A stretch of 64,000 nt of DNA from a virus, in the IMG/VR virus record IMGVR_UViG_3300042544_001590, positions 1 through 64,000 of that record; one strand, given 5' to 3'. The translations under genes were made by a program, and so were the position numbers. Every line of letters begins with the position of its first letter. Within the stretch, counting starts at the first letter, position 1. Below the pieces are notes generated by a model, which was not told where the DNA came from, made no database searches, and saw nothing but the letters and a program-made list of their open reading frames with translations. This document shows positions 1-64,000 of the stretch, one piece after another.

Positions 1-241
1 TGCAATCAATACTGTAAAGATTCCCCAAAAATCACAGGAGAAAACGGTGGTATCCGATGCAATCAATACTGTAAAGATTCCCCAAAAATCACAGGAGAAA
101 ACGGTGGTATCCGATGCAATCAATACTGTAAAGATTCCCCAAAAATCACAGGAGAAAACGGTGGTATCCGATGCAATCAATACTGTAAAGATTCCCCAAA
201 AATCACAGGAGAAAACGGTGGTATCCGATGCAATCAATACT
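1..241 (+). repeat. 57-bp perfect tandem repeat inside the tail gene
   Basis: The unit beginning GTATCCGATGCAATCAATAC recurs with a period of exactly 57 bp. The GCAATCAATACT block starts at 2, 59, 116, 173 and 230. Copies are identical by eye and run off the left edge. The period is a multiple of three, so copy number can change without breaking the frame. Confidence 0.95.
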
Positions 242-505
242 CCCAATAACTTACCAGTCGTTCAATCTGGAAATTCGCAGTCCTTGGAATTCCTCCGTAA
301 CATTGGTATGACGCAGATCAAGATTATGGGTGATATTAAGGGTATTGCAGCACAAATTCTGAAAAAAATGGATTCTAATATGGGGGGTGGAAATAGTAAT
401 ACCGTTGTTCCCGTTTCCCAATCCCCCTCTAATCAAAAATCAGCCCCAATATCAATGAATTCCAATCGTGGTGATTATGGTTCATCCGCTTACGCACTCG
501 CATAA
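1..505 (+). CDS. C-terminus of a large tail protein with tandem repeats (tape-measure-like, partial)
   Basis: The frame is open from base 2, so the gene starts outside the window. The first ~80 residues are perfect 19-residue repeats (unit VSDAINTVKIPQKSQEKTV). A unique C-terminal part follows, with a helical stretch (SLEFLRNIGMTQIKIMGDIKG) and a Ser/Asn/Gly-rich tail. The next genes resemble T4 gp48/54, gp53 and gp27. In T4-like phages the gene before gp48 encodes the gp29 tape-measure/hub protein, so a tape-measure or central tail protein is the best guess from order. No conserved domain is recognised in the visible part. Confidence 0.6.
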   Translation, partial: AINTVKIPQKSQEKTVVSDAINTVKIPQKSQEKTVVSDAINTVKIPQKSQEKTVVSDAINTVKIPQKSQEKTVVSDAINTPNNLPVVQSGNSQSLEFLRNIGMTQIKIMGDIKGIAAQILKKMDSNMGGGNSNTVVPVSQSPSNQKSAPISMNSNRGDYGSSAYALA

Positions 506-513
506 GTAATATC

Positions 514-1341
514 ATGGCTAAATCCTTTAATGTGGTTAGAGATTATGATTGGACAAGTATTCCACGGGGCAGTGTGTTGAGAAAAAACGCTCCAAGTGTT
601 ACGGTGAGATCATTTAAAATAAATTCCAGCGAATCTTTGAATCGCATTAAAAGTTATGTCAACGCAGCAGCGGCAGAAAACGCCGATGAATTTTATAATA
701 AATTATATGGGAATACTGATCCAGACGATACATTTATATTCCCCTTTTTGGGTGATGCCGTTCGGTCATTCAGCAATGAATATGGGGATACTTTCCAATC
801 AGCATTTTTAGGGGCGGTTGACTCCGCGTTGGGGGAAGCCACCAAGTTGTATGGGGAAGTGGGTACATATAAATTGGGGGAAAATGCTGGTAAATTCGCG
901 GACAATATAAAATCGGCAGATAATATAAAATCGGCAATAGCAAACGCTACCAAGGGGATGTCCACACACCCCGGATCATATGTTGAAACTCCTAAATTAT
1001 ACCAATATTCTCAAAATGATGCAGGATTGGAGGTATCGTTCGTATTGTCAAATACCATTGACGCGGATGGTGTGCAAAAAAATATCAATATGATCAATCG
1101 ACTTACAAGAATTAATCGACCATTTCGTAAAAATGGGATTATAATGGAACCACCAAGGATTTACGAAGTTAAAGTTCCGGGTATTAGATTTATAAGATGG
1201 GCTAGTTGTAGTAGTTTTTCAGTGCAGCTTCTAGGAGCTAGACAATTACATGATGGTGAAATCATACCAGAAGGATATCTTATCAGTATGACATTTACAT
1301 CTCTCACCACAGAAGTCTCTAACTTTATGGATAAAATATGA
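514..1341 (+). CDS. Baseplate tail-tube-junction protein, gp48/gp54-like
   Basis: 275 residues. The C-terminal half (SYVETPKLYQYSQ..., then INRPFRKNGIIMEPPRIYEV, PGIRFIRWASCSSFSVQLLG, IPEGYLISMTFTSL) has the pattern of the beta-rich gp48/gp54 proteins that cap the baseplate and nucleate the tail tube in T4-like viruses. The N-terminal half contains an Ala-rich helical insert. It lies 8 bp after the repeat-bearing tail gene and its stop overlaps the next start by 4 bp. The gp48/54 assignment rests on recognition and gene order. Confidence 0.6.
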   Translation: MAKSFNVVRDYDWTSIPRGSVLRKNAPSVTVRSFKINSSESLNRIKSYVNAAAAENADEFYNKLYGNTDPDDTFIFPFLGDAVRSFSNEYGDTFQSAFLGAVDSALGEATKLYGEVGTYKLGENAGKFADNIKSADNIKSAIANATKGMSTHPGSYVETPKLYQYSQNDAGLEVSFVLSNTIDADGVQKNINMINRLTRINRPFRKNGIIMEPPRIYEVKVPGIRFIRWASCSSFSVQLLGARQLHDGEIIPEGYLISMTFTSLTTEVSNFMDKI

Positions 1342-1739
1342 GCAACCAAATTGGTCAATACCAGAACCAGATTCCATCCTTATCAGCTTTGGATATTAAA
1401 AGCTATGAAAGGATATTCAAGGTCTATTATGATTCCATCAATGGAAAGGAATTCCCGTATTATAACATTCTCAAGAAGATTGAAATACCGGAATTGGATT
1501 CATCTGTGATCGAGTTCCACAATGTCCAAATCCGTCAACCCCTAACCACCATATCCCACAATGTTTATGGTGACATTCGCTCTTGGTGGATCATCTATCT
1601 TCTCAACAAGGATAAATTCACGGGAGTCCCTTTCTGGGTGGAAGGAGGAACGCAATTGAAGGTTCTCAAGACCGAATTGAGAACTCTTCTCTACTTGGAT
1701 ATCACCCAAAACACTATCTTTGGAGGACGACATTTCTGA
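1338..1739 (+). CDS. Baseplate wedge protein, gp53-like with LysM-type segment
   Basis: 133 residues. The middle reads QPLTTISHNVYGDIRSWWII followed by YLLNK, the LysM-like signature of the T4 gp53 family (xxYGDxRxWWxIxxxN). gp53 is a wedge component that joins baseplate wedges. The start overlaps the previous stop and the stop overlaps the next start (TGATG), so translation is probably coupled. Confidence 0.75.
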   Translation: MSNQIGQYQNQIPSLSALDIKSYERIFKVYYDSINGKEFPYYNILKKIEIPELDSSVIEFHNVQIRQPLTTISHNVYGDIRSWWIIYLLNKDKFTGVPFWVEGGTQLKVLKTELRTLLYLDITQNTIFGGRHF

Positions 1740-3052
1740 TGAGTGATATTTATAAAATTAATGATGTCAATTATGACTGCGAATTCAAGCTCAAGAATCC
1801 TGATGGGCAGGAAGTCAAATTCACCAAATCCGCTTTGCGGGGGTTGACGATCACGGATAATTTCTTCAATCCATTTTTGGTTGGATCGGTGTCGATTGCT
1901 AATCCCTATGATCTGGTGGAGGATAAGTATCTTCTCAGGGGAGATGGTAGGGATGTGTTTTCCATGGAAATATTTCCTGAAGACAAACCGGAAGATAAGT
2001 TAAAATATGATTTTATTTTATTTTCCGAAGAGAATTTCGGCAATCCTGAAGTCCGTTCCGAGAATATCAAGAAATTCTCTATGGTTCATAAGGACTCTCT
2101 TCCATTCATGGACACCATTCCCTATGGTAAATCATTTTCTGGTAAAGCAGGAGATATTCTAAAGGATATTTTCAAAGAATTGGTTGGGGAAGACATGGTT
2201 GATGAAGAGGAATGGCAAAGTGGTGATTTTACCCTAACATATCACCCTCCCCTGACATTCCGTTACATGGATTTGATGAATTATCTTTTAAAACATTATT
2301 ATGCCAAGGATGGGGATATGTATGTGAAGGGGTTCATCCATTTCAATGAAGAAAACGGTAAATATCAACTTCGTTTACTTTCCAAGATATTTGAGAAAAA
2401 TAAAGATAATGTGATGGAAGCATTCACCTTGTCTGATTTTGCCGATGTGGGGGATACATCCAATGATAACAACCCCCCGCCCGATGCAGAGGTTAGTGAG
2501 TATAACAGCGGTATCAAGAACATTGGTTATTCAACCCCCATGTATGATATCAACAACGATTTCTTCATCAACACTGTGGTATATGGATATGATCCAATTC
2601 TAGGCATCCACAAGACAAGGATCAAGAAGCTGGAAGACATTGAAAAGCAATGGGAGAAGAAATTCGTCAAATCTTTCAAGGCAATTGGGGGAGAACCCAA
2701 ACCATTCGTTGTAAAAAATAAAAATACAAAACAGAAATTCCGACATTTCCGTTCTCCCTATCCAGTGGAGGATTCGGAGAAGATGGTGGAAGCTGAAATG
2801 ATCAATACCCTAACATTTTATAATTTAAGGGCAATCTTCGCCAATCTTGGTTCTGCCAACAGAGAGGGTGGTAAGTTTATTGATATTGTCAAGGTGGGGG
2901 AAGGCAAGCAGAAAAGCGATGAAAAGCTGCTTGGAAGGTGGTTTGTCCATGAATTGAGACACATTTTTTTAGGAGACGGTTACACGAATGAATTTTCGTG
3001 CTGCAAAACATATGGTGGTCCAAATTTAAAAATTGATAAAGAAGCTGAATAA
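1739..3052 (+). CDS. Baseplate hub-like structural protein (gp27-like)
   Basis: 437 residues. The N-terminal region SALRGLTITDNFFNPFLVGS, followed by VSIANPYDLVED and LLRGDGRDVFSMEIF, is typical of phage hub subunits built from two tube-like beta domains (gp27 / VgrG-N). The middle segment YHPPLTFRYMDLMNYLLKHY and the surrounding aromatic beta-rich sequence fit. Position directly after gp53 supports a central baseplate role. A large acidic Pro/Asn linker lies near residues 235-260. Exact family membership is inferred. Confidence 0.6.
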   Translation: MSDIYKINDVNYDCEFKLKNPDGQEVKFTKSALRGLTITDNFFNPFLVGSVSIANPYDLVEDKYLLRGDGRDVFSMEIFPEDKPEDKLKYDFILFSEENFGNPEVRSENIKKFSMVHKDSLPFMDTIPYGKSFSGKAGDILKDIFKELVGEDMVDEEEWQSGDFTLTYHPPLTFRYMDLMNYLLKHYYAKDGDMYVKGFIHFNEENGKYQLRLLSKIFEKNKDNVMEAFTLSDFADVGDTSNDNNPPPDAEVSEYNSGIKNIGYSTPMYDINNDFFINTVVYGYDPILGIHKTRIKKLEDIEKQWEKKFVKSFKAIGGEPKPFVVKNKNTKQKFRHFRSPYPVEDSEKMVEAEMINTLTFYNLRAIFANLGSANREGGKFIDIVKVGEGKQKSDEKLLGRWFVHELRHIFLGDGYTNEFSCCKTYGGPNLKIDKEAE

Positions 3053-3054
3053 TT

Positions 3055-3966
3055 ATGAGATCGAATATTGATGTTCTTAGAGCTTTGTGCTTTTCCAAGG
3101 AAGATTTGGAGCAAATCCAAAATCTGGGAGATCAATTCACTGAAAAAGAGATTGAATTCATGATTGAGTTCAAAAAGATTTATGAATTGGGGTTGAACCA
3201 ATTGGAGAAATTCATCAACAAGTTGGATGAAGAGGGGAAGGATTTGGAGACATGGGATATTGATTACTATGTGAGACATCTTCTCAATGGTCCCCTTGCA
3301 GCCCAAACACAGGAATTATCCAAAGATAAAAAATATTTCGTAACAATTCCTGATATTCTTGGGGTTCTCGGTAATAACCAATCCACCCGCCATAACACCA
3401 CACTTTACACTGATGATATCGTTGCCTTGGACGTTCCAGTGGACGTTTACAATAAAACGCCGGAATTTACCCAGAAAAATATTATAAATTCCAATGATCA
3501 GGTGGAGCGAATGTTCCGTTCATCCATGGGGATGGCTGTGATTCATGACAACACCCTCCCGATAGTTGATAAGAAGCCACAGGATCGCTACAGCGAGGAG
3601 AAGACCGGGAAGTGGGTAACTAAGTCAAACGGTAGTTATGCCGTCAAGGATTCGTTCTGGCGCGTCAAATTGGAGGATGTGCGCCAACAGGTGTTTGATA
3701 AGGTGAAAGAGATGATTGAGGAAGAACATTATCGTATATTCGAGGATCGCAAAACCTATACACCATTTGATTCCGATAAGAACGATTCGGTTGCCACCGC
3801 TTACGAAATTGAAAAGATCGTCATTGATGGTGATAAGGAAGAAACCTTCAAATTGGATGTCTATGGGGATGTTTACGACACCCGCGACACCATTCTCAAG
3901 GTTGAGAATCCTGAGAAGAACAAGGAATACCTATTGAACACCGTGGAAGGTCAATTCGGGATTTAA
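3055..3966 (+). CDS. Hypothetical protein at the end of the baseplate operon
   Basis: 303 residues, no recognised domain. The N-terminal ~85 residues are helical and charged (SKEDLEQIQNLGDQFTEKEI). The rest is mixed. It starts 2 bp after the hub gene and shares its last 4 bp with the convergent minus-strand gene. Operon position suggests a virion or tail-assembly role, but nothing in the sequence proves it. Confidence 0.75.
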   Translation: MRSNIDVLRALCFSKEDLEQIQNLGDQFTEKEIEFMIEFKKIYELGLNQLEKFINKLDEEGKDLETWDIDYYVRHLLNGPLAAQTQELSKDKKYFVTIPDILGVLGNNQSTRHNTTLYTDDIVALDVPVDVYNKTPEFTQKNIINSNDQVERMFRSSMGMAVIHDNTLPIVDKKPQDRYSEEKTGKWVTKSNGSYAVKDSFWRVKLEDVRQQVFDKVKEMIEEEHYRIFEDRKTYTPFDSDKNDSVATAYEIEKIVIDGDKEETFKLDVYGDVYDTRDTILKVENPEKNKEYLLNTVEGQFGI

Positions 3967-4424
3967 ACGTCCACAACCGTTGGTTCTTCTTTCTTTTCCA
4001 AAAGTTTCAGAATATCATTTCTGGTGAACGTGAGCTTGGGAGTGTTTTCATCCTCTTCGTTCTTGGTGACTTTCGCATCAATGTTCATCTGGGTGATTTC
4101 CTTCTGAGCCTTGATTTTATCTTCCGCATTCTTGAATTTCAACACTGTTTCCAAGGCGGATGTTGTGGATTTGGTGTGCGCTGAATAAGCCTCAAGCATC
4201 TTGGGGTCAGCACTGGCAATCACATCGTCTTTCATTTTTTCCATCACATCCACGGAATGGGCAATCACCTTCGCGGCGTTTTGTAACAATACTTCCGCCA
4301 TGTTTTCCCTTGTCAATTCAGGAACTTCTGTTTCCTGTTTGGGAAAATTATTGGATTTGTTTCTGAGTTGTGAAATAATATCATTCACTTCATCATCCAA
4401 ATCTTCGTCATCGTCGTAATCCAT
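3963..4424 (-). CDS. Acidic helical protein, possible small terminase-like or scaffold factor
   Basis: 153 residues on the minus strand, convergent with the baseplate operon (4-bp overlap). The N-terminus is extremely acidic (MDYDDDEDLDDEVND). The centre is a long predicted helix or coiled coil (AEVLLQNAAKVIAHSVDVME through LKFKNAEDKIKAQKEITQMN). Such architecture occurs in T4-type small terminase subunits and in assembly chaperones, but no diagnostic motif is visible. The divergent 52-bp gap to the dehydratase gene should hold promoters for both. Confidence 0.7.
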   Translation of the reverse strand: MDYDDDEDLDDEVNDIISQLRNKSNNFPKQETEVPELTRENMAEVLLQNAAKVIAHSVDVMEKMKDDVIASADPKMLEAYSAHTKSTTSALETVLKFKNAEDKIKAQKEITQMNIDAKVTKNEEDENTPKLTFTRNDILKLLEKKEEPTVVDV

Positions 4425-4438
4425 AGTGATATTTAGGG

Positions 4439-4466
4439 TTGACTTCCATTACTTCAAGGGTAAAGT
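4439..4466 (+). promoter_or_regulatory. Candidate sigma70-type promoter for the dehydratase gene
   Basis: TTGACT at 4439-4444, a 16-nt spacer, then TAAAGT at 4461-4466 in the divergent gap. This is a plausible but imperfect -35/-10 pair and looks nothing like the motif used further right. It is a single occurrence, so it could be chance. Confidence 0.35.
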
Positions 4467-4476
4467 AAAGGAAATT

Positions 4477-5439
4477 ATGGTTAATTTAAACGGAAAGACG
4501 ATATTGGTTACGGGAGGTGCTGGATTTATTGGAAGTAATTTTATTGAATATATTTTATCTCATTATTCTTTTTTAACTCTTATTAATATTGACAAGATGG
4601 GGATCGGTTCAAGACACCTAGAATTTAAACCAAAGCTTGACGGTAACGATTTCTTCAATATTAAAGAAGATATTAGGGGGATTTATAAGTTATATTCAAC
4701 AAACCCAATCAAAATTGATTATGTCTTCCATTTCGCAGCGGAATCTCACGTTGATAGATCGATAGCTGGTGCTTATGATTTTGTTGATAATAATGTTTTG
4801 GGGATGACCCGATTGTTGGAATGGATTAAAGAATGTCAACCACAAGCCAGAGTCATCAATATATCCACGGATGAAGTGTTTGGTCATCTGGAAAAGCATG
4901 GAGCACCTTTCAACGAGAATTGCAAATTCGCCCCCCGTAGCCCATACGCGGCATCCAAGGCATCTGCCGATCTGATCGCCAATTCGTATGTCACCACTTA
5001 TGGATTGGATATCATCACCACCCATTGTTGCAACAATTTCGGTAAACATCAGGCGGATGAAAAATTCATCCCCACGGTGATTCGGAACATGGTTTGGGGT
5101 AACAAGATTCCGGTCTATGGAACGGGAGAGAATATCCGTGAATGGATTCATGTGGACGATCATAACAAATCCCTTTTGGAAATCGCAGAGGGGGGTAGGG
5201 CTGGTTATCGTTACAATATTGGATCAAAGGTGGAGAAGACAAATCTGGAAATGATAGTTGACATTGCTGAAATTCTTGGTAAGGTAGCTGATATTGAATA
5301 CGTGGAAGACAGAAAAGGACATGATTTCCGATATGCGATTGATAGTCTCAATTACCGTAGGCAATTTGAATTGCGGGATCATTCCGAATCTTTGAGAGAG
5401 ACTGTGAACCACTATAAAGAGCAATATTCTACTAAATAA
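4477..5439 (+). CDS. rmlB: dTDP-glucose 4,6-dehydratase (SDR family)
   Basis: 320 residues. Converts dTDP-glucose to dTDP-4-keto-6-deoxyglucose, an early step to rhamnose and other deoxysugars. Visible features: the Rossmann loop GGAGFIG near residues 13-19, HFAAESHVDRS, the active-site block STDEVFG, the catalytic YAASK (YxxxK) and the family-typical NNFGKHQ and EKFIPTVIRN. An ATG 51 bp upstream (4426) is in frame, but the start at 4477 is preceded by AAAGGA and puts the Rossmann fold at the normal distance from the N-terminus. No other sugar-nucleotide genes are nearby, so it may feed a host or phage glycan or DNA modification made elsewhere. Confidence 0.9.
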   Translation: MVNLNGKTILVTGGAGFIGSNFIEYILSHYSFLTLINIDKMGIGSRHLEFKPKLDGNDFFNIKEDIRGIYKLYSTNPIKIDYVFHFAAESHVDRSIAGAYDFVDNNVLGMTRLLEWIKECQPQARVINISTDEVFGHLEKHGAPFNENCKFAPRSPYAASKASADLIANSYVTTYGLDIITTHCCNNFGKHQADEKFIPTVIRNMVWGNKIPVYGTGENIREWIHVDDHNKSLLEIAEGGRAGYRYNIGSKVEKTNLEMIVDIAEILGKVADIEYVEDRKGHDFRYAIDSLNYRRQFELRDHSESLRETVNHYKEQYSTK

Positions 5440-5458
5440 TATAGACTGAAATAACAAT

Positions 5459-6535
5459 ATGGACGTAAAAACAGAAGTAGTAAAAGCACGGGTTGAAAAG
5501 GGATGGAGTTATCCCATGATCTTTGACACGTATGGAGTTCCCAAAAGCACAGCCCAAGATTGGGTGAAAAAATATGCAGCAGAAAGTGATGAAGAAGAAT
5601 CCTCAACTCCTTACGAGGAATATAAACAAGGATATGTGAACGAAAATCTCCAGAGGGACAAGCCCAAGAAACCCAAGAAATCCGAAGAGGAGATTATGGA
5701 ATTCCTCTCGCAACTTGCTCCAATCCAAGTTCATAGTGGCTATACAGTAGCTCCTTCCAATCTGAATGATTATGCTGTTGTTGGGTCTGATTTCCATTTT
5801 GGGTGTCACGACGAAGCAGCTATTAATATTTTTCTCTATACCATTGAGGAATTGAAACCCAAAACAATCGTTCTCAATGGTGATACCATGGATATGCTCG
5901 CCATCTCCCGCTATCCCAAGGATATCAAAAAACAGTGGAGTCTTCAGGATGAAAGAATTGCATATCATGAATTTTTGGATAACCTCATTGCTGTTTCGGG
6001 CGGTGCTAAGATTTATGAAACGGTATCAAATCACAGCGGACAATCCATTGATGGTAGATGGAGACGCTATCTATCGGAGCGTCTTGGGGAACTCGCGTCA
6101 TTACCAGATATTACGGATAAGCTGAGTTATCAGAACGTGTTCATGGGTGATTATCAGGAGCATGTGGAGCATGTTGATTATGTTGATCTGAACGGGTTGA
6201 TTGTGACACATGGTACGACCGTGCGTGGGGCTGGGGGGGCTTCTGCTAAGGGAGAGATTGAAAAATGGACTACCAGTATCATGCATGGACATACCCACAG
6301 GATTGGAAGCTCATGCAAGAGAATACCAGCTTTTGGTAATCGCCCCGATAGTCAAATTTACGGTTTTGAGGGTGGATGTTTGGGGAGTCTTGATGCGGTT
6401 TATTCATCTACCGCAAATTGGCAACAGGGATTTAACATTGTAGCTCTCGGGGATGAATCTTTTGGTGTTGAGCAAATCATGATCAACAACGGAATTGCTA
6501 ACGTTTCCACACTTGGACAGACTATTAGGGGATAA
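5459..6535 (+). CDS. Calcineurin-like metallophosphoesterase with N-terminal HTH
   Basis: 358 residues. Residues 1-45 read like a resolvase/terminase-type helix-turn-helix (WSYPMIFDTYGVPKSTAQDW). After an acidic/lysine linker the metal-binding motifs appear in order: SDFHFG (~110), LNGDTMD (~139), VSNHSGQ (~189, a variant of GNHD), VTHG (~249) and MHGHTHR (~275). It probably hydrolyses a phosphodiester or phosphomonoester with two metals. The HTH suggests nucleic-acid binding. Its stop overlaps the next start. It is the first of three metallophosphoesterases in the window. Confidence 0.8.
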   Translation: MDVKTEVVKARVEKGWSYPMIFDTYGVPKSTAQDWVKKYAAESDEEESSTPYEEYKQGYVNENLQRDKPKKPKKSEEEIMEFLSQLAPIQVHSGYTVAPSNLNDYAVVGSDFHFGCHDEAAINIFLYTIEELKPKTIVLNGDTMDMLAISRYPKDIKKQWSLQDERIAYHEFLDNLIAVSGGAKIYETVSNHSGQSIDGRWRRYLSERLGELASLPDITDKLSYQNVFMGDYQEHVEHVDYVDLNGLIVTHGTTVRGAGGASAKGEIEKWTTSIMHGHTHRIGSSCKRIPAFGNRPDSQIYGFEGGCLGSLDAVYSSTANWQQGFNIVALGDESFGVEQIMINNGIANVSTLGQTIRG

Positions 6536-7401
6536 TGGAGTCGTTTTCAACATTCTTTGAAAGGCGTGAGCGCAACCCTCTTCGTAAGAAAGAATTGGAG
6601 GGATCGTCCACTCATCACGATTGGGTGGAATATGATAAGAATAATCTGGAACCTGAAGATAATAAAAAAATCCGTAAGATGGAAAAGCTTGGGGTGGAAC
6701 CCGAACGCATCCAAACATGGAAAGATTATAAATTAAAGGAGAAAGAGAATCAGCTTAAACACGATTATTATAGGACTAAAATTGATGAACCAACCCTAAT
6801 ATTGGATATTTTTGGTATCAAGGTTTATACCGATCAATACACATCCTATAATTTTTCTAAAGATTCTGTAAATCTCGAAAAGGCTGAAAACACGGTCAGG
6901 GAAATTGTTCGAGATTATAAGGATATCATACCCAACCGAAAACCAAAATTTATCATCACCGATACCAGTAAAAACCCCTATACCAAGGGGGTGAATATTA
7001 CGGGAAGTGGGGATGATCCGGCTGGAGTGTATAGGGATCGTCTCATTTACATTGATCAAATGAGTTCTGATAAATATAAAATTTATATCCACGAATACGC
7101 TCATTTTCTAGAAAATCGTGTTTCCAAGCAGGTTGAAAAATTTCTCCAAGAAGAATATAAGAAAATGTTGGACGGATTCTTTCGATCCATCAAACAGAGA
7201 AAACGGGAAAATCTGGAAGGTGTTGAGAACGAAAAATACCGAAAAGCAATTGCCAAGAAGCTGGGATTACCCACGGATTATGCCGCTGCCAACCATTCCG
7301 AGTGGTTTGCCGAACTGATCGCACACTGGAAGAACATGCCGAACAACAAGGCGACATATCGTTTTAGACAAGTAATGAAAAAAATAATTAATAGACTGTG
7401 A
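6535..7401 (+). CDS. Putative zinc metallopeptidase (HExxH)
   Basis: 288 residues. HEYAHFLE near residues 186-193 is an HExxH zinc site, and EWFAELIAH about 70 residues later can supply the third (Glu) ligand, as in gluzincins. The N-terminal third is charged and helical. It overlaps the start of the next small gene. Substrate unknown; phage enzymes of this kind may process virion or host proteins. Confidence 0.65.
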   Translation: MESFSTFFERRERNPLRKKELEGSSTHHDWVEYDKNNLEPEDNKKIRKMEKLGVEPERIQTWKDYKLKEKENQLKHDYYRTKIDEPTLILDIFGIKVYTDQYTSYNFSKDSVNLEKAENTVREIVRDYKDIIPNRKPKFIITDTSKNPYTKGVNITGSGDDPAGVYRDRLIYIDQMSSDKYKIYIHEYAHFLENRVSKQVEKFLQEEYKKMLDGFFRSIKQRKRENLEGVENEKYRKAIAKKLGLPTDYAAANHSEWFAELIAHWKNMPNNKATYRFRQVMKKIINRL

Positions 7402-7586
7402 TGAGTGAGAAATATGAAGCGGTAATCGGGGGTTATACCTTTCTGATGAAGGATGACGGGGTGATTGAGGTATGGGCAGGGTTGGATAGCGAATATCCAG
7501 AATCCTTCATATATGTGAAGGATGGGAGCGTTTTAGATCGGAAATCTTTTGAGATGGAGATCATGGATTTTTGCCTTAAAAACTAG
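7401..7586 (+). CDS. Small hypothetical protein
   Basis: 61 residues, acidic, with alternating aromatic/hydrophobic residues suggesting a small beta-sheet protein (YEAVIGGYTFLMKDDGVIEV). The ATG overlaps the peptidase stop (GTGATG). Its last residues Leu-Lys-Asn and the TAG stop are supplied by the first copy of the motif. Confidence 0.7.
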   Translation: MSEKYEAVIGGYTFLMKDDGVIEVWAGLDSEYPESFIYVKDGSVLDRKSFEMEIMDFCLKN

Positions 7587-7594
7587 AATATAAT
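7576..7594 (+). promoter_or_regulatory. First copy of the recurring TTAAAAACTAG promoter-like motif
   Basis: TTAAAAACTAGAATATAAT, followed by a 6-nt spacer and ATG at 7601. The TATAAT is a perfect -10 hexamer. No copy occurs to the left. It also encodes the C-terminal LKN and stop of the preceding gene. Other copies are noted with the genes they precede. Confidence 0.85.
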
Positions 7595-7637
7595 TGTGGC
7601 ATGAACGAACGAAGAACTGAAAGAAGAACTCCAGAAA

Positions 7638-7781
7638 ATGAATGACGAAGACCTGTTTTATTTTTTAAGAGAGGTTTTAACTGATCGTGTCATGGAATGG
7701 GCTGAAACCACTACTTATTATAATGAGCCGACATCTAATGCTAAATTAGCGGTAATTAAGCACATTCTGTGTGCTTATTAA
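7638..7781 (+). CDS. Small hypothetical protein, apparently frameshifted near its start
   Basis: 47 residues from this ATG (MNDEDLFYFLREVL...). The motif-positioned ATG at 7601 opens a different frame that stops after 14 codons. The frame of this gene continues upstream as a protein-like stretch (TNEELKEELQKMNDED) back to base 7605. A single extra A just after the 7601 ATG would explain this. Either the gene is broken or it initiates internally here. The stop is the TAA of the next motif. Confidence 0.5.
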   Translation: MNDEDLFYFLREVLTDRVMEWAETTTYYNEPTSNAKLAVIKHILCAY

Positions 7782-7802
7782 AAACTAGGATACAATCGAC
7801 CC

Positions 7803-8525
7803 ATGACTAAAATTGAATTTTCCGACGAACACCTTCGGGTGATGATGACTGCCTTGGAAGTGTATTCCAGACTGAGGGCTGGACAGATCAGGATCGCCAT
7901 GGATGAGGCATTCCGTGATATGAGCTTGTCTTGGAAAGAATTGGAATCCATTGAAAAATTTGTAAGGGGTATCTTGTATCCAGAACCCGTGGAACTGAAA
8001 TACGATGGACATGGGGGGTATTATGATCAATATGGCCGAACTTACGGAGAAGATGGGGAAATGGATGACACCCAAATGTCTTGGGAGGATAAAGAGCGTT
8101 TGAAGCGTTCTGAATTACATGGTAATTATGGGGTGTGTCACAAAGAGATGATCAAGAGTGGGGGGACATTGGCATACGAAATCTATTCCACGCTGCGTCA
8201 ATATGTCTCTCTGAAAAATAATGATGGATACGAAGCGGTGGGGGTGAATTATCTTGATCCTTTGCAAATCACCGAAGTTCCCCTGCCAAGGATTGAAGGA
8301 TTCACCGCCGAAAAGCGATTCCCCATCAAAGATAAGAAGACTGTGGTGAAACTTGAAAACGCAATGGAATTACATAAGGATTTTTCCAAATGTTGGGAAA
8401 TTGTTGGGGAATATCTTAAAAATAAATACCCAGAATTGGATGACTATTCCCAAGCAAGGATTGAAAGAAAAGATAATCATTACGTGGTGATTGTTAAGGG
8501 AGCTAGAAAGAAAAAAGATGAATAA
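7803..8525 (+). CDS. Hypothetical protein
   Basis: 240 residues, no recognised domain. The first 60 residues are helical. An acidic Gly/Tyr-rich segment sits at ~70-95, and the C-terminus is basic (KGARKKKD). The motif with TACAAT and a 6-nt spacer precedes the ATG. The end overlaps the kinase gene by 8 bp, so the two are probably co-translated. Confidence 0.75.
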   Translation: MTKIEFSDEHLRVMMTALEVYSRLRAGQIRIAMDEAFRDMSLSWKELESIEKFVRGILYPEPVELKYDGHGGYYDQYGRTYGEDGEMDDTQMSWEDKERLKRSELHGNYGVCHKEMIKSGGTLAYEIYSTLRQYVSLKNNDGYEAVGVNYLDPLQITEVPLPRIEGFTAEKRFPIKDKKTVVKLENAMELHKDFSKCWEIVGEYLKNKYPELDDYSQARIERKDNHYVVIVKGARKKKDE

Positions 8526-8925
8526 AAGAATTATAATTTTAAGAGGAACCCAAAATTCTGGTAAAAGCACAGTTGCGAAGCTGTTTGGAGAAAATTCAAT
8601 AATCTGCTGTGCTGATGATTACTTCACAGACAATTGGGGTAATTATAATTTTGATCCCAATCTTCTGGGAGTTGCACATAGAATCTGTCGGGAAAAATTC
8701 GTGGATGCTTTAGATGATCCTGATATTGATACCATCGTGGTAGCCAATACAAATGCGACACAGAAGGACTTTCAATTTTATATTGACTCTGCGGAACAAC
8801 ATGGTAATATGGTGTTCTCACTGGTGGTAGAACGCCGACACGATAACCACAACAATCATAACGTGCCACAAGAGGCGATTGATCGTTGTGAACAGAATAT
8901 CAGAAACACATTAAAATTAAAATAA
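8518..8925 (+). CDS. PNK-like P-loop kinase / AAA_33-type ATPase
   Basis: 135 residues. Walker A GTQNSGKST near residues 10-18, then ADDYFTDNWGNYNFDPNLLG, AHRICREKFVDAL, VVANTN and VERRHDN...HNVP. This order matches the P-loop family that includes the N4BP2/polynucleotide-kinase-like proteins. Such enzymes phosphorylate 5'-OH nucleic-acid ends. With two RNA ligases and several phosphoesterases in this window, a role in RNA end healing is reasonable but inferred. An in-frame ATG 27 bp upstream is less likely to be the start because it lies deep inside the upstream gene. Confidence 0.75.
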   Translation: MNKRIIILRGTQNSGKSTVAKLFGENSIICCADDYFTDNWGNYNFDPNLLGVAHRICREKFVDALDDPDIDTIVVANTNATQKDFQFYIDSAEQHGNMVFSLVVERRHDNHNNHNVPQEAIDRCEQNIRNTLKLK

Positions 8926-8926
8926 T

Positions 8927-9598
8927 ATGACAGGAGAAGAATGGGACAAAGACTTTAAGCAATCCTCAAAATTCATACAAGACTTGTCAATGGATTTTTC
9001 TTGGGTTGAGTGGGGAGAAGGCTCAATGAGCATATCACACGTTCCCAAGGGATGGGAGAAGATCATTCGCAATCTCTTTGGAGCGATCAACCAGTATTCC
9101 AAAACGAAAATTTATTATCTGGAAGATACTCCAATGAAGCGTTTCAAATTCTGGTGGAATGGTAAGATTTGGGATGTGTCGAAATTCGTTAGCAAGGTTC
9201 TGAAACCAACCCAAAGACTTTATCCAAGTGATAAACCACAAATGATTTTTCCTGAGATGCAGAAAAAGATTGAAGCTACCTCTTGGTGGAAATGGGAAAA
9301 TCGACTTCGAAAGTTGCTTGGTAAAATGCGATTCGATTTCACGAAATATGAGAGAACCCGATACCCCAATCCAGTCACTATAGAACAGGTGAAATCAAAA
9401 TTTGCGAATTTACGCTGTTATGTTAGTGGTGGGGATGATATTATCAGAGGTATGATCCGTTTGGCAGAATATCAAGCATCCCAAACCTGTGAAGTGACGG
9501 GCAATGCTGGTGTGTTCTGTGTCAATGAGCGGGGGTGGTATCGAACTCTTTCCAAGGCAAAAGCCAAGGAATTGAGATTCCAGCCTGTTAAAAACTAG
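8927..9598 (+). CDS. Hypothetical protein
   Basis: 223 residues, Trp- and Lys-rich, no recognised family. It starts 1 bp after the kinase stop. The C-terminal VKN and stop come from the motif at ~9590. Confidence 0.7.
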   Translation: MTGEEWDKDFKQSSKFIQDLSMDFSWVEWGEGSMSISHVPKGWEKIIRNLFGAINQYSKTKIYYLEDTPMKRFKFWWNGKIWDVSKFVSKVLKPTQRLYPSDKPQMIFPEMQKKIEATSWWKWENRLRKLLGKMRFDFTKYERTRYPNPVTIEQVKSKFANLRCYVSGGDDIIRGMIRLAEYQASQTCEVTGNAGVFCVNERGWYRTLSKAKAKELRFQPVKN

Positions 9599-9612
9599 GA
9601 TACAATAAGGGC

Positions 9613-9855
9613 ATGAAATTATATAAAGTTGAGATGACGTTTGAAACAGTGGTATTGGCTGAAAGTAGCCAAGCTGCTGAAAGAGAAGCCCGTTACAACA
9701 TTGGGGAAGAAGACCCGATTGAGTGTTATATATTCGGTATCAGAGCATTGGGTGATCTACCCGATCAATGGGATGGGGATTGCATACCGTGGGGTGGTGG
9801 ACATAATGTGAAACAACATACAATTAAACAAATTTTGGAAAATGACGAATCTTAA
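9613..9855 (+). CDS. Small hypothetical protein
   Basis: 80 residues, acidic. The pattern MKLYKVEMTFETVVLAESS, then QAAEREARYNIGEE, resembles small phage proteins with one beta strand-helix unit. Motif with TACAAT and 6-nt spacer. It overlaps the following phosphoesterase by 14 bp. Confidence 0.7.
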   Translation: MKLYKVEMTFETVVLAESSQAAEREARYNIGEEDPIECYIFGIRALGDLPDQWDGDCIPWGGGHNVKQHTIKQILENDES

Positions 9856-10522
9856 TTTACCCGTGCTATTGGTCGGGGATACACATGGAGATTGGGATGC
9901 ACTCTTCCGCAAGCTGGAATACCTACAAATAGAAGATTGCGTTCTCCTTCATGTGGGCGATATCGGTATTGGATTTAAATCTCCTGATAAACAACATCGG
10001 GAGATCGAGCTTCTAAACAACCGTTTCAAGAAGCGTAATATTCAATTCAAAGGGTGTAGGGGTAATCATGATGACCCCAAATACTTCCTTGGTAGTGTCA
10101 TCCATTCCAATTTTGAATTGATTCGTGATTACTCTTATCAGAAGTTCAATGGGGAGCGTTTCCTATTCGTCGGGGGTGCCGTGAGTATTGATCGTCGTAT
10201 GCGAGTCCCCAACATGTCATGGTGGGAGGATGAAGCGTTTGTATTGAAGCCAGAACTTGTGGATAAGGTAGATGTGTTGATAACACACTCAGCACCTCAA
10301 TGGATTGGGGATTTTCAAAAATCTGGGATCGCCGGATGGTGTGAGAAAGACCCTACGCTTTGGGAGGAATGTGTGAAGGAACGGGAAGATATTGCCAAGC
10401 TGATTGAACTTTGCGGGTGTAAGAAGCATCTCTGTGGGCATTTTCACCAGTCACATTTCGCTTCCCATAATGGGTGTGATAGTCGCATTTTGGATATTTT
10501 AGAAATAGTGGAACACCGATAA
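9842..10522 (+). CDS. Calcineurin-like metallophosphoesterase
   Basis: 226 residues with the complete signature in order: GDTHGDW (~12), HVGDIGIGF, CRGNHDDP, ITHSAP and CGHFHQS. This predicts a dinuclear-metal phosphatase of the PP/ApaH-like group. The substrate cannot be told. The stop TAA is the first base triplet of the next motif. Confidence 0.85.
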   Translation: MTNLNLPVLLVGDTHGDWDALFRKLEYLQIEDCVLLHVGDIGIGFKSPDKQHREIELLNNRFKKRNIQFKGCRGNHDDPKYFLGSVIHSNFELIRDYSYQKFNGERFLFVGGAVSIDRRMRVPNMSWWEDEAFVLKPELVDKVDVLITHSAPQWIGDFQKSGIAGWCEKDPTLWEECVKEREDIAKLIELCGCKKHLCGHFHQSHFASHNGCDSRILDILEIVEHR

Positions 10523-10543
10523 AAACTAGAATACAATACGGAC

Positions 10544-10756
10544 ATGAAACACAAAATTGACGAAGAGATCGTCTTCAAAACCTACGATGATAATGCGCTG
10601 ATTCACTTTGAAGTCACGCTCTGTAAATTCCCATCCGAAAGAATCGGTTGTATGATCCATGGATTGCCTGATCACGGGGAGATCAAGGATTTGGAGACGC
10701 TAGAACGAATCATTGGATGTCTGCAAGCTGCTAAAAAGAAATGGAAAACATTATGA
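10544..10756 (+). CDS. Small hypothetical protein
   Basis: 70 residues, unrecognised. Motif (TACAAT, spacer ACGGAC) precedes the ATG. The stop overlaps the next gene's ATG (ATGA). Confidence 0.65.
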   Translation: MKHKIDEEIVFKTYDDNALIHFEVTLCKFPSERIGCMIHGLPDHGEIKDLETLERIIGCLQAAKKKWKTL

Positions 10757-11010
10757 CCAATCTTCAATACATCAAAAAGCCATCCAAAAGACGGCAAGCT
10801 GAAGACGCTATCCTAGCTGAGAATGCTTTTAAAGATAACAAATGTGGGGAATATGATCCGAAGATCAACCCCCACGAAGAAGGTATTCGTCACGATAGGT
10901 TTAAGCGATATTACGAAGGAATCCATCGCAAACACGTTGAATATGAGCCGATCTTTCGAGACTTGTGTGAGGTCTATGGATTTGATCCTGAAAAACATTA
11001 TGCATATTGA
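10753..11010 (+). CDS. Small basic hypothetical protein
   Basis: 85 residues from the ATG that overlaps the upstream TGA. An earlier ATG at 10741 would add four residues. Rich in Lys/Arg/His/Tyr (KKPSKRRQAEDAILAENAFK, RHDRFKRYYEGIHRKH), suggesting nucleic-acid or protein binding. Function unknown. Confidence 0.65.
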   Translation: MTNLQYIKKPSKRRQAEDAILAENAFKDNKCGEYDPKINPHEEGIRHDRFKRYYEGIHRKHVEYEPIFRDLCEVYGFDPEKHYAY

Positions 11011-11239
11011 AAGTTATAAAAACAAACTCATCAAGCATATTGATGACGCAGGAGATTTCGTCGTCAGCGATGATGGATACATTTATTTCTTTCCCGAGAA
11101 ATCAAATGGATACTTATCGGCTCATCAATTGCGGTTTATTGCGGATGAGTTGGACAAGCGCAACAAGCCTTGGGATGATAGCATTACGGAATACTTTAAT
11201 GAAAATGAAAACACTACTAATTCTACTATTGACAATTAA
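11000..11239 (+). CDS. Small hypothetical protein
   Basis: 79 residues (MHIESYKNKLIKHIDDAG...). The ATG lies 10 bp inside the end of the previous gene. A protein-like segment DDGYIYFFPEKSNGYLSAHQ, followed by LRFIADELDKR, supports coding. The next gene begins within its last 41 bp in another frame. Confidence 0.6.
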   Translation: MHIESYKNKLIKHIDDAGDFVVSDDGYIYFFPEKSNGYLSAHQLRFIADELDKRNKPWDDSITEYFNENENTTNSTIDN

Positions 11240-11573
11240 CCTTGGACTCTCCCAAGAATACGGAATCGCATCCCATTACTCAGTCAGAACAAATGGGGGG
11301 ACGCACACGGCAAGCGGAATTCCCCTGAGAGATGACGCATACACATTTGCCCATAAAACGCTACCGTTTGGTACGATTGCCAAAATCACCAATCTATCCA
11401 ATGGTAAGAGTGTGATGGTTCGATGTATAAATCGCGGGCCATTTATCAGGGGGCGTATCGTTGACCTTTCCCAAGCTGCTGCCTCCAAGTTGGGATTCCT
11501 GAAAAACGGGATTGTCAAGGTGCGGGTTGATGTGGTCAAGAGGGGAGACGGGAAGACCTATTTTAAAAACTAG
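11199..11573 (+). CDS. RlpA-like double-psi beta-barrel protein, secreted
   Basis: 124 residues. It begins with a short signal peptide (KMKTLLILLLTINLGLS, likely cleaved near SQ). The RlpA/expansin-like DPBB follows: GIASHYS..., TASGIPL, AFAHKTLPFGT-type block (YTFAHKTLPFGTIAKITN), VRCINRGPF, GRIVDLSQAAASKLGF and KVRVDVV. RlpA proteins are lytic transglycosylases or peptidoglycan-binding envelope proteins; here it could act on host cell wall. A second ATG at 11205 is also possible. The C-terminal FKN and stop are contributed by the motif. Confidence 0.8.
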   Translation: MKMKTLLILLLTINLGLSQEYGIASHYSVRTNGGTHTASGIPLRDDAYTFAHKTLPFGTIAKITNLSNGKSVMVRCINRGPFIRGRIVDLSQAAASKLGFLKNGIVKVRVDVVKRGDGKTYFKN

Positions 11574-11587
11574 GTTACAATACGGAT

Positions 11588-12058
11588 ATGAAGCAACCTA
11601 GAAAATTAACGCCCCCAAAAAAGGACGAACGACAATCCATTTACGTGGAAACTAAAAGCACTTGTACCCACGATTATCATGATGGTAAACGATTTGGTGA
11701 TTGGGAAAAGACGTATTCCAATAAAGTTGAGAAAATTTCCAGAAATAAGGATTTGTTGAATAAATGGAATTTTGAAGAATATAAGGTGCCGGATGAAACT
11801 TATGCTGCGTCCACACTGTATTTGGTTGTGGTGACTTATAGCTCTGGTGATTCCTTCGGGAGAAGCGAGGGAAACACATCCGTTGCGTATATCACAGAGA
11901 ATTCTGGGGAAGCCTTGGAAATTAGGGATATGATTAATGTTGGAAAAAAACCTTCCAAGGACGATCAAAAATATCAACATGGGGGATATGCACCATGGGA
12001 CGGACATTTTGAGAGAGTTAGCGATGTTGATATTGTGTTCCTTCCAGTGATGGGTTAA
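11588..12058 (+). CDS. Hypothetical protein
   Basis: 156 residues, charged, unrecognised. The segment LYLVVVTYSSGDSFGRSEG is a likely beta hairpin. Motif with TACAAT and 6-nt spacer. Confidence 0.7.
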   Translation: MKQPRKLTPPKKDERQSIYVETKSTCTHDYHDGKRFGDWEKTYSNKVEKISRNKDLLNKWNFEEYKVPDETYAASTLYLVVVTYSSGDSFGRSEGNTSVAYITENSGEALEIRDMINVGKKPSKDDQKYQHGGYAPWDGHFERVSDVDIVFLPVMG

Positions 12059-12079
12059 AAACTAGAATACAATACGGAT

Positions 12080-12673
12080 ATGAATCAACCAATAGATAAA
12101 ACAGGTGTTCACCGAACCCATTGCTGCTCAAGACATGGGTGTAAGTATGGGGAAGATAATTGTCCAGTAGTTACGGGTGAAGTTATTCAGGAATACCCTT
12201 GCGAGTATTGTGAGGAAGACCCCGCTCCAATATATCAAGTCCACTATATTCAAACTTATTTGTATTACGATAATGATAATTATCTATGTAGTAGTGATGA
12301 TGGTTCATTGGAAGAATATCTTTGTGCTGATTCCATCGAGGAGCTTTATGAGAAGATGGCAAAATGTTTGGTGGATTGGAAGATCACTGGAGAAGAAAGA
12401 TGTAAAAATGACAGTTTTGGGCTTTACGCAAAGGATACTTTTGATGTGGAATTTTCCCCCATTTATATCTATGTTGATGAATACTCCTCAGAGAAATTAA
12501 AAGCCACTAAGACCTATCAGGAAATTGGAGTTGCGCGAGACATCGCCAAGAAAAAACGCGAGGAGAAAGAAAAAGCTGATGCTCTTCGTAGGGCTGAAAA
12601 TGCAAGAATCCTAAAAGAAAAGGAAGAGAAAGCAATTTACAATAGACTCAAAAAGAAATACGAAAAATCATGA
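12080..12673 (+). CDS. Cysteine-rich N-terminus, coiled-coil C-terminus hypothetical protein
   Basis: 197 residues. The N-terminal 50 residues carry a His/Cys cluster (HRTHCCSRHGCKYGEDNCPV ... CEYCEED), a likely zinc-binding site. The last ~45 residues are a Lys/Glu-rich helix (AKKKREEKEKADALRRAENA). The motif with a 6-nt spacer precedes it. The end overlaps the next ATG. Confidence 0.7.
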   Translation: MNQPIDKTGVHRTHCCSRHGCKYGEDNCPVVTGEVIQEYPCEYCEEDPAPIYQVHYIQTYLYYDNDNYLCSSDDGSLEEYLCADSIEELYEKMAKCLVDWKITGEERCKNDSFGLYAKDTFDVEFSPIYIYVDEYSSEKLKATKTYQEIGVARDIAKKKREEKEKADALRRAENARILKEKEEKAIYNRLKKKYEKS

Positions 12674-12858
12674 ACGAACCGATCAAATACGAAAATTTGG
12701 GTGCTGAAATCTTGGCATTGCTTCGATCCAAAGCTGATGCAAAATGGGAATACTATAATCCTCACTTCTTAGTAGCAATTGCCGAAACAATTCAAGATTA
12801 TTATCAATTGGAAGACGAGGTTGTATGGGATTGGATTCAGGATATGGCGGGAGCATAA
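12670..12858 (+). CDS. Small hypothetical protein
   Basis: 62 residues, acidic, helical (GAEILALLRSKADAKWEYYN). The start overlaps the upstream stop (ATGA). No motif, consistent with an operon-internal gene. Confidence 0.6.
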   Translation: MNEPIKYENLGAEILALLRSKADAKWEYYNPHFLVAIAETIQDYYQLEDEVVWDWIQDMAGA

Positions 12859-12862
12859 AATT

Positions 12863-13237
12863 ATGATTAAATTAACAAAAATAGATATTAATCCCAACAG
12901 TGAAGTGATTCAAGCTTCCAATGTTGAGGAATACCGCATTGACCAAGAGCGTGGCACATGGGGTCAATTCTTTGAAGGAAAATCTCCTCCCGTGGACTAT
13001 TGGATCGTGGGAGAGCTTATTGGAGAAATCCAAGTTGGGAAGGCTATTCTCATTGACCGTTGGAATCGCAATGGGGTGGTGATTCGGGGAACCATGCATA
13101 CATCTGAAGTGAAGAAGCTTGAGGAGAACGATGGAGTAACCTATATCACAACCGCAAACAGTCTGTATAAGATGGAGCAAGTGGATGATGAGGATATTTT
13201 GAATTATGAACGAGAAATGCTTCAACTGCAATCGTGA
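12863..13237 (+). CDS. Hypothetical protein
   Basis: 124 residues. The middle (VGELIGEIQVGKAILIDRWN, RNGVVIRGTMHTSEVKKLEE) looks like a small beta-barrel. Start chosen at the ATG 4 bp after the previous stop. A longer in-frame opening overlaps the preceding gene and is less likely. Confidence 0.65.
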   Translation: MIKLTKIDINPNSEVIQASNVEEYRIDQERGTWGQFFEGKSPPVDYWIVGELIGEIQVGKAILIDRWNRNGVVIRGTMHTSEVKKLEENDGVTYITTANSLYKMEQVDDEDILNYEREMLQLQS

Positions 13238-13424
13238 TGCCGTATGGTCTTACATGCCGGGAGCGGAATATGCTTGTGATGAATGCGTTCCCCGTGGATG
13301 CTCATGTAATTTTGAGCCAAAGGATGGGGATTGGGAAAATGAAGACCCTACAAATTGGGAAGAACGTGTGGGGGAAGATGGGAGAAAATACCCATGCTGC
13401 GAATGGATGACTTTCGAAAAATGA
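13206..13424 (+). CDS. Small zinc-finger-like protein
   Basis: 72 residues with CFNCN (CxxC) followed by ACDEC and a further Cys cluster (GCSCN, PCCEW), a plausible zinc-binding protein. It overlaps the preceding gene by 32 bp and the next ATG by 4 bp. Confidence 0.6.
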   Translation: MNEKCFNCNRDAVWSYMPGAEYACDECVPRGCSCNFEPKDGDWENEDPTNWEERVGEDGRKYPCCEWMTFEK

Positions 13425-13939
13425 AAAAGAAATTAATCAATAACGAACAGGAATATAGAGAATTTGTATTCCTACTTCTCAATCATCATGATATTGATAT
13501 TTGGGAAGGTTGTGATATGGATCGACTTAACAGGGCGTTTGACATGTTTGACTCGCAACCCACGGGAAAGATGAGCGAAGAGCAATCAGAATTGTTGAGA
13601 TATTATTTTGAGTGTAAGGACAATCCCAAGCTAAATGAATTAACAGAACTCAAGGAATCCCTTGAATATATTGAAACGTATTATCTTGAGCAGTGTTTCG
13701 GCGTTGTCATCAAACATGACTGTTGGGATACTGATGAAGATGGTAATGATGTTGATGAAGATGGGAATATTATACCCGATGACTCATCCACTCCAGAAGC
13801 TCTAGTATTTGAAGATTGGGTGGGGGGATTAACATATCCATTTCTGATTGTTTATTGGTTCGCCAGCGGTTTTGATAGACTTGGAAAAAATTCAATCTGC
13901 GTTTTAGATTTTGTCGAGTTGAAAGATTTTAAAAACTAG
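13421..13939 (+). CDS. Acidic hypothetical protein
   Basis: 172 residues, strongly acidic, with a Asp-rich stretch (DTDEDGNDVDEDGNIIPDDS) that might bind Ca2+. The start ATG overlaps the upstream TGA. Ends FKN with the TAG of the motif. Confidence 0.65.
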   Translation: MKKKLINNEQEYREFVFLLLNHHDIDIWEGCDMDRLNRAFDMFDSQPTGKMSEEQSELLRYYFECKDNPKLNELTELKESLEYIETYYLEQCFGVVIKHDCWDTDEDGNDVDEDGNIIPDDSSTPEALVFEDWVGGLTYPFLIVYWFASGFDRLGKNSICVLDFVELKDFKN

Positions 13940-13953
13940 GTTACAATAACCCC

Positions 13954-14622
13954 ATGCACAAATTTATCAAAACAGACGATTGGCAATACATTTTTGACAA
14001 TTATGAATCGGTATATCTCGATGGGTTGAAAGGGAGATTCCTGATCCGTAGTTGGAGAATCGATGAGAACAGTCTTCATGATGGTTTGAATGACATGGCA
14101 AGAGCCTACCAAACCGCTCAACGCCAAGACAGGGAATGGGATGAGAGGGTGTGGTTTCCGTTTCTGGATGAGATCAAGGCAAGGGCTGTTGATAACAAGG
14201 TGATTCTCCATGCCAAACCCACCCATGAATATGGGGGAAAACAAGATCAATGGTGGGAATATGAATATTCAAACACCAGCCCTCGTTATGGGTGGGGTTA
14301 CTCCTTCAATTGGGTTGGAGAACCCGAAGAAAAGATTAATCACGATTTGGGACAAAAGCTTTATGAATTGGATCGCTATCAAAGGAAATTCGGAAATCGT
14401 GTGTTCATGCTTCAAAAGCTGCTTGAGAATTATCTGTTGAAATATGTCTATCGTATCTATAATTACGAATGGCTTGACAAGAACCAATTCTCCGGTAAGA
14501 TTGTGAAAATCACCTTGCGGGGGGATGAATATTGGTATCGTATTACCACAAACAGAAAAGGTGTGCCTGTGTGGGATAACTTTATCTGGCAATCAAATCA
14601 AACGGAGGAAATTAATCTATGA
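13954..14622 (+). CDS. Hypothetical protein
   Basis: 222 residues, aromatic-rich, unrecognised. Motif (TACAAT, spacer AACCCC). The stop overlaps the next ATG, which has its own strong Shine-Dalgarno (GGAGG, about 8 nt upstream). Confidence 0.7.
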   Translation: MHKFIKTDDWQYIFDNYESVYLDGLKGRFLIRSWRIDENSLHDGLNDMARAYQTAQRQDREWDERVWFPFLDEIKARAVDNKVILHAKPTHEYGGKQDQWWEYEYSNTSPRYGWGYSFNWVGEPEEKINHDLGQKLYELDRYQRKFGNRVFMLQKLLENYLLKYVYRIYNYEWLDKNQFSGKIVKITLRGDEYWYRITTNRKGVPVWDNFIWQSNQTEEINL

Positions 14623-15311
14623 ATTACAAAATATTAATGGATGAAGACGAATTGGATCGTTTTATTGAATGGTTGCCCGATTTGGAAGAACATGAGACAA
14701 TATACAATGCGTTGTTCACAAGGAAGAAGTATAGTGTCTTATCAACGCATCCTTGGATCAAGGCTGATAAAAACCATATTCGTAGATTTACTTCCAATAA
14801 GGAACGACTAAAGGATAAAATCAAGCAACTTGAATGTCCTTTGGGGTCATATGTGGTAAAAGGTAAAGGTGGTGAAGGGTTTGTAGTGCCTCAAGAAAGT
14901 TTGGTATTATACTGTAGCCCCAATGCCCGTGATCTATGGAAAGCCACCATCCAAGGCGCAATTGACCTTATGAAAGTGGTGCAATGCCAAGGCAAGAACA
15001 GCAATCCCCATCAGGAGATTCTATCCACCATCCAAAGGACTGCTTCCAAGAAAAGGATTGTCACGTTCGATGTGGATGAGAAGAATCAGAACGTTCTGGA
15101 TCGCTTCACCGATGTTTGCGGCAAAGCTGTGGACGTTGTGGAGACGCGAGGTGGTTATCACTTCCTAGTCCATCCCAAGGAGATGCCCAAGAACACCAAA
15201 TGGCACCAGACGCTATCGGAGGTAAGTGATGTCACAGGTGACGCTTTACTTCCAATTCCCGGAACTTTTCAGGGAAATTTTTGCCCTCGAATGATTATTA
15301 ATAACCATTAA
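14619..15311 (+). CDS. Putative primase/polymerase-fold (AEP-like) protein, possibly truncated
   Basis: 230 residues. The block KKRIVTFDVDEKN (DxD-like) followed by DVVETRGGYHFLVHPKE (sxH-like) resembles motifs I and II of archaeo-eukaryotic primase folds, but this is weak. The last residues (GTFQGNFCPRMIINNH) look unlike the rest. They are followed by a GIY-YIG endonuclease, so the original 3' end may have been displaced. Preceded by a clear GGAGG ribosome-binding site. Confidence 0.5.
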   Translation: MNYKILMDEDELDRFIEWLPDLEEHETIYNALFTRKKYSVLSTHPWIKADKNHIRRFTSNKERLKDKIKQLECPLGSYVVKGKGGEGFVVPQESLVLYCSPNARDLWKATIQGAIDLMKVVQCQGKNSNPHQEILSTIQRTASKKRIVTFDVDEKNQNVLDRFTDVCGKAVDVVETRGGYHFLVHPKEMPKNTKWHQTLSEVSDVTGDALLPIPGTFQGNFCPRMIINNH

Positions 15312-15367
15312 CCTATGTTCGGTTCTTTTTTAGGTGGATAACCCAGTTTCGAGATTAAATACTCTTA

Positions 15368-16186
15368 ATGAAGAGTATAAAATATCCCGAAAAAGCTGGA
15401 ATTTATAAATTAACCTGTAAAACGAGTGGAAAATTCTATATAGGGAAATCAATAAATATAAGAGATAGAATAAAACGACACGAAAAATCAGCCAAAGACC
15501 TTAAAAATAAATGTCGTATAGTAAAAGCTATAAGAAAATATGGGTGGGACGATTTTGAAGTTGAAATATTGGAAATTTTTGAAGATTTTAATAGAGAATT
15601 TGATGATGCAAAATTATTTTTAATAGAATCTGATTATATAACCAAGCTCAATGCAACTGATGAAAAAGTTGGGTATAATATCTTAACTTGTAATTCTGGT
15701 AAAAACGGGATGAAACATACTGATGAAACAAAGGAAAAACTTAGAAAAGCTAATTTGGGAAAAAAACACAGCGAAGAAACTAAAAAAATGATGTCTGAGA
15801 AATTTTCCGGTGAAAACCATCCGATGTGGGGTAAACATTACACTAAAGAAGCTTTGGTCAAAAAGTCTGGTGAAAATTCATGTTGGTATGGAGTAAAGGG
15901 GGAATCCCACCCTACTTATGGGCGCAAACACACACCAGAAGCTATAAAAATATTAAAAGAAAAAAGACAATTACAAGACACAACACCTTTCAAGAGAAAA
16001 ATAAAACAAATCAATTTAGAAAATGGTGAATGTGTTAAAATATGGGATAGTATTAAAGAGGCTGCTATGTTTTTTGGTGTGAATCCGACTTCCATATCTG
16101 AAGTGTGTAGTAAGAGGAAAAAAGGAAATAGTGTGACAAAAAGATGTAAGGGGTATGGTTGGGAATATTGCGATGTTAAAAACTAG
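15368..16186 (+). CDS. GIY-YIG homing endonuclease
   Basis: 272 residues. N-terminal GIY-YIG nuclease: GIYKLTCKTSGKFYIGKS, with RDRIKRHEK and the catalytic-type Glu region FLIESDYITKLNA. NUMOD3-type repeats follow (KHTDETKEKLRKANLGKKHS, GENHPMWGKHYT, GESHPTYGRKHT), then a C-terminal DNA-recognition HTH (DSIKEAAMFFGVNPTSISEV). The gene is AT-rich compared with its neighbours, consistent with mobility. There is no downstream exon, so it looks free-standing. Ends VKN plus motif TAG. Confidence 0.9.
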   Translation: MKSIKYPEKAGIYKLTCKTSGKFYIGKSINIRDRIKRHEKSAKDLKNKCRIVKAIRKYGWDDFEVEILEIFEDFNREFDDAKLFLIESDYITKLNATDEKVGYNILTCNSGKNGMKHTDETKEKLRKANLGKKHSEETKKMMSEKFSGENHPMWGKHYTKEALVKKSGENSCWYGVKGESHPTYGRKHTPEAIKILKEKRQLQDTTPFKRKIKQINLENGECVKIWDSIKEAAMFFGVNPTSISEVCSKRKKGNSVTKRCKGYGWEYCDVKN

Positions 16187-16206
16187 AATACGATAACAAC
16201 AAAATT

Positions 16207-16443
16207 ATGGAGAAATTAGTGTTAAGATATTATTGGTATATCCCGTATGAAGCTGGTGGTGAAGTAAATCATCCATTTGAATACGAATCCAAGGAACAGG
16301 CATTTGTAGATTTTATGGAGCTACGAGAAGACGCTGAATGGGATTTTGAATTTTTGGGGCAAATATTTGATGTGAATGATACTGAAGACGTTCAATTCTT
16401 TACTTTGGAAGAATGGTTTGAAAGATACAAGCTTAAAAACTAG
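16207..16443 (+). CDS. Small acidic hypothetical protein
   Basis: 78 residues, rich in Glu/Phe/Trp. The upstream motif has TACGAT with an unusually long 12-nt spacer. Ends LKN with the TAG of the next motif. Confidence 0.65.
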   Translation: MEKLVLRYYWYIPYEAGGEVNHPFEYESKEQAFVDFMELREDAEWDFEFLGQIFDVNDTEDVQFFTLEEWFERYKLKN

Positions 16444-16457
16444 ATTACACTGATTCC

Positions 16458-16895
16458 ATGAAAATTGAAATCACCACGGAGGAGAAACAGAAAATTCTCA
16501 AATTCTCCACAGACATCAGACTAAAATTTGATGATGGGGAAGTTGAACCCATTCATAATTCAAAGGAATCCAAAGATTTTGTTCGTGAATTTCTAAAGAG
16601 TCGTGGAATCGGAAAACCGAGGGTTTATGAACAGGGAATCTATGCTTTTGGTGATGTTGGGATGCACACTGACAATCTCTCCCCAAAATCTGCAATGACC
16701 ATGTGTTTATTGATTTCCGGTAGTGGTAAATTGTTCGCTTGGGATGGTAAAAAGGTAAATGAATGTCGTGTCAACAAAGGAGATGGTGTTATTTTCGATT
16801 TCAATCTCCCCCACTCATTTGAAGCTGATAAAACATGCCAAGCATTTCTAGTGGACATTCCAAAAAAATATAAGAAAAATTTACTGAATGAGTGA
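16458..16895 (+). CDS. Putative 2OG-Fe(II) oxygenase / cupin-like protein
   Basis: 145 residues. GDVGMHTDNLS (HxD) and, ~55 residues later, GVIFDFNLPHSFEA (distal His) fit the metal-binding triad of 2-oxoglutarate/Fe(II) oxygenases on a jelly-roll fold. A plain cupin is the alternative. Motif with TACACT and 6-nt spacer. The end overlaps the RNA ligase start by 8 bp. Confidence 0.55.
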   Translation: MKIEITTEEKQKILKFSTDIRLKFDDGEVEPIHNSKESKDFVREFLKSRGIGKPRVYEQGIYAFGDVGMHTDNLSPKSAMTMCLLISGSGKLFAWDGKKVNECRVNKGDGVIFDFNLPHSFEADKTCQAFLVDIPKKYKKNLLNE

Positions 16896-17991
16896 TATGA
16901 AACTCCCCGACACTGAACAATTTAATTTTAAAGATGTCACCATTGCTGGGGATGACTGTTGGCTGATTACACCATCCAATATGGCTACCAAATGGACTGA
17001 CGACAATGCACGATTTCGTTCATGTATTGTTCGTAAGTCGGATAACTTTGTAGTGTCGCAAGGATTTTCCAAATTTACCAACTTTGGGGAGAAGCCTGAT
17101 TTTCAACCATGGGATAATTCATGGAAGATTGAAGCAATACACAAATTAGACGGAAGTCTTTTGATCGTTTCAAAGTATAAAGGGGAACTTATCATAAGAA
17201 CCCGTGGAACTGTTGATGCTCGTCAAATGGCTAATGGTCATGAGATTGATCTTCTTATAAAGAAATATCCATTCTTTTTCAATTTCTTCACCAATCATAC
17301 TCCCCCAACAATGACTCAATCTATATTGTTTGAGTGGACTACCCCCAAAAACATAATTGTGATCAGAGAACATGAAACTCCCACATTGACATTAGTTGGT
17401 GTTGCATCACATGATGTATATGAAACATATTACGCTGGTCAAGAATGGTTGGATGATTTCGCCAAAGTATATGGTCTTACCCGTCCTGAAAAGTATGAAT
17501 ACAATTCCATTGAGGAGTGCATCCTTGATGTATCTGCTTGGAAAGGAAAGGAAGGAGTGGTTTTATACTCTCCCAATGGTCAAACATTAAAGAAAATCAA
17601 AGCAAGCCTCTATTGCGAACTTCATAAAATCGCAACGGGAATGCGAACCATTTCCAATGTGCTTGATGTGTTCATGGAGTCTCCCCGATTTGTGGAATAC
17701 CAAGATTTTTATAATTTCCTCTGTAACTCACTTGATTTTGAAATCGCGGAACGTGTCAAAGATGATATCGCCAAAATCACGGAAGCATACGGCAAATTCA
17801 TCCATTCCGTCAACACCATTGAACGTGCCATGGGATACATCTCCAAGCTGGACTCCCGTAAGAAGCAAGCAATGGCTATTCAGGAGCATTGGGACGGCTG
17901 GATGGTTCCGGTTAGCTTTTCATTGCTTGACAACAAGCCAATCGATGATAAGCTGGTGAAGAAATCAATGGAGAAGCTACTGAATCTATGA
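16888..17991 (+). CDS. RNA ligase, Rnl1 (T4 RnlA) type
   Basis: 367 residues, close to T4 RnlA (374). Nucleotidyltransferase motifs are visible: EAIHKLDGSLLIV with the AMP-accepting lysine near residue 86 (motif I), LFEWTTPKN (III/IIIa), GKEGVVLYS (IV) and KKIKA (V). A helical C-terminal domain follows. Rnl1 enzymes seal cleaved tRNA anticodon loops in ATP-dependent repair. Start chosen where ATG overlaps the upstream stop. Confidence 0.85.
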   Translation: MSDMKLPDTEQFNFKDVTIAGDDCWLITPSNMATKWTDDNARFRSCIVRKSDNFVVSQGFSKFTNFGEKPDFQPWDNSWKIEAIHKLDGSLLIVSKYKGELIIRTRGTVDARQMANGHEIDLLIKKYPFFFNFFTNHTPPTMTQSILFEWTTPKNIIVIREHETPTLTLVGVASHDVYETYYAGQEWLDDFAKVYGLTRPEKYEYNSIEECILDVSAWKGKEGVVLYSPNGQTLKKIKASLYCELHKIATGMRTISNVLDVFMESPRFVEYQDFYNFLCNSLDFEIAERVKDDIAKITEAYGKFIHSVNTIERAMGYISKLDSRKKQAMAIQEHWDGWMVPVSFSLLDNKPIDDKLVKKSMEKLLNL

Positions 17992-18272
17992 AATTGGAAC
18001 AATTACTAAAAACAACACCAGAGACGCTTGCAGTGGAACAACATGCTGCTCTCAAGGAACATGTCATCAAGGTGTTGGAATCAACCCTTCAAGCGGTGAA
18101 GGATGAGTATTATAGCGCAATCCAAGAATTAACCATTGATTCTCCTGCCGGAGATGGATATGGTTGTAACAACAATTTCATAAATTTTGGATATAATGAA
18201 AAAGACCCACTTGATATTTGCGATGTCATGGAACGGTTGATTGAATTGAAAAAGATTGCAAAGAAAAAATAA
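17988..18272 (+). CDS. Small helical hypothetical protein
   Basis: 94 residues, mostly helical (EQHAALKEHVIKVLESTLQA), Lys-rich C-terminus. Overlaps the ligase stop (ATGA). Confidence 0.65.
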   Translation: MKLEQLLKTTPETLAVEQHAALKEHVIKVLESTLQAVKDEYYSAIQELTIDSPAGDGYGCNNNFINFGYNEKDPLDICDVMERLIELKKIAKKK

Positions 18273-18276
18273 TATT

Positions 18277-18513
18277 ATGAAAAAACAATACACATTAGCA
18301 ACATCATCCCAATGTGGCCCCTGTTACACCCTCAAATCCCGAATTGAAAAGGAGAAGCTTGAGGTTGAGATCAAGGACTACACCAATCCCGAAAACATCG
18401 AATGGTTTAAGAAACATGGTATCCGTGCCGTCCCCCGTCTGGTGATTGAGGATGGGGATAACGTGGAGATCATCCAAGGTATTGAGGAAATCATCGAAGC
18501 ATTAAAGAAATGA
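18277..18513 (+). CDS. Glutaredoxin/NrdH-like thiol redoxin
   Basis: 78 residues. CGPC active site near residues 13-16 (SSQCGPCYTLKS) and the thioredoxin-fold cis-proline region (IRAVPRLVIEDGD). Length and motif fit phage glutaredoxins that reduce ribonucleotide reductase or other thiols. An earlier in-frame ATG at 18256 would add seven residues inside the previous gene. Confidence 0.85.
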   Translation: MKKQYTLATSSQCGPCYTLKSRIEKEKLEVEIKDYTNPENIEWFKKHGIRAVPRLVIEDGDNVEIIQGIEEIIEALKK

Positions 18514-18728
18514 AACAACAACCATCCTCAATAGAAGCTCAATGGGAAGTTGAACTGAATTGCAAATGCCCCGAATGTGGGGAATTTGTCAATCTTCTAG
18601 AAGCTCCCGATTTTTGGGATGGACGAGGATGGTTGGACATCCCACAGCATAATACGGAAGCAACCAATAATCTGGAAGTTGATTGTCCTGAATGTGAGCA
18701 CTTTTTTGAAGTGTGTTGTGTGTGGTAA
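18510..18728 (+). CDS. Small zinc-ribbon protein
   Basis: 72 residues with two Cys pairs (CKCPECGE and DCPECEHFFEVCC) about 40 residues apart, a zinc-ribbon arrangement. Overlaps the redoxin stop by 4 bp. Confidence 0.7.
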   Translation: MKQQPSSIEAQWEVELNCKCPECGEFVNLLEAPDFWDGRGWLDIPQHNTEATNNLEVDCPECEHFFEVCCVW

Positions 18729-18756
18729 TCTTTAAAAACTAGAATACAATAATTTC

Positions 18757-18955
18757 CAATGATCGCTTCGGCAGCATCACAACATTGCCAGAACCTCCCT
18801 CTACCATTCACTTGGCAAGGAGACTGGCGGGATCGAGAAATGGAGCCTTCGGGTGTGCGGAAAAAGTCAGTAATGACAGGCATAAATTCCATATATCCCC
18901 AAACTCGGATGCTGAAAAGGTGGGCGCACACCGTTCCGAAGCGATCACCTTTTTA
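18757..18955 (+). ncRNA. Structured non-coding RNA driven by the motif
   Basis: A motif copy ends in TACAAT at 18745-18750. No gene follows at 6 nt, but a ~200-nt segment with a perfect 12-bp closing helix does: 18760-18771 pairs with 18936-18947 (TGATCGCTTCGG / CCGAAGCGATCA). Inside it GGTGTGCG (18852-18859) pairs with CGCACACC (18925-18932), TTGCCA (18785-18790) with TGGCAA (18823-18828), and GTCA-GTAA-TGAC forms a hairpin. It ends CACC-TTTTT, a likely terminator tail. An open frame from 18759 (65 codons) has no protein-like character and is rejected. No known RNA family is recognised. Confidence 0.65.
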
Positions 18956-18957
18956 AT

Positions 18958-19101
18958 ATGGACAAGAAAGTAAAAATTCATAAATTTTGGATACCTGCAA
19001 CATCTACTGTTGGGGTATCAAGAGATAGGCTTTTCGTTGCAAAGGCTGATTATGATAGAGTGATAAAGCGTATTAAAGAACTTGAAGAAAAACATGATTA
19101 A
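18958..19101 (+). CDS. Small basic hypothetical protein
   Basis: 47 residues (MDKKVKIHKFWIPATSTVGV...), ending in a short charged helix. It begins right after the ncRNA's T-run and overlaps the phosphoesterase start by 8 bp. Protein-like composition supports it. Confidence 0.55.
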   Translation: MDKKVKIHKFWIPATSTVGVSRDRLFVAKADYDRVIKRIKELEEKHD

Positions 19102-19741
19102 AATTAAGAAAAAACGCAAGGATTACGATAAAATCCTATTCATTTCAGACACGCACTTTGGACATGACAAGCCGTTCCTATGGGAGCCAAGGGGATTCCA
19201 ATCTGCCAAAGATCATGATGAATGGATTCAGGATCAGATTGATTCCATTTCTCCTGAGAGTCTGCTTATTCACGTTGGCGATGTGGGCTTGTCAGTTGGG
19301 GCAGAGCGCATCAAAGACTTTATGCTAACATTCCCCTGTGAAACTCTGATGGTGAGGGGCAACCACGATTCAGGAGTTCAACAACTCTATCAAGAGCATC
19401 TACCGGAAGGTTTTCAGAATTGTGAATTGTATCCAATTCGTATTACGCCAAACATTACGTTGTTGGGTTATGAATTCCTATTGGATATTGATCGTGATCA
19501 ATTCTATGTGAGGCACATGGCAGCGTTGGTTTACCCCTTCTGTAATAAAAATTATTCACATATCTGCGGTCACTCCCATGGCAATCTAAAGCAAGCCAAT
19601 CCTGATGGGAATGGTTTTGGTAAGATGCTTGATGTGGGGGTGGAGAATGCCAAGAGGTATAATGGAACCGCTTTCTTCAAGCTGGAGGAAATTGTGGATA
19701 TCATGGCTAGGAAAGAAACATCGAAATTTGATCATCACTGA
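19094..19741 (+). CDS. Calcineurin-like metallophosphoesterase
   Basis: 215 residues. Motifs in order: SDTHFGHD (~18), HVGDVGLS, VRGNHDSG, RHMAALVYP and CGHSHGN. Third member of the family in the window. Start chosen at the ATG overlapping the upstream gene; an ATG at 19082 would add four residues. Confidence 0.85.
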   Translation: MIKIKKKRKDYDKILFISDTHFGHDKPFLWEPRGFQSAKDHDEWIQDQIDSISPESLLIHVGDVGLSVGAERIKDFMLTFPCETLMVRGNHDSGVQQLYQEHLPEGFQNCELYPIRITPNITLLGYEFLLDIDRDQFYVRHMAALVYPFCNKNYSHICGHSHGNLKQANPDGNGFGKMLDVGVENAKRYNGTAFFKLEEIVDIMARKETSKFDHH

Positions 19742-19742
19742 T

Positions 19743-19958
19743 ATGAAAGAATTAATTGAAAAGGTTGAAAAAACCAAAAAATGGATGAACTCCACGTTTC
19801 ACAAGTTGGATACTTTTGATGTTGATCTTGACATTGAGGAAACGGGTGTTAATCTTGAAAAGCTTGAGAAACGGATAGCCAATCTCCGAAAGGAATGGGA
19901 AATTGAATATTCATATCTTGAAAACGAAAAACAAAATAACACATATGACAAACAGTAA
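19743..19958 (+). CDS. Small coiled-coil protein
   Basis: 71 residues, Lys/Glu-rich with heptad-like spacing (KLEKRIANLRKEWEIEYSYL). It starts 1 bp after the phosphoesterase stop and overlaps the next gene by 14 bp. Function unknown. Confidence 0.65.
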   Translation: MKELIEKVEKTKKWMNSTFHKLDTFDVDLDIEETGVNLEKLEKRIANLRKEWEIEYSYLENEKQNNTYDKQ

Positions 19959-20196
19959 AAAAACAGATACACGAACAATGCGTAGAGACAAAAAATGGCT
20001 TCGCAGCCCGGATCAACGGAAACGGATGAAAATTTTCCAAGTGGAGATGATCCAACGCAAGGATGGTTCTTTCCATATTTTGGGAGGAGGAGCTTCAGCG
20101 GTGTTGAGAACAAATGCTAAACATTCAATCACCGTACCTGTTGATGTCCGTGATTTGGCAACGGAGATGCGGATGAATGGTGTGACATCGTTCTAA
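19945..20196 (+). CDS. Basic hypothetical protein
   Basis: 83 residues. The N-terminus is highly basic (RRDKKWLRSPDQRKRMK) with a beta-rich remainder, and it may bind nucleic acid. It is the last gene of its operon and is followed by a strong terminator. Confidence 0.65.
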   Translation: MTNSKKTDTRTMRRDKKWLRSPDQRKRMKIFQVEMIQRKDGSFHILGGGASAVLRTNAKHSITVPVDVRDLATEMRMNGVTSF

Positions 20197-20208
20197 TCCA
20201 TAATAATG

Positions 20209-20256
20209 AAAATTCCGTCTCCTCTTTTTATGTTTTGAGGAGGCGGAATTTTTCTT
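20209..20256 (+). terminator. Rho-independent terminator
   Basis: A 15-bp inverted repeat (20210-20224 with 20237-20251, one G-T pair; core TTCCGTCTCCTC / GAGGAGGCGGAA) with a 12-nt T-rich loop and a T-run after the stem. It is the strongest intrinsic terminator seen in the window, directly before a motif copy. Confidence 0.85.
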
Positions 20257-20280
20257 TAAAAAATAGACTATAATAAGATC

Positions 20281-20601
20281 ATGAATGGATACTTGGGAGA
20301 ATTTGAAGTGGATATGGAAGACACGCCATACAAGGATTATGATAAATCCGATTGGATGGTGGAATATATCCAAATGTATGGAGGTATTGATGGTAGCCAT
20401 CACAAGGATTGGGTGATGGATCAATGCATCCGTATTTGGAGTGGTTCAGAAGTGATTGTTAAGGAAGCTCGCTGGAAAGATGGAGAGCGAGAGTATTCGG
20501 AATTTAGAATCAATGTCGGAGAACCCACCAAAAAATATGAAAAATTGGTGGAGGATACCGAAGAAGAAGGATATGAATGGAATCAAGGAATAGCACCTTA
20601 A
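20281..20601 (+). CDS. Hypothetical protein
   Basis: 106 residues, acidic, Trp/Tyr-rich. The upstream motif is a variant (AAAAAATAGACTATAAT) with a 6-nt spacer. The stop is the TAA of the following motif copy. Confidence 0.7.
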   Translation: MNGYLGEFEVDMEDTPYKDYDKSDWMVEYIQMYGGIDGSHHKDWVMDQCIRIWSGSEVIVKEARWKDGEREYSEFRINVGEPTKKYEKLVEDTEEEGYEWNQGIAP

Positions 20602-20616
20602 AAACTAGAATACGAT
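20598..20616 (+). promoter_or_regulatory. Orphan copy of the motif facing the TnpB-like gene
   Basis: TTAAAAACTAGAATACGAT, but no gene follows at the usual distance. The nearest ATG (20618) opens only MPTG and stop. The 3' end of the minus-strand TnpB-like gene begins 18 bp further on. This copy has probably lost its gene or now reads antisense into the nuclease gene. Confidence 0.6.
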
Positions 20617-20634
20617 TATGCCAACAGGATAAAA

Positions 20635-22017
20635 TTATCCAAAATCTGAGTAACCACTAACAAGTGATTTCTCAGATTTCAGACTAAAACAACTCCATCG
20701 ACTAAAATCATAGTCCTTGAAGAGAAACCTTAATTCGTTCAGTTTCTTATTATCTCTCAGATATTCATGAATGCCTTTGTAACCAATATTCTTAGGGTTA
20801 TAGTCCGATAGAATTGAATTCCATCTCTCTTTTATCAGACCCCTATTAATCTTTGGATATAAGACATCCACATCTGAAAATTCTTTACGCTTTTTGATAT
20901 AGCGATTTAAAAACACATGGCAACGGCGAGCAATTTCTAATGCTGCCGCAATGCTGTCGGTTTCCTCTGGATGATCAAGACATCCAACGGTGGAAGAATA
21001 CGCACATATAATCTCTTGGTTTTTGATACCAAGAATGTTAAGACGCTTAATGAGGTTTTGTGAAAATTTTAAACGATTCCAAGAGTTATTAAGGAGTCTA
21101 TTTAGCTTACGTCCTTTATTGTGGTCTTTAGAAGACATTGTAAGCTTCTCAAGACCCACACATTCCACTTTATAATATTTACAGAGATTTGATATGGATT
21201 TGGCAATTTCTACAACCTCGTGATCCTTTTTATTCTTACTATACGTCTCATTCAGCTTGGTAAGATCATAAACACTCTTATGGATGATAGTATCATCATT
21301 GAAATCCCTGATTGTAAATGCGATGTAATTGGGATTTAAATCCAATCCTGTGATTCTATTTTCAATAAATTGGTGTTCTTGTTCCATTAAGACAGATTCA
21401 TCAAAAGTAATATAAATATAATTATTATCTAATTTATAAGTGATCGGGGTGGAATTAAATTCAAAATACGATTGTAACTTTTCAAGCATCTTCCATCTGG
21501 AATTTGAAGTATTTAATTTCAAATTATAATGATCATTTTTAGTGCGTTTGAATATAATTTGTTTATTTATAATATCTAATTTTAATTTTCTATTACCGAG
21601 GGGTTCGTTCCGACCACCATTAAAAAAAGCTGGTCGGCTGTTTTTAATATTATTAAATTCTTCTTTAGTAATTATGCCTTTATTAAAACGTTTCCACTGA
21701 TTAAGTGATCCAAATGTTGTTTTGGTTTGTTTACACTCTTTAGCGGATTTAAAGAGAGCGGAAGCATCTCCAATTTGTGCTGCAAGGATGCTGGCATCAA
21801 CCAAATCATAATTAACATTGTAAGAACTCTTGATTTTTCTGGTGGCGTGGGTGATATCGTGTTTTTCCTTTTTGAAAATATTGAAAGCAATTCTTTTGAT
21901 CTTGTTGCATTCCTTGAGGAATGGTGCAAGATCGGAATCACATTCATATTTGACTTTGAGAGTAGTCACATAAGTATTTAGTATATAACACGTTATTTTT
22001 TGAAATAGTGTTGACAT
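20635..22017 (-). CDS. TnpB/OrfB-like RuvC nuclease
   Basis: 460 residues on the minus strand. The RuvC triad is intact: GLDLNPNYIAF (Asp ~226), VECVGLEKLTM (Glu ~290) and ETDSIAAALEIARR (Asp ~354). This order and spacing match TnpB/IS605 OrfB and Cas12-type RuvC domains. The CxxC zinc-ribbon usually found between the Glu and last Asp motifs is absent (CAYSSTVGCLDHPEE instead). A ~80-residue C-terminal extension is also unusual. No TnpA transposase and no obvious terminal hairpins accompany it. It is AT-rich and the only large minus-strand gene in the accessory region, so it was probably acquired. It may be an RNA-guided nuclease or a homing-type element. Confidence 0.75.
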   Translation of the reverse strand: MSTLFQKITCYILNTYVTTLKVKYECDSDLAPFLKECNKIKRIAFNIFKKEKHDITHATRKIKSSYNVNYDLVDASILAAQIGDASALFKSAKECKQTKTTFGSLNQWKRFNKGIITKEEFNNIKNSRPAFFNGGRNEPLGNRKLKLDIINKQIIFKRTKNDHYNLKLNTSNSRWKMLEKLQSYFEFNSTPITYKLDNNYIYITFDESVLMEQEHQFIENRITGLDLNPNYIAFTIRDFNDDTIIHKSVYDLTKLNETYSKNKKDHEVVEIAKSISNLCKYYKVECVGLEKLTMSSKDHNKGRKLNRLLNNSWNRLKFSQNLIKRLNILGIKNQEIICAYSSTVGCLDHPEETDSIAAALEIARRCHVFLNRYIKKRKEFSDVDVLYPKINRGLIKERWNSILSDYNPKNIGYKGIHEYLRDNKKLNELRFLFKDYDFSRWSCFSLKSEKSLVSGYSDFG

Positions 22018-22059
22018 CTTTAAAAACTAGATTACAATGATAGCATAATAAATAAAAAA

Positions 22060-22689
22060 ATGACAGGATATACAGCAGCAGTTCAGGACGGAACAATCAC
22101 GGAATTCAGGGATTACGCACTTCAATGCGCCAGAGCTTTCGGGGCTTGTGTGATGCAACGGGATGACGACCCATCAGAACCTCCAAAAGAACAGGAAGAA
22201 TCGTCATATTATCAGGAAAGGGTTGATGAGACTCTGAAAGAAATCGAAGAACTGAAAAATCTTTCCGATGAAGAATTGGTGGAATCTGAAAAGAACACAA
22301 ATCTGAGAGAAATCGAGAAATGTAAACAACGTATTGAAGATAAAAAAATCGAAAGACTTCGATATGAAGATATGTTGGAGAAGGTGGAAGCTTGGAAATC
22401 CCCGTCTTTCGAACACAATAATTACAAGGAATTCATGATCAATCAATTGAAAGATTCCATTGCATTTGATTGTGGTGGTAGTTATTACGAAGACAATCTC
22501 CTGCAAGCTATTTCCAAATTGGAAAATATGCCAACAGCCAAAGAAATTAGGGAAGAGCGTTTTTCATCCTTGCAAAAGGATTTGAAATATTATCAGAAAA
22601 ATCTAGCAGAAGAGAAGGAACGAGTATCCGGTAGAAACCAATGGATTAGACAGCTTTATGAATCACTTGAAAATGGAAGCAAATCCTAA
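22060..22689 (+). CDS. Coiled-coil hypothetical protein
   Basis: 209 residues, mostly long charged helices (LKEIEELKNLSDEELVESEK and onward). The motif (TACAAT at 22033-22038) has ATA, not ATG, at the usual position 6 nt downstream; the ATG used lies 15 bp further. Function unknown. Confidence 0.7.
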   Translation: MTGYTAAVQDGTITEFRDYALQCARAFGACVMQRDDDPSEPPKEQEESSYYQERVDETLKEIEELKNLSDEELVESEKNTNLREIEKCKQRIEDKKIERLRYEDMLEKVEAWKSPSFEHNNYKEFMINQLKDSIAFDCGGSYYEDNLLQAISKLENMPTAKEIREERFSSLQKDLKYYQKNLAEEKERVSGRNQWIRQLYESLENGSKS

Positions 22690-22843
22690 AGAATACTTCT
22701 ACGAAAAGTGGGTCGATGAACACCTGAGAGTTCAGGAACTTGAGAATTTCGTGCGTCTTGTCGCCAACGGCAAGCGATCAGATGGGACGTATAATTATTG
22801 CAGGGAAGCGTTGGAACAAAAAGCAAAGGAATTGTTGAAATGA
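22673..22843 (+). CDS. Small hypothetical protein
   Basis: 56 residues (MEANPKEYFYEKWVDEHLRV...), helical. It overlaps the previous gene by 17 bp; an ATG at 22658 is an alternative start. The stop overlaps the next ATG. Confidence 0.6.
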   Translation: MEANPKEYFYEKWVDEHLRVQELENFVRLVANGKRSDGTYNYCREALEQKAKELLK

Positions 22844-23073
22844 AGAAATATCGAATAGTTAAAAAACATTACATCAATAACATTGAGTATTTCATTGTTC
22901 AAGAAAAAAATATTTTGGGTATATGGACAAAACCATCCAATGTTCTTCTATTACAATTGACAGGATATCATTTAAGATGTAGAGAATTTAGATCACTCCA
23001 AGATGCAAAAGAAGCTCTTGATATGGCGGTAAACCATAAGGCGGATGAAGTGGTTTACGAAACATCCACATAA
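22840..23073 (+). CDS. Small hypothetical protein
   Basis: 77 residues, basic N-terminus, beta-like middle and a helix (RSLQDAKEALDMAVNHKAD). Start at the ATGA overlap. Confidence 0.6.
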   Translation: MKKYRIVKKHYINNIEYFIVQEKNILGIWTKPSNVLLLQLTGYHLRCREFRSLQDAKEALDMAVNHKADEVVYETST

Positions 23074-23079
23074 TAAAAA

Positions 23080-23358
23080 ATGAAATACAAACTTAACATA
23101 TCTGATGGATGCACGGCAGGAGGACATCTGGAAGTCAACGGTGTTGCCTATTCATGCGAAGACCCGCGATACGAGCTTACCAAAGAACAGCGTGAAAAGT
23201 TCCATGAGGATTTGTTTGTGGAGATTCGGCGCATGTTCGATGATGGGGAAATCGGTGTGAATGATCTGGTGCAATTGCTCCATGTGGAGGATACCCATTA
23301 TTCCGAGAGATGCGATCAATGTTTTGATACGATGGTGACAACTTATTACGAATTTTAA
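23080..23358 (+). CDS. Small acidic hypothetical protein
   Basis: 92 residues, with a helical stretch (KEQREKFHEDLFVEIRRMFD) and a C-terminal CDQC that could bind metal. Operon-internal. Confidence 0.65.
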   Translation: MKYKLNISDGCTAGGHLEVNGVAYSCEDPRYELTKEQREKFHEDLFVEIRRMFDDGEIGVNDLVQLLHVEDTHYSERCDQCFDTMVTTYYEF

Positions 23359-23360
23359 AT

Positions 23361-23597
23361 ATGAAAGATTATCGCAACGCGATTTTTGACGAACGATTCG
23401 CTCTGCTACCAGAACATCAACAAAAGCTGATTCTTATGTTTTTCGGCTCAAGCTGCTATAGTGTGGCGGAAGCTGTGGTGATCTGGATGAACAGTATGGA
23501 TTGTTCTGGTGTGGCGAGAGATATGATCCTTGACTATAAGAACGAATATGATAAATTGATGAATGAATATGAAAAAGAAAACAAAGAAACAACTTGA
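23361..23597 (+). CDS. Small hypothetical protein
   Basis: 78 residues, helical (ALLPEHQQKLILMFFGSSCY). Overlaps the next gene. Confidence 0.6.
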   Translation: MKDYRNAIFDERFALLPEHQQKLILMFFGSSCYSVAEAVVIWMNSMDCSGVARDMILDYKNEYDKLMNEYEKENKETT

Positions 23598-23757
23598 AGG
23601 TTGGATGCTCGAAAACTTTAATGGTAAATATGTAAACATCAATAATCTAACAGAAGATGAAGCAAAGGCGCAGCTTTTAGAACACTGCCTAGCAATGGAT
23701 AAGATGATGGGCAACCTCCAAAAAAACTTTGATCTTTGGGAAAAATTGGGATACTAA
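23563..23757 (+). CDS. Small hypothetical protein
   Basis: 64 residues, lysine-rich start then acidic helices. The start may be 23563 or the in-frame ATG at 23569. Both lie within the end of the previous gene. Confidence 0.6.
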   Translation: MNMKKKTKKQLEGWMLENFNGKYVNINNLTEDEAKAQLLEHCLAMDKMMGNLQKNFDLWEKLGY

Positions 23758-23758
23758 T

Positions 23759-24262
23759 ATGAGACAACTTAAATTCAGGGTTTGGGACAATCTCAAAAAA
23801 GAATGGATGTCCAACAAGAACATTTGGAGGATGAAAACCGATCCCAATGGCATTGGGGAAATTGAACCGAATGCTTTCTATTGGAAACAACATCCTCAAG
23901 GGTTGACAATCCAACAATTCACTGGCAAATTTGATATTGAAGATCGTGAAATATGGGAAGGTGATATTGTCGAATTTGTATATGCCCTTCAAACAGATAA
24001 GAACGGTGCAAAAGACACGAGACTACCCAAGGAGTGTTTCGGTGTTTACGAGATATTTTATTCAGATTTTAACGCTTGCTTCAAAGTCAAATGTCATAAG
24101 AAAAATTGGCTGGATGGAAATCATACGACACAAAAAGAGGCCGATAGACAAACCATCGAACCCCTTTGTCCTGTTGGTGCAAAATTGGAATCCGATCTTC
24201 AACAATACGGTGTTTGCCGAGTGATTGGGAATATCTTTGAAAATCCAGAATTGATAAAATGA
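23759..24262 (+). CDS. YopX-family phage protein
   Basis: 167 residues. The N-terminus MRQLKFRVWDNLKKEWM and the later block IQQFTGKFDIEDREIWEGDI, followed by VEF, are the hallmark of the YopX family, common in phages and of unknown role. Start chosen 1 bp after the previous stop because it gives the canonical N-terminus. Confidence 0.85.
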   Translation: MRQLKFRVWDNLKKEWMSNKNIWRMKTDPNGIGEIEPNAFYWKQHPQGLTIQQFTGKFDIEDREIWEGDIVEFVYALQTDKNGAKDTRLPKECFGVYEIFYSDFNACFKVKCHKKNWLDGNHTTQKEADRQTIEPLCPVGAKLESDLQQYGVCRVIGNIFENPELIK

Positions 24263-24720
24263 AACAATACACAATTTGGATGACATGTATGGGCGGAACT
24301 GCCACCGCTGGAGACTACATCGCGGAAACCAAGCGCAAGGCTCTGGCAATGGCAAAGAAGGAGCATGGGGACGAATGGACTTATTATGTTCATCGAGAAC
24401 AGAAGATCGGCTTGGAAGGACGGCACTATTTCATTGCCCGATATTGGAACGATGTGGATAACCAGTTGGAATTTTTCCAAGCTTATTCTTGGGATGGTAG
24501 AACGAGGTATGGTGATGAAAAGGATGCTGAAAAGGATTTGAAACATACTTTGAAAAATTCGGATCATACAGATTGGCAGATTTTCTGGATTAATACTGAT
24601 AGAGATGATCGCAGAACACCTGAGAGCATTCGGGCTGATATTGAAGCCAAGGGTGAGGAAATGGAACGCTTGAAGGAGACTGATTATGCTGCTTGGGTGG
24701 ATTTGAAAAACGATTGTTAA
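24259..24720 (+). CDS. Hypothetical protein
   Basis: 153 residues, Asp/Trp-rich. The opening KQYTIWMTCMGGTATAGDYI, followed by AETKRKALAMAKKEHG, resembles small phage proteins with a strand-helix unit. Overlaps the YopX stop by 4 bp. Confidence 0.65.
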   Translation: MKQYTIWMTCMGGTATAGDYIAETKRKALAMAKKEHGDEWTYYVHREQKIGLEGRHYFIARYWNDVDNQLEFFQAYSWDGRTRYGDEKDAEKDLKHTLKNSDHTDWQIFWINTDRDDRRTPESIRADIEAKGEEMERLKETDYAAWVDLKNDC

Positions 24721-24741
24721 AAACTAGAATACGATCAGAGC

Positions 24742-25230
24742 ATGAACCTTTTCAGCACTTCAGAATGTCCTGATCAATCCGCTCGCTGGTTGGTGGATCG
24801 TCACGTTTCAAAAATGGGATTGGAAGCGACCCAATGTTTATGCACTGCTTATCATGAGCAGGATATCGAAGCTCCCTATCGACCATCACACAAAAATCAC
24901 CCAACTTCCATCTGGATACGGGCAAGCTACGACAACTTCCAATGGGCAATTGCTCATGGACATGCCATCTTTGACGAATACACGGCACGATATGGTAAGA
25001 TTCACAAATCCCAAGCTGTTCTTGATTGGTGTGAGGAAAATGTATCCAAGCTGGGATTTGATTCGTTTGACCTGACACCTTTTGCCATTGCCATATCGGA
25101 TGACAGCATTTGTCGGACATTGCCGGAATTTGATGAGAGTGATCCTATTATGGCTTATCGTTATTATGTAAAATTTGATAAAGCGCATTTACATGCTTGG
25201 AAAAGAAACAAACCGGAATGGATCGAATGA
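24742..25230 (+). CDS. Conserved phage protein (MNLFxT...DRHVxKMxLEATQ family)
   Basis: 162 residues. The opening NLFSTSECPDQSARWLVDRH, then VSKMGLEATQCLCTAYH, and the later HPTSIWIRASYDNFQWAIAH match a widespread phage family that I recognise but whose function is not established. Motif with TACGAT and 6-nt spacer. The stop overlaps the next start. Confidence 0.7.
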   Translation: MNLFSTSECPDQSARWLVDRHVSKMGLEATQCLCTAYHEQDIEAPYRPSHKNHPTSIWIRASYDNFQWAIAHGHAIFDEYTARYGKIHKSQAVLDWCEENVSKLGFDSFDLTPFAIAISDDSICRTLPEFDESDPIMAYRYYVKFDKAHLHAWKRNKPEWIE

Positions 25231-25997
25231 AATCACTGATCATAGGTAGTCACGCTATCCGCCATTGGTTTCCCGATTTTCCAAGGGAGCCAAAGGACAT
25301 GGATATCATGTGCGAACAAGGCACTAGCACTAAAGAGGTGGAATATCTCTGGATACCAGAATACCAATATTTTCTGGATAGTAATCAAGATGAACAATAT
25401 CTTGACAAAGATCACCTATATACGCTAAAATTGTCGCATTTGGGTTTTAATATCTTCTGGGAAAAGCATTGCTCCGATGTATGCTTTCTCAAATCAAAGG
25501 GATGTGTTGCCGATGAAAAATTATATAAGAAATTAGTGAAAGCATGGATTTTGAAACATGGCAAACAGTGGGCTTCCCTGAAAGGTAAGGACTCCCAAAC
25601 ATTCTTTGAGGATGCAGTGAAGCGAAAGTATGTCCATGATACTATCCATGACGCGGTAGCCATCTACGACAAACCTTTATACGAATCCTTGGTGTATGAA
25701 GGTGTATCATGTTCCAAAAAAGGATTTGACAAATTATCGTATGATGATAAATTGAATTTAGTCCGAGAGGAAGTCTATGTCACCGCTTTAGAGAGGTGGT
25801 TAATCCCCCATGACTTCAAATTCTCAAAGATTGAAGCGTATCAGAAAGCTTTGAAGAAATTGGCTACAACCATGAGTAGTGGGTGGTTCAAGTTCTTCAT
25901 CCTAACAAACATTGATGTCCTGAGAAACGATAGGGATTTCTCTTACATTGATAAATTCAAACAAGCAGAACAACAAAATAAATTAAGAACAGTATGA
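25227..25997 (+). CDS. Nucleotidyltransferase-like protein
   Basis: 256 residues. The N-terminus SLIIGSHAIRHWFPDFPREP, followed by KDMDIM, has the GS...DxD pattern of a minimal nucleotidyltransferase fold. The C-terminal region is helical. Substrate unknown. Start at the ATGA overlap. Confidence 0.6.
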   Translation: MKSLIIGSHAIRHWFPDFPREPKDMDIMCEQGTSTKEVEYLWIPEYQYFLDSNQDEQYLDKDHLYTLKLSHLGFNIFWEKHCSDVCFLKSKGCVADEKLYKKLVKAWILKHGKQWASLKGKDSQTFFEDAVKRKYVHDTIHDAVAIYDKPLYESLVYEGVSCSKKGFDKLSYDDKLNLVREEVYVTALERWLIPHDFKFSKIEAYQKALKKLATTMSSGWFKFFILTNIDVLRNDRDFSYIDKFKQAEQQNKLRTV

Positions 25998-26464
25998 AAA
26001 CAAGCAAAGAAATAGAAGCGGAAATTGCTCGTATGCAGCAAGAATTGAAAAAAGTGAAGGAATTGGAAAGCGGAAAGCTGCCCAATATTCTGGAGAATTT
26101 TAATCCCAAGAAGATCAAAAAAGTTCTTGATTTTCTCGAAAATAAGGATAATTGTGTAAAATATCTCAAGAATCCAACGGAGCGGCAAGTTAAATGGGGT
26201 ATTGATACATATAGCTTCTATGATTATGAGGAACCCATTCAATTTGGTGATTGGGTTGTAACTTGCGTCGATCAACAAGGGGGTGGTGAAGGTTCGGGAG
26301 AACATTGGCATTGCGTCTTCAAGGTTGAGAAGAGTGGTAATCTTGTGGGACACTATTACATTCCCGGCTACTACCAGTCCTACAATGGAACGGAGATCGA
26401 ATGGGATGGTATCTACGAAGTTGAGCCATATGAGAAGATGGTGATCGACTGGAGAGCGGTTTAA
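25994..26464 (+). CDS. Hypothetical protein
   Basis: 156 residues: an N-terminal coiled coil (EIEAEIARMQQELKKVKELE), then a beta-rich part with a Gly-rich turn (QQGGGEGSGEHWHCVFKVEK). The stop is the TAA of the next motif. Confidence 0.65.
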   Translation: MKTSKEIEAEIARMQQELKKVKELESGKLPNILENFNPKKIKKVLDFLENKDNCVKYLKNPTERQVKWGIDTYSFYDYEEPIQFGDWVVTCVDQQGGGEGSGEHWHCVFKVEKSGNLVGHYYIPGYYQSYNGTEIEWDGIYEVEPYEKMVIDWRAV

Positions 26465-26485
26465 AAACTAGCGTATGGTCGTTCC

Positions 26486-26923
26486 ATGCTGAAAGCGAAA
26501 GGAACCATCAAGGTAGAGTCCAGAAAATCCCGTATTGTCGTGGAGACAGGATCGGATATTTTGGACTACTATGGGTGGTTCCTTTCGCGGGAGTACTGGA
26601 TCAAGTTACAGAAGCCCTTACACGATGCTCACATAACAGTATGCTTCCATCGCTACCATAAAGATGTTGATTGGAAGAAAGCTGAATACTATGATGGAGA
26701 AGAAATTGAATTTGAATATGATCCTTATCTCATTCGGGGGGGATACACCAAAGGATTCATCATGTTTTATTTAAAGGTTTATTCAGAGCAGATTGACAAA
26801 ATGAAAAAGGAACTTAACATTGTGGATGGAGATTCATATCATGGACTTCACCTTACAGTGGCGAACGGAAAAAATGGTAATGTTCAACCATATTGGCCGG
26901 AAATGATCACCGTTAAAAACTAG
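26486..26923 (+). CDS. Hypothetical protein
   Basis: 145 residues, basic/aromatic, no family recognised. Two His-containing segments (HITVCFHRYH and HGLHLTVANGK) recall the paired H-x-T/S motifs of 2H phosphoesterases, a weak resemblance. Motif variant AAAAACTAGCGTATGGT, 6-nt spacer. Ends VKN with the motif TAG. Confidence 0.6.
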   Translation: MLKAKGTIKVESRKSRIVVETGSDILDYYGWFLSREYWIKLQKPLHDAHITVCFHRYHKDVDWKKAEYYDGEEIEFEYDPYLIRGGYTKGFIMFYLKVYSEQIDKMKKELNIVDGDSYHGLHLTVANGKNGNVQPYWPEMITVKN

Positions 26924-26939
26924 AATACAATACAAAAAT

Positions 26940-27347
26940 ATGGCAACAAGAAGCAGCATTAGCATTAAGACACCGGAAGGTAAATATCGTGGAATTTACT
27001 GCCACAACGATGGCTATCTATCATATAATGGTAGGGTTCTCAAGGAACACTATACCGATGTGGATAAGATCAACCGTCTGATTGATCTGGGAGACATTTC
27101 ATCTCTTGGGGAACGGGTGGAACCGATTGGGGAACATTCGTTTGACAAATCAGAAAGGGGAACTACCGTAGCTTATGGTAGGGATCGGAGAGAAAGGAAT
27201 GTAGTGTTCAAAGTGGTGGAAGAATTGAAATCCATTCCTGATAATTACGATTCCGAATATGATTATGTTTGGGATGACGGTTGGAAGATTCTGAAAAACG
27301 GAAAGCTTCGGGAATTTGAACCAAACGAAAAAGAGGTAGAAGATTGA
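26940..27347 (+). CDS. Conserved phage protein (MATRSSISIKT family)
   Basis: 135 residues. TRSSISIKTPEGKYRGIYCH, then NDGYLSYNGRVLKEHY, and INRLIDLGDISSLGERVEP are typical of a common phage/plasmid family of unknown function. The motif has an 8-nt spacer here. Confidence 0.75.
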   Translation: MATRSSISIKTPEGKYRGIYCHNDGYLSYNGRVLKEHYTDVDKINRLIDLGDISSLGERVEPIGEHSFDKSERGTTVAYGRDRRERNVVFKVVEELKSIPDNYDSEYDYVWDDGWKILKNGKLREFEPNEKEVED

Positions 27348-27352
27348 AAATT

Positions 27353-27673
27353 ATGAATATGGAACACACACTAATTAGGTATATTAGAAACAAGAAGGGA
27401 CAACCCCGTGGGGTGGTCGTAGCTCTGCGGGATAAGAACGAGGTTTGCTATGGCTATTCCATCTGCAATCCGATTGATCGTTGGGATAGGCATGAAGGAT
27501 TGAACCGAGCCATTTCCCGTGCAAAGGAAAGGGAATATGATCTTCCCACCGCTCCAAACACAATCAAACAAATTGTGGAAGGATATGAAAATCTCTCCAA
27601 ACGTGCCGTGAAATATTTCAAGGATTTGCCAAGGGAGATGGTGGAATTTGATAGCATTGAAATCATTCAATAA
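27353..27673 (+). CDS. Hypothetical protein
   Basis: 106 residues. Basic strand region (KKGQPRGVVVALRDKNEVCY) then helical. Start chosen at the first ATG after the upstream stop. The last base overlaps the next ATG. Confidence 0.65.
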   Translation: MNMEHTLIRYIRNKKGQPRGVVVALRDKNEVCYGYSICNPIDRWDRHEGLNRAISRAKEREYDLPTAPNTIKQIVEGYENLSKRAVKYFKDLPREMVEFDSIEIIQ

Positions 27674-27984
27674 TGGTTGAAGAAAAAACATTACCTCTCC
27701 ACGAACTCAAATACTACCATGGTGAAAGCCTTGGTTTTATATTTTCTGGTGTGATACCATCTTCCAATGATGCCATCCAGCGATTGGCGAACAATCTGGT
27801 GAGGTGGGGGGTATCCAAAAAGCTACCGGAGTTCTATGTTCGGGTGACTCCAAATGAAGTGGCATTCATTTACGCTCCCGATTCAGAATTTAAGCAAGCG
27901 GCATTCTATCAAGCATGTGGGCAGTTCAACGTGATGGGAATATTTACCATTGACACATTGGCATCATGGCTTAAATTACATTAA
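27673..27984 (+). CDS. Hypothetical protein
   Basis: 103 residues, unrecognised, fairly hydrophobic. TAATG junction with the upstream gene implies coupled translation. Confidence 0.65.
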   Translation: MVEEKTLPLHELKYYHGESLGFIFSGVIPSSNDAIQRLANNLVRWGVSKKLPEFYVRVTPNEVAFIYAPDSEFKQAAFYQACGQFNVMGIFTIDTLASWLKLH

Positions 27985-27985
27985 T

Positions 27986-28204
27986 ATGAAAAAGAAATAC
28001 TTAGTGGAAGCTTTGGCAGCTTTTGAGGATGATGATCACATCATGATTGGGGATGATGCTTTATCATGGGTTCCAAAAATTACTAAAATATGCGGTGGTA
28101 GAATTCCATATATGGTATATTATTGTATTCGTAATAAGGGGCATACTGGTAGATGTTATTGCACCTGTAAGGATGTGGACTTCGATGCTGAAATATTTGA
28201 TTGA
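27986..28204 (+). CDS. Small hypothetical protein
   Basis: 72 residues. The C-terminal half has Cys/His residues (YCIRNKGHTGRCYCTC) that could form a zinc site. Begins 1 bp after the upstream stop and overlaps the next ATG. Confidence 0.6.
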   Translation: MKKKYLVEALAAFEDDDHIMIGDDALSWVPKITKICGGRIPYMVYYCIRNKGHTGRCYCTCKDVDFDAEIFD

Positions 28205-28440
28205 TGGACTACCAATTGATTATGCTACCATTGGAAGCTGGGGGAACATGTATCCTTGATTATGATCCTGAAATCCATGAGAATATGGAAAAATCCATCA
28301 TGCTATGTGGTAGGGAGGATTTGGTGTTGTGTTCCGTTCCCGTGGTATATCAGGGTAAGTGTTCCTTACACTTGATAAGTGATAATGAGAATTTAGATGA
28401 CTTTTGGGAAACGTGTGTTAAGGTAAGCGACGATGAATAA
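28204..28440 (+). CDS. Small acidic hypothetical protein
   Basis: 78 residues, acidic, with two or three Cys. ATG overlaps the upstream TGA. Overlaps the next gene by 8 bp. Confidence 0.6.
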   Translation: MDYQLIMLPLEAGGTCILDYDPEIHENMEKSIMLCGREDLVLCSVPVVYQGKCSLHLISDNENLDDFWETCVKVSDDE

Positions 28441-28867
28441 CGAAATAATATTACCGATTGAATTGTTTGATGGTCGCCTATCTCTCCTTGAGATAGGGAC
28501 AGTGGGCGTTATCATGTCTTATCCCCACCAAGCCAAGGATGTGCTTGACAAATGGGATGGAACTGCTATCTTCAACCAGACGATCAACCAGATGATGGAT
28601 CGGGGAATGATTACCGTGGAAGGTGATGAACTGGTATTGAAAATCGATGATGAACAACCAAAGTATAATAATATGAAAATTGAAACGGCATTAAACGAAT
28701 TGTATAACAATGGAATTTGCAATGAGGACAACGTGGAAGCGATCCGTGATGTCATGGAAGAGCTTTCCAACGAATTCTATCATTTGGGTTATGAGGATGG
28801 TAGGATTGATTTTAACGTGGATGGTGATACATTCACTGCATATGGTAAGAAAGAGGACTTCTCTTAA
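28433..28867 (+). CDS. Acidic hypothetical protein, possible winged helix
   Basis: 144 residues. The stretch SLLEIGTVGVIMSYPHQAKD through NQMMDRGMITVEGDELVLKI resembles a winged-helix fold used by phage regulators. The C-terminal half is helical and acidic. The stop is the motif's TAA. Confidence 0.6.
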   Translation: MNNEIILPIELFDGRLSLLEIGTVGVIMSYPHQAKDVLDKWDGTAIFNQTINQMMDRGMITVEGDELVLKIDDEQPKYNNMKIETALNELYNNGICNEDNVEAIRDVMEELSNEFYHLGYEDGRIDFNVDGDTFTAYGKKEDFS

Positions 28868-28888
28868 AAACTAGACTACACTGATACC

Positions 28889-29086
28889 ATGAAAGCAAGT
28901 TATCGCAAAACAAAGACTGGATATTACCCTGTAATTATCTTCAATAACAAATCGCGCATGACGCATCGTGTCCAATGTTTCACAAAAGATTCGGCAATTA
29001 GGCTTGCGGAAAGTGTTATCAACGACATTATCAATGTCGGGATTATCTCAGAATATCAAGAAAATGAACATTCAAGCATACGTTAA
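28889..29086 (+). CDS. Small basic hypothetical protein
   Basis: 65 residues. KASYRKTKTGYYPVIIFNNK and CFTKDSAIRLAESVINDIIN suggest a strand-strand-helix fold. Motif TACACT, spacer GATACC. Confidence 0.6.
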   Translation: MKASYRKTKTGYYPVIIFNNKSRMTHRVQCFTKDSAIRLAESVINDIINVGIISEYQENEHSSIR

Positions 29087-29276
29087 TATTGAGCCTATAA
29101 CAATCAAGAGAGAATTGACCAGAGGTGAGTGTCTGGAATTCATCACGGAAATTGATGCTGCATACAAGGATGTGGGTTTCACGTTGGAATTGATCAAAAT
29201 CCTGATGAAGTCTGTTAAGGGTGATCTGGAGGATTTTGAATGGAATGAATTATTGGAATCATTCACGAAATTATGA
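29064..29276 (+). CDS. Small hypothetical protein
   Basis: 70 residues (MNIQAYVNIEPITIKRELTR...), helical C-terminus. Overlaps the previous gene by 23 bp and the next ATG by 4 bp. Confidence 0.6.
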   Translation: MNIQAYVNIEPITIKRELTRGECLEFITEIDAAYKDVGFTLELIKILMKSVKGDLEDFEWNELLESFTKL

Positions 29277-29707
29277 TCAAGATACCTGAAGAAATTATAA
29301 ACAGATTCAATTTACCAAATACGGCATTTTTATCTGGAAGTAGAGCCATGGGATTCCCAAGAGAAGGGAGTGATTGGGATGTTTGCTTTCCCAATCACTT
29401 AATAGCTGATATTAAAGACAAATGTGATAATATCAAGGAAAGTGAATACTTTGAGGGATTTGTAACACAATTTGGAGAATATAAAGTGAATTTTATCCCT
29501 CTCCATCCCTTAGATATGGTTTGTTGGATTTTAGCAACCAAAACAATTGCTGATTTGAACAACACCTTCGAACATACCAGAATTAAAGAACCGGATATGC
29601 GCCATGGGATATTTGAAACATTCAGGGGAGTGTTCAAAACGACCATTGTTTACGAGGGAGCAAAGGCACTTGATCCGATAATTGAAAAGCTGCTTGCCGA
29701 TTCTTAA
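29273..29707 (+). CDS. Nucleotidyltransferase-fold protein
   Basis: 144 residues. FLSGSRAMGFPREGSDWDVC is a clear GSRAxG...SDxD minimal nucleotidyltransferase signature. A third acidic residue may be in the following strands. Proteins of this type modify nucleic acids, proteins or small molecules; the target is unknown. Second such gene in the window. Confidence 0.7.
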   Translation: MIKIPEEIINRFNLPNTAFLSGSRAMGFPREGSDWDVCFPNHLIADIKDKCDNIKESEYFEGFVTQFGEYKVNFIPLHPLDMVCWILATKTIADLNNTFEHTRIKEPDMRHGIFETFRGVFKTTIVYEGAKALDPIIEKLLADS

Positions 29708-29728
29708 AAACTAGACTACACCGATACC

Positions 29729-29995
29729 ATGGAAAGATTAATTGTTGCTGCTGCCATGCTAATGGATGATGGGGATGTTGTGGTCGGTATCCGACACTTT
29801 TCCCCTGAAATGCGTAAGATTATGTTTAAAGCTTATGGGGAAAAATATCATTTGAAAGTCAAGGAACAAGGATTTGTGGATCAAATGGGGGTATTTTTAA
29901 GTCGTGAGGATGCTTGGAAAATAGCTGAAAAAGAAGGTCAGATCAGACGAAAAGTATCTTCTGAGGGAACGCTCTACAGTGAGAACCTTTATTAA
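29729..29995 (+). CDS. Hypothetical protein
   Basis: 88 residues. RLIVAAAMLMDDGDVVVGIR, then HFSPEMRKIM and later GVFLSREDAWKIAEKEGQI, look like a small conserved phage protein. Function unknown. Motif (TACACC), 6-nt spacer. Confidence 0.65.
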   Translation: MERLIVAAAMLMDDGDVVVGIRHFSPEMRKIMFKAYGEKYHLKVKEQGFVDQMGVFLSREDAWKIAEKEGQIRRKVSSEGTLYSENLY

Positions 29996-30016
29996 AAACT
30001 AGATCACACTCAGGAC

Positions 30017-30307
30017 ATGAAGCAAGAACTTTATATCGAACTTGATGGTAACACATCCAAAGAACTTTGGGATAATCTAATGGATTTGATGTGTGAAGCA
30101 TGTAAATGTAAAAACGATGAGGGGGTGGACGAATGGCCACTGTTGATGTCAAAGAGTTATAAGGGACTGATCAAAGTGGTTGATCTTGGCAAGGGGAATA
30201 CCAGCGGAAACCAATATCATAAAGATGTAGAGATCAAAAAATTGAAAGCCGAAATTACCAATTTGGAGAATAGAAAATCGGGACACAATATTTTGAATTA
30301 TGTGTGA
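30017..30307 (+). CDS. Hypothetical protein
   Basis: 96 residues, acidic start, coiled-coil end (DVEIKKLKAEITNLENRKSG). Motif variant CACACT, 6-nt spacer. Overlaps the next gene by 8 bp. Confidence 0.6.
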   Translation: MKQELYIELDGNTSKELWDNLMDLMCEACKCKNDEGVDEWPLLMSKSYKGLIKVVDLGKGNTSGNQYHKDVEIKKLKAEITNLENRKSGHNILNYV

Positions 30308-30485
30308 TTGTTATAAAATTGGTGGACCTTGGATTGCAGAAGACCCAAATTGTCCAGTTCATGGAACTGAGGCTAGGATTAAAACAAACAAGATTGAAGC
30401 TCTTAAAACAAGAGCCGATCAAGCTACAAATCTTGAAGAAGTGACGGCAATATTAAAAGACTTTATTGATCTACAATCGGAATGA
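30300..30485 (+). CDS. Small Cys/His protein
   Basis: 61 residues, with CDC and CPVHG near the N-terminus forming a possible metal site, then a helix. Operon-internal. Confidence 0.6.
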   Translation: MCDCYKIGGPWIAEDPNCPVHGTEARIKTNKIEALKTRADQATNLEEVTAILKDFIDLQSE

Positions 30486-30516
30486 TTTCTTTTAAAAACT
30501 AGACTACACTGATACC

Positions 30517-31473
30517 ATGCAGATTAACACGCTAGAAACCAAATTCGCCAAATGCTCGTCAATTGAGATTCCCGATTCCTATTACAATAGGATGACTACG
30601 GGATGTCCTGAAATTGACCTGATGTTCGGCACGGAACATCTCATGGGATTTATGGCTGGAAGCGCGATTGCGATGACGGGAACTCCGGGGGCTGGAAAAT
30701 CCACCTTCACTTTGTTGGTATCTCAAATGCTTGCCACTCAAGGTAAACGTGCCGCCATTGCCTCTGGAGAGGAATCCCATCTTCAAATCGCCTATGCTTG
30801 CAAGCGTCTTGGTGTTACCGATGTGGACGTTGCCCATATCAAGAATGTGGAAGAAATTGCGGAAGCCATGCACCATTACGATTTCATGGTTGTGGATAGC
30901 TTTCAAGCCCTTCGTTCCAACAAGAACATGAAAAAGAGGGAATTCTATCAATACGCTCAGGATTTGCTTCTATCAACTGCCAAGGAGACGGGATGCGTTC
31001 TGGTGTTCGTTCTCCATATCACCACCCAAGGACTGCCCAAGGGCGGAACCGATATCATCCATGCCGTGGATGTGAACATGAAAGTCACGGTGGATAAGGA
31101 GGATGATTCCATGCGTCTCTTTCATGTATATAAGAATCGCTTTGGAGAAACCAAGATTCATATGGCAATGATGACTTCCAAGGGATTTGACTTCAAGGGT
31201 GCTTATGTTGCTCCTGTGGAAGCTGAAAAGCCTAAGAAGGATAAGACTCCCACTGCGGAGATTCGCAAGGAAGAAATTCTCAATATGGATGAACCTTCCC
31301 ACTTGACTATGGATCGGGTGTGTGATAGGCTTGGGGTAGCGGGACACACTGCTGGCATTCTCCTTCGGGAGCTTGTCGGAGAGGGCAAGATGCAGAAGTA
31401 TGGTAGGGGTGTGAATGCTGTTTGGAAGATCGCGCAGGAATGTCAGAAATTACACAAACATTTAACGAAATGA
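30517..31473 (+). CDS. RadA/RecA-like ATPase with C-terminal winged helix
   Basis: 318 residues. Walker A GTPGAGKST near residues 55-63, Walker B HYDFMVVDSFQAL, and the RadA/Sms signature KNRFGET near residue 205. The usual N-terminal zinc finger and C-terminal Lon-like domain of RadA are missing. Instead residues ~250-310 look like a winged helix (EEILNMDEPSHLTMDRVCDR...). Likely acts in phage recombination or replication. Motif with TACACT and 6-nt spacer. Confidence 0.8.
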   Translation: MQINTLETKFAKCSSIEIPDSYYNRMTTGCPEIDLMFGTEHLMGFMAGSAIAMTGTPGAGKSTFTLLVSQMLATQGKRAAIASGEESHLQIAYACKRLGVTDVDVAHIKNVEEIAEAMHHYDFMVVDSFQALRSNKNMKKREFYQYAQDLLLSTAKETGCVLVFVLHITTQGLPKGGTDIIHAVDVNMKVTVDKEDDSMRLFHVYKNRFGETKIHMAMMTSKGFDFKGAYVAPVEAEKPKKDKTPTAEIRKEEILNMDEPSHLTMDRVCDRLGVAGHTAGILLRELVGEGKMQKYGRGVNAVWKIAQECQKLHKHLTK

Positions 31474-31595
31474 AAATGATCGCAAACATTCACAATATAG
31501 ATGAGTTTGGGATAAAATTTCAATTTGAAAAATTTAATCGTGGATATATTGTTAATTATGAATATGTAACTGTTAGCTGGGAGGAATTATCATGA
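31470..31595 (+). CDS. Small hypothetical protein
   Basis: 41 residues (MKMIANIHNIDEFGIKFQFE...). The start overlaps the RadA-like stop, and a Shine-Dalgarno for the next gene (GGGAGGA) lies at its end. Overlap at both ends supports it being real. Confidence 0.55.
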   Translation: MKMIANIHNIDEFGIKFQFEKFNRGYIVNYEYVTVSWEELS

Positions 31596-31903
31596 AACTT
31601 AATAATATACTACAAGAAAAAATCGAAAAGATGTGTTGTGATGATCTTATACGTGATCCGTATAGGAAACAAGAATTCGACACATTTTACGGTGAAAGCT
31701 TTGAAAATAAGAATCAAATTCTGAGATTGGTTATGGAAAGCCATAATATTGGATTGGATTTGACTACCATTCAATGTTTCCAGATTTGGGATTGTCTTTC
31801 TGCTCAATGGGGTTGTTCTGGTTTTATGAATATACCAAATGATCCTGAAAAATTGGAGAAAATGTTTGGGGAAGCAATTGAAACATTTTTAAAATTATCA
31901 TGA
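31592..31903 (+). CDS. Hypothetical protein
   Basis: 103 residues, helical, acidic, no family recognised. Preceded by GGGAGGA; ATGA overlaps on both sides. Confidence 0.65.
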   Translation: MKLNNILQEKIEKMCCDDLIRDPYRKQEFDTFYGESFENKNQILRLVMESHNIGLDLTTIQCFQIWDCLSAQWGCSGFMNIPNDPEKLEKMFGEAIETFLKLS

Positions 31904-32433
31904 AATTAAATCAACGAGAACAAACGATCCTGAAAGCCATGCAAGAGGGAGAGAGATGTATCTATATGCCATACCGTGGGCGTCTCAATCCCCACGCATA
32001 TTTCACCATTGGACATATTGGTAAATGCACCCGTGAAATCAATAAATTGATTAAATTGGGATTGGTTATCCATGAGAATGTTGGGTATAATAGAGATAAC
32101 GTAGTCCTAACACCAGAAGGAAAATCATTTCAATTGGATTTGGAAGAACCCTATGATGTGTGGGTAGTCAATAGCAATTGGTGTGTGAAAGTTGAGAAAT
32201 ATTCAGGATTCCTAAAAGAACACACTTTGTTGATGGCAAATGGTAGTTCCGTTAAGAAAGGCAAGGATCGGGAATTCTTTTTGGATAGAGCCAAAGCATT
32301 TGAATACGCCATTGGATTGCAAGAACGGCATGTTTACTCAGCGAAGGGAAAGGTTGAAATGGCTGAGAAAGCCTTGGAAGGCATTCAAAAGCACATGGAA
32401 AATCCAGAAGAGGATGCGGCTAGATATCTTTAA
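31900..32433 (+). CDS. Winged-helix-like protein
   Basis: 177 residues. The N-terminal NQREQTILKAMQEGERCIYM followed by TREINKLIKLGLVIHENVGY and VVLTPEGKS is a typical winged-helix reader head, so a DNA-binding regulator is possible. The C-terminal half is helical. Stop at the motif TAA. Confidence 0.6.
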   Translation: MKLNQREQTILKAMQEGERCIYMPYRGRLNPHAYFTIGHIGKCTREINKLIKLGLVIHENVGYNRDNVVLTPEGKSFQLDLEEPYDVWVVNSNWCVKVEKYSGFLKEHTLLMANGSSVKKGKDREFFLDRAKAFEYAIGLQERHVYSAKGKVEMAEKALEGIQKHMENPEEDAARYL

Positions 32434-32454
32434 AAACTAGAATACAATCATCTC

Positions 32455-33063
32455 ATGAAAATTACAAACATTAAATTTCCTGAATTTACAGGACTTCGTT
32501 GCCTGATGATGCCTTATATCCAAGGAGAACCCGAATCGGTTCCCGTGGAATATAGAACCAAATATGACGATATCATCAAAAATATCTTTTTCAAGAAAGG
32601 CGATATCGGGTATCTAACCATTGACGAATCGGAAGCTATTGCTGGCAATCCCCATAGGGGCGCAAGGGCAAAGCATGGGAGGGCATTACACACTGAAGCG
32701 GGTCGTCATCCTGATACATCCTATCAATGGGGTGGTGGTAATAATTGGGGTGGATCAAATAGGGTTACATTGGATTCCGATGTGGAAATCCTCCTAGCCA
32801 ATAATCTGGATGATTCCTGTGCATTGTGGGATACCACTCATTACGATACGACATTGGATGGAGATATTGGACATCTGGCTGATCAATACCCATATGATAA
32901 AGCAGTCTTTATGAAGACGGGAGAAGTCCATAAGATCGGTATCCTGACTCCCCATGAAAGCATTCCAGTTAAGGAAAACACATTCCGACAATTCTTGAGA
33001 ATCGTTTCATCTGGTGTGCATGGAAGGGAATCTTACTTTACGGTCAATCCCCTGATGGCTTAA
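32455..33063 (+). CDS. Hypothetical protein
   Basis: 202 residues. Acidic with His-rich segments (GARAKHGRALHTEAGRHPDT). No motif recognised. Motif (TACAAT), 6-nt spacer. Confidence 0.65.
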   Translation: MKITNIKFPEFTGLRCLMMPYIQGEPESVPVEYRTKYDDIIKNIFFKKGDIGYLTIDESEAIAGNPHRGARAKHGRALHTEAGRHPDTSYQWGGGNNWGGSNRVTLDSDVEILLANNLDDSCALWDTTHYDTTLDGDIGHLADQYPYDKAVFMKTGEVHKIGILTPHESIPVKENTFRQFLRIVSSGVHGRESYFTVNPLMA

Positions 33064-33084
33064 AAACTAGAATACACTATCACT

Positions 33085-33540
33085 ATGAGTAGAAAATATA
33101 TTAAAATCAAGAATTCTTTTGATGATATTATAAAGGTATTGAAAAATAATGGTATTGATCATCAACGAGCCGTTGTTCTAAAAAATGATGTATTTGTAAT
33201 GTTTGATCATCTCAAAAAAGAAATCGAGAGAAGCCAACACCACCATAAAAAATCAATTAAAAAGGAAGATAGATTTGTTAAGATCGAAACCACCAACTCC
33301 GCTAACTCCAAGATCACATATAGACCTGATAATGGGGAATGTCTGATCAAATTGTCAAAGACTACTCCCGAATGGAAAATGGAAATTGCCCAAAAATTTG
33401 GAGAACATGTTATTGCAAATTTTCCCGATGATGTTAAATTGACATTGCGCGGAACTCTCAAATGGAGCGATACCAACAGAAATTTTCACACAACCTTATC
33501 AGATAATAACAAAAGCCAATTTAAAATTATATTCCAATGA
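33085..33540 (+). CDS. Basic hypothetical protein
   Basis: 151 residues, lysine- and histidine-rich (KKEIERSQHHHKKSIKKEDR). It overlaps the RNA ligase start by 4 bp, so it may act with the ligase. Function unknown. Confidence 0.65.
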   Translation: MSRKYIKIKNSFDDIIKVLKNNGIDHQRAVVLKNDVFVMFDHLKKEIERSQHHHKKSIKKEDRFVKIETTNSANSKITYRPDNGECLIKLSKTTPEWKMEIAQKFGEHVIANFPDDVKLTLRGTLKWSDTNRNFHTTLSDNNKSQFKIIFQ

Positions 33541-34553
33541 AACATTACTCATTCCCTAAAATCCGCCAATACCATCAAGTTTTGCGCGATCTGAAACTTC
33601 ATCACCAATACGTTGGCAAGGATGAAATTGGCAATCCCATTTTTGATTCCAGTATCAAGCTTCCCGTAGTGGATTTCGTTGGATATACGAAACTTCATGG
33701 GACGAATTCCTCCATCGTGTTCTCTTATGATGGGTCGTTCTATTGCCAATCAAGGGAGAACGTCATCGATGAGGTGAAAGACAATGCCGGATTTGCCCAT
33801 TGGGTGAATAAGGAAGGAAAGGGAATTTTTGATCTGATCAAGCACCATTTTGATGGGTGGGATGGTAAGGTTGTGTTGTATGGTGAATGGTGTGGAGGTT
33901 CAATTCAAAAGGGTGTTGCCCTGAATGAGCTTCCCAAGATGTTTGTGGTGTTCGGTGGTAAAAAAGTGTGTATTGTTGATGCGGAGACTTCAGAATGGTT
34001 TGATACTTCCCAAATTCAAGATCATTCCATTAATGTCTATAACATCACGGAAGCTCCGCAATATCGCATTTGGGTTGATCTTGAACGTCCTGATAAAGCG
34101 ATTGAGCAAATGACCGCATGGGTTGATGAAATCGATGTGGAATGCCCTTTCGCTAAAATGTTGGGTGTATCTGGACATGGGGAAGGTATCGTATTTCGAG
34201 AAGCTACTAAACATTCGTTTGATAACGCATTCAAGGTAAAGGGAGAATCCCACTCCAAATCCAAGATCAAAAAGCTTCCAACAGTAGATGTGGTCAAGAT
34301 GGATGGTATCCAAGAAGCAGTGGAAACCCATTGCCATGAAGATAGGATGCAACAAATCTACGATAAGATCGTCCTGACGGAAGCCGATAAGGTTCCCCAA
34401 AAGATTGGTGATTTCATCAGGCTATTGATTGAGGACGCATGGATTGAAGAAGGGGATAGCATCAGAGCATCCGATATCTCTCGTAAAGAATTTGGTGCTG
34501 CGGTATCCAAAAAAGCGGCAAGATGGTTTCAAGCTAAAATTTCTGAATTTTAA
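33537..34553 (+). CDS. RNA ligase, Rnl2 type
   Basis: 338 residues. Motif I GYTKLHGTNSSI with the adenylated lysine near residue 52, LYGEWCGGSI (III/IIIa), GHGEGIVFR (IV) and AFKVKGE (V) match the Rnl2/RNA-editing-ligase family. The C-terminal ~90 residues form a helical domain. Rnl2 enzymes seal 3'-OH/5'-PO4 nicks in duplex RNA, complementary to the Rnl1 enzyme at 16.9 kb. Confidence 0.85.
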   Translation: MKHYSFPKIRQYHQVLRDLKLHHQYVGKDEIGNPIFDSSIKLPVVDFVGYTKLHGTNSSIVFSYDGSFYCQSRENVIDEVKDNAGFAHWVNKEGKGIFDLIKHHFDGWDGKVVLYGEWCGGSIQKGVALNELPKMFVVFGGKKVCIVDAETSEWFDTSQIQDHSINVYNITEAPQYRIWVDLERPDKAIEQMTAWVDEIDVECPFAKMLGVSGHGEGIVFREATKHSFDNAFKVKGESHSKSKIKKLPTVDVVKMDGIQEAVETHCHEDRMQQIYDKIVLTEADKVPQKIGDFIRLLIEDAWIEEGDSIRASDISRKEFGAAVSKKAARWFQAKISEF

Positions 34554-34554
34554 T

Positions 34555-34854
34555 ATGATTGACATATTTGAAAAACATGGGCTACGCATTGCCCGAATGT
34601 TGGCATGGTCTAAGTCCAGATATCGGGAAGAGAATCCCGATCATGTCGTGGTATTCAATGCCAATGTCTTCACGGAATCATCCGGTAAGGTGTGGCATGG
34701 AGACTTGGACTTGACAAAGGATGGGGATGTGCTAAAGTCCATTTCAAAGGAGATTGGCGAATCGCTGTATGTCCTGTATGAGATGGATGGAAGGTTTGGC
34801 AATGAGAATCTGAAATTTGATTTGGTGGAAGAAAAAGCAATTGGAAAATTTTGA
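34555..34854 (+). CDS. Hypothetical protein
   Basis: 99 residues (MIDIFEKHGLRIARMLAWSK...). A helix followed by a beta segment. Begins 1 bp after the ligase stop. Family not recognised. Confidence 0.65.
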   Translation: MIDIFEKHGLRIARMLAWSKSRYREENPDHVVVFNANVFTESSGKVWHGDLDLTKDGDVLKSISKEIGESLYVLYEMDGRFGNENLKFDLVEEKAIGKF

Positions 34855-34855
34855 T

Positions 34856-35077
34856 ATGAATCACAAATTCTATTACTATGAATACTCCGATGATGGGGGA
34901 CTTACTTGGACTTTCGGGGACTATAGAAAGCATTTGATAACAATCATAGATGTTGCCAGAGATAATCCATATAAAATTCGAATTAAGAATGAAAATGATG
35001 AAGTAGTTGGCTATGATTTAATAGTGACAACTGAAAATGAACTTGATACTTTTATGAAAATAATGAATAAATTATGA
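34856..35077 (+). CDS. Small hypothetical protein
   Basis: 73 residues, Tyr/Asp-rich (KFYYYEYSDDGGLTWTFGDY), likely beta. Overlaps the phosphatase start by 4 bp. Confidence 0.6.
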   Translation: MNHKFYYYEYSDDGGLTWTFGDYRKHLITIIDVARDNPYKIRIKNENDEVVGYDLIVTTENELDTFMKIMNKL

Positions 35078-35640
35078 ACTTATATTGTGTACGTCATGGC
35101 CAGTCGGAGGGTAATATTAATCCCGAAGCGTATTACCAAATGCCCGAATGGAAAATCCCTCTTACGGCAGAGGGTAAGAAACAGGCTGAAAACGTTGGTA
35201 AGAATTTGTCGGATATTGATAGTTTTTACATGATTTCCAGTCCATATGTGCGAGCTAGGGAAACAGCAACCATCATCAAAAAACAAATCAAGACAATATA
35301 TTCCTATTATCAAGAATCCCCACTAATCATCGAACGAGCATGGGGCAACCTACGGGATGAAGTGAATCAATTTAAAACAAGGGAAGAGCGCAATCACCTA
35401 TTTGATTTCTATCGTCGCCCAACGGGAGGGGAATCCTTTGCAGATGTTTATCAGAGGGCATTCGTCTTTCTGGAATATCTCAAGAATAATTTCAATGATC
35501 CCAAGGATATCATCATTGTATCCCACGGGGAATTCCTCAAGGTTCTGCTTATGATCATTGATGGGAACACTGTGGAGGAATTCAATGATCTGCCGAATCC
35601 CAAGAATTGTCAGATCATCACAAGAAGAATCAACGAATAA
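35074..35640 (+). CDS. Histidine phosphatase (phosphoglycerate-mutase family)
   Basis: 188 residues. CVRHGQSEGN at the N-terminus holds the phospho-accepting His (RHG). SSPYVRARETA supplies the second Arg/Glu block, and IIIVSHGEFLKV the second His. The family includes phosphatases of small metabolites and proteins; the substrate is open. Stop at the motif's TAA. Confidence 0.85.
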   Translation: MNLYCVRHGQSEGNINPEAYYQMPEWKIPLTAEGKKQAENVGKNLSDIDSFYMISSPYVRARETATIIKKQIKTIYSYYQESPLIIERAWGNLRDEVNQFKTREERNHLFDFYRRPTGGESFADVYQRAFVFLEYLKNNFNDPKDIIIVSHGEFLKVLLMIIDGNTVEEFNDLPNPKNCQIITRRINE

Positions 35641-35661
35641 AAACTAGAATACACTGATCCC

Positions 35662-36147
35662 ATGCCCGACATTGAAATTAACGGAACAAAATTGTGCGTA
35701 TCTTTGGAAACCATCATCAATGGAATGTCCAAGGAACAGAAGAGAGAAGTCCTATCATGGCTTGCCACCGATGGGGAAGTCATGGAATCCGTGGTGGATC
35801 ATATTCTGGGAAGGGATGAGCAAGGATGGTCAACGGGTGATCCAAACCGTTGCCAACAAATCCTTGGGGAAGTGGAGGATTTCCATCTTGCTGATGTCAG
35901 ATATAACTGGAAACCTTGGGATGAAATCAAGCAGAAATTGAAGAACATTCGTGCTGATGAGCGTCTGTATTGGGTTCTCTATCATCAAATTGACGCACAA
36001 ACGAGTAGTATGGTGTTCAATGAATTACGGAGACTTGGGGTGGAATCCAATTACACAACCAAAGAGGCTGATGAGGATATTGCCACGATCCATGAGATTA
36101 TCAAGGATACGTTCAAACAGATGGCTAAAGATAAGGTTAAAAACTAG
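35662..36147 (+). CDS. Hypothetical protein
   Basis: 161 residues, acidic, helical. KEQKREVLSWLATDGEVMES, then VVDHILGRDEQG, suggests a helical bundle seen in uncharacterised phage proteins. Motif (TACACT), ends VKN with the motif TAG. Confidence 0.65.
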   Translation: MPDIEINGTKLCVSLETIINGMSKEQKREVLSWLATDGEVMESVVDHILGRDEQGWSTGDPNRCQQILGEVEDFHLADVRYNWKPWDEIKQKLKNIRADERLYWVLYHQIDAQTSSMVFNELRRLGVESNYTTKEADEDIATIHEIIKDTFKQMAKDKVKN

Positions 36148-36161
36148 AATACAATAGCAAC

Positions 36162-36488
36162 ATGTTTAAGCTACCACAAATAATCATTGGCTGTATCCTA
36201 TTCTTTATCGGCATGTCCATCCCTCTGGGATTCTTCAGCCTGTTTGGTATGTTATTGGCACTTGTTGGCACGTTCTTTATCTCCCGTCCTTTCGCATTGG
36301 ATAGCGGATTTGGGAATACTCCCATGTTCTTCCTGTTGGGCATGTTCGTGTTTATCCCCTCGTTCTTTTTAACACGAAAGACTTTCATTGAATTTGGTAT
36401 GGATGACTTAACAATCGGGGCAATCCGTCTCACACTTTGTATGGTGGGGGGTGTGCTTGCCTTTCTCTCAATCTCAAAATCAAAATAA
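36162..36488 (+). CDS. Multi-spanning membrane protein
   Basis: 108 residues with about four hydrophobic segments (LPQIIIGCILFFIGMSIPLG, MLLALVGTFFI, MFFLLGMFVFIPSFFL, TLCMVGGVLAFLSIS). Possible inner-membrane effector or holin-like protein; no specific family. Followed 1 bp later by another membrane gene. Confidence 0.7.
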   Translation: MFKLPQIIIGCILFFIGMSIPLGFFSLFGMLLALVGTFFISRPFALDSGFGNTPMFFLLGMFVFIPSFFLTRKTFIEFGMDDLTIGAIRLTLCMVGGVLAFLSISKSK

Positions 36489-36489
36489 T

Positions 36490-36663
36490 ATGCAAGAATT
36501 CATAGCTTATAGCAACATGGTAATCGGATCACTTTCAATCACTGGAGCATTAATATTGCAAACCAAAAATTGGCAAAGTTCATTCGTATTCAAGGTTATT
36601 CCAATGTTTAGTGGTTTGATACTTGTGATTAATGGACTGTATCTTATCGGTTTACGGTTTTAA
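36490..36663 (+). CDS. Small two-span membrane protein
   Basis: 57 residues with two hydrophobic helices (MVIGSLSITGALILQ and VIPMFSGLILVINGLYLIGL). Pairs with the preceding membrane gene. Confidence 0.65.
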   Translation: MQEFIAYSNMVIGSLSITGALILQTKNWQSSFVFKVIPMFSGLILVINGLYLIGLRF

Positions 36664-36684
36664 AAACTAGACAATAATCACAAC

Positions 36685-36864
36685 ATGACACTGGAAGAAT
36701 TCCAACAAACCAAACAGAAAGAACTTGCAAATCTCATTCCATGTCGTAAGATCGCTTACGAAGAGGGAACGGATCACAAGGTTGTTCTAAGCAATGACAA
36801 GTTCTGGGACTTATTCGCATTCTTCAAGAATCAATGGCACTACATTACAACAATTAAGATATAA
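36685..36864 (+). CDS. Small hypothetical protein
   Basis: 59 residues (MTLEEFQQTKQKELANLIPC...). Motif variant AAAAACTAGACAATAAT with 6-nt spacer. Protein-like composition and a motif-placed start support it. Confidence 0.65.
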   Translation: MTLEEFQQTKQKELANLIPCRKIAYEEGTDHKVVLSNDKFWDLFAFFKNQWHYITTIKI

Positions 36865-36865
36865 C

Positions 36866-37069
36866 ATGACAAAGTATCAAAAATTATGGTTTGAAGAAGG
36901 TTATTATGATAACCAACAAGGGGAACATCCCGAAGCATTTTGTCAGGAAAAGTGGATGAAGTCCATATATGACTGTGGTTGGGGTGGTGAACAATTTACA
37001 ATGATTGTGGAACACTTTCCATTCTACAAACAAGGAGCAACAAAAGCATATAACGAAAAAAACAAATAA
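36866..37069 (+). CDS. Small hypothetical protein
   Basis: 67 residues, aromatic-rich (KLWFEEGYYDNQQGEHPEAF). Begins 1 bp after the previous stop. Confidence 0.6.
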   Translation: MTKYQKLWFEEGYYDNQQGEHPEAFCQEKWMKSIYDCGWGGEQFTMIVEHFPFYKQGATKAYNEKNK

Positions 37070-37070
37070 C

Positions 37071-37250
37071 ATGGCTAATAAAAAAACAAGGGCAAGTCGG
37101 GCAAGAGGATGGTGCAGCACACTGGATGAGCAAACCAATGGCAACAAAATCTTCAAGGGAGAGATTTGTGATACTGCATGGAACGCGAAAGCATCCAACA
37201 AGCGAGCGCGAAAGGTCTATGGTAGGATATCACAACAAGGCAAGGACTGA
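37071..37250 (+). CDS. Small basic protein
   Basis: 59 residues, very basic (NKKTRASRARGWC ... NKRARKVYGR), a candidate nucleic-acid-binding protein. The last base overlaps the next ATG (TGATG). Confidence 0.6.
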   Translation: MANKKTRASRARGWCSTLDEQTNGNKIFKGEICDTAWNAKASNKRARKVYGRISQQGKD

Positions 37251-37681
37251 TGGGTAGCATGTTTGACAACCGCAAGATTCTCCATGGCCTTCCAAAGGAT
37301 GGTCAGAAGATCGAAGCCATTACTAACAAAACCAATTCGTGGTTTCTATCAGTGGTGGAAGATACTAAAAAGCTGAAGATTGGAAAGGAATATACTGTTC
37401 TCAAGACGGAACTCAATTCATCCAGTTCTTATGTGTGGCTTGAGGAATTTGGAAAAGATGTATTCTTTAATATACATAGCTTTGAATGGGAACTCCCGAA
37501 TCTTGATCCAAATGATCTGATTGGGTTTTTCGTTTCCGATATGAATACCATTCATCACAAATATGGGTGGGGTGTTCAAGTGGGGGAGAATATCAGACAT
37601 GAGGGAAATCCCATGATCGTGGTGAAGTGTGAGAATAAGGAACATGTCGATTACATCACAAGCGTAGAATTTAAAAACTAG
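37250..37681 (+). CDS. Hypothetical protein
   Basis: 143 residues, beta-rich. KIGKEYTVLKTELNSSSSYV followed by WLEEF resembles small SH3-like phage folds. Ends FKN with the motif TAG. Confidence 0.65.
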   Translation: MGSMFDNRKILHGLPKDGQKIEAITNKTNSWFLSVVEDTKKLKIGKEYTVLKTELNSSSSYVWLEEFGKDVFFNIHSFEWELPNLDPNDLIGFFVSDMNTIHHKYGWGVQVGENIRHEGNPMIVVKCENKEHVDYITSVEFKN

Positions 37682-37695
37682 AATACAATAAAGAC

Positions 37696-37896
37696 ATGAA
37701 ATACACAGTAATTTGGGAAGACCGCTGGCAATCAGGATCACATCATCATTGTATCACAAAGAAGACTTGGGTGGAAGCTAATTCCATTGAAGACCTTATG
37801 AAAGAATATGGTGATTATGCCCGATTCATTTTTGAGGGACATATCCTAACTTTGGGGGAAGAATTCAATCAGGAATTGGTTGATGTGATTGTTTAA
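37696..37896 (+). CDS. Small hypothetical protein
   Basis: 66 residues (MKYTVIWEDRWQSGSHHHCI...), strand-helix pattern. Motif (TACAAT), 6-nt spacer. Confidence 0.65.
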   Translation: MKYTVIWEDRWQSGSHHHCITKKTWVEANSIEDLMKEYGDYARFIFEGHILTLGEEFNQELVDVIV

Positions 37897-37917
37897 AAAC
37901 TAGAATACAATATCAAT

Positions 37918-38301
37918 ATGAATAACGAACAACAAATAAACGAAGCCCTTCAATGGCTACAATCGACGGGTCAATCTTTGGTTGACTTCACTGGCGAACA
38001 ATCTCCTCTCTACTGTCAGGAAGTTCTCAATTGGACATTCTATGGTAATATGATAACGGTAATCATCGGCATCATTTGGATTATTGGTTCTCTGTTTCTA
38101 ATCAAACCGTGTATTAAAGCTTGGAATTTTGAATATGGTTATTGCAACAAAGGAGCAGCAATTTCTGTATCTACCTCTTTGGCGTTGGTGATTGCAGGTG
38201 CATTCATACCAATTACTATTCTCAGTGTTGTTGATATGGTTAAAATTAAGGTTGCACCACGAATGGTATTGGTTGAGCATTTTCAACAAAAATTAAAGTA
38301 A
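37918..38301 (+). CDS. Two-span membrane protein
   Basis: 127 residues with hydrophobic segments at ~43-63 (MITVIIGIIWIIGSLFLIKP) and ~83-105 (SVSTSLALVIAGAFIPITIL). Could be a holin-like or other inner-membrane protein. The last base overlaps the next ATG. Confidence 0.65.
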   Translation: MNNEQQINEALQWLQSTGQSLVDFTGEQSPLYCQEVLNWTFYGNMITVIIGIIWIIGSLFLIKPCIKAWNFEYGYCNKGAAISVSTSLALVIAGAFIPITILSVVDMVKIKVAPRMVLVEHFQQKLK

Positions 38302-38762
38302 TGCACCCCCAATTCAATCCCCAAGCCCTGCTTAACAAACCTCTGGAAATCTCCTATTGGAAAGATTCCATTGGGGAGGACGCAAAAATCGTTGACATTG
38401 GGGAAGACCAATATAAGATCGTATTTGAGCAAGCACCGGAAGACGATGATCAGGAAGACCTTTTCATTTGGACAACCCAAGAACCGGAATCAATCGAAGG
38501 AGATAGAGCATTCTTCCGAAACATTGGAGCAACAAATTTCTATCTGAAAATCAAACAAAAACTAGAATACAATAACATTATGAAAACAACAGTAAAGGAA
38601 CTGAGTGAGAAGCTGGGAGTAGATACCGTGTATGTGAACGGATTTCTTCAAACCCTAATCAAGATGGGCAAGGCAAGCGTGGTAGGCAAGGTTGAAAAAC
38701 CTAGCGGAACCCGTGGCAAGCCTTCCAATATCTACGAAATCAACGAGGGTATCGTTGACTAA
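38301..38762 (+). CDS. Two genes fused by read-through of the motif; C-terminal part is a small winged-helix protein
   Basis: 153 residues. Residues 1-93 form an acidic hypothetical protein. The frame then runs through a motif copy at 38555-38573, where the usual TAA is CAA, giving KQKLEYNNI, and continues into a second gene. That gene has its own motif-placed ATG at 38580 and encodes 60 residues (MKTTVKELSEKLGVDTVYVN...) with a winged-helix look. So both a fusion and a separate small protein may be made. Confidence 0.7.
   Translation: MHPQFNPQALLNKPLEISYWKDSIGEDAKIVDIGEDQYKIVFEQAPEDDDQEDLFIWTTQEPESIEGDRAFFRNIGATNFYLKIKQKLEYNNIMKTTVKELSEKLGVDTVYVNGFLQTLIKMGKASVVGKVEKPSGTRGKPSNIYEINEGIVD
38555..38573 (+). 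promoter_or_regulatory. Motif copy inside a coding frame
   Basis: ACAAAAACTAGAATACAAT, then AACATT and ATG at 38580. The first base of the expected TAA (38556) is C, so the upstream gene does not stop here. Confidence 0.75.
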
Positions 38763-38774
38763 CAATTTTCCAAT

Positions 38775-38973
38775 GGAGCAACGGTGTGGAAAATCTTAGA
38801 CACACAGCAGAGTCGCTTGAAGTATCTCTGGATTAGTTTATCAGGCAAGAAAGAAGGAAAGACGAAACCTTCCCCCTGACGCACGAGTAGCCAGTCGTGG
38901 TGAAAGCCAGATATGTTGAGTAGATCGTGGGCATGATCAGCCTAGAGTGGGGGTAAGACCCACTTGCTCCACC
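38775..38973 (+). ncRNA. Structured non-coding RNA with tRNA-like ends
   Basis: GGAGCAA (38775-38781) pairs perfectly with TTGCTCC (38964-38970). The 3' side is preceded by a T-arm-like hairpin (GTGGG, 7-nt loop GGTAAGA, CCCAC) and followed by ACC and five T. Between them lie GTGTG/CACAC, CAGAG/CTCTG, TCAGG-GAAGG...CCTTC-CCTGA, CACGA/TCGTG and GATCGT/ATGATC helices. It is ~199 nt, much longer than a tRNA, and lacks the canonical T-loop. It is not a recognisable tmRNA. It starts 12 bp after the winged-helix gene with no motif of its own, so it is probably co-transcribed and processed. Confidence 0.6.
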
Positions 38974-38987
38974 TTTTTAATAAATAA

Positions 38988-39065
38988 AACACTAACCACC
39001 GCGAAAATGCGTGGCCTGACGGCAAATGGAAGCTCTACCAAGTGGGGGACTGGCATTCTGCATAA
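38988..39065 (+). pseudogene. Fragment of a coding sequence (C-terminal remnant)
   Basis: An open stretch without a start codon encodes NTNHRENAWPDGKWKLYQVG followed by DWHSA and a stop. It looks like the real C-terminus of a protein and is GC-richer than its surroundings. It is the first part of a GC-rich island running to about 39.7 kb. With the upstream ncRNA it accounts for the gene-poor stretch 38763-39124. Confidence 0.45.
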
Positions 39066-39124
39066 CGCCGATGTGATGGCATCGCTGCCGAGAGCGAGCG
39101 TCGATCCTCCAACCAAACACTGAT

Positions 39125-39427
39125 ATGCCAAACGACTCCGACAACACAGCGGGCAGCGATTGTCCATCCACGCCTTGTTCGCTTTTTCGAGCCACTTGGG
39201 AGGAGAGAGATGGTAAAATGGAACCTGTGAATACTCCTGATCTCTTCGTGTGGGCCTGCGTGAACACAAAAACCGGAGAGGTGGAGATGACGGAAATCCA
39301 GCCCTTCGACGACGATCTCAATGAGAACCTTGTGGAAGGGTGGGAGTGGAGACGCTTCCGACTCATTGAAGCGAACGTCCAAGGCCATGCGACGGCGCGC
39401 AGTGGCCCGAATCCACCACCGACTTGA
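39125..39427 (+). CDS. Hypothetical protein in a GC-rich island
   Basis: 100 residues. The segment FVWACVNTKTGEVEMTEIQP and a Trp-rich helix (LVEGWEWRRFRLIE) are protein-like. Base composition is distinctly GC-richer than flanking genes, and no motif precedes it. Probably acquired from another source. Confidence 0.5.
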   Translation: MPNDSDNTAGSDCPSTPCSLFRATWEERDGKMEPVNTPDLFVWACVNTKTGEVEMTEIQPFDDDLNENLVEGWEWRRFRLIEANVQGHATARSGPNPPPT

Positions 39428-39475
39428 ACGGCTAGTTCCCGTTGCCATGACTCCCTTGTTAGCCTTCTTAATTTT

Positions 39476-39691
39476 ATGACCTACATACCAGACCCAATCG
39501 AAAGAGGCGAGATGCGTGCCGAGGCCGCATACGATGAAATGATCCAACCTGACGGCAGGATGAAATGCCCGTGCGGAGAACTGTTCGACCCCGACAGCGA
39601 GGGCGGAACACTCAGCCCCGATCCGTATGCAATGCCCGTCTGCGGGAAATGCTGCGAGGAGTATTTTTCTCAGGCTAACAGTAACTTATGA
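39476..39691 (+). CDS. Small zinc-finger-like protein in the GC-rich island
   Basis: 71 residues with MKCPCGELFD and PVCGKCCEEYF, two Cys pairs suggesting a zinc-binding ribbon. No motif upstream; GC-rich like its neighbour. About 90 bp without features follow before the next motif. Confidence 0.55.
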   Translation: MTYIPDPIERGEMRAEAAYDEMIQPDGRMKCPCGELFDPDSEGGTLSPDPYAMPVCGKCCEEYFSQANSNL

Positions 39692-39778
39692 CCCCCAATA
39701 AGTGTCCATAACCATGCCGGAATCAATTACACGCTTTCCTTACTACATTCTTAAAAACTAGAATACAATACAAAAACA

Positions 39779-40339
39779 ATGAGCAAAACGCTAATTACAA
39801 CACTGTCGGTTCTTGGAGGTGTCATCCTCCTTGGAGTAATCCTTTTGGTTTCCGTTCTGGGAAGCTTCAACTCTTACACAAGGTTTGAGAATCTGGCGAA
39901 AGCGGCACAAACGGATAATAAGAACATCCTTGATAACACCCGAAAATCCATTCGGGAAGCTGCCAACGTATCGGATAAGGAAGTGGAAGCCCTTACCAAT
40001 ATCATCACGGGTTATGCTGATGCGAGAGGGGGCAACACTGCTGGAGACGGTCAACTTGTCACTGTAGGTATGGTGACGGAAGCAGTCCCAAGCATCCAAG
40101 GCATTGAAACGCTGAAGAACCTGCAAAACATCGTGGTTGCAGGACGAAAGGATTGGCAAATGGCACAAACACGATTGGTTGATATCAAACGACAAGCGGA
40201 TAATATGATTGGAACCGTACCATCTGGAACCATTCTGAAATGGTTTGGTAAAAAGGAAATTGAAATTATCATCGTAACTTCCAAGGAAACCGAAGGTAAT
40301 TTTGCCACTGGTGAGGATAATTCCAATTGGGTTGAGTGA
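39779..40339 (+). CDS. LemA-like membrane-anchored protein
   Basis: 186 residues. An N-terminal transmembrane helix (VLGGVILLGVILLVSVLGSF) is followed by a helical domain resembling LemA (SFNSYTRFENLAKAAQTDNK ... NIVVAGRKDWQMAQTRLVDI). LemA proteins are membrane-anchored helical bundles of unclear role. The motif has a 9-nt spacer here. The stop overlaps the next gene, a membrane protein. Confidence 0.65.
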   Translation: MSKTLITTLSVLGGVILLGVILLVSVLGSFNSYTRFENLAKAAQTDNKNILDNTRKSIREAANVSDKEVEALTNIITGYADARGGNTAGDGQLVTVGMVTEAVPSIQGIETLKNLQNIVVAGRKDWQMAQTRLVDIKRQADNMIGTVPSGTILKWFGKKEIEIIIVTSKETEGNFATGEDNSNWVE

Positions 40340-41409
40340 TGAGCGGATACTGGATATTCCTGTTGATGATAATCCCCGTGATCGCGGGGGTTGTCTCATG
40401 GCAAAAGTTCCACACAATTGAATTGTGGGAATCGGCAACAAGCGTGGGAGCGGCACTGGTTGTGATCATCTCTGTTTTTGGCATATCACAATGTAGCCTG
40501 AGTCATGATACTTATACCGAATCCGGTAGGATTATGTCGGTTGTCCACACTCCTAAATGGAAGGCTGAATGGACGGAGACGGAGACATACACCACAACCG
40601 ATTCCAAGGGTAAATCCCATACACATACAAGACTGGTTACAAGAAGAAAAACACATTCCCCCACATGGGTTGCAGATACGACAATCGGTAGTATGCAAAT
40701 CACGGAAGGATATTTTAATTACATTGGGAGACAACATGGAATTCGTAAAGAGTTGGGGTATCGTCCCGATTATGATTCAGGAGATAGATATGATTATCAT
40801 TCCACGGTATCTGATGATCCCGAATTTTGTGATTATCCGGTCAATGGAACTGCCATGTGGTTAAATCCAATCCTAACCCAAAAGGGATTGCGTGGATATG
40901 AAAAGCTATCAGACAAGGAAATCCAACAATACGGACTATTTGATTATCCGAAGCATGATAAATTCAAGTCATCCCGATTGTTGGGGGGTGTTCCCCTAAG
41001 CCATTGGGATTGGGATAAGATGAATACCTATCTATATGATCAAAGGGGGGTGAATGTTCTCATGGTCAAATTGGGTAGCATTGATACTGCCAAGAAATTC
41101 CAACAACATTGGAAGAACGGTAGGAAGAATGATCTGGTTCTATGCTATGGTGATGGTTGGTCTTATGTGTTTGGATGGACTGATAAGGAACTGGTTAAGA
41201 TGAATCTTCAGACGATCTTGTTGGATAATCCAATTGATATTAATATCATACCTTTGATAAAATCGGAAATTCTGAAAAATTACGAGCCTCATAATTGGGA
41301 GCAATATCAGGACGATGAATTTGTGGTAGAGACTTGGATGATCGTCACGGCATTTCTCCTGATGATCACAACCCAAGCAGGACTCTACTACAAGTTCCAT
41401 AAAAACTAG
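40339..41409 (+). CDS. Large membrane protein paired with the LemA-like gene
   Basis: 356 residues. Two N-terminal transmembrane helices (WIFLLMIIPVIAGVVSW and VGAALVVIISVFGISQC), a ~280-residue soluble region rich in Tyr/Asp, and a C-terminal transmembrane helix (MIVTAFLLMITTQAGLYY). Start at the ATG overlapping the LemA-like stop. The pair probably works together in the envelope. Ends KN with the motif TAG. Confidence 0.7.
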   Translation: MSGYWIFLLMIIPVIAGVVSWQKFHTIELWESATSVGAALVVIISVFGISQCSLSHDTYTESGRIMSVVHTPKWKAEWTETETYTTTDSKGKSHTHTRLVTRRKTHSPTWVADTTIGSMQITEGYFNYIGRQHGIRKELGYRPDYDSGDRYDYHSTVSDDPEFCDYPVNGTAMWLNPILTQKGLRGYEKLSDKEIQQYGLFDYPKHDKFKSSRLLGGVPLSHWDWDKMNTYLYDQRGVNVLMVKLGSIDTAKKFQQHWKNGRKNDLVLCYGDGWSYVFGWTDKELVKMNLQTILLDNPIDINIIPLIKSEILKNYEPHNWEQYQDDEFVVETWMIVTAFLLMITTQAGLYYKFHKN

Positions 41410-41423
41410 CGTATAATCGAAGT

Positions 41424-41669
41424 ATGAAACCAACAATCAGTCTGATTAAGTCCATCATTTGGAAAATGTATTATCACCTATCTTTAGGCAAGGATTACCA
41501 ATCCAGTATGAAGAGTGCATCCAACATCTTCTCCAACGTGATCGACTCCACGAACGGTAGGGTGTCGCATTTCCATAACATCAAAGGTGATCGCATTCGG
41601 GGATGGCATAAGCGAATCAAGTTCAATGTCAATGTCACACAACATCCTTTAATCTCAAAATATTATTAA
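41424..41669 (+). CDS. Small basic hypothetical protein
   Basis: 81 residues, basic (KGDRIRGWHKRIKFNVNVTQ). Motif variant with TATAAT and 6-nt spacer. Confidence 0.65.
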   Translation: MKPTISLIKSIIWKMYYHLSLGKDYQSSMKSASNIFSNVIDSTNGRVSHFHNIKGDRIRGWHKRIKFNVNVTQHPLISKYY

Positions 41670-41670
41670 T

Positions 41671-41934
41671 ATGATGACTGATATTTACAAAATCGGAGAA
41701 TACACCATCTTAATTGAACGTGATGAAGATGATGATAATTTCTGGTATTATCATAATGTAATTCTACCAAACGGAGAACAACATATGTTAGATACTTGCA
41801 GAAATATCAATAATAAGGATATTGCGGCGTTTATATCATTCTATGAAGTCCATGGTAGATTTCCAACACGTAAGGATCATCCGACGAATAAGGTTGTAGG
41901 GTTGAATGCCAAGCGGATTTCGGAGATTAAATAA
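41671..41934 (+). CDS. Hypothetical protein
   Basis: 87 residues, acidic N-terminal half, basic C-terminus. Starts 1 bp after the previous stop (double ATG at 41671 and 41674). Confidence 0.65.
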   Translation: MMTDIYKIGEYTILIERDEDDDNFWYYHNVILPNGEQHMLDTCRNINNKDIAAFISFYEVHGRFPTRKDHPTNKVVGLNAKRISEIK

Positions 41935-41938
41935 CACC

Positions 41939-42193
41939 ATGAGCCAATGTCGCTACTGTCAGTCCCAATCGTATGGTCTAGGTTGTCCCGCTTCCCCATG
42001 GGGGAGACATGAGCATTTCAACAATGAAAAGAAATGTGAATTTTGCGGCGGGACTGGATACGGTTCGGGATGCACACTTAGTCCTGTTAAAAAGCATAGG
42101 CATGGAAGCGGCAAGAACAAGTGTAGGTGGTGTGGAAATACTGCGATGGGTATGGGCTGTATCCATTCCCCAAGCGGATTCCATGAGAAGTGA
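41939..42193 (+). CDS. Three-repeat Cys/His zinc-finger protein
   Basis: 84 residues composed of three copies of a ~28-residue unit: CxxC, then xYGxGC (GMGC in the third), then SPxxxH. The units begin CRYCQS, CEFCGG and CRWCGN. Each unit could bind one zinc. The start was set at the ATG 4 bp after the previous stop, which places the first CxxC at residue 4. Confidence 0.75.
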   Translation: MSQCRYCQSQSYGLGCPASPWGRHEHFNNEKKCEFCGGTGYGSGCTLSPVKKHRHGSGKNKCRWCGNTAMGMGCIHSPSGFHEK

Positions 42194-42221
42194 TGTTTAA
42201 AAACTAGATGATACTTAGGAT

Positions 42222-42440
42222 ATGACAAAAGCAGATTCTTTCAAGGAAAAATTACAAAATCTTTTGGATGATTTCAACGCATCCATCATATTCAATTTCA
42301 ATCCACCAGATATGAAGATGTTGGAATATTGTAATGGTTTTCAAGTCTGTTTTGAACTGGAGGTAGATAAGTTTCAATTCGTCCAATTGACTGGTGGGGA
42401 TAACTTTTCAATTGAAAAAGATACTATCCTTAAAAACTAG
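42222..42440 (+). CDS. Small acidic hypothetical protein
   Basis: 72 residues, Phe/Asp-rich. The motif variant reads AAAAACTAGATGATACT with 6-nt spacer. Ends LKN plus the motif TAG. Confidence 0.65.
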   Translation: MTKADSFKEKLQNLLDDFNASIIFNFNPPDMKMLEYCNGFQVCFELEVDKFQFVQLTGGDNFSIEKDTILKN

Positions 42441-42454
42441 GCGATACTTGGTGT

Positions 42455-42697
42455 ATGAAAATTATCCCGACTGATTACAAAATCGAACACGATTTGAACG
42501 AACACACTTATTATATTGTTCGTAGAATGAGCCTTAAATATAATAATAAATGGTTTGTTACCATGTATGACCGAAATGCTTTTTTAGTGGAGAGCGACAT
42601 GGGTTGGTCTTCTTGGACTTGTGATGAACATGGTTATAATACCCCCGAAGAAGCTTTGGAAGCTTGGGAAAGATACATAAAAACTAAGGGATACTAA
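42455..42697 (+). CDS. Hypothetical protein whose C-terminus is encoded by the motif
   Basis: 80 residues, aromatic. The frame passes through the next motif copy in its third reading frame (ATA AAA ACT AAG GGA TAC TAA), giving the ending IKTKGY. Upstream motif GATACT, 6-nt spacer. Confidence 0.65.
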   Translation: MKIIPTDYKIEHDLNEHTYYIVRRMSLKYNNKWFVTMYDRNAFLVESDMGWSSWTCDEHGYNTPEEALEAWERYIKTKGY

Positions 42698-42704
42698 CCA
42701 CGAC

Positions 42705-42953
42705 ATGAAAACATTCACAATTGAACAAGTCCTCGAATATGTCGAAGGGTGGTTGGGTGCTGATGACGACAAGCAAACCCTAAACATGAACCAGATCAAG
42801 GCAATGCTGAACAATGCTCTGGTATGTGTGGACGATCCAAGCGATGGGATCGAAGAGTATGTGGAGCGTAAGGGTATTCCACTGTATAAGGTATTAGGAT
42901 TACCAAAAGATTCATTTAAAGATTTCATCGAAAACAACAAGGATTTGGTATAA
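42705..42953 (+). CDS. Hypothetical protein
   Basis: 82 residues, helical, acidic (TIEQVLEYVEGWLGADDDKQ). The motif (GATACT) has a 9-nt spacer because the previous gene's stop lies in it. Confidence 0.65.
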   Translation: MKTFTIEQVLEYVEGWLGADDDKQTLNMNQIKAMLNNALVCVDDPSDGIEEYVERKGIPLYKVLGLPKDSFKDFIENNKDLV

Positions 42954-42967
42954 AACAATTTAATAAT

Positions 42968-43162
42968 ATGAAAGATGTGGACTTTGATAATGATTTCAAG
43001 CTGGGTAAAGCCAAGCATAAAAATCTTGGGAATGTTGAAATAACTGAAGCATGTTTATTCATGCAAGATTGTAATCCCGATCCTTCGACTCTTTATGTTG
43101 AACATGATGGTGATATTAAAGAAGTATCTTACAATATGATGATTCCCGAATCTAAAAAATAA
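42968..43162 (+). CDS. Small acidic hypothetical protein
   Basis: 64 residues, no motif upstream, operon-internal. Unrecognised. Confidence 0.55.
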   Translation: MKDVDFDNDFKLGKAKHKNLGNVEITEACLFMQDCNPDPSTLYVEHDGDIKEVSYNMMIPESKK

Positions 43163-43164
43163 AT

Positions 43165-43392
43165 ATGAGAACTGAATACACAAACAGTTGGGGAAAACGC
43201 ATCATAATGACTGATTGTGTGGAGTATTGGGAAGACCCTTTCATCTGTGATGATGTTGGGGAGCCGAAGGGTCAATGTGGAAGCTGTGGTCATAAGTGGT
43301 ATGAACATGAATTGGATGCTCTGCCATTGATTGCCAGAACATCCGCATTGGAAATCCAAGATCGGGAATTTTCAATTTTAAGAAATAAATAA
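43165..43392 (+). CDS. Small CxxC-containing protein
   Basis: 75 residues with GQCGSCGHKWYEHELD, a Cys/His knuckle that may bind zinc. Follows the previous gene by 2 bp. Confidence 0.6.
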   Translation: MRTEYTNSWGKRIIMTDCVEYWEDPFICDDVGEPKGQCGSCGHKWYEHELDALPLIARTSALEIQDREFSILRNK

Positions 43393-43393
43393 T

Positions 43394-43660
43394 ATGATTA
43401 ACGCAAACGAAGCACGGGAACTATCAGGCAAGACGATTCAGGAATTGGCCGAGGATTTTGATGAGCCTATCCGCAAAGCTGCCAAGGATGGCAAGCGGAG
43501 CATTTGTCATTACCACGGAACGCTGGAAAACGAAGCGTATTCCAGAACTGAAAAGTGGGATAAATTCGTGGCACACATGGATGATCTTGGGTTTACCGTT
43601 TCCCTTCATTACGAAGAGAGACAATTTGTGGATATGCGTATCAATGTCAAATGGGAGTGA
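43394..43660 (+). CDS. Hypothetical protein
   Basis: 88 residues. NANEARELSGKTIQELAEDF followed by a basic segment is helical and resembles small phage proteins. Last gene before an ncRNA candidate. Confidence 0.65.
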   Translation: MINANEARELSGKTIQELAEDFDEPIRKAAKDGKRSICHYHGTLENEAYSRTEKWDKFVAHMDDLGFTVSLHYEERQFVDMRINVKWE

Positions 43661-43688
43661 CTTTTAAAAACTAACACACAATAGCTTT

Positions 43689-43761
43689 GTTCTCTCAGGG
43701 GGTGATCTCCCCTTTCTCCGAGATTCCGTAGCATGGCAGTATAAATGGAGACGGAGAGGAC
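43689..43761 (+). ncRNA. Small structured RNA driven by the motif
   Basis: The motif copy TTAAAAACTAACACACAAT ends at 43682. Counting the usual 6 nt predicts a start at 43689, exactly where GTTCTCTC begins to pair with GAGAGGAC (43754-43761). Inside are a GGGG-TGATCT-CCCC hairpin and TCTCCG (43715-43720) pairing with CGGAGA (43752-43757). The last helix competes with the closing one, so two folds are possible. No ORF starts at the expected ATG position. Confidence 0.6.
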
Positions 43762-43779
43762 TTTACTTTAAATATTATC

Positions 43780-43974
43780 ATGGGCAGACCACAACAAATT
43801 GAAAAGGAACTTGATTGGGAATTTGCCACACATTGGGGTGAAAAACCTTGGGGAATCAAGAAGAAATCCCATAAGTGGGAGAAGGATCAACAACATCGTC
43901 GGGAGCGTAGGAGAGCGAATGACGATCCTGAATGTGGTGCGGAGTATCGCAAGTATGATGGGTTTATTTGGTGA
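43780..43974 (+). CDS. Small basic hypothetical protein
   Basis: 64 residues, Trp/Lys/Arg-rich (WGIKKKSHKWEKDQQHRRER). No motif directly upstream; it follows the ncRNA, which could act as its 5' leader. Confidence 0.6.
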   Translation: MGRPQQIEKELDWEFATHWGEKPWGIKKKSHKWEKDQQHRRERRRANDDPECGAEYRKYDGFIW

Positions 43975-43998
43975 TAAAAACTAGAGGATACTTGAGCC

Positions 43999-44196
43999 AT
44001 GAACGACGACACTTACGCGCTTCGCATGATTGCGATAGCCAATGCTGAGATTGCGCGGGTCAACCTTCGCGTTGAATCCATGAAAGCTGAAAATACTCAA
44101 CGTATGGGAGATGGATTATCCCTAGCTTATACTGAAAAGGCTTTCATTGATGAGGAAGCGGGACTCAATTACGCAATTTCCCTATTACAATTTTAA
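43999..44196 (+). CDS. Small helical protein
   Basis: 65 residues (YALRMIAIANAEIARVNLRV...), likely coiled coil. Motif variant GATACT, spacer TGAGCC. Confidence 0.6.
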   Translation: MNDDTYALRMIAIANAEIARVNLRVESMKAENTQRMGDGLSLAYTEKAFIDEEAGLNYAISLLQF

Positions 44197-44200
44197 TATT

Positions 44201-44386
44201 ATGGAAGATTTCATAGATAAATTTGAAGAGTGGACAGACGAAGAACTCACCCAAAGGTGGAACTATCTGGAAACCAAACCGCTATCCCATTATGTGTCCC
44301 AAACGATGGATGACATTGAGGCAAGTCTTAGCTATCGGAGGGTGGTAGCTTGGGATGCGGATGGTAAGATCACCCACAGGGATTAA
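44201..44386 (+). CDS. Small acidic hypothetical protein
   Basis: 61 residues (MEDFIDKFEEWTDEELTQRW...), helical. Operon-internal; starts 4 bp after the previous stop. Confidence 0.6.
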   Translation: MEDFIDKFEEWTDEELTQRWNYLETKPLSHYVSQTMDDIEASLSYRRVVAWDADGKITHRD

Positions 44387-44420
44387 AAACTAGATTACAC
44401 TTGCACACACTGACTACAAC

Positions 44421-44966
44421 ATGAAGACATACAACAACGCGAAGGAACTCTGTTCAGACGATTACAACAACAATTTCTGGAGATTTGGTCGTTCCCTTTA
44501 CAAAATCACGGCATGTGGTCCGTGGAGTCGTTTGGTGCTGACCGAAGATCGCAACGTCTATTACGAATCCAAAGGTGCGAATGATCCAACCCTATTGGAC
44601 GATCCTGATATCATTGGCATTGAAATCGGCAGCATCGTGGAAGGCAGTGATGTGGAGATCGGGCCGGAATTTCTCAAGTTCCCATTCACCGATAAGGAAC
44701 TGTGGGACACGGTGGAGCAAATCAACGAGGAAGCATCCTTCTATTGGAAACGTGACAATGAGGATGATTTCTTAATTGAAATTGATGGCAATGAATACTA
44801 TGTGACTAGCGGATGGGGAATTGAATTTCCTGAAAACATTCCCGACACTGTGAAGACATTCTTTGAGAATTTCCAAGACGATATCATGGAGATTGAGGAT
44901 GGGGATAGCATTGAGATTCAGGATTACAAGGTGACGAAGCTGGACAAAAGTGATTTCATTTTTTAA
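44421..44966 (+). CDS. Acidic hypothetical protein
   Basis: 181 residues, strongly acidic. Motif (TACACT) is followed by a ~25-nt A/C-rich leader instead of the usual 6 nt. Family unrecognised. Confidence 0.65.
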   Translation: MKTYNNAKELCSDDYNNNFWRFGRSLYKITACGPWSRLVLTEDRNVYYESKGANDPTLLDDPDIIGIEIGSIVEGSDVEIGPEFLKFPFTDKELWDTVEQINEEASFYWKRDNEDDFLIEIDGNEYYVTSGWGIEFPENIPDTVKTFFENFQDDIMEIEDGDSIEIQDYKVTKLDKSDFIF

Positions 44967-44987
44967 AAACTAAAATACACTCCTACC

Positions 44988-45428
44988 ATGACCTACACTG
45001 AACGCAAAAACGAATTGGAGCATCGCAACATTGAAAAGCTTTGCTTGAAATATCTCGGTTCTCCCTTGGTGATCGATCCTGATTACGAATTGGAAGCTGA
45101 ACCGCGAGCATACAAGACGGAAGATGATATGTTCTTCTTCGTCCCTCTGCTGGATTCTCCTGTGATGGCTAGGACTTTGTTGGGGGAACACCCGATTCCC
45201 GGACGCTACCACTACGCAATTGAAACCATTCAAGGGGATGGGGGATCGTATTGGGAACCACCTGACTATGATCAGGTGGAGATCGGGCGGGAGGATAGTC
45301 TGGAAAAAGCCATCGCGTTTGCCGCCCATTATCTTCTGGATATCAATCTGAATGGAGAAGGGGAAGGATCGTATTACAGCATGGAATCCACACTTGAAAA
45401 GGAATTCCCCTCGCATTGGAACGAATAA
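44988..45428 (+). CDS. Acidic hypothetical protein
   Basis: 146 residues. Motif variant AAAAACTAAAATACACT, spacer CCTACC. Unrecognised. Stop is the next motif's TAA. Confidence 0.65.
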   Translation: MTYTERKNELEHRNIEKLCLKYLGSPLVIDPDYELEAEPRAYKTEDDMFFFVPLLDSPVMARTLLGEHPIPGRYHYAIETIQGDGGSYWEPPDYDQVEIGREDSLEKAIAFAAHYLLDINLNGEGEGSYYSMESTLEKEFPSHWNE

Positions 45429-45449
45429 AAACTAGATCATAATAACACC

Positions 45450-45656
45450 ATGGAAGAGAAAATCTACAAGCTAATTAAACATTACATCTTCAATCCTCAT
45501 GTCACCGCCGCAAGCGTTTCATTGGATTTGCTGAATCTGGTGGAATGCCAGAATGTTGAACTTATCCGTTCAATCATCCACGGGGTGGAAGGTTACGACA
45601 GTTACGACAAAGCGTTGAAGGAACTTGATCGTATGATTGAATGCTATAAAAAATAG
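45450..45656 (+). CDS. Small helical hypothetical protein
   Basis: 68 residues, all-helical look (EEKIYKLIKHYIFNPHVTAA). Motif variant with CATAAT and 6-nt spacer. Ends CYKK at a TAG within a degenerate motif copy. Confidence 0.65.
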   Translation: MEEKIYKLIKHYIFNPHVTAASVSLDLLNLVECQNVELIRSIIHGVEGYDSYDKALKELDRMIECYKK

Positions 45657-45672
45657 GATACACTCACACCAC

Positions 45673-45873
45673 ATGGAAAATCAATACGAAAATAACTCAT
45701 CAGTAATATTAAAAGGCTTAACCCGTAAAGTGGATGATAATACCTATGAAGCGTTTGGTAAAAATGTCGCATCAATAACCACAAATCATGTTATGGTAAC
45801 TTTTAATTTACATAAAGTTCGACGGGAAAAGCTTTGTCATTTTAGGGGCAGTGCGATCTTAGATTCTTTTTAA
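45673..45873 (+). CDS. Small hypothetical protein
   Basis: 66 residues, basic C-terminal half. The motif is degenerate (ATAAAAAATAGGATACACT) with an 8-nt spacer. Confidence 0.6.
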   Translation: MENQYENNSSVILKGLTRKVDDNTYEAFGKNVASITTNHVMVTFNLHKVRREKLCHFRGSAILDSF

Positions 45874-45894
45874 AAACTAGAACACAATAACACC

Positions 45895-46167
45895 ATGGCT
45901 AAACAATACTACATGTTCATTCCGCTGGATATCGACAAGAATAAGAAAACCCGATTCGTTGTTGAGACGGATGGAATTCCAACTGGTAATCTATTCTCTG
46001 GTAGGGTGGTTGCAAGGAACAAGAAAGCTTACTGGTATCTGGGAGACACTTCGGATCAATGGGCGAATCCCATTGCTGATATGAAGAACGGTAGCAAGCC
46101 ATCATTCCTTCCCATCAATTGGGATGAAGTGGATGAGAAATTTGACGAGCATTGCATTGAAGGGTAA
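45895..46167 (+). CDS. Hypothetical protein
   Basis: 90 residues, beta-rich (QYYMFIPLDIDKNKKTRFVV...). Motif CACAAT, spacer AACACC. Confidence 0.65.
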   Translation: MAKQYYMFIPLDIDKNKKTRFVVETDGIPTGNLFSGRVVARNKKAYWYLGDTSDQWANPIADMKNGSKPSFLPINWDEVDEKFDEHCIEG

Positions 46168-46239
46168 AAACGAATTGACTTTTTTAAAAACTAGACTACA
46201 CTTTGGTCGTAACGAAAAACAACAACACACACTACTACA

Positions 46240-47274
46240 ATGGCACACGAAATTGAAATTGGAACTGATCGGGTAATCACCTATGGCGCACGGGCATGGC
46301 ACTTGCTTGATGAAAATCACCAGACTCCTCTTACCAAAGAGATTCTGAATCCCCTGTTCATTCCCTATCTGGAAGGACAAGCTAACGTCAACATTGATGG
46401 TGTTGAAGTCCCGCTTGAAGGATGGAAAACCATTGTTGCGGATATCCGTAACATCGAGGACATTGAGGGGGATTTCCGTCCTGTTCATGTCGCATCCGAC
46501 AAGTATGAAATCCTTCAAAATGAATTGCTTTTTGATGCTCTTCAGGATGCTCTGGATAGTATCAATTACAAGATCGTATCGGCGGGAACTCTCTCTGGTC
46601 TGAAGAACTTCTTCGTATCCGTCGAATTTGATGGAGAGTCGAATATCAATCTTCCTGATGGAAGTGAGTGTAAGGCATTCTTCTCTCTCTTCACTTCCCA
46701 TGATGGCACGAAGAACGCGAACTATTATGATACAACGCATAGGACTGTGTGTGCAAACACGCTTCGCTCTTCCTTTGAAGCAAAGGGTAATCAGGGATTC
46801 CGTATCTCTCATACCAAGAACGCATCCATCCGTATCAGCAACATGGCGGAAATTGTTAATAACACTCTGCTTGGTCGTCGCCAATTTGAAGAGAAGATGG
46901 CGGAACTTTACAGCGTTGAATGTGATCTTTCCAAGGCGGAACGCTTCGTTGCGGGATACCTTGCTGACAAGACCAAAACCGAAGAGAAGCTTTCCACACG
47001 TTCTCTGAATCAGATGGCGGAAATCGTCTCTCTGGCATGGAACGGTAGCGGTAATCGTGGTGGGAACATGTTCTACCTTGCCCAAGGTGCAACGGAATTC
47101 TGGACTAGGGGTAATGGCACGGGCGGATCAAACAAAGACCTTGGACGTAAGGCATACTCCGCTGAATTCGGGCTGGGTATGGAGAACAAGAGAAACTTCG
47201 TATCCGCTCTTGTCAATCCTGTGGAGCGTGAGAAGCTTATCAAGCGGGGTGATCTGGTTCTTACTGCTGGATGA
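46240..47274 (+). CDS. DUF932 (phage/plasmid-like TIGR03299) family protein
   Basis: 344 residues. The N-terminal GTDRVITYGARAWHLLDE, the central VEFDGESNINLPDGSECKAF, NYYDTTHRTVCANTLRSSF and the C-terminal NGSGNRGGNMFYLAQGATEF fit the DUF932 family found on phages and plasmids, function unknown. The motif (TACACT) lies ~37 nt upstream of the ATG. The leader is A/C-rich (AACAACACACACTAC), without Shine-Dalgarno. Confidence 0.75.
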   Translation: MAHEIEIGTDRVITYGARAWHLLDENHQTPLTKEILNPLFIPYLEGQANVNIDGVEVPLEGWKTIVADIRNIEDIEGDFRPVHVASDKYEILQNELLFDALQDALDSINYKIVSAGTLSGLKNFFVSVEFDGESNINLPDGSECKAFFSLFTSHDGTKNANYYDTTHRTVCANTLRSSFEAKGNQGFRISHTKNASIRISNMAEIVNNTLLGRRQFEEKMAELYSVECDLSKAERFVAGYLADKTKTEEKLSTRSLNQMAEIVSLAWNGSGNRGGNMFYLAQGATEFWTRGNGTGGSNKDLGRKAYSAEFGLGMENKRNFVSALVNPVEREKLIKRGDLVLTAG

Positions 47275-47284
47275 TATCAAACAG

Positions 47285-47345
47285 CTTCCGATTAATCCCG
47301 CTCGGACGGGAAAAATGCTGAGACGGAAGGAACGGGAATAGCATT
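47285..47345 (+). ncRNA. Candidate pseudoknotted RNA element after the DUF932 gene
   Basis: CTTCCG (47285-47290) pairs with CGGAAG (47324-47329). A CCCG/CGGG hairpin lies inside. AATGCT (47314-47319), within that loop, pairs with AGCATT (47340-47345) outside it, forming an H-type pseudoknot. It may be a 3' stability or termination element. No ORF is present. Confidence 0.4.
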
Positions 47346-47384
47346 ACGCCCGACCACTTTTAAAAACTAGATTAAGATTTGGAT

Positions 47385-47618
47385 ATGAAAAATATCTCTA
47401 AAAAGATACTAGCAGTGATTGAAATTGCGGAGCAAAATAATTATAGAGTATCTCATTGTCACGATTGTATTTTCATTACCAAAGGTAAGACGAATCGTTC
47501 AAGGGGAATTCAGGTTTGGGAGGATATGACAGCTACTAGATGTGATGTTGATCTATCATACACAAATAAACTGAAAACAAAAAAAGACATGTTGAAAGCT
47601 TTGGGTTTAGAGGAATAA
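47385..47618 (+). CDS. Hypothetical protein
   Basis: 77 residues. Helix-strand pattern with HCHDCIF. Motif variant TAAGAT, spacer TTGGAT. Stop is the next motif's TAA. Confidence 0.65.
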   Translation: MKNISKKILAVIEIAEQNNYRVSHCHDCIFITKGKTNRSRGIQVWEDMTATRCDVDLSYTNKLKTKKDMLKALGLEE

Positions 47619-47639
47619 AAACTAGATTAAGATTTGGAC

Positions 47640-47816
47640 ATGAAGACACAACAACAAATGTTCTACCAATCCCAAAGGAAAATCGCTGAACGATACCATG
47701 CCATTGATTGGATCGCAAAGCAGGACAACAAGCCAACACTGGAAGAGTTGGAAATCCTACGGAAAAAGAATCCAGCATGGAACTCGTATCCTGAAGCATT
47801 CGCCCTTAAAAACTAA
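47640..47816 (+). CDS. Small hypothetical protein
   Basis: 58 residues, helical, Gln-rich N-terminus (KTQQQMFYQSQRKIAERYHA). Motif TAAGAT, spacer TTGGAC. Ends LKN plus the next motif's TAA-type context. Confidence 0.65.
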   Translation: MKTQQQMFYQSQRKIAERYHAIDWIAKQDNKPTLEELEILRKKNPAWNSYPEAFALKN

Positions 47817-47830
47817 ACCATAATAACGCC

Positions 47831-48394
47831 ATGACGACAATCACCACACAAATCTACTCCTACAAGGAACTCTCTCCCGAAGCGCAAGCAAGGGTGATTG
47901 CGAACAAGATCAAGCAAGCGGAGAACGATGAATGTCTTCTGGAATGGACTTCCCAAGAGATGCTGGATTCCCTGAAAGCAATCTGCGAAGCTTGTAACCT
48001 GCGATTGGTTGACTATTCCTTTGGAACTTATTGTCAGAATTGGAAGGTGAATGTCAATAACTGCGTGGTGAATGATCTGGAAGGCAATCTCGCGTTGGCA
48101 TGGTTTCTACGGGTTCTGATTGACAATGGCTATGCGCGTCCCAAACACTTCAAAGACATGCAATTTCCCGGTGTCTGTGGGTTCACGGGCGTATGCTTTG
48201 ATGATGATATTGTGGAATGCGTGTGGAAGGAACTGCTTGGAGGTAAGACTGTTCGCAAGGCATTTGATCAAGTTGCCAAGATGTTCTGTGATACTCTGGA
48301 GAACGAATACGCATATCTCACAAGCGCGGAAGCGATTCTGGATTATCTGGATCAATCGGAAGAGATTCACACCGAAGACGGGGAGGAATTTTAA
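47831..48394 (+). CDS. Hypothetical protein
   Basis: 187 residues. TQIYSYKELSPEAQARVIAN followed by a Cys-containing helical region matches a phage family I have seen but whose function I cannot name. Motif variant CATAAT, spacer AACGCC. Confidence 0.65.
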   Translation: MTTITTQIYSYKELSPEAQARVIANKIKQAENDECLLEWTSQEMLDSLKAICEACNLRLVDYSFGTYCQNWKVNVNNCVVNDLEGNLALAWFLRVLIDNGYARPKHFKDMQFPGVCGFTGVCFDDDIVECVWKELLGGKTVRKAFDQVAKMFCDTLENEYAYLTSAEAILDYLDQSEEIHTEDGEEF

Positions 48395-48397
48395 TAT

Positions 48398-48508
48398 ATG
48401 ATAACTGGAATTATTTTCGTTACAATGGTTTGGCTGATGATATCAGGGAATTTTCTATGGGGACTTGCTTTGCTGATAGCATATCTGTGGATACCGAATC
48501 TTGATTAA
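48398..48508 (+). CDS. Very small membrane protein
   Basis: 36 residues, almost entirely one hydrophobic helix (ITGIIFVTMVWLMISGNFLW...). It starts 3 bp after the previous stop and ends at the motif's TAA. Too short to classify; may be a membrane regulator. Confidence 0.5.
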   Translation: MITGIIFVTMVWLMISGNFLWGLALLIAYLWIPNLD

Positions 48509-48529
48509 AAACTAGAGGATACTTACGAC

Positions 48530-48754
48530 ATGGCAAATACAATGGTAAATAAATTGAATCGGCTTTTAATCAAGGCTGAGACTGAGCTAAAGGAAGCTAA
48601 TGATATGATTCCTGAAGGCTATCAAATGGCAGCAAACACCTTACCAAAAAGAATCAAGTTGATGGTGGAAGGACTTCATACGTTCGCAGAAGATAGAAGA
48701 GAACTCCAAGAGGAAGTCTGGAGACTTGAAAGGGAGCTTGCTGATAAAAACTAG
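48530..48754 (+). CDS. Small coiled-coil protein
   Basis: 74 residues, heptad-rich ends (LNRLLIKAETELKEANDMIP and REELQEEVWRLERELADKN-like tail). Motif GATACT, spacer TACGAC. Ends KN with the motif TAG. Confidence 0.65.
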   Translation: MANTMVNKLNRLLIKAETELKEANDMIPEGYQMAANTLPKRIKLMVEGLHTFAEDRRELQEEVWRLERELADKN

Positions 48755-48768
48755 AACACACTCACGAC

Positions 48769-49047
48769 ATGAACAAAGAAATTGCAGAGATGCTTATTGA
48801 TTACGGGAACGACCTATCCCTTCACGAAAATTACAGCGGACGGGGAATGTATGGGAAAACCACAACCGCCATCACTGGTGATAGCATGAACGATCTTATG
48901 GCAGCAATCGGAGAACTTTTCTTTGAAATGGTTCTGGATGCCAAGGATATGGGAGAGGATTATGATACGACTGGCGCAAAGGATTTGAAAGACGTTCTTT
49001 TAAATCTCCAACAAGACAGCCTTGGAAGAGGATACATTTTTTACTGA
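48769..49047 (+). CDS. Hypothetical protein
   Basis: 92 residues, acidic, helical. Motif variant CACACT, spacer CACGAC. Unrecognised. Confidence 0.65.
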   Translation: MNKEIAEMLIDYGNDLSLHENYSGRGMYGKTTTAITGDSMNDLMAAIGELFFEMVLDAKDMGEDYDTTGAKDLKDVLLNLQQDSLGRGYIFY

Positions 49048-49071
49048 TAAAAACTAGACTACACTACACAC

Positions 49072-49644
49072 ATGAACAACACTACAAACATTCAGTCATT
49101 GACTGCTAACGAAATCCTTTCCAACTTTTTCAAAGGAAAGGGTCAATTCATGCGAGCGGCATGGAAGAGTAACCCAAAACCAGCGGCAGTACACAAGGAT
49201 GTTGTTCTGGAAAAGCGGACAACCACGATTGTTCGATCCGGTCTGGAATTCCAAAACCTTTCCAGTGTCAAGGTTGGGATTGAAGAGGGAACGCGGGGGG
49301 AAGTGCAAGAGCTTCCTTGGGGTTCGTGGGTTTTTTATCCATACCTTATCAAGCACAATGAGTCATACTATTGCAGATTGTATCCAACCGATTCGATTCC
49401 AACCGTGCGATATTTTGTCAATGGTGACGAGACTCCAAAAGATGTCTTCGCCACATATCTCACCCCATCGGAAGCTAAGAAATTGACAGGAGAAAAGGAA
49501 AAGCCTGAATGCTTCACGATCAAGATGGAAAACGTTCTTTCCACGGAAGAAGTGGTTAGTGGCGGAATTGAAGAAGGACAAAATGTTTCAATGTTTGCCA
49601 GTGGTGAAAATGTTGGCAAGAGCTTGATCTTTGATAAAAACTAA
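49072..49644 (+). CDS. Hypothetical protein
   Basis: 190 residues. An N-terminal helix (TANEILSNFFKGKGQFMRAA), then a beta-rich domain. Motif (TACACT) with an 8-nt spacer. Ends DKN at the next motif. Confidence 0.65.
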   Translation: MNNTTNIQSLTANEILSNFFKGKGQFMRAAWKSNPKPAAVHKDVVLEKRTTTIVRSGLEFQNLSSVKVGIEEGTRGEVQELPWGSWVFYPYLIKHNESYYCRLYPTDSIPTVRYFVNGDETPKDVFATYLTPSEAKKLTGEKEKPECFTIKMENVLSTEEVVSGGIEEGQNVSMFASGENVGKSLIFDKN

Positions 49645-49681
49645 TATAGACTCTCAATAACAACAAAAACAAAAAACAAAC

Positions 49682-49909
49682 ATGACAAACAAACTAAATT
49701 GTTGCGCCCATAACATCACTCGCCCAAATAAGCCCCGTGGTTGGGATTACAAGGGTGTAACAGCTACTTTAGATGCAAATCGCAAGGGCATTGCGCTTCT
49801 TCGCAAGCGTCAATTCTCTTGGACGCAAATCCACCAGTGCCTTCAACGGGTTGGTATTGATGTGGATTACAACAACCTGTATCAATGGCAACTGCGTAGG
49901 TTCCGTTGA
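49682..49909 (+). CDS. Small HTH-like basic protein
   Basis: 75 residues. LLRKRQFSWTQIHQCLQRVG followed by IDVDYNNLYQWQLRRF has the look of a helix-turn-helix DNA-binding domain. A motif variant (TAGACT) lies ~35 nt upstream and the leader is extremely A/C-rich and unstructured. Probable regulator. Confidence 0.55.
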   Translation: MTNKLNCCAHNITRPNKPRGWDYKGVTATLDANRKGIALLRKRQFSWTQIHQCLQRVGIDVDYNNLYQWQLRRFR

Positions 49910-49926
49910 TTGACGCATTAAGCATA

Positions 49927-49966
49927 GCGGAAGCTCCCGCCCGATCCTGATAAACGGTAATCAGGA
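49927..49966 (+). other. Two short hairpins between genes
   Basis: GCGG-AAGCTC-CCGC (49927-49940) and TCCTGAT/ATCAGGA (49945-49951 with 49960-49966). They could be a terminator or leader structure for the next gene, which has no motif. No T-run follows the second stem beyond ACTTTAATAAT. Confidence 0.4.
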
Positions 49967-49978
49967 AACTTTAATAAT

Positions 49979-50167
49979 ATGAAAGATTACGAATTATATA
50001 CAGTGGAATGGGAATACGAAGATTCGCTTCCCAAATACTTATCTGATCTGGACTATGATCTGATGTGGCGCAGGAGTGAAATTCGGGACGGCGTTCGCAT
50101 GTTCCCCTATATCACGATCTATTCCAATGAGGATGGATCAAGCAAAAGGATTTACCTTTGCGCTTAA
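49979..50167 (+). CDS. Small hypothetical protein
   Basis: 62 residues, acidic/aromatic. No motif upstream; follows the hairpin pair. Stop at the next motif's TAA. Confidence 0.6.
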   Translation: MKDYELYTVEWEYEDSLPKYLSDLDYDLMWRRSEIRDGVRMFPYITIYSNEDGSSKRIYLCA

Positions 50168-50188
50168 AAACTAGCCGATACTCCTACC

Positions 50189-50674
50189 ATGACCGATACC
50201 AAACAACGAATCCACAAGACAATCCAACACTTCGCGGAAGTTGCCCGAATCAAGGGTTACGAATTCCCCAAATGTGTGATTGATTACTCTCTCAAGGGTG
50301 CTACCGCTGGACAGGCTTTCCGTAGAAGTCACAAGATGCGATTCAATCTCGCTCTTGCTGAAAGGCACATGGACGAATTCTTGTCCAGCACGGTTCCCCA
50401 TGAAATGGCACACATCCTTCAGTTCAAGCATTATCCCCATTCCAAGCCACATGGGAGGGAATGGGATCACTTTTGCCGTGTGCTTACGGGAGAAACCATG
50501 CCACGATGCCATAGCTACGATGTTACAGGCATTGAGAGGACACGCAAGGTCAAGAAATATCTTTTCGCTTGTGGATGCCGTCAACATACTGTATCCAAAA
50601 CGATTGTGAATCGGATCATGGAGGGAAAAACATACACTTGCACATGCTGTAAAGGTAAGATCAAAGCAGTATAA
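50189..50674 (+). CDS. SprT-like zinc metalloprotease
   Basis: 161 residues. HEMAHILQ near residues 71-78 is the HExxH zinc site, a further His (PHSKPHGREWDHFC) gives the third ligand, and a C-terminal zinc ribbon (FACGCRQH ... YTCTCCKGK) completes the SprT/Spartan architecture. These proteases act on DNA-bound proteins or serve as DNA-associated factors. Motif GATACT, spacer CCTACC. Confidence 0.8.
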   Translation: MTDTKQRIHKTIQHFAEVARIKGYEFPKCVIDYSLKGATAGQAFRRSHKMRFNLALAERHMDEFLSSTVPHEMAHILQFKHYPHSKPHGREWDHFCRVLTGETMPRCHSYDVTGIERTRKVKKYLFACGCRQHTVSKTIVNRIMEGKTYTCTCCKGKIKAV

Positions 50675-50695
50675 AAACTAGAACATACTCACAAC

Positions 50696-50887
50696 ATGAA
50701 GATCGTCAAACACACTCTGGAACATCTGCACAAGGGAACGGACATGCTTGACCTTCCCGAATATTTTCGGGGAACGGAAAAGCAATGCAAGGGAATGATG
50801 TTGCGCTTTGAATGGTGTAAGGATCAAAGCCTGTTCGGGGGATACTGGCGGGATGAGGATGGGGAATGCTACTATCTATTACCATGA
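50696..50887 (+). CDS. Small hypothetical protein
   Basis: 63 residues. Motif variant CATACT, spacer CACAAC. Overlaps the next ATG (ATGA). Confidence 0.6.
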   Translation: MKIVKHTLEHLHKGTDMLDLPEYFRGTEKQCKGMMLRFEWCKDQSLFGGYWRDEDGECYYLLP

Positions 50888-51087
50888 AATTTAGAAAAGA
50901 ATCAACCAAAACAATCTCTTTGGAATCGTATGTCACTTTACGTGCTGAATGGTTGCCAATGCTACGGGATACCATTTGGATGGAATATAACGCAAGGGGA
51001 CATCGTGTGGTTGATGGTCACATGGAGTGGCAATACTTCCATGATGAGATCGAAGCAAAGAAGTGGAGTGAAGCAATTCATTCTTAA
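50884..51087 (+). CDS. Small basic hypothetical protein
   Basis: 67 residues (MKFRKESTKTISLESYVTLR...). Operon-internal. An earlier in-frame start would lie inside the previous gene. Confidence 0.6.
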   Translation: MKFRKESTKTISLESYVTLRAEWLPMLRDTIWMEYNARGHRVVDGHMEWQYFHDEIEAKKWSEAIHS

Positions 51088-51108
51088 AAACTAAACCATA
51101 ATAAAGAC

Positions 51109-51300
51109 ATGCAAATCAAGAAATTTGGTTGGGATGTGAAAGTTGTTCGTTTGGAAACAAAGGATGAGGAAACCGTGAAATACAGCGCAAGCCATAATTT
51201 TCCGGTGACTGCTGAACACGTTAGGAAATCCCCATCTGTAAAAAGATTCATTGGGGATGATCTTCTGGTATCAATCACACCTTCCGACGATAAAAACTAA
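51109..51300 (+). CDS. Small basic hypothetical protein
   Basis: 63 residues, beta-like. Motif CATAAT, spacer AAAGAC. Ends DKN at the next motif. Confidence 0.6.
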   Translation: MQIKKFGWDVKVVRLETKDEETVKYSASHNFPVTAEHVRKSPSVKRFIGDDLLVSITPSDDKN

Positions 51301-51316
51301 ACCATAATACGCACAT

Positions 51317-51550
51317 ATGGACACGGAAAATATCAAGCCCTATGAGGACATGACCGACGATGATCGTTGGCAAGCCATTGGTTCCGCCCGATACATTCTG
51401 GAGGATGTGAGTATGGAAAAGATGGCGGAAGTCTCAGGATTGCCCTTGGGGGTGATTTCGGCGGCATACAAGAACATCTTTCGCCATGTCAATGATAGGG
51501 AAGAACCGCGCCCAAAGAATCCAACAAGACCAAGACGCATTAAAAACTAG
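51317..51550 (+). CDS. Small HTH-like protein
   Basis: 77 residues. DVSMEKMAEVSGLPLGVISA, then AYKNIFRH, resembles a helix-turn-helix; the C-terminus is basic (RPKNPTRPRRIKN). The motif (CATAAT) has an 8-nt spacer. Ends KN plus motif TAG. Confidence 0.6.
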   Translation: MDTENIKPYEDMTDDDRWQAIGSARYILEDVSMEKMAEVSGLPLGVISAAYKNIFRHVNDREEPRPKNPTRPRRIKN

Positions 51551-51564
51551 AACACAATTACGAC

Positions 51565-51747
51565 ATGCACATTACAATGTGGGAGAATTCATTTACCATG
51601 AATGACATTATTAAAAAACTTCATAAAGAAGGTGTTTCGGGTAGAATGGACTTCCGAAAAATTAAATTTATTATTTGTGATGGAATGGGGGAACCCTTTT
51701 TGAGAGTTGAATATCCCCAAGAAATTGGATTTGATGATGATTATTAA
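51565..51747 (+). CDS. Small hypothetical protein
   Basis: 60 residues, mixed. Motif CACAAT, spacer TACGAC. Stop at the next motif's TAA. Confidence 0.6.
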   Translation: MHITMWENSFTMNDIIKKLHKEGVSGRMDFRKIKFIICDGMGEPFLRVEYPQEIGFDDDY

Positions 51748-51768
51748 AAACTAGATTAGGATTTGGGT

Positions 51769-51933
51769 ATGAAACAAAAGATCAATCACTGGTTTGCCAC
51801 CTATCGGGAAGATTACAGTATCGATGATATGGTTCAAGCAACCGAAAATTGTGCGATAGAACTTGGACATGATGAATGGTTGGATGATCCTGATCATATG
51901 GTATGGGAAATAGCTTGTGAATGGTTTGAATAA
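51769..51933 (+). CDS. Small acidic hypothetical protein
   Basis: 54 residues (MKQKINHWFATYREDYSIDD...), helical. Motif TAGGAT, spacer TTGGGT. The next gene begins 1 bp after its stop. Confidence 0.65.
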   Translation: MKQKINHWFATYREDYSIDDMVQATENCAIELGHDEWLDDPDHMVWEIACEWFE

Positions 51934-51934
51934 T

Positions 51935-52207
51935 ATGGAAAAGGAAATTATATATATCAAATACGATTACTTTGATCGAGATAGCATTCAGGATTTTCTA
52001 TATGAAATAGAAAATATGTTTTCCAAGTATCCTTGGGGTGGTGGATTCCGAGTTGAAAATTTTCGATGTGATCAATCATATTTCTATTGTGATGCCGTGT
52101 CTGAAATTTACACCCATGATGATTTTGGGACTGCAAGACAAACATTTTCCTATATGCAAGGCATGATCTCTGGATACTTACTAGCCAAGGGAATTGAAAT
52201 ACTTTAA
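51935..52207 (+). CDS. Hypothetical protein
   Basis: 90 residues, acidic/aromatic, unrecognised. Operon-internal. Confidence 0.6.
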   Translation: MEKEIIYIKYDYFDRDSIQDFLYEIENMFSKYPWGGGFRVENFRCDQSYFYCDAVSEIYTHDDFGTARQTFSYMQGMISGYLLAKGIEIL

Positions 52208-52228
52208 AAACTAGAACACAATCACACC

Positions 52229-52990
52229 ATGACAAAGAACCAAGAAACAATCGCCAAGGCATTCCGTCACAATACAGGCAAGTCTTTCCTAGACTCTGGA
52301 GACTTCTACGGAAGGCATTATGACAAGCCGCCAATCTCCGATGAGCAACCGCTTATCAAGGTGCATGTTTATGGCAACGAGCCAAGCGCAACCATTGAAA
52401 CCGCTCTTTTCCTTGCCGAAACTTGTGAAGTGGATTTTAACATTCAAGATCAATTTGAGGCATGGGCGGCTCTGGAAGAGAACTCTGAACTCTCATGGTT
52501 TGAAGCGGGGGAAACATTTGCAACCGAAGTGCTGGGTCTGACTCAGCTTGCAAGGGATAATACATATAACAATGAGAATGACTTATCTCAGGACTATGTG
52601 TGGGAAGTATATGCAGAAGAGGATTGTGGGGATTGGTTTTATCAAGATGATGCTCTGATGGTATGCTATGCCCATACGGGATGTGATGTGCGGGGAGGAT
52701 ATGCTTATCCTCTGTTCATGCGATGCCAAGGTGATTATGTAATCCCTATGGATATTGTGGTGGAATGGCGTATCTCCGAAGGGACAAGGGATGGGGAGGA
52801 ACTTAGCCAAGAGGAATGCCAAGAGCTTGATGAGCAATGGTCAATTGGTTATACTTCCAATCCTACCTATCAATTCTCCAAGGATATTGAGAAAGTCATT
52901 GAGGATTCGACAACCGTTGACAGTGTGGAAGTTAAGTTGAAAAGCGGAGAGATTGTCAAGGTCTGGGCGAGCGCAAGGACTGACTGGTAA
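52229..52990 (+). CDS. Conserved phage protein (TGKSFLDSGDxYGRH family)
   Basis: 253 residues. The N-terminal segment AFRHNTGKSFLDSGDFYGRH, then PLIKVHVYGNEPSATIETAL, is typical of a family common in phages of unrelated hosts; function unknown. Motif CACAAT, spacer CACACC. Confidence 0.75.
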   Translation: MTKNQETIAKAFRHNTGKSFLDSGDFYGRHYDKPPISDEQPLIKVHVYGNEPSATIETALFLAETCEVDFNIQDQFEAWAALEENSELSWFEAGETFATEVLGLTQLARDNTYNNENDLSQDYVWEVYAEEDCGDWFYQDDALMVCYAHTGCDVRGGYAYPLFMRCQGDYVIPMDIVVEWRISEGTRDGEELSQEECQELDEQWSIGYTSNPTYQFSKDIEKVIEDSTTVDSVEVKLKSGEIVKVWASARTDW

Positions 52991-53016
52991 TTTAAAAACT
53001 AAACGATAATACGACC

Positions 53017-53421
53017 ATGGGATGCGACACTAGAGGATATGTAGTTACCGACAACATTGATGTTCGGGAAATTGGTAAGCGAGTGCTTGCCGTAGTAAGA
53101 ACGATTCAGGGGGAAGCTACAAGCACATTCGTAAAGAATGATAATGTATTTGTAAAACCTGAATATGATCCTGATTGGAACTTCTATATATTCCGTTTCA
53201 AGGATGGGGTTGACCAACGGCTAATGTTTGTCCATGTTGATACCGAAGATTTTGAGGAATGCCACGGGGAACTTGGCAAGCGGGGAATCATTTTCTCTCT
53301 GGGAATGTGGGGGAATAGCGTGGAACTGATTCAGAAATTTCTGGATGCTTTTCAGGACATGGGAGCTTGCTACATCCAAGAAAACGATTGTGGGGATGCT
53401 CCAGCGGTATATAAAAACTAG
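53017..53421 (+). CDS. Hypothetical protein
   Basis: 134 residues starting MGCDTRGYVV. Beta-rich with a helix near the C-terminus. Motif GATAAT, spacer ACGACC. Ends YKN with the motif TAG. Confidence 0.65.
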   Translation: MGCDTRGYVVTDNIDVREIGKRVLAVVRTIQGEATSTFVKNDNVFVKPEYDPDWNFYIFRFKDGVDQRLMFVHVDTEDFEECHGELGKRGIIFSLGMWGNSVELIQKFLDAFQDMGACYIQENDCGDAPAVYKN

Positions 53422-53435
53422 CACATACTCCTACC

Positions 53436-53648
53436 ATGAACAAGATACCAAGGGAAGAGATTGAAAAGCTTGCCAATCGCGCAAAGGTGAATGAAACCGC
53501 TGTGTGGAACTTTCTGGGAACCGCGCACTTTTGCGGAAGCATTCCCAATGCCCTGATGAATCTGGACATGGATGCCCGATTGTATGGGTGGAACAAGGAA
53601 ACCACACAAGCGATTCGGGATGGGTTGCTGATAAAAACTAAACCATAA
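53436..53648 (+). CDS. Small helical protein whose C-terminus reads into the motif
   Basis: 70 residues. The frame ends IKTKP because the ATA AAA ACT AAA CCA TAA frame of the next motif copy supplies the last codons and stop. Motif CATACT, spacer CCTACC. Confidence 0.65.
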   Translation: MNKIPREEIEKLANRAKVNETAVWNFLGTAHFCGSIPNALMNLDMDARLYGWNKETTQAIRDGLLIKTKP

Positions 53649-53655
53649 TTAAGCC

Positions 53656-53892
53656 ATGAAAAACGATATCATCATTAAAAAATTTGGAAAATACACCGTC
53701 ACCTTAGAATTATTTGAGGAAGATGGTGAGCAACGATCATATTGCGACATTGAGAGCAATGCGGGGGGAGCATCTTCCCTTGGTTTTGCATTGGATATGG
53801 GATTTCTTAAGAAAGATAACGAGGAAGAGGAGAATATTTCCGAAAATATTCTTTCTCAGATTGAAAATTGGGCATTGAAGAACGGATACTAA
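53656..53892 (+). CDS. Small acidic hypothetical protein
   Basis: 78 residues (NDIIIKKFGKYTVTLELFEE...), beta then acidic helix. Related in opening pattern to the 41,671 gene. Motif CATAAT, spacer TAAGCC. Confidence 0.65.
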   Translation: MKNDIIIKKFGKYTVTLELFEEDGEQRSYCDIESNAGGASSLGFALDMGFLKKDNEEEENISENILSQIENWALKNGY

Positions 53893-53921
53893 CCATTTAA
53901 AAACTAAACCACCATCATACC

Positions 53922-54155
53922 ATGACAATTGAAACCGTGGGAATTGAAGAGATTGACGGGGAGAAATACCACATTGGAACTCCCGTGGAACATCTGACAA
54001 TCAAGGAAGCCAAAGCATGGATCAAGGAACATATGTTTGACCGTGATTATTGGGACTACAAGGCGGAACGCAAGGGATTCTTTCGGGAAGTCCAGTTCAT
54101 CCATATCCTGAAAAACGGGGAAGTCCATACGGAATACGAAACCAATTTTGTTTAA
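53922..54155 (+). CDS. Hypothetical protein
   Basis: 77 residues. GTPVEHLTIKEAKAWIKEHM suggests a strand-helix unit. Motif variant CCACCATCAT, spacer near 6 nt. Confidence 0.6.
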   Translation: MTIETVGIEEIDGEKYHIGTPVEHLTIKEAKAWIKEHMFDRDYWDYKAERKGFFREVQFIHILKNGEVHTEYETNFV

Positions 54156-54176
54156 AAACTAGACCACAATACGGAC

Positions 54177-54416
54177 ATGAAAGCAACAATCGATCCCAAG
54201 GAAGTGACAGTGAGACATAGCATCATGGAGGATGTGGGGAGGGAATTCCTAACCGTGGATTGTCCCGAAGGGTGGGATGATGTGAAGAAGCTTGTGAAAA
54301 AGGTTCTCACGTTTGATGGGCGGAAATTCGCTTACACGGGATGGAATAGCGATAGGAATGAAGCTTTCTTCGCTCGCCCTCTGAATGGGGTGGAGATGGT
54401 GGCGAGGATTTCATAA
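54177..54416 (+). CDS. Hypothetical protein
   Basis: 79 residues, mixed. Motif CACAAT, spacer ACGGAC. Stop at the next motif's TAA. Confidence 0.65.
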   Translation: MKATIDPKEVTVRHSIMEDVGREFLTVDCPEGWDDVKKLVKKVLTFDGRKFAYTGWNSDRNEAFFARPLNGVEMVARIS

Positions 54417-54437
54417 AAACTAAAACATAATCACACT

Positions 54438-54590
54438 ATGAACGAAATTCAAAAACGATTGGAATATCTTCGCGGGGAGATTGAAGCGGAATGTATCAGT
54501 TACGAAGAAATAGTGGAACTGGAAAGCCTGAAAGAGTATATCAGTCCCGATGATGTTGTGCTTCTGGAATGGGCTGGAGTTGCCGAATAA
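54438..54590 (+). CDS. Small acidic helical protein
   Basis: 50 residues (MNEIQKRLEYLRGEIEAECI...), very acidic. Motif CATAAT, spacer CACACT. Stop TAA is part of the next motif. Confidence 0.65.
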   Translation: MNEIQKRLEYLRGEIEAECISYEEIVELESLKEYISPDDVVLLEWAGVAE

Positions 54591-54613
54591 AAACTAAATT
54601 AATATTAACGCAT

Positions 54614-55030
54614 ATGGGAGCCGGATGTTATTACACACACAAATGCAATCGCCAAAAAGCTTGCTGGATTGACTTTAACCATTCCGATAATGAGGGATAC
54701 GAGGAAGATGATTACGATCTTATGCTGATGTGGGAAGAGGATATCATCGACAATATTGAATATCTGCTTTCCAAAATTGGTTATCGCAATATGCAAAACG
54801 GTCTTTGCAAGGTTGAGCTTGTGCCGAAATATTATGGGGATGGTTTGATCATTGACATATCTCCTGCAATGGAGGAATGGGAACCGTCTTACAATCTCTT
54901 TCTGGCCAATTTTGACCGTATGGAGAAAAACATCCTGCGATGCTTGCACAAGGCGGGATTTGAGCTAAGGATTGCCACAAGTGGATACACCGCTTGCCAA
55001 TACATTCCCAAGGGATGTGATAAAAACTAA
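54614..55030 (+). CDS. Hypothetical protein
   Basis: 138 residues starting MGAGCYYTHK. Acidic, with helices separated by a beta segment (CKVELVPKYYGDGLIIDISP). Start chosen at the motif-proximal ATG (8-nt spacer). Ends DKN. Confidence 0.65.
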   Translation: MGAGCYYTHKCNRQKACWIDFNHSDNEGYEEDDYDLMLMWEEDIIDNIEYLLSKIGYRNMQNGLCKVELVPKYYGDGLIIDISPAMEEWEPSYNLFLANFDRMEKNILRCLHKAGFELRIATSGYTACQYIPKGCDKN

Positions 55031-55044
55031 AGAATACTTCAAAT

Positions 55045-55230
55045 ATGAAACACAAAGCTGGTCTGTATCGGTTTGAGAGAAGCCCTGACTTGTTCGCCGC
55101 TATCAAGGGATGCCAAGGGGATACTCTGGAAATCCGTTTGACGGAAAAGGAAGCCAACACCCTATTACAGAATCAGCTATTCAAAGGCTGGGATTTGTGG
55201 GATGGACATATTTGGGAGAATAAAAACTAG
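55045..55230 (+). CDS. Small hypothetical protein
   Basis: 61 residues, mixed. Motif AATACT, spacer TCAAAT. Ends NKN with the motif TAG. Confidence 0.6.
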   Translation: MKHKAGLYRFERSPDLFAAIKGCQGDTLEIRLTEKEANTLLQNQLFKGWDLWDGHIWENKN

Positions 55231-55244
55231 GATAAGCTTTGATC

Positions 55245-55436
55245 ATGCAACAATACGAAAACATTAAGAATGGTTTGGAAAAGATGATTCAAGACATTGC
55301 CAAAAAAGAAAAAGGTAATCTCACGCTTGAATCCAAGTTGCATCTTAAAAAGGTGAAAAAGGAACTTGTGGAAATGCGTAGGCAACTGATTCTTTTACAT
55401 TTTGATATGGAGGATATTTATGCGATTCCATGCTGA
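55245..55436 (+). CDS. Small helical basic protein
   Basis: 63 residues, long Lys/Glu helix (LHLKKVKKELVEMRRQLILL). Motif TAAGCT, spacer TTGATC. Overlaps the next gene by 17 bp. Confidence 0.6.
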   Translation: MQQYENIKNGLEKMIQDIAKKEKGNLTLESKLHLKKVKKELVEMRRQLILLHFDMEDIYAIPC

Positions 55437-55653
55437 ATATTACCGTGATGGGTGGAAATGTGGGGATGGATGTTGCTCCGATAGCTGGGTGAACTGTGAC
55501 ATATCCAAGGATGGGAAGTTATGGCTATCCAAAGATGAATTGAGACATATCCATGGTGAAGAGGATGCCAAGAAAGATGTGGAAGAAATCATCGAAACGT
55601 GGTTTGATTTGAAAAGGGGGGAATATGAATTGGAACTGGATTGTAACATTTAA
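55420..55653 (+). CDS. Small Cys-containing protein
   Basis: 77 residues with CGDGCCSDSWVNC near the N-terminus, then an acidic helix. Unlike most neighbours it has no motif but a good Shine-Dalgarno (GGAGG, 7 nt before ATG), which fixes the start. Confidence 0.65.
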   Translation: MRFHAEYYRDGWKCGDGCCSDSWVNCDISKDGKLWLSKDELRHIHGEEDAKKDVEEIIETWFDLKRGEYELELDCNI

Positions 55654-55674
55654 AAACTAAACGATAATCAAACC

Positions 55675-55851
55675 ATGTCATACTACAAAGACAAACTCGA
55701 CAAACTTACGGAGGACGAGCGGGATGCCCTGCTGGAATTCCTTGAGAACATCACGGAGGGCGATATCCTGATCATTGCCAACGAAATGCAGATGGATCAT
55801 GCCGACAAGCGAAAGCTTTGCCGTGCATTGGAGAACTTCCAAGACGCATAA
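55675..55851 (+). CDS. Small helical protein
   Basis: 58 residues (MSYYKDKLDKLTEDERDALL...), acidic helical bundle look. Motif GATAAT, spacer CAAACC. Stop is the next motif's TAA. Confidence 0.65.
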   Translation: MSYYKDKLDKLTEDERDALLEFLENITEGDILIIANEMQMDHADKRKLCRALENFQDA

Positions 55852-55872
55852 AAACTAAACCATAATTACACC

Positions 55873-56040
55873 ATGAACAAATACCGGATCACTTACAAGG
55901 ACTGTGGCGAAATCATCACGGAATATCGCAAGGGGGATGATGTATTTGAAGTGCGGGATTGGTTCTGGGACAGCATTGAATCATGGCAAGGCGACACTTA
56001 CGGAATTGAACTGATCCAAATCACACGGGTTAAAAACTAG
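55873..56040 (+). CDS. Small hypothetical protein
   Basis: 55 residues (MNKYRITYKDCGEIITEYRK...), acidic. Motif CATAAT, spacer TACACC. Ends VKN plus motif TAG. Confidence 0.65.
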   Translation: MNKYRITYKDCGEIITEYRKGDDVFEVRDWFWDSIESWQGDTYGIELIQITRVKN

Positions 56041-56054
56041 CATACACTGATACC

Positions 56055-56249
56055 ATGACAATGAACGAAAAAGCGAAGGTTGCCAAAGGAATTCTGAAAG
56101 TTCTGGAGCAAAGGGGGAGGGATTGGGATGAGGAAAGATGGAATTCCTTCATGTTGGGAAGTCTGGAAGTCCTTTTTGAACACGTTTTCACCTTGCTGCC
56201 GGATGATGAGGTGGAATATTGGCAAGGGAAATACGATCTTAAAAACTAA
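56055..56249 (+). CDS. Small helical hypothetical protein
   Basis: 64 residues. Motif TACACT, spacer GATACC. Ends LKN plus the next motif's stop. Confidence 0.65.
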   Translation: MTMNEKAKVAKGILKVLEQRGRDWDEERWNSFMLGSLEVLFEHVFTLLPDDEVEYWQGKYDLKN

Positions 56250-56263
56250 ACGATAATAAACAT

Positions 56264-56503
56264 ATGAAAGCAACAAGAAAAGAAGCTGTGGTGGAAGTGG
56301 TGGAACCCACCAAGATTGTTCTGGAACTAACGGAATTGGAAGCGAACACGCTGGGAGCAATCCTTGGAAATATCAATCGGGATATGGTTAAGGAATTCGT
56401 GAAAATTCATGATAAGCTGATTTTCCGAGTGGGGGTGGAAGAGGTTCATAGTCGATTCCAATTTGATCTTTACGATGCCCTGTGCCGAGCTTGCAACCCT
56501 TAA
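56264..56503 (+). CDS. Small hypothetical protein
   Basis: 79 residues. VLELTELEANTLGAILGNIN is a pattern I have seen in short phage proteins (xLTxxEAxxLxxxL). Motif GATAAT, spacer AAACAT. Confidence 0.65.
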   Translation: MKATRKEAVVEVVEPTKIVLELTELEANTLGAILGNINRDMVKEFVKIHDKLIFRVGVEEVHSRFQFDLYDALCRACNP

Positions 56504-56524
56504 AAACTAGACCATAATTACGCC

Positions 56525-56725
56525 ATGACCTACCAAGAGAAAGACAATATCCGGGAAGCAATCGAGTGGGATGGTTTCCAATGCATCATGCTGGGAACCG
56601 TATCCAAAGCGGGTATCCAAAGGCGCATGGATGGGAGCTTGGTGAGCGTATCAAATCCAAGGCAACCGGATACCAAGAGACTGGAAACCTTTGCCATCAC
56701 CGGACAATGGTTGTTTAAAAACTAA
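56525..56725 (+). CDS. Small hypothetical protein
   Basis: 66 residues, mixed. Motif CATAAT, spacer TACGCC. Ends FKN. Confidence 0.6.
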   Translation: MTYQEKDNIREAIEWDGFQCIMLGTVSKAGIQRRMDGSLVSVSNPRQPDTKRLETFAITGQWLFKN

Positions 56726-56739
56726 AACATAATAAGACC

Positions 56740-57033
56740 ATGACGAAACACAAGCTGCCAACGATCAAGGAAATTGCAAAGCTTCTCATGCATTGCAAAA
56801 AATATATCCATGTTGATTCCCGTGCCTTTGACGACGACGATACGCCTTCCATGCAAATCACAATTGGAATCAACACGGAAAGCGGGGAATGGGGATATCA
56901 AACGGGGGACAATAGCTTCACGGGGGGAGCATATCTTTATCCAACGTGGGGAGTGGGATATCTCTTTCGGAATTCCAATTGTCGGGAAGTTGCCAAGGAA
57001 ATTCTGGCGGATGCCGAAAGCTGCCTGTATTAA
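56740..57033 (+). CDS. Hypothetical protein
   Basis: 97 residues. TIKEIAKLLMHCKKYIHVDS and WGYQTGDNSFTGGAYLYPTW are protein-like; an overlapping frame of similar length is a shadow. Motif CATAAT, spacer AAGACC. Confidence 0.65.
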   Translation: MTKHKLPTIKEIAKLLMHCKKYIHVDSRAFDDDDTPSMQITIGINTESGEWGYQTGDNSFTGGAYLYPTWGVGYLFRNSNCREVAKEILADAESCLY

Positions 57034-57054
57034 AAACTAAACCATAATAAAGCC

Positions 57055-57249
57055 ATGCCTTACTTACTACTGATTGAATGGGGAAATTGTGATAAGACTT
57101 ACGAATCTTTCCAATTCTTAAAAGATGCTAAACACGCCTTTGAATCCCATAAACATGAGGAGAATGTGGAATTTATGGAATTGGTGATCATTGGGGAGAA
57201 TGTGGAAAGCTGGTCAAATCCCGATTGTTCCCCTGAATCAGACTTTTAA
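57055..57249 (+). CDS. Small acidic protein, paralogue of the 60,937 gene
   Basis: 64 residues. It shares the opening (LLLIEWGNCDKTYESF versus NLLIDWGNGEKSFQEF) and the ending (SWSNP versus FWSNP) with the 61-residue product at 60,937. Motif CATAAT, spacer AAGCC-type. Confidence 0.65.
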   Translation: MPYLLLIEWGNCDKTYESFQFLKDAKHAFESHKHEENVEFMELVIIGENVESWSNPDCSPESDF

Positions 57250-57270
57250 AAACTAAACCATAATAAAGCC

Positions 57271-57315
57271 ATGACAAACGAACAAATCGAATTTTCCCGA
57301 AGGAACGGAATTTGA
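57271..57315 (+). CDS. 14-codon mini-ORF or gene remnant behind a motif
   Basis: MTNEQIEFSRRNGI then TGA. A perfect motif (CATAAT, spacer AAAGCC) places this ATG, but the frame is tiny. The next 30 bp run straight into another motif. Either a micropeptide or the stub of a deleted gene. Confidence 0.35.
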   Translation: MTNEQIEFSRRNGI

Positions 57316-57349
57316 ATGTTTCTGATAAAAACTAGATTAAGATTTAACC

Positions 57350-57598
57350 ATGACCTACAAAGCAATCTCAAATCCCCTGTGGAAGCTCAAGGATGAATTT
57401 GCCCATCTACTGCTTCCCAAGCACGTTTCCTTTCATGGTGCAATGCCTTCCCCTGCGGAAGCTTATGAAGTGATTCACAAGCCATCCATGGAAATCAATG
57501 ATCGGGGAAGAATCACCTATTCCAATTACTTCTACGGGAAGATTCTGGAAACGATGGAGGAAGCCCAAGCGGTGGCGGAAAAGCTGAATAACCGATAA
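57350..57598 (+). CDS. Hypothetical protein
   Basis: 82 residues. Motif TAAGAT, spacer TTAACC. The C-terminal helix (ILETMEEAQAVAEKLNNR) is clear. Unrecognised. Confidence 0.65.
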   Translation: MTYKAISNPLWKLKDEFAHLLLPKHVSFHGAMPSPAEAYEVIHKPSMEINDRGRITYSNYFYGKILETMEEAQAVAEKLNNR

Positions 57599-57619
57599 AA
57601 ACTAGCGCACAATCATAGC

Positions 57620-57688
57620 ATGAACGAAACAATGACCGAAGCGGATATCCAAGACATGATTGACTATCACAACGGGATCGTTAAATGA
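57620..57688 (+). CDS. 22-residue micro-protein upstream of a tRNA
   Basis: MNETMTEADIQDMIDYHNGI then VK. The last 14 residues are identical to those of the micro-protein at 58,993. Both lie just before a tRNA with anticodon UAA. Motif CACAAT, spacer CATAGC. Confidence 0.55.
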   Translation: MNETMTEADIQDMIDYHNGIVK

Positions 57689-57694
57689 TACTTT

Positions 57695-57768
57695 GGTGCG
57701 GTAGTCCAGCGGCAGGAGACAAATGACTTAAAATCATTACAGGGTCGGTTCGAATCCGACTCGCCACT
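57695..57768 (+). tRNA. tRNA-Leu(UAA)-like, imperfect acceptor stem
   Basis: Anticodon arm AATGA-CTTAAAA-TCATT gives anticodon TAA. The T-arm GTCGG-TTCGAAT-CCGAC is perfect. The acceptor pairs only with a bulge (GTG-CG against CGCCAC) and no CCA is encoded. The variable loop is short, unlike cellular tRNA-Leu. It may be degenerate. Confidence 0.6.
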
Positions 57769-57790
57769 CTTTATAAAACTAAATGAAAAT

Positions 57791-57868
57791 TGTCCGGTAG
57801 CTCAAAGCGGTGAGAGCACTTGCCTTATAAGTGAGAGGTTGCGGGATCGACACCCGCCCGGACTACCA
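57791..57868 (+). tRNA. tRNA-Ile(UAU)
   Basis: Acceptor TGTCCGG/CCGGACT pairs except for the first position. D-arm GCTC...GAGC, anticodon arm CTTGC-CTTATAA-GTGAG (anticodon TAT, reads AUA), T-arm GCGGG-ATCGACA-CCCGC, discriminator A and encoded CCA. A weak motif (ATAAAACTAAATGAAAAT) ends exactly at its 5' base. Confidence 0.75.
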
Positions 57869-57900
57869 TTTTTTAAAAACTAAAATAAGATAACACCACG

Positions 57901-58557
57901 ATGACAACAATTGAATTTTGCAGCAAATACTCTCTTAGTGAAATGTGTGAGGAAGGACGGAATTTCGCTTTGAGTCTTGAAACAATGTCTCAAGTTTGGG
58001 AAAATTGTAGAAATCCGAGTTGGCTTTTCTGGATTCTCGACAAATGCAAGCCGCTGGATAAGGAACAATCCGTGAGATTGTCCATTGCATTTGCGGAAAC
58101 TTGTCTTATTAATGTTCCCGATGGAGAAACTCGCCCCAAACTTGCGATTGAAGCCTCAAAAGCATGGCTTGATAATCCATGCGAAGAAACAGAGTTAGCA
58201 GCAACATCAGCAGCAGAGTCAGCATCAGTAGCAGCATCAGCAGCATGGTCAGCACGGTCAGCAGCAGAGTCAGCAGCACGGTCAGCAGCATGGTCAGCAT
58301 GGTCAGCACGGTCAGCAGCACGGTCAGCAGCAGAGTCAGCAGCATGGTCAGCAGCAGAGTCAGCAGCATGGTCAGCAGAGTCAGCAGCAGAGTCAGCAGC
58401 ACGGTCAGCAGCACGGTCAGCAGCATGGTCAGCACGGTCAGCACGGTCAGCAGCAGAGTCAGCAGCATGGTCAGCAGCAGAGTCAGCAGCACGGTCAGCA
58501 GCACGGTCATCGCAATGCAATACGATACGGGAAATGATTTCAAACCCCTTCGGTTAA
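57901..58557 (+). CDS. Imm-5-like protein with long Ser/Ala repeat tail
   Basis: 218 residues. Residues 1-95 (MTTIEFCSKYSLSEMCEEGR ... WENCRNPSWLFWILDKCK ... KLAIEASKAWLDNP) resemble putative immunity proteins of the Imm-5-like group. Residues ~100-205 are a low-complexity run of SAA/WSA/ESA/RSA units that would form a long, regularly spaced helix. The motif variant has TAAGAT with a 9-nt spacer (ATG at 57901). Confidence 0.7.
   Translation: MTTIEFCSKYSLSEMCEEGRNFALSLETMSQVWENCRNPSWLFWILDKCKPLDKEQSVRLSIAFAETCLINVPDGETRPKLAIEASKAWLDNPCEETELAATSAAESASVAASAAWSARSAAESAARSAAWSAWSARSAARSAAESAAWSAAESAAWSAESAAESAARSAARSAAWSARSARSAAESAAWSAAESAARSAARSSQCNTIREMISNPFG
58198..58510 (+). repeat. Short-period CAG/TCAGCA repeat tract inside the gene
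   Basis: About 310 bp built from units such as GTCAGCAGCA(T/C)G and GTCAGCAGCAGA. All three frames on both strands stay open across it, a by-product of the repeat. Copy number probably varies by slippage or recombination. Confidence 0.9.
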
Positions 58558-58578
58558 AAACTAGAATAAGATAACACC

Positions 58579-58797
58579 ATGACATTAAACGAGATCAAAA
58601 CAGCGGTTCGGGACGGTAAAAAAGTGTGCTGGGCAACCCCGATCTACGAAGTGATCAATCCGATCAAATCACCAACTTTGGATGCCAACGAAGAGCAATG
58701 GCTGATTCGGTGCAAGGCAAACGGTTCTTGCATTGGTTTGACACACCAAGACAATATCACGATGAACGGCGAGGAGAGCGAATTCTTCATCGCATAA
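58579..58797 (+). CDS. Small hypothetical protein
   Basis: 72 residues. TLNEIKTAVRDGKKVCWATP resembles short conserved phage proteins that begin with an I/V-x-x-G-K-x-V-x-W strand. Motif TAAGAT, spacer AACACC. Confidence 0.65.
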   Translation: MTLNEIKTAVRDGKKVCWATPIYEVINPIKSPTLDANEEQWLIRCKANGSCIGLTHQDNITMNGEESEFFIA

Positions 58798-58818
58798 AAA
58801 CTAGCCTATAATCACACC

Positions 58819-58971
58819 ATGCAAGAAACAATGTCAATGAGAGTCCGGTCTGATAGGTGGGAATGGATTATGAAATGGTGTGAGGAAAACGGAAAGGATT
58901 GGAGGATTGAGGGAGATTGCCAAGAAGCAAGGATGGCATGGATCAAGTTCATCCAAGAAACCAAACCATAA
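58819..58971 (+). CDS. Small hypothetical protein
   Basis: 50 residues, Trp-rich helix (RSDRWEWIMKWCEENGKDWR). Motif TATAAT, spacer CACACC. Stop is the next motif's TAA. Confidence 0.65.
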   Translation: MQETMSMRVRSDRWEWIMKWCEENGKDWRIEGDCQEARMAWIKFIQETKP

Positions 58972-58992
58972 AAACTAGCCTATAATCATCCC

Positions 58993-59061
58993 ATGCCTGA
59001 CAATATGTGCGAATACGATATCCAAGACATGATTGACTATCACAACGGGATTGTTAAGTAG
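58993..59061 (+). CDS. 22-residue micro-protein upstream of a tRNA (duplicate)
   Basis: MPDNMCEYDIQDMIDYHNGI then VK. Near-duplicate of the micro-protein at 57,620, again followed within 10 bp by a UAA-anticodon tRNA. Motif TATAAT, spacer CATCCC. Confidence 0.55.
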   Translation: MPDNMCEYDIQDMIDYHNGIVK

Positions 59062-59070
59062 AATTTAAAT

Positions 59071-59147
59071 GGTTGCGTAGCCCAACCGCTAGAGGCCACA
59101 GACTTAAAATCTGTTCAGTATGGGTTGGAATCCCATCGCAACTACCA
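59071..59147 (+). tRNA. tRNA-Leu(UAA)
   Basis: Acceptor GGTTGCG/CGCAACT (one G-T), anticodon arm ACAGA-CTTAAAA-TCTGT (anticodon TAA), T-arm ATGGG-TTGGAAT-CCCAT, discriminator A and encoded CCA. Short variable loop, unusual for tRNA-Leu. TAGAAT lies exactly 6 nt before its first base. Confidence 0.75.
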
Positions 59148-59173
59148 TTTTTTAAAAACTAAAACACAATAAC

Positions 59174-59464
59174 GCTGAAGTGCTGGCACCCGCTGTCGAA
59201 AAAACTACAACGAAGCCCCAAATGTCTGATACCGAAAAACTTGCGGAAGCCACTGATAGCGGGTTGCTCCAGCCACGCCTTGTTCGGCTTCTTCCGTGTC
59301 CGTTCTGCGGTTCCGAAGCTCGCATTGGACAAGGCGACGGATGGCCGGGGGAAACCGTGGTCGAGTGCAGCAATGACGAAAACTGCCGCGCTCAAATGTC
59401 CTGCATCTGGGGCGAGAAGAATGAAACCGAACTCTGGAACGCCCGCGCAAATCCTCAGCCGAAC
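59174..59464 (+). mobile_element. GC-rich insert between a motif and its start codon
   Basis: The motif (CACAAT at 59165-59170) is followed by AAC, then 291 bp of clearly GC-richer DNA, then AAC-ATG (59468). Removing the insert restores the normal 6-nt AACAAC spacer. The length is a multiple of three, and the insert's frame is fused to the downstream gene. No terminal repeats beyond the AAC are seen. Confidence 0.5.
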
Positions 59465-59626
59465 AACATGAAACAACTTGCAACTCTCGCCTTCTATGCG
59501 AAATACGCCGGATGGCAATCCTATCACAAGTCCATGCTTCCCCAAGTCAAAGCCCTAACACGCAAGGGATTTCTGGAAATGAATGAGCATGGGCAAGCGC
59601 GGTTCACGGGAAAGTGTCAAGATTAA
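59222..59626 (+). CDS. Lar-like zinc-ribbon protein fused to a small phage protein
   Basis: 134 residues. Residues ~1-80 carry LLPCPFCGSEARIGQG, VVECSNDENCRAQ and ELWNARA, the Lar (restriction alleviation)-type CPFCG ribbon. From residue 83 (MKQLATLAFYAKYAGWQSYH...) the sequence and base composition change to those of a typical local gene. That gene probably once began at 59468. Lar proteins modulate type I restriction in some phages; here this is inferred from motif only. Confidence 0.65.
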   Translation: MSDTEKLAEATDSGLLQPRLVRLLPCPFCGSEARIGQGDGWPGETVVECSNDENCRAQMSCIWGEKNETELWNARANPQPNNMKQLATLAFYAKYAGWQSYHKSMLPQVKALTRKGFLEMNEHGQARFTGKCQD

Positions 59627-59642
59627 AAAACTAGCCTAGAAT

Positions 59643-59717
59643 GCGCTTGTAGCTCAGTGGTTAGAGCGAGCCTCTCATAAAGGCTGGGTCGATGGTTCAA
59701 TCCCATCCGAGCGCACC
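59643..59717 (+). tRNA. tRNA-Met(CAU)
   Basis: Acceptor GCGCTTG/CGAGCGC (one T-G), D-arm GCTC/GAGC, anticodon arm AGCCT-CTCATAA-AGGCT (anticodon CAT), T-arm GATGG-TTCAATC-CCATC, ending ACC without the final A. Its first base directly follows the TAGAAT of a motif. A CAU tRNA-Ile with lysidine is an alternative identity. Confidence 0.8.
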
Positions 59718-59737
59718 TTTAAAAACTAGCATAGAAT

Positions 59738-59814
59738 GGATGCGTAGCTCAACTGGATAGAGCAATTCCCTTCTAAGGAATAGGTTGTGGGTTCAAATCC
59801 CGCCGCGTCCACCA
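59738..59814 (+). tRNA. tRNA-Arg(UCU)
   Basis: Acceptor GGATGCG/CGCGTCC, D-arm GCTC/GAGC, anticodon arm ATTCC-CTTCTAA-GGAAT (anticodon TCT, reads AGA), T-arm GTGGG-TTCAAAT-CCCGC, discriminator A and CCA. Directly abuts the TAGAAT of a motif. Confidence 0.85.
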
Positions 59815-59838
59815 TAAAAACTAAACCATAATCACACC

Positions 59839-60054
59839 ATGACCCACAAGGAACACCTGCTCAAAACACAATTCGGATTCATTGCCACCAAGGAAGATGA
59901 GGAAAAGCTTATCGCAGAGGATCGCTTCACACCCGTTCTGGTGCGCTGTGGCAATGGAAGGTTCCGTTGCGCGGTGCAGGATTTGGCACACTTCGTCAAG
60001 GTGATCAATGCCAGCAAAGAGGACTATGTGAGGGACGCATCCGTGACCCTATAA
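59839..60054 (+). CDS. Small hypothetical protein
   Basis: 71 residues. FIATKEDEEKLIAEDRFTPV then LVRCGNGRFRC, mixed. Motif CATAAT, spacer CACACC. Stop is the next motif's TAA. Confidence 0.65.
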   Translation: MTHKEHLLKTQFGFIATKEDEEKLIAEDRFTPVLVRCGNGRFRCAVQDLAHFVKVINASKEDYVRDASVTL

Positions 60055-60075
60055 AAACTAAACCATAATAACACC

Positions 60076-60279
60076 ATGTTCGACAAACCAATTGCAACCC
60101 GCCCTTACTCATCCCATCCTGATGATTCCTATCTCCAAGTGGTTCTCCACAAGAACTTCAAGGGGGAATATGTCACCCATATCCAGAATCTCCATACAGG
60201 CGGATTCGTGCATGGCCATTACTTTGGCAAGGACACGGATGCGCTGGAAAAGGCAACCCAAGACTTCAAGAACCGATAA
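60076..60279 (+). CDS. Small hypothetical protein
   Basis: 67 residues, His/Tyr-rich, likely beta hairpin plus helix. Motif CATAAT, spacer AACACC. Confidence 0.65.
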   Translation: MFDKPIATRPYSSHPDDSYLQVVLHKNFKGEYVTHIQNLHTGGFVHGHYFGKDTDALEKATQDFKNR

Positions 60280-60300
60280 AAACTAAACCATAATCACACC

Positions 60301-60510
60301 ATGACCAAGAAATACCTGATAATCAAGCTGGAAGCCAAGGAAAGCCAAATTCCCGATGGTTACAATATGACAACCCGGACGGAATATTTCGGGGTTACAA
60401 CCGGATATCCCTTTCCCCATGACACTCTGGAAGAGGCGGAAGAGGAATTGGCACGGAATATTTACAAGTTTGAGCAATACACGATCATTCCGGTCTATAC
60501 CTACGAATAA
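60301..60510 (+). CDS. Small hypothetical protein
   Basis: 69 residues. KKYLIIKLEAKESQIPDGYN and EAEEELARNIYKFEQYTIIP give a ferredoxin-like strand-helix-strand look. Motif CATAAT, spacer CACACC. Confidence 0.65.
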   Translation: MTKKYLIIKLEAKESQIPDGYNMTTRTEYFGVTTGYPFPHDTLEEAEEELARNIYKFEQYTIIPVYTYE

Positions 60511-60531
60511 AAACTAGATTAAGATAACACC

Positions 60532-60699
60532 ATGACCGAAACACAAGCAAGGCAAGCTCTGGATGCGTGGACAATCAAGACCTATCTGGATTGGGTCAAT
60601 AATTACCTGACCATTGAAAAGATGGCAAGCGATTACAATCTCTCCCCAAAAGGAATGAAAGCAATCCTTGAAAAAGGCAAGGAACTTTATGAAGGATAA
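60532..60699 (+). CDS. Small helical protein, possible HTH
   Basis: 55 residues. WVNNYLTIEKMASDYNLSPK followed by GMKAILEKGKELY is a plausible helix-turn-helix. Motif TAAGAT, spacer AACACC. Confidence 0.6.
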   Translation: MTETQARQALDAWTIKTYLDWVNNYLTIEKMASDYNLSPKGMKAILEKGKELYEG

Positions 60700-60721
60700 A
60701 AAACTAGAATAAGATAAATCC

Positions 60722-60922
60722 ATGCATTACACAATCAATATCTCCCTCAATGGGTATCACTTATTTGCAACAGCGGATCATAGCTTGTGCGATACCCAAG
60801 AATACATCAGATGCTTCGCCATCTTGAAAGCGAAATTTCCTGAAAGCGAAGGATATAAAGTGGATGGAACCCTATGGAAGACAATCGGTAACTCGGTGAA
60901 TGATTCCGGTGATAAAAACTAG
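60722..60922 (+). CDS. Small hypothetical protein
   Basis: 66 residues. HYTINISLNGYHLFATADHS looks beta-rich. Motif TAAGAT, spacer AAATCC. Ends DKN plus motif TAG. Confidence 0.65.
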   Translation: MHYTINISLNGYHLFATADHSLCDTQEYIRCFAILKAKFPESEGYKVDGTLWKTIGNSVNDSGDKN

Positions 60923-60936
60923 AATAAGATAAAGCC

Positions 60937-61122
60937 ATGCAATACAACCTACTGATTGATTGGGGAAACGGAGAGAAAAGCTTTCAGGAATTTGACAACC
61001 TGATCCTAGCTCAAAAAGCAATGGAAAACTCCAAGGACAATCCCGAAATCGAATTTATCATTCTGGTAAAGAGCGAAATGCTGGGATTCTGGTCAAACCC
61101 ATGCAGCGGAGAAGAGGACTGA
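60937..61122 (+). CDS. Small acidic protein, paralogue of the 57,055 gene
   Basis: 61 residues. Shares the (L)LIDWGN opening, a central Asn/Glu helix and the WSNP ending with the protein at 57,055. Motif TAAGAT, spacer AAAGCC. Confidence 0.65.
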   Translation: MQYNLLIDWGNGEKSFQEFDNLILAQKAMENSKDNPEIEFIILVKSEMLGFWSNPCSGEED

Positions 61123-61146
61123 TAAAAACTAGCGTAAGATCAGGAC

Positions 61147-61389
61147 ATGAAACAATTCAACCTATTCTGGAAGTTCTCAGGTATTAAGAACTACGACCCC
61201 CACCAAACCATCACCGCAAGGAATCTCCCGGAAGCCTTGGAAATAGCTGCAAACGACCATGGTTTCCTGATTAGGGGAGAAACCCTAAAACGCAACGGCA
61301 ACCGTAGAATTGAATTTTGGGGATATGCCGGGGAAGGAACGATGAAAGTCCCCGCACCGATTATCCAAGGGGTGATTGCCAATGCTTAA
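61147..61389 (+). CDS. Hypothetical protein
   Basis: 80 residues. ITARNLPEALEIAANDHGFL then IRGETLKRNG is a small strand-helix fold. Motif TAAGAT, spacer CAGGAC. Stop is the next motif's TAA. Confidence 0.65.
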   Translation: MKQFNLFWKFSGIKNYDPHQTITARNLPEALEIAANDHGFLIRGETLKRNGNRRIEFWGYAGEGTMKVPAPIIQGVIANA

Positions 61390-61410
61390 AAACTAGCGTA
61401 AGATCAGGAC

Positions 61411-61749
61411 ATGACAATCAACGGAATCCAAATTAAGACAACCCTTTCCAACACCAAAAAACCGGATTGGAGCAGGGGCAATCATAACCATTACAAGGTG
61501 CGGATTTCCAAGGGAAGGAATAGCGTATCCTTTGATTACTTTGACAGCATCCACAATACGCAAAATAATGAGGAAGCGGACATGAAAGATATCCTTTTCT
61601 GCTTTGCATCCGATGTGAGCAACGGGCGGGAGGAATTCGATGATTCCATGATGACTCCCAAGCAATACCGAGAATGCAAGCGTGTGGCCAATGCTGCGGA
61701 AAGGATGGGCATTTCCAACGAAACACTGGCGGAATGGTGGCAGCTTTAA
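61411..61749 (+). CDS. Hypothetical protein
   Basis: 112 residues. The first half is basic and beta-like. The second half is helical (MTPKQYRECKRVANAAERMG). Motif TAAGAT, spacer CAGGAC. It precedes the iteron-like repeats and is not followed immediately by another motif. Confidence 0.65.
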   Translation: MTINGIQIKTTLSNTKKPDWSRGNHNHYKVRISKGRNSVSFDYFDSIHNTQNNEEADMKDILFCFASDVSNGREEFDDSMMTPKQYRECKRVANAAERMGISNETLAEWWQL

Positions 61750-61769
61750 AACAAAGGACGCGGGAATCA

Positions 61770-61869
61770 GTGTGACAAAATGACGCACCTCCACCTAAGT
61801 CTCTGATAGTGTGACAAAATGACGCACTCAAGGTGCGACAAAATGACGCACTGTGACAAAATGACGCAC
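61770..61869 (+). repeat. Four iteron-like direct repeats (core TGTGACAAAATGACGCAC)
   Basis: Copies at 61770-61788, 61809-61827, 61833-61851 and 61852-61869, differing only at the third or fourth base. Each contains two TGAC half-sites 8 bp apart. They lie in a ~186-bp gap without genes. The arrangement resembles replication iterons or a multi-site operator. No other copies were seen in the window. Confidence 0.85.
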
Positions 61870-61935
61870 TTTAGGAATAGAAGGATACGAAAGGATAGGG
61901 GAAATAACTTTTAAAAACTAGCGTAAGATTTCAGC

Positions 61936-62130
61936 ATGACGAAATTACTCGACAAAGAACACGTGAAAGCAATGGTAAAAGCTCTGGAAAGCGCGGGCTT
62001 GCCTTTGGAAAAGGATTGGCAAAGCGGGACTGTTCGGGCATACATCAACGGCAAGGAAATCTTCGCCGCTCTGGAGAAGGGCAAGAACCAGCCTTGGATT
62101 GTGCGCCATGTTGATGATCTGTTCGCATAA
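61936..62130 (+). CDS. Small hypothetical protein
   Basis: 64 residues. HVKAMVKALESAGLPLEKDW helix then a short strand. Motif TAAGAT, spacer TTCAGC. First gene downstream of the iteron-like repeats. Confidence 0.65.
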   Translation: MTKLLDKEHVKAMVKALESAGLPLEKDWQSGTVRAYINGKEIFAALEKGKNQPWIVRHVDDLFA

Positions 62131-62135
62131 TGTTC

Positions 62136-62435
62136 CTAATCAGAATGTTCCTTGATATGACATAATCGACAAAGCCAAGTTATATCAAGAGGTTTGGAAT
62201 AATCTTTATGATGCATTTCCTCGCCTATCTCACCACATATACAATTTTCGCGCAATATCTTACCACGTTTTAAATATACATTTGCTGTTGATCGTGCATT
62301 AGCTTTCAATCGCTGAATATCACTAAGTTCTGAATGTTTGGTTCTATTGATTCGCATCCATTCAGCACGGCATGATTTACACCAACGTTGATTATTAACC
62401 CGCTCATTCACTTTACATTTATTACAATATGTCAT
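62136..62435 (-). CDS. HNH-like zinc-binding endonuclease candidate
   Basis: 99 residues on the minus strand. An N-terminal zinc knuckle (YCNKCKVNERVNNQRWCKSC), a basic helix, and a C-terminal block CICGEIGEEMHHKDYSKPLD followed by ITWLCRLCHIKEH match compact HNH nucleases of phages. An in-frame ATG 27 bp upstream is possible. It is AT-rich and on the opposite strand to its neighbours, which suggests a mobile homing-type gene. Confidence 0.7.
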   Translation of the reverse strand: MTYCNKCKVNERVNNQRWCKSCRAEWMRINRTKHSELSDIQRLKANARSTANVYLKRGKILRENCICGEIGEEMHHKDYSKPLDITWLCRLCHIKEHSD

Positions 62436-62451
62436 AATAATACTTAGAATA

Positions 62452-62478
62452 TTGTTCCACATTTGTATAGTGGAACAA
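62452..62478. other. Perfect 9-bp inverted repeat upstream of the HNH-like gene
   Basis: TTGTTCCAC (62452-62460) and GTGGAACAA (62470-62478) around a 9-nt loop. It could be an operator, a terminator or a border of the inserted gene. A related GTTCC occurs at the gene's other end (62143). Confidence 0.5.
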
Positions 62479-62510
62479 GTGATGTTTAAAAACTAGCCTA
62501 GACTGATCAC

Positions 62511-62648
62511 ATGAAGGAACTGCCACCGTGCCACAAAGATTCCCCCCTCCATGATAAATGGCTTGTCATTGTCGCTCAAATGGAGGATGAGGGATGCGAT
62601 ACATCCGATGCCCAATCCATAGCCGATATTGAGGTGTTTAAAAACTAG
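62511..62648 (+). CDS. Small acidic hypothetical protein
   Basis: 45 residues (MKELPPCHKDSPLHDKWLVI...). Motif TAGACT, spacer GATCAC. Ends FKN with the motif TAG. Confidence 0.6.
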   Translation: MKELPPCHKDSPLHDKWLVIVAQMEDEGCDTSDAQSIADIEVFKN

Positions 62649-62659
62649 ATTAAGATTTA

Positions 62660-62826
62660 GCTACCAATACAACGCCGGAGCCGCTGCGGAGCGGAGTCCC
62701 CCGCAAAGGGACATATAAAAAAGCTTTTGTCGTTCGATTCCCGGATGCATACGGGATAGAGCAAGAGGACTAGCTATCCTTGGACAAGACGAAAGCGGAG
62801 GGTTCGAAACCTTCCTCGGGCTTCCT
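62660..62826 (+). ncRNA. Structured RNA region with degenerate tRNA-like element(s)
   Basis: A motif (TAAGAT) precedes a gene-free stretch of helices: CCGCT/AGCGG, GTCCC/GGGAC and TCCCG/CGGGA. The right half (about 62,742-62,826) is tRNA-like: a D-arm-like ATACGGGATAGAGC, an anticodon-like stem GAGGA-CTAGCTA-TCCTT, a long variable region and a T-arm GAGGG-TTCGAAA-CCTTC. This recalls a class II tRNA (Ser/Leu), but the acceptor is imperfect. Probably decayed tRNAs or an unknown RNA. Confidence 0.4.
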
Positions 62827-62855
62827 TTTCTTAAAAACTAAACCAGAATAACACC

Positions 62856-63026
62856 ATGACGAGACAATATACAAACCGACTGCTGGAAATGATCGAAGAT
62901 GGTCTGCTTGACAAGGACAACGTGATCATGGCTTGTGTCAAATACATGTCGGAGGACGATGTGGAGGACATGATGAAATGCAACGAATTTCTGGAGGACG
63001 AAGAAGAGGAGGATGAGGACGAATAA
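62856..63026 (+). CDS. Small very acidic protein
   Basis: 56 residues (MTRQYTNRLLEMIEDGLLDK...), ending in a run of 15 mainly acidic residues. Motif CAGAAT, spacer AACACC. Could be a DNA mimic, but this is speculation. Confidence 0.65.
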   Translation: MTRQYTNRLLEMIEDGLLDKDNVIMACVKYMSEDDVEDMMKCNEFLEDEEEEDEDE

Positions 63027-63050
63027 AAACTAGCGTAAGATAGCCTCACC

Positions 63051-63275
63051 ATGAAACGATACGCCATAAGATCAAAACAAAAGGAAATAGGATATATCAA
63101 ATTTACAGTTCCCACCATTGAAGTATTACATTTCAATTCTCCTTTCTTTCTTGGATCGTGGTGTGCTGACAATGGAACACTGTGGACATGTTTGGATGAT
63201 GGGAAAAACATTTTTGAGAATGAGAATGAAGCCAAGGAAAGATTGGCCGAAATCATCAAGGAATTGTTCGCTTAA
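63051..63275 (+). CDS. Small hypothetical protein
   Basis: 74 residues, basic start, beta middle, acidic helix. Motif TAAGAT with a 9-nt spacer (AGCCTCACC). Confidence 0.65.
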   Translation: MKRYAIRSKQKEIGYIKFTVPTIEVLHFNSPFFLGSWCADNGTLWTCLDDGKNIFENENEAKERLAEIIKELFA

Positions 63276-63296
63276 AAACTAGACCAGAATAACACC

Positions 63297-63452
63297 ATGA
63301 TAATCACATACACCGCAAGATACGCAGATGGTGAAAAAGTCACGTTCACGGGAAAATTCGATGACCTGAAAGACTTTGGGAATTTCGCTCACCGTGAGAG
63401 CAAAAGGCCGAATTACAATGGTGATATGTTCATCATCATTAGCATCGTTTAA
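63297..63452 (+). CDS. Small hypothetical protein
   Basis: 51 residues (MIITYTARYADGEKVTFTGK...), beta-rich. Motif CAGAAT, spacer AACACC. Stop at the next motif's TAA. Confidence 0.65.
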   Translation: MIITYTARYADGEKVTFTGKFDDLKDFGNFAHRESKRPNYNGDMFIIISIV

Positions 63453-63476
63453 AAACTAGCCTAAGATTATCGCACC

Positions 63477-63560
63477 ATGAAACAACTCATCCTTGACACC
63501 CTCGCCGCGTTCTTCCTGTTCGCGTTCACTCCCATCGTCCTGTTCATCCTGATCGGATAA
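63477..63560 (+). CDS. 27-residue membrane peptide
   Basis: MKQLILDTLAAFFLFAFTPI then VLFILIG: a single hydrophobic helix, GC-richer than its neighbours. Motif TAAGAT with a 9-nt spacer. Might be a small membrane effector. Confidence 0.5.
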   Translation: MKQLILDTLAAFFLFAFTPIVLFILIG

Positions 63561-63593
63561 CCTTTATAAAAACTAGCGTAAGCTCGTAGCACC

Positions 63594-63848
63594 ATGAAAC
63601 TGAAAATAACAAGCACCGCACCAGTCGCAGTCGAAACCTATGTTGAGGGTAATATTGTCCTCGGGCATTTCGAGTACAACGAGGGTGATTCCGCCCTTGG
63701 GGTCAATCCCCACTTTGTCCTTGTCGATGAAGTGTCGGATGACTTCCCAATCCTTTGGGAAGGGCAGGAAGTGACCATTCACAACGGGTGGTTCATCTTC
63801 GATGACGTTCACTTCGGAGAAGTGAAATTCAAGTTCGCCGGATATTAA
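63594..63848 (+). CDS. Hypothetical protein
   Basis: 84 residues, acidic, beta-rich (KLKITSTAPVAVETYVEGNI...). Motif TAAGCT with a 9-nt spacer. Unrecognised. Confidence 0.65.
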   Translation: MKLKITSTAPVAVETYVEGNIVLGHFEYNEGDSALGVNPHFVLVDEVSDDFPILWEGQEVTIHNGWFIFDDVHFGEVKFKFAGY

Positions 63849-63851
63849 ACC

Positions 63852-63867
63852 AACCCCGAAAGGGGTT
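63852..63867 (+). terminator. Short GNRA-loop hairpin, possible terminator
   Basis: AACCCC-GAAA-GGGGTT, a perfect 6-bp stem with a stable tetraloop, 4 bp after the stop codon. No long T-run follows, so it may stabilise the mRNA 3' end instead of terminating. Confidence 0.45.
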
Positions 63868-63925
63868 CAATCCCCCTTATAAAAACTAGCCTAGACTGAT
63901 CTCGTAACCAACACCAACCAACACC

Positions 63926-64000
63926 ATGACCAACAAACAAATCATCGCAAAATTCGTGCAAGGCGCAACCAAGGGCAAGAACAGCCTGAAAAGCATGTTC
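63926..64000 (+). CDS. Start of a gene running off the right edge (partial)
   Basis: 25 residues visible (MTNKQIIAKFVQGATKGKNS...), basic. The motif (TAGACT) is about 37 nt upstream, with an A/C-rich leader (CCAACACCAACCAACACC) like those of the 46,240 and 49,682 genes. Confidence 0.6.
   Translation, partial: MTNKQIIAKFVQGATKGKNSLKSMF

Follow-up and report, generated by a model that had tools for sequence, protein, structure and literature searches.

What does a short motif do when it recurs about a hundred times along one strand of a phage genome, and why does it so often end the same few bases before an ATG? The window analyzed here is the whole stretch of 64,000 nucleotides that forms the start of a 207,489-base IMG/VR virus record (IMGVR_UViG_3300042544_001590), which may itself be incomplete. 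Promoter positions are numbered from the predicted transcription start (+1).

The viral record and its relatives

Homologues of gp20, gp21, gp23, gp55 and gp45, the set by which membership of the T4 superfamily was judged, were all present, and the rest of the record holds a T4-type complement of portal, major capsid protein, head maturation protease, sliding clamp, tail tube and baseplate proteins. Portal and capsid are about 26-34% identical to those of cultured phages, so the record was placed on a deep branch. IMG/VR contigs with a related portal were found, several of them holding 37-99 motif copies, mainly on one strand. A pattern made of one frequent motif form plus ATG matched 98 viral contig stretches and none in bacterial genomes. 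A near-identity search of the phage collection gave no match, and a host search of bacterial genome contigs, by portal protein and by motif pattern, gave no match for either. Comparison of a sugar-nucleotide dehydratase and one other protein with plasmids pointed to no clear lineage, and the ribonucleotide reductase had its closest matches among both alphaproteobacterial and staphylococcal phages.

Copies and consensus of the motif

The motif forms an array on one strand, listed here as a single feature:

7578..63897, + strand: putative promoter array AAAAACTA-N4-A-N3-T (-23 to -7), 95 copies, before most genes or gene pairs

A sequence-only reading of the window had reported about 100 copies from 7.6 kb rightward, and the counts agree, with 95 full copies and with the core AAAAACTA occurring 97 times on the + strand and 2 times on the - strand. 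AAAAACTAGNNTANNNT with up to 2 mismatches was matched 100 times, always on the + strand; 100 shuffles gave 8.1 matches on average and 16 at most. Copies are dense from 7.6 to about 67.1 kb of the record, past the end of the window, and sparse elsewhere. The near-invariant part of the motif is AAAAACTA followed by A-11 and T-7; A and T occupy hexamer positions 2 and 6, the two positions by which a sigma70-type -10 element was recognized, at 95 of the 97 + strand AAAAACTA sites. The remaining positions vary (-25, T65/A35; -15, G74/A26; -12, T59/C29). The consensus first quoted, TTAAAAACTAGNNTANNNT, was stricter than the data, because both T and A occur at -25 and both G and A at -15, and because the hexamer usually opens with T or C; its literal form occurs 34 times. 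With the hexamer TANNNT at -12 to -7, AAAAACTA falls at -23 to -16, between the usual places of a -35 and an extended -10 and in neither of them, as that reading had correctly said. In 60 of the 95 copies the motif also furnishes the stop codon of the preceding gene (TAA 37, TAG 23).

Spacing to ATG and the predicted transcription start

The copies used to illustrate spacing were as follows:

7780..7805, + strand: typical copy, AAAAACTAGGATACAAT, 6 nt, then the ATG of a 240-aa ORF (7803-8525); predicted +1 is the A at 7803
51086..51111, + strand: copy with a CATAAT-type hexamer, AAAAACTAAACCATAAT, 6 nt, then ATG
63025..63053, + strand: example of the second spacing class, with a predicted 3-nt leader (C, then ACC from +1, then ATG)
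22011..22038, + strand: composite promoter with TTGAC as -35, 16-bp spacing, AAAAACTA and TACAAT as -10; ATG about 15 nt past +1
46175..46202, + strand: composite promoter TTGACTTTTTTAAAAACTAGACTACACT upstream of a leadered DUF932-domain gene (46240-47274)

A distance of 6 nt from hexamer to ATG had been claimed for most copies, and spacer-length statistics upheld it: the gap is exactly 6 nt in 73 of the 95 window copies and 5 or 7 nt in none, the next commonest gaps being 9 nt (6 copies), 18 nt (5) and 8 nt (4). Motif copies from stretches of six related phages were then considered as a pooled set of 433. The predicted leader is 0 nt in 265 of these (61%) and 2-3 nt in 97 (22%), the first ATG lying 3 nt past +1 in 83 copies, 2 nt past it in 14 and at 4-12 nt in very few; a leader distribution of this kind resembles the leaderless class described in Lactococcus (PMC10986495). 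The 73 window copies and the 265 pooled copies have the geometry of leaderless (TA-led) genes, in which the first T of TANNNT stands about 12 nt before the start codon.

Pyrimidine at -1 and purine at +1 were kept in 141 of 165 distinct copies without ATG at +1 (binomial p ~1e-60, a value that ignores relatedness and overstates certainty because motif copies are related), and the excess was present in each phage having more than a handful of copies. The seventh base after the hexamer is a purine in 151 of the 165, whereas the base right after the hexamer shows no purine preference (A40 C26 G11 T23). TTGAC occurs at -34, giving a 16-bp spacer, in 10 of the 433 copies and at most twice at any other offset, and the same 16-bp spacing is preferred by TTGAC promoters genome-wide (40 sites vs 5-9 at other spacings). 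Most of the 433 copies have no TTGACA -35 at 16-18 bp of the sigma70 kind, and in place of the TG of an extended -10 at -15/-14 the motif carries G or A at -15 and mainly A at -14. Predicted mRNAs have little structure in their first 40 nt (-2.6 vs -5.8 kcal/mol further in). The gene behind the first composite promoter (22060-22689) is leadered.

tRNA genes beside the motif

In relatives, tRNA genes directly behind the motif mostly begin 5-11 nt after the hexamer, approximately at or beyond the predicted +1. Two copies in the window do not fit a start at the seventh base after the hexamer:

59626..59717, + strand: motif copy (59626-59642) abutting tRNA-Met (59643-59717)
59721..59814, + strand: motif copy (59721-59737) abutting tRNA-Arg (59738-59814)

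Both genes begin directly after the hexamer, and a start at the predicted +1 would truncate them. Each lies inside the transcript predicted from the next upstream promoter, and both would be made by read-through from that promoter followed by normal tRNA processing. Related contigs contain two or three tRNA-Ser genes that likewise abut a promoter, here of the TTGAC type. Taken over the pooled set, the initiator bases, the TTGAC phase, the leader lengths and the tRNA starts give good support to a predicted +1 at the A of the ATG.

Other promoters, Shine-Dalgarno sequences and gene layout

Late genes were found to be preceded by a TATAAATA-like box at -13 to -6, as in T4-type late promoters. The exact T4 consensus TATAAATA gave only 21 matches, 3 of them near an ATG, the local form being C/T/A-TAAATA or TAAGTA. 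An ATG follows the end of this box, [ACT]TAA[AG]TA, after exactly 5 nt in 55/198 cases in the present genome (G000) and 42/205 in another (G008). The T4 late box starts at -13 and is 8 bp long, and by that geometry a box ending 5 nt before ATG puts the ATG at +1 (PMC2988020). The system has in common with that of T4 the late box at -13 to -6, a gp55 homologue, a sliding clamp and late structural genes (PMC2988020); it differs in that the box lies mostly 15-40 nt before ATG in those parts of T4, KVP40 and S-SM1 that were sampled, phages in which Shine-Dalgarno sequences are common. Few late-box sites were seen in the stretch read of C48C1. A further class, TTGAC-N16-TANNNT, has ATG 5-7 nt after the -10 at 11 of 40 sites.

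Shine-Dalgarno-like sequence occurs at 0-9% in the phage lineage, against a background of 7-9% and against 25-59% in T4, KVP40, S-SM1 and C48C1. Its absence, noted earlier for the motif-led genes, extends to the whole phage. Together with the initiator bases at copies without ATG, the TTGAC spacing and the late-box geometry, it makes the earlier proposal that transcription would begin on the A of the ATG well supported as far as sequence can tell.

Between 7.5 and 67.5 kb 147 genes were called, with 91 following a motif copy, 36 abutting or overlapping the preceding gene and about 20 neither motif-led nor coupled but in other classes; these class counts are somewhat biased, since the gene caller, our own, favors starts preceded by a promoter, and the consensus, late-box, pooled-copy and ATG-offset counts are independent of them. 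On these numbers the description of the motif as preceding nearly every single gene and operon is a fair one. Genes lacking a promoter of their own mostly start a few bases from the preceding stop: the 36 in the array comprise 32 coupled and 4 near (of 147), and elsewhere 61 are coupled and 7 near (of 187). Terminator-like sites (25, vs a shuffle mean of 19.4) barely exceed the shuffle level, and transcription probably continues into the units that follow. One copy is followed by no gene on its own strand:

20600..20616, + strand: motif copy with no + strand gene after it, the following gene (20635-22017) being on the - strand

An insertion has possibly come between this promoter and its gene.

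Shuffling of motif-gene units

Dispersed promoters had been thought to make each small gene a self-contained cassette. Of the ends of homology blocks between the window and relatives, more lie 15 nt or less from a motif than chance would give (18/64 vs 5.2, 37/62 vs 5.0 and 12/26 vs 2.1), and one set of units illustrates a change of order:

28866..30510, + strand: motif-bounded units with copies at 28866, 29706, 29994 and 30494, in another order in a related phage (G011)

In that phage 28856-29715 is reordered relative to 29702-30519 at 97-99% identity. Breakage is more frequent at borders carrying a motif than at coupled ones (71/91 vs 21/37, p=0.019), with equal rates in G011 taken alone. 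Because genes are gained and lost at gene borders anyway, the data show shuffling of motif-bounded units and argue only weakly that the motif drives it; the cassette idea has some support from the reordered units.

Alternative readings of the array

Were the motif a translation element, an unusual ribosome-binding site on long read-through mRNAs and no promoter at all, the fixed distance to ATG and the lack of terminator enrichment would follow readily. Where the ATG is displaced, however, the hexamer stays phased to the pyrimidine-purine pair and not to the ATG, TTGAC stands in -35 phase, the motif also precedes tRNA genes, and conservation of A-11 and T-7 is a sigma70 signature; this account is considered highly improbable, and an RNA element was rejected on the -35 phasing. 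Transcription could instead begin directly after the hexamer, as at a 17-bp promoter of a single-subunit polymerase, with 6-nt leaders and with tRNA-Met and tRNA-Arg at +1. Such a start was raised by the two abutting tRNAs and suits the 17-bp length of the motif, but it was rejected on the initiator bases, which favor the seventh base after the hexamer over the first, and it is scarcely credible given the sigma70 spacing of TTGAC and the other tRNAs that begin 5-11 nt downstream. A search for T7-type single-subunit polymerases gave no match in the phage and none in control genomes, and so ran without a positive control.

It is also very unlikely that the copies are kept mainly as recombination seams for the shuffling of small genes, with a promoter role that is secondary or has been lost in many of them. 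The excess of block ends near motifs, the differing order of nearly identical units and the more frequent breakage at motif borders all fit that account; yet gene borders are where blocks end anyway, G011 taken by itself shows equal breakage of motif and coupled borders, and the fact that hexamers vary but still obey the -10 rules, with the initiator bases kept, implies that promoter function is under selection.

Proposed scheme of expression

The motif is very probably an early-type promoter of a T4-superfamily phage lineage, predicted to yield leaderless or near-leaderless mRNAs. About a hundred small genes appear each to carry a near-identical promoter, from which the predicted RNA begins no more than 3 bases from the start codon. 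The dense region probably contains early genes, since small ORFs abound in it and the structural genes lie apart from it. A sigma70-type polymerase, helped by contact with AAAAACTA, would open the -10 element (TANNNT, -12 to -7) and start 7 nt past the hexamer; in about 61% of copies this is the A of the ATG, and in about 22% the ATG follows 2-3 nt later. Ribosomes would load the mRNA at its 5'-terminal AUG. With no Shine-Dalgarno sequence above background, good translation would be expected only at the 5' end of an RNA or where a gene overlaps the stop of the previous one, and almost every gene would then have to be promoter-led or coupled. Internal ATGs on run-on transcripts would be translated poorly where no coupling helps them, and nearly every unit would therefore carry its own promoter. 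Later genes would obey the same rule through the T4-type late box and TTGAC-N16-TANNNT promoters. On this layout, mRNAs lacking the customary ribosome-landing leader appear to be the rule in most of the lineage.

What reads AAAAACTA

A phage-encoded sigma factor or polymerase had been considered possible. A gp55 late-sigma homologue (E=1e-16 against its C48C1 counterpart) is encoded at 132842-133291 of the record. A UvsW-like helicase gene lies immediately upstream of it, a neighborhood shared with C48C1; the homologue was assigned to the late box rather than to the AAAAACTA motif. Searches of the phage for sigma70 regions 2 and 4 gave no match. The proposal was borne out in part, by gp55 at the late box. 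Lying inside the spacer, near-invariant and absent from most TTGAC promoters, AAAAACTA suggests one of two things, an unusual contact made by the host polymerase in the spacer or a factor that arrives with the phage; direct contact by the host RNA polymerase is slightly favored. We propose that AAAAACTA is a specificity element replacing the -35 that most copies lack.

A wider reading is put forward tentatively, at a little below even chances: the whole lineage may have given up leadered translation, its early-type, sigma70-type and gp55-type late promoters all placing the start codon at +1, with shufflable promoted units, stop-start coupled followers, and AAAAACTA read by an undescribed factor.

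Relation to known systems

Leaderless mRNAs are usually seen as a minority mode in bacteria and as a curiosity in phages. A T4-type lineage in which several classes of promoter have lost the leader through a change of spacing, while leaders with Shine-Dalgarno sequence persist in T4, KVP40 and a cyanophage, would be a natural experiment in the switching of translation initiation, and it predicts that host ribosomes readily accept a 5'-terminal AUG. The spacing provides a rule by which genes and start codons of such phages can be called from sequence, and the array offers about a hundred naturally occurring versions of one promoter to study. The invariance of the AAAAACTA block suggests a promoter contact or a factor that has not been described.

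Leaderless genes with a -10 adjoining the ORF are known in Deinococcus-Thermus and Actinobacteria, and the present array shares with them a TANNNT at a distance of about 12 nt from the start codon, a lack of Shine-Dalgarno sequence and an optional -35 (PMC3160421, PMC12340547). Leaderless genes make up about a third of the total in D. radiodurans (PMC12340547). There they are a fraction of host genes beside Shine-Dalgarno-led ones, whereas here, in a phage, Shine-Dalgarno sequence is at background throughout and an invariant AAAAACTA is added. Among phages, a single leaderless gene has been noted in lambda (PMC3160421), and phage transcripts were described as often leaderless in a study of AR9, yet leaders of 26-491 nt were found in AR9 itself (PMC5312081). 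An mRNA starting at AUG, predicted here, is common to lambda-type cases, but those are isolated genes, in contrast to most promoter-led genes and several promoter classes here. No description of a phage organized throughout by leaderless expression, or of the AAAAACTA motif, was found in the open-license literature, the scope of the search being papers outside subscription.

The promoters of many small early genes are repeated across the genomes of T4-type phages, a feature shared with the array described here. In T4 a -35 is part of the early promoters, and the center of MotA boxes lies near -30. The array differs from T4 early and middle promoters in that its extra element lies at -23 to -16 and in that leaders are predicted to be absent.

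Positional variation of the motif and genes within the array

The variable bases of the motif shift with position along the array (window 42000-64000 versus the earlier part): up to ~42 kb of the window the hexamers are mostly TACAAT and TACACT, and beyond ~42 kb CATAAT- and TAAGAT-type hexamers dominate. This change along the array suggests that the units spread locally. The following genes lie within the array:

15368-16186, GIY-YIG homing endonuclease with NUMOD3
20635-22017 (-), 460-aa ORF flanked by two + strand motif copies
24742-25230, match to PHROG 624 (DNA binding protein; E=3e-46)

The array is otherwise one-stranded around the 460-aa ORF, for which Pfam and PHROG gave no match. The PHROG 624-matching protein is a possible candidate regulator.

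A 22-codon motif-led ORF (57620-57688 and 58993-59060) was found upstream of each of the two tRNA-Leu genes of the window. Both ORFs share the terminal peptide DIQDMIDYHNGIVK, and tRNA-Leu in L136, a separate sequence, is likewise preceded by DNA coding for the last part of this peptide. Leader ORF and tRNA-Leu possibly form a duplicated leader-tRNA unit.

In L009, another separate sequence, near-identical hairpin-like repeats GGGGGGAGCGCATCCTACACGCTC (1589-1632 and 3079-3110) stand immediately upstream of motif copies and may be terminators.

Follow-up and report, generated by a model that had tools for sequence, protein, structure and literature searches.

A candidate family of orphan structured RNAs in uncultured T4-like phages

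Introduction

The structured noncoding RNAs GOLLD and ROOL, which occur in phages and prophages and are often located near tRNA genes, have no known function, and GOLLD is often longer than 800 nt (PMC12286853). For phage T4, a review described rnaC and rnaD as small stable RNAs of unknown biological role, knew of no small trans-acting regulatory RNA with a characterised function and suggested the genomes of T4-related phages as a source of trans-acting RNA candidates (PMC3014915). The rnaC and rnaD genes (species 1 and 2 stable RNAs) are located within a tRNA cluster, at positions 70908-71171 of NC_000866. ROOL is also far larger than ~190 nt; raiA and other orphan noncoding RNAs from comparative genomics, which were recognised by covariation and belong to a similar size class, are bacterial chromosomal.

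Here we analyze an RNA locus in a 64,000-base stretch of viral DNA (the window, which covers positions 1-64000 of a virus record of 207,489 bases; Table 1). This RNA is a new family, but its kind, that of structured phage ncRNAs with orphan status, is known. It is of the same kind as GOLLD and ROOL, which are far larger, and shares with the raiA-type RNAs its recognition by covariation, but unlike any of these it has no Rfam match. It resembles 6S RNA in length and in having a closing stem; however, 6S RNA is one long stem with a central bubble, whereas the new RNA is branched, with a probable pseudoknot, and again lacks an Rfam match. The likeness to rnaC and rnaD is that of small RNAs of T4-like phages, one pair being encoded inside a tRNA cluster and the new RNA, in two relatives (L070 and L078), ~0.3 kb from tRNA genes. 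The T4 RNAs differ in length (139 and 119 nt) and fold, rnaC having a T-arm-like hairpin, and the covariance model of the new family (R1, see below) found nothing at E<=10 in the 69-74 kb region of T4.

Across Rfam 15, including 6S, RNase P, tmRNA, GOLLD, ROOL, riboswitches, group I and II introns and HEARO, no match above the gathering threshold was found in the RNA, and the sub-threshold matches (E 0.3-5) pointed to no consistent, credible family. Neither ARAGORN nor Rfam detected a tRNA or tmRNA at the locus, which, together with the Rfam results for 6S and RNase P, confirms the initial annotation in seeing none of these four patterns.

Source phage and distribution of the RNA

Its genes mark the source as an uncultured T4-like phage: the major capsid protein is of T4 type (Pfam Gp23, E = 6e-84; ~33% identical to cyanophage gp23), and a T4-type RNA ligase, a metallophosphoesterase and a thioredoxin-like protein are among the products encoded near the RNA. 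No close relatives were found among 50,697 phage records.

The RNA ligase search returned, apart from distant phages that lack the RNA, nothing but identical copies of it (L002, L003). The phosphoesterase search led to five contigs (L051-L055) with the RNA in the same place, at 75-80% identity, and further phages were found with a DNA pattern derived from the conserved P3 hairpin. In total, nine distinct full-length sequences were identified on 23 contigs, all from uncultured T4-like phages. R1 assigned 170-232 bits to each of the nine variants and 11 bits to the next best sequence. The RNA was single-copy in 13/13 positive records, and R1 found no second copy in the rest of the genome beyond the window. 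Where the phosphoesterase locus has diverged to <=61% identity, R1 detected no RNA; in more distant relatives, the thioredoxin-like gene directly precedes the phosphoesterase gene and the RNA is absent.

Searches of Rfam, INPHARED, PLSDB and GTDB yielded no relatives outside uncultured T4-like phages. With blastn, three variants against INPHARED and one against PLSDB gave nothing credible, and the first GTDB pattern scan gave 0 matches; a single Synechococcus hairpin from the second scan matches P3 only (10 bits) and was dismissed as chance. A scan of IMG/VR with the closing-helix pattern produced 27 matches, in which nhmmer found no homology to the RNA.

Table 1 Features of the RNA locus (window coordinates).
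Feature	Positions	Strand	Remarks
Motif AAAAACTAGAATACAAT, probable phage promoter of the RNA	18734-18750	+	82 copies in window
ncRNA	18751-18953	+	R1, 224 bits; 15-16 pairs with two-sided changes
5' leader	18752-18759	+	UUCCAAU, seen also just upstream of group-2 copies (alignments)
65-codon open frame	18759-18956	+	Rejected as gene
P1 5' strand UGAUCGCUUCGG	18760-18771	+	Pairs with 18936-18947; 4/12 pairs two-sided
P2 5' strand	18772-18778	+	7 pairs, 100% paired in 9/9, 2 two-sided
P3 arm	18787-18828	+	Most conserved part; two pairs with two-sided changes
P3 base	18787-18791/18824-18828	+	
P3 CUCC/GGAG	18795-18798/18819-18822	+	Invariant
P3 CYA/URG	18804-18806/18813-18815	+	
Pseudoknot 5' strand GGGA	18829-18832	+	Probable H-type; partner UCCY 18896-18899
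P4 5' strand CGRG	18834-18837	+	A-U to G-C two-sided change in L051/L054
P5 5' strand	18840-18844	+	Pairs with 18888-18892; 3/5 pairs two-sided
P6 hairpin, UUCG tetraloop	18845-18854	+	G-U to C-G two-sided change
P7 hairpin, GNRA tetraloop	18866-18877	+	GUAA; GCAA in L062
P5 3' strand	18888-18892	+	Pairs with 18840-18844
Pseudoknot 3' strand UCCC	18896-18899	+	Partner GGGA 18829-18832
P4 3' strand CYCG	18904-18907	+	Pairs with 18834-18837
P2 3' strand	18908-18914	+	Pairs with 18772-18778
P8 hairpin GGUG-GGCGCA-CACC	18919-18932	+	
P1 3' strand CCGAAGCGAUCA	18936-18947	+	Pairs with 18760-18771
U-run after P1	18950-18954	+	Sequence; possible terminator in window phage

Conserved secondary structure

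The structure was scored on an alignment (A3) of nine sequences, with 55 pairs. When the GGGA/UCCY pseudoknot was included, 95.8% of the cells were paired and 15 pairs showed two-sided changes; with an alternative pseudoknot, the respective values were 93.5% and 16/55. In the latter version, the 16 two-sided pairs compare with 7.9 +/- 1.8 in shuffles; the covariation score was 0.252 vs. 0.097 in shuffles. Not one of 500 shuffles reached the two-sided-pair value of either version, although this control overstates significance because the nine sequences are related; they are also few in number, and part of the structure had been worked out on the same sequences. Under a control that keeps the relatedness, 14 of the 19 structure pairs in which both columns vary were paired in all nine sequences, whereas among 1198 further column pairs with complementary bases in the window, only 8.4% were. 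When partners were shifted by one to three columns, 0-3 two-sided pairs were left over both versions (1-3 with the alternative pseudoknot), and RNAalifold recovered, from the alignment alone, most of the same helices, with 14 two-sided pairs. As judged by eye, the two-sided changes arose on more than one branch, several being involved. Across the structure there are 20 G-U cells and no A-C cells, and therefore the plus strand is the RNA. These observations show a conserved base-paired structure with covariation, as sought in a structured trans-acting ncRNA and as proposed for checking in the initial annotation, and indicate that the fold is preserved by evolution in uncultured T4-like phages.

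Individual helices provide examples. One P5 pair occurs as GC, UA, AU and GU, and the helix as a whole switches from AUGGA/UCCAU to GAUGA/UCAUC in L051/L054 and to AUAGA/UCUAU in L061/L078. In P1, UGAUCG/CGAUCA is replaced by UGACAU/AUGUCA in L054, and pairing in P8 is kept as GUUG/CAAC in L062 and as GGUU/GACC in L066, L068 and L070; the alignment of P7 is imperfect in L051/L054. P1 itself is the perfect 12-bp closing helix of the initial annotation, and it was found exactly as described there, but the perfection is limited to the window and near copies, L051/L054 having 10 pairs and a 2x2 mismatch.

The GGGA and UCCY segments are pairable in 9/9 sequences, the sole variation being C or U opposite G, with no two-sided change; they probably form a compact H-type pseudoknot around P4, with an A-rich loop 3. 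An 8-bp pseudoknot, GGUGUGCG (18852-18859) with CGCACACC (18925-18932), is perfect in the window and was rejected, a 4-bp version of it being paired in only 68.6% of cells; an RNase P-like topology was dropped along with it and with the lack of an Rfam match.

The folding energy of the RNA region is -68 kcal/mol (z = -3.68), a value attained by none of 200 dinucleotide shuffles, and ~0.8% of random 206-mers from the window reach the same z. Among family members, z ranges from -1.2 to -3.7, with most relatives at only -1.2 to -2.1. Thermodynamic stability alone is thus unremarkable in most members and would have been too little to make the case. The region has 52% GC, the window 41%.

We take the RNA to extend from the end of the motif to the U-run, with a conserved core at 18760-18947. 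The CACC-UUUUU end noted at the outset is present in the window but is not conserved across the family (four U in L062 and no comparable end in L061, L066, L068, L070 or L078), and an intrinsic terminator is, for this reason, not established. Similarly, the claim that no gene follows the motif applies to the RNA, which is itself non-coding, but not to the sequence beyond it, where a 47-aa ORF begins at 18958 and the metallophosphoesterase gene at 19094.

Coding potential of the 65-codon frame

The open frame that spans the RNA has its ATG 8 nt past the motif and its stop 1 nt ahead of the next ATG, an arrangement that would suit a small protein gene. However, its openness is unremarkable (the shuffled body was open in 15% of trials), in-frame stops break it in 8/8 other family members, its codon score (-0.105) is like that of wrong frames (average -0.113), 65-codon stretches taken from real genes averaging 0.087, and neither Pfam nor PHROG offers a match. 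A small protein gene is therefore hardly conceivable here and is refuted for the RNA family. Coding by this frame, which the initial annotation had set against its own proposal of a new phage ncRNA, thus falls away, and the proposal is supported by this rejection together with the covariation.

Genomic positions and relocation

The RNA occupies two non-homologous loci with different downstream genes. In group 1 (the window, L051-L055, L062-L065, L067, L069, L075 and L079), it is upstream of the phosphoesterase gene, with 0-1 small gene between. In group 2 (L061, L066, L068, L070, L072, L073, L077 and L078), it follows a 56-aa gene, the window counterpart of which is at 37071-37226, gene order being otherwise largely shared; even neighbouring group-2 phages differ in what comes next. 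About 230-190 bases upstream of the RNA in L061, a tRNA-like gene remnant stands ahead of the motif, and at this site L070 and L078 have tRNA-Ser and tRNA-Cys.

At the nucleotide level, the window matches group 2 over the RNA alone (18763-18944, 86-90% identity), whereas orthologous coding DNA is mostly 65-79% identical. Within group 1, the window RNA is 92% identical to that of L062 and 77% to that of L054, with the matched L054 coding DNA around the RNA mostly 76-93% identical to that of the window. It follows from this homologous block limited to the RNA, and from the mismatch between RNA and coding identity, that the RNA moves or is exchanged as a unit; the 82 copies of the promoter-like motif would be a plausible substrate for recombination of this kind.

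The promoter-like motif

The motif AAAAACTARNNYANRNT occurs 82 times in the window (0.05 expected), always on the plus strand, at sites from 7578 to 63897. For a slightly narrower pattern, the next ATG is exactly 6 nt after the motif in 56/73 copies, and tRNA-Met(CAT) at 59643 and tRNA-Arg(TCT) at 59738 (both on the plus strand) begin directly after it. The repeated motif is probably the phage's own promoter; if so, the flush position of the tRNAs implies that transcription starts at or next to the motif end, at ~18751 for the RNA. Shine-Dalgarno sites were found for 8/62 genes vs. 8.4 expected, i.e. without enrichment. The overall pattern would fit a promoter specific to the phage that yields near-leaderless mRNAs, or else a start signal of another type. 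A Pfam query for a T7-type polymerase (RNA_pol) was empty, and the positive control was equally silent.

In L062-type phages, the RNA lacks a motif of its own and comes after a 59-aa gene that has one; in group 2, the 56-aa gene ahead of the RNA has the motif in L061, L070 and L078. The RNA of these phages would then have to arise through processing, or else be driven by a promoter that escaped notice.

Possible functions

Overall, we consider a phage-encoded, single-copy, trans-acting structured RNA to be the best explanation, with a probability of roughly 0.75. Because the downstream genes differ between members, a role in cis is unlikely and action in trans is likely, and the RNA probably works as a free RNA during infection. 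It would be transcribed from the plus strand behind the promoter-like motif, fold into a compact domain closed by P1 and be released by termination in the window phage, or be processed from a longer transcript where there is no U-run. The invariant P3 arm and the P8 hairpin would be presented to a partner, for which the RNA could serve as a scaffold or decoy during host takeover; this partner is most likely to be a protein or ribonucleoprotein, either of the host or of the phage. The elaborate fold and the conservation of P3 beyond the need for pairing suggest a binding partner, although for protein or ribonucleoprotein binding as the mode of action we see about even odds. With its defined fold, covariance model, nine variants and relocation history, the candidate would allow probes, mutants and pull-downs to be designed at once.

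Among the alternatives, an antisense regulator, i.e. a base-pairing small RNA in a structured scaffold, could use the conserved stretches modelled as unpaired (the P2-P3 interval and the inside of the P3 arm) to pair with targets; this is unlikely given that typical small RNAs expose a seed, whereas conservation here resides mostly in a fold that is elaborate and probably includes a pseudoknot.

A cis-acting leader or riboswitch for the next gene is less probable still. In the window, L051, L054 and L063, a small gene, the metallophosphoesterase gene or both follow the RNA closely, a proximity that makes a leader role possible in those group-1 phages, and an aptamer-like pseudoknotted fold is plausible. 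However, in group 2 the RNA precedes unrelated genes that vary even between neighbouring phages, so that there is no common downstream gene; nor is there a conserved terminator (the U-run is not conserved), a sequestered start site or any other common expression platform, or an Rfam riboswitch match above threshold.

We regard a ribozyme, or what is left of a mobile RNA or self-splicing intron, as improbable, too. The conserved block ends with the RNA, its position changed between lineages, and the pseudoknot and GNRA loop resemble parts of catalytic RNAs, but no gene is interrupted, the flanks are intergenic in all contexts, Rfam yields no match to group I or II cores, HEARO or a known ribozyme, and the relocation is explicable by recombination between the promoter-like repeats.

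Similarly doubtful is a variant of the trans-acting role whereby the RNA acts on the translation machinery and shuts off host translation by binding either ribosomes or mRNAs with Shine-Dalgarno sites. Within the invariant P3 arm are GGAG and ACCUCC, the latter being the core of the anti-Shine-Dalgarno sequence in 16S rRNA; if this variant held, phage mRNAs, which mostly start ~6 nt past the motif and lack a Shine-Dalgarno sequence, would escape the shut-off. However, the two segments pair with each other in the present model, and the host itself may not rely on Shine-Dalgarno sites.

Finally, that the RNA guides the divergent TnpB-like protein encoded 1.7 kb away, a class of proteins that use structured guide RNAs, is next to inconceivable, as the RNA and the nuclease are neither linked nor found together in the relatives: R1 detected no RNA in records that encode an orthologous protein (L046-L049, full records G006-G009), and conversely the 3.5 kb beyond the RNA in L054 and L063 contain no such ORF.

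Other features of the window

At 62657-62830 (plus strand), a further motif copy is followed by no convincing ORF, and the region, which is closed by TAGCTA repeats and contains T-loop-like GTTCGATTCC and GGGTTCGAAACC, is another ncRNA candidate, perhaps comparable to T4 rnaC; the single-sequence fold of 62657-62783 is not significant (z -1.2). At 43683-43760 (plus strand), a hairpin-rich stretch of ~78 nt, folding no better than shuffles, separates a motif copy from the next ORF. The gene at 58180-58520 (plus strand) contains a long run of GTCAGCAGCA-type tandem repeats.

The TnpB-like ORF (20635-22017, minus strand; 460 aa) interrupts an array of plus-strand genes and shows RuvC-like motifs by eye; its only TnpB-related NCBIfam match is sub-threshold (E 0.01), and it has relatives in four other viral contigs. 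Directly before its 3' end, at 20600-20635 (plus strand), is a motif copy behind which a frame of just 4 codons is open. This copy is probably a promoter that the insertion separated from its gene, because in L054 the counterpart of a 209-aa gene (window 22060) is found directly there.
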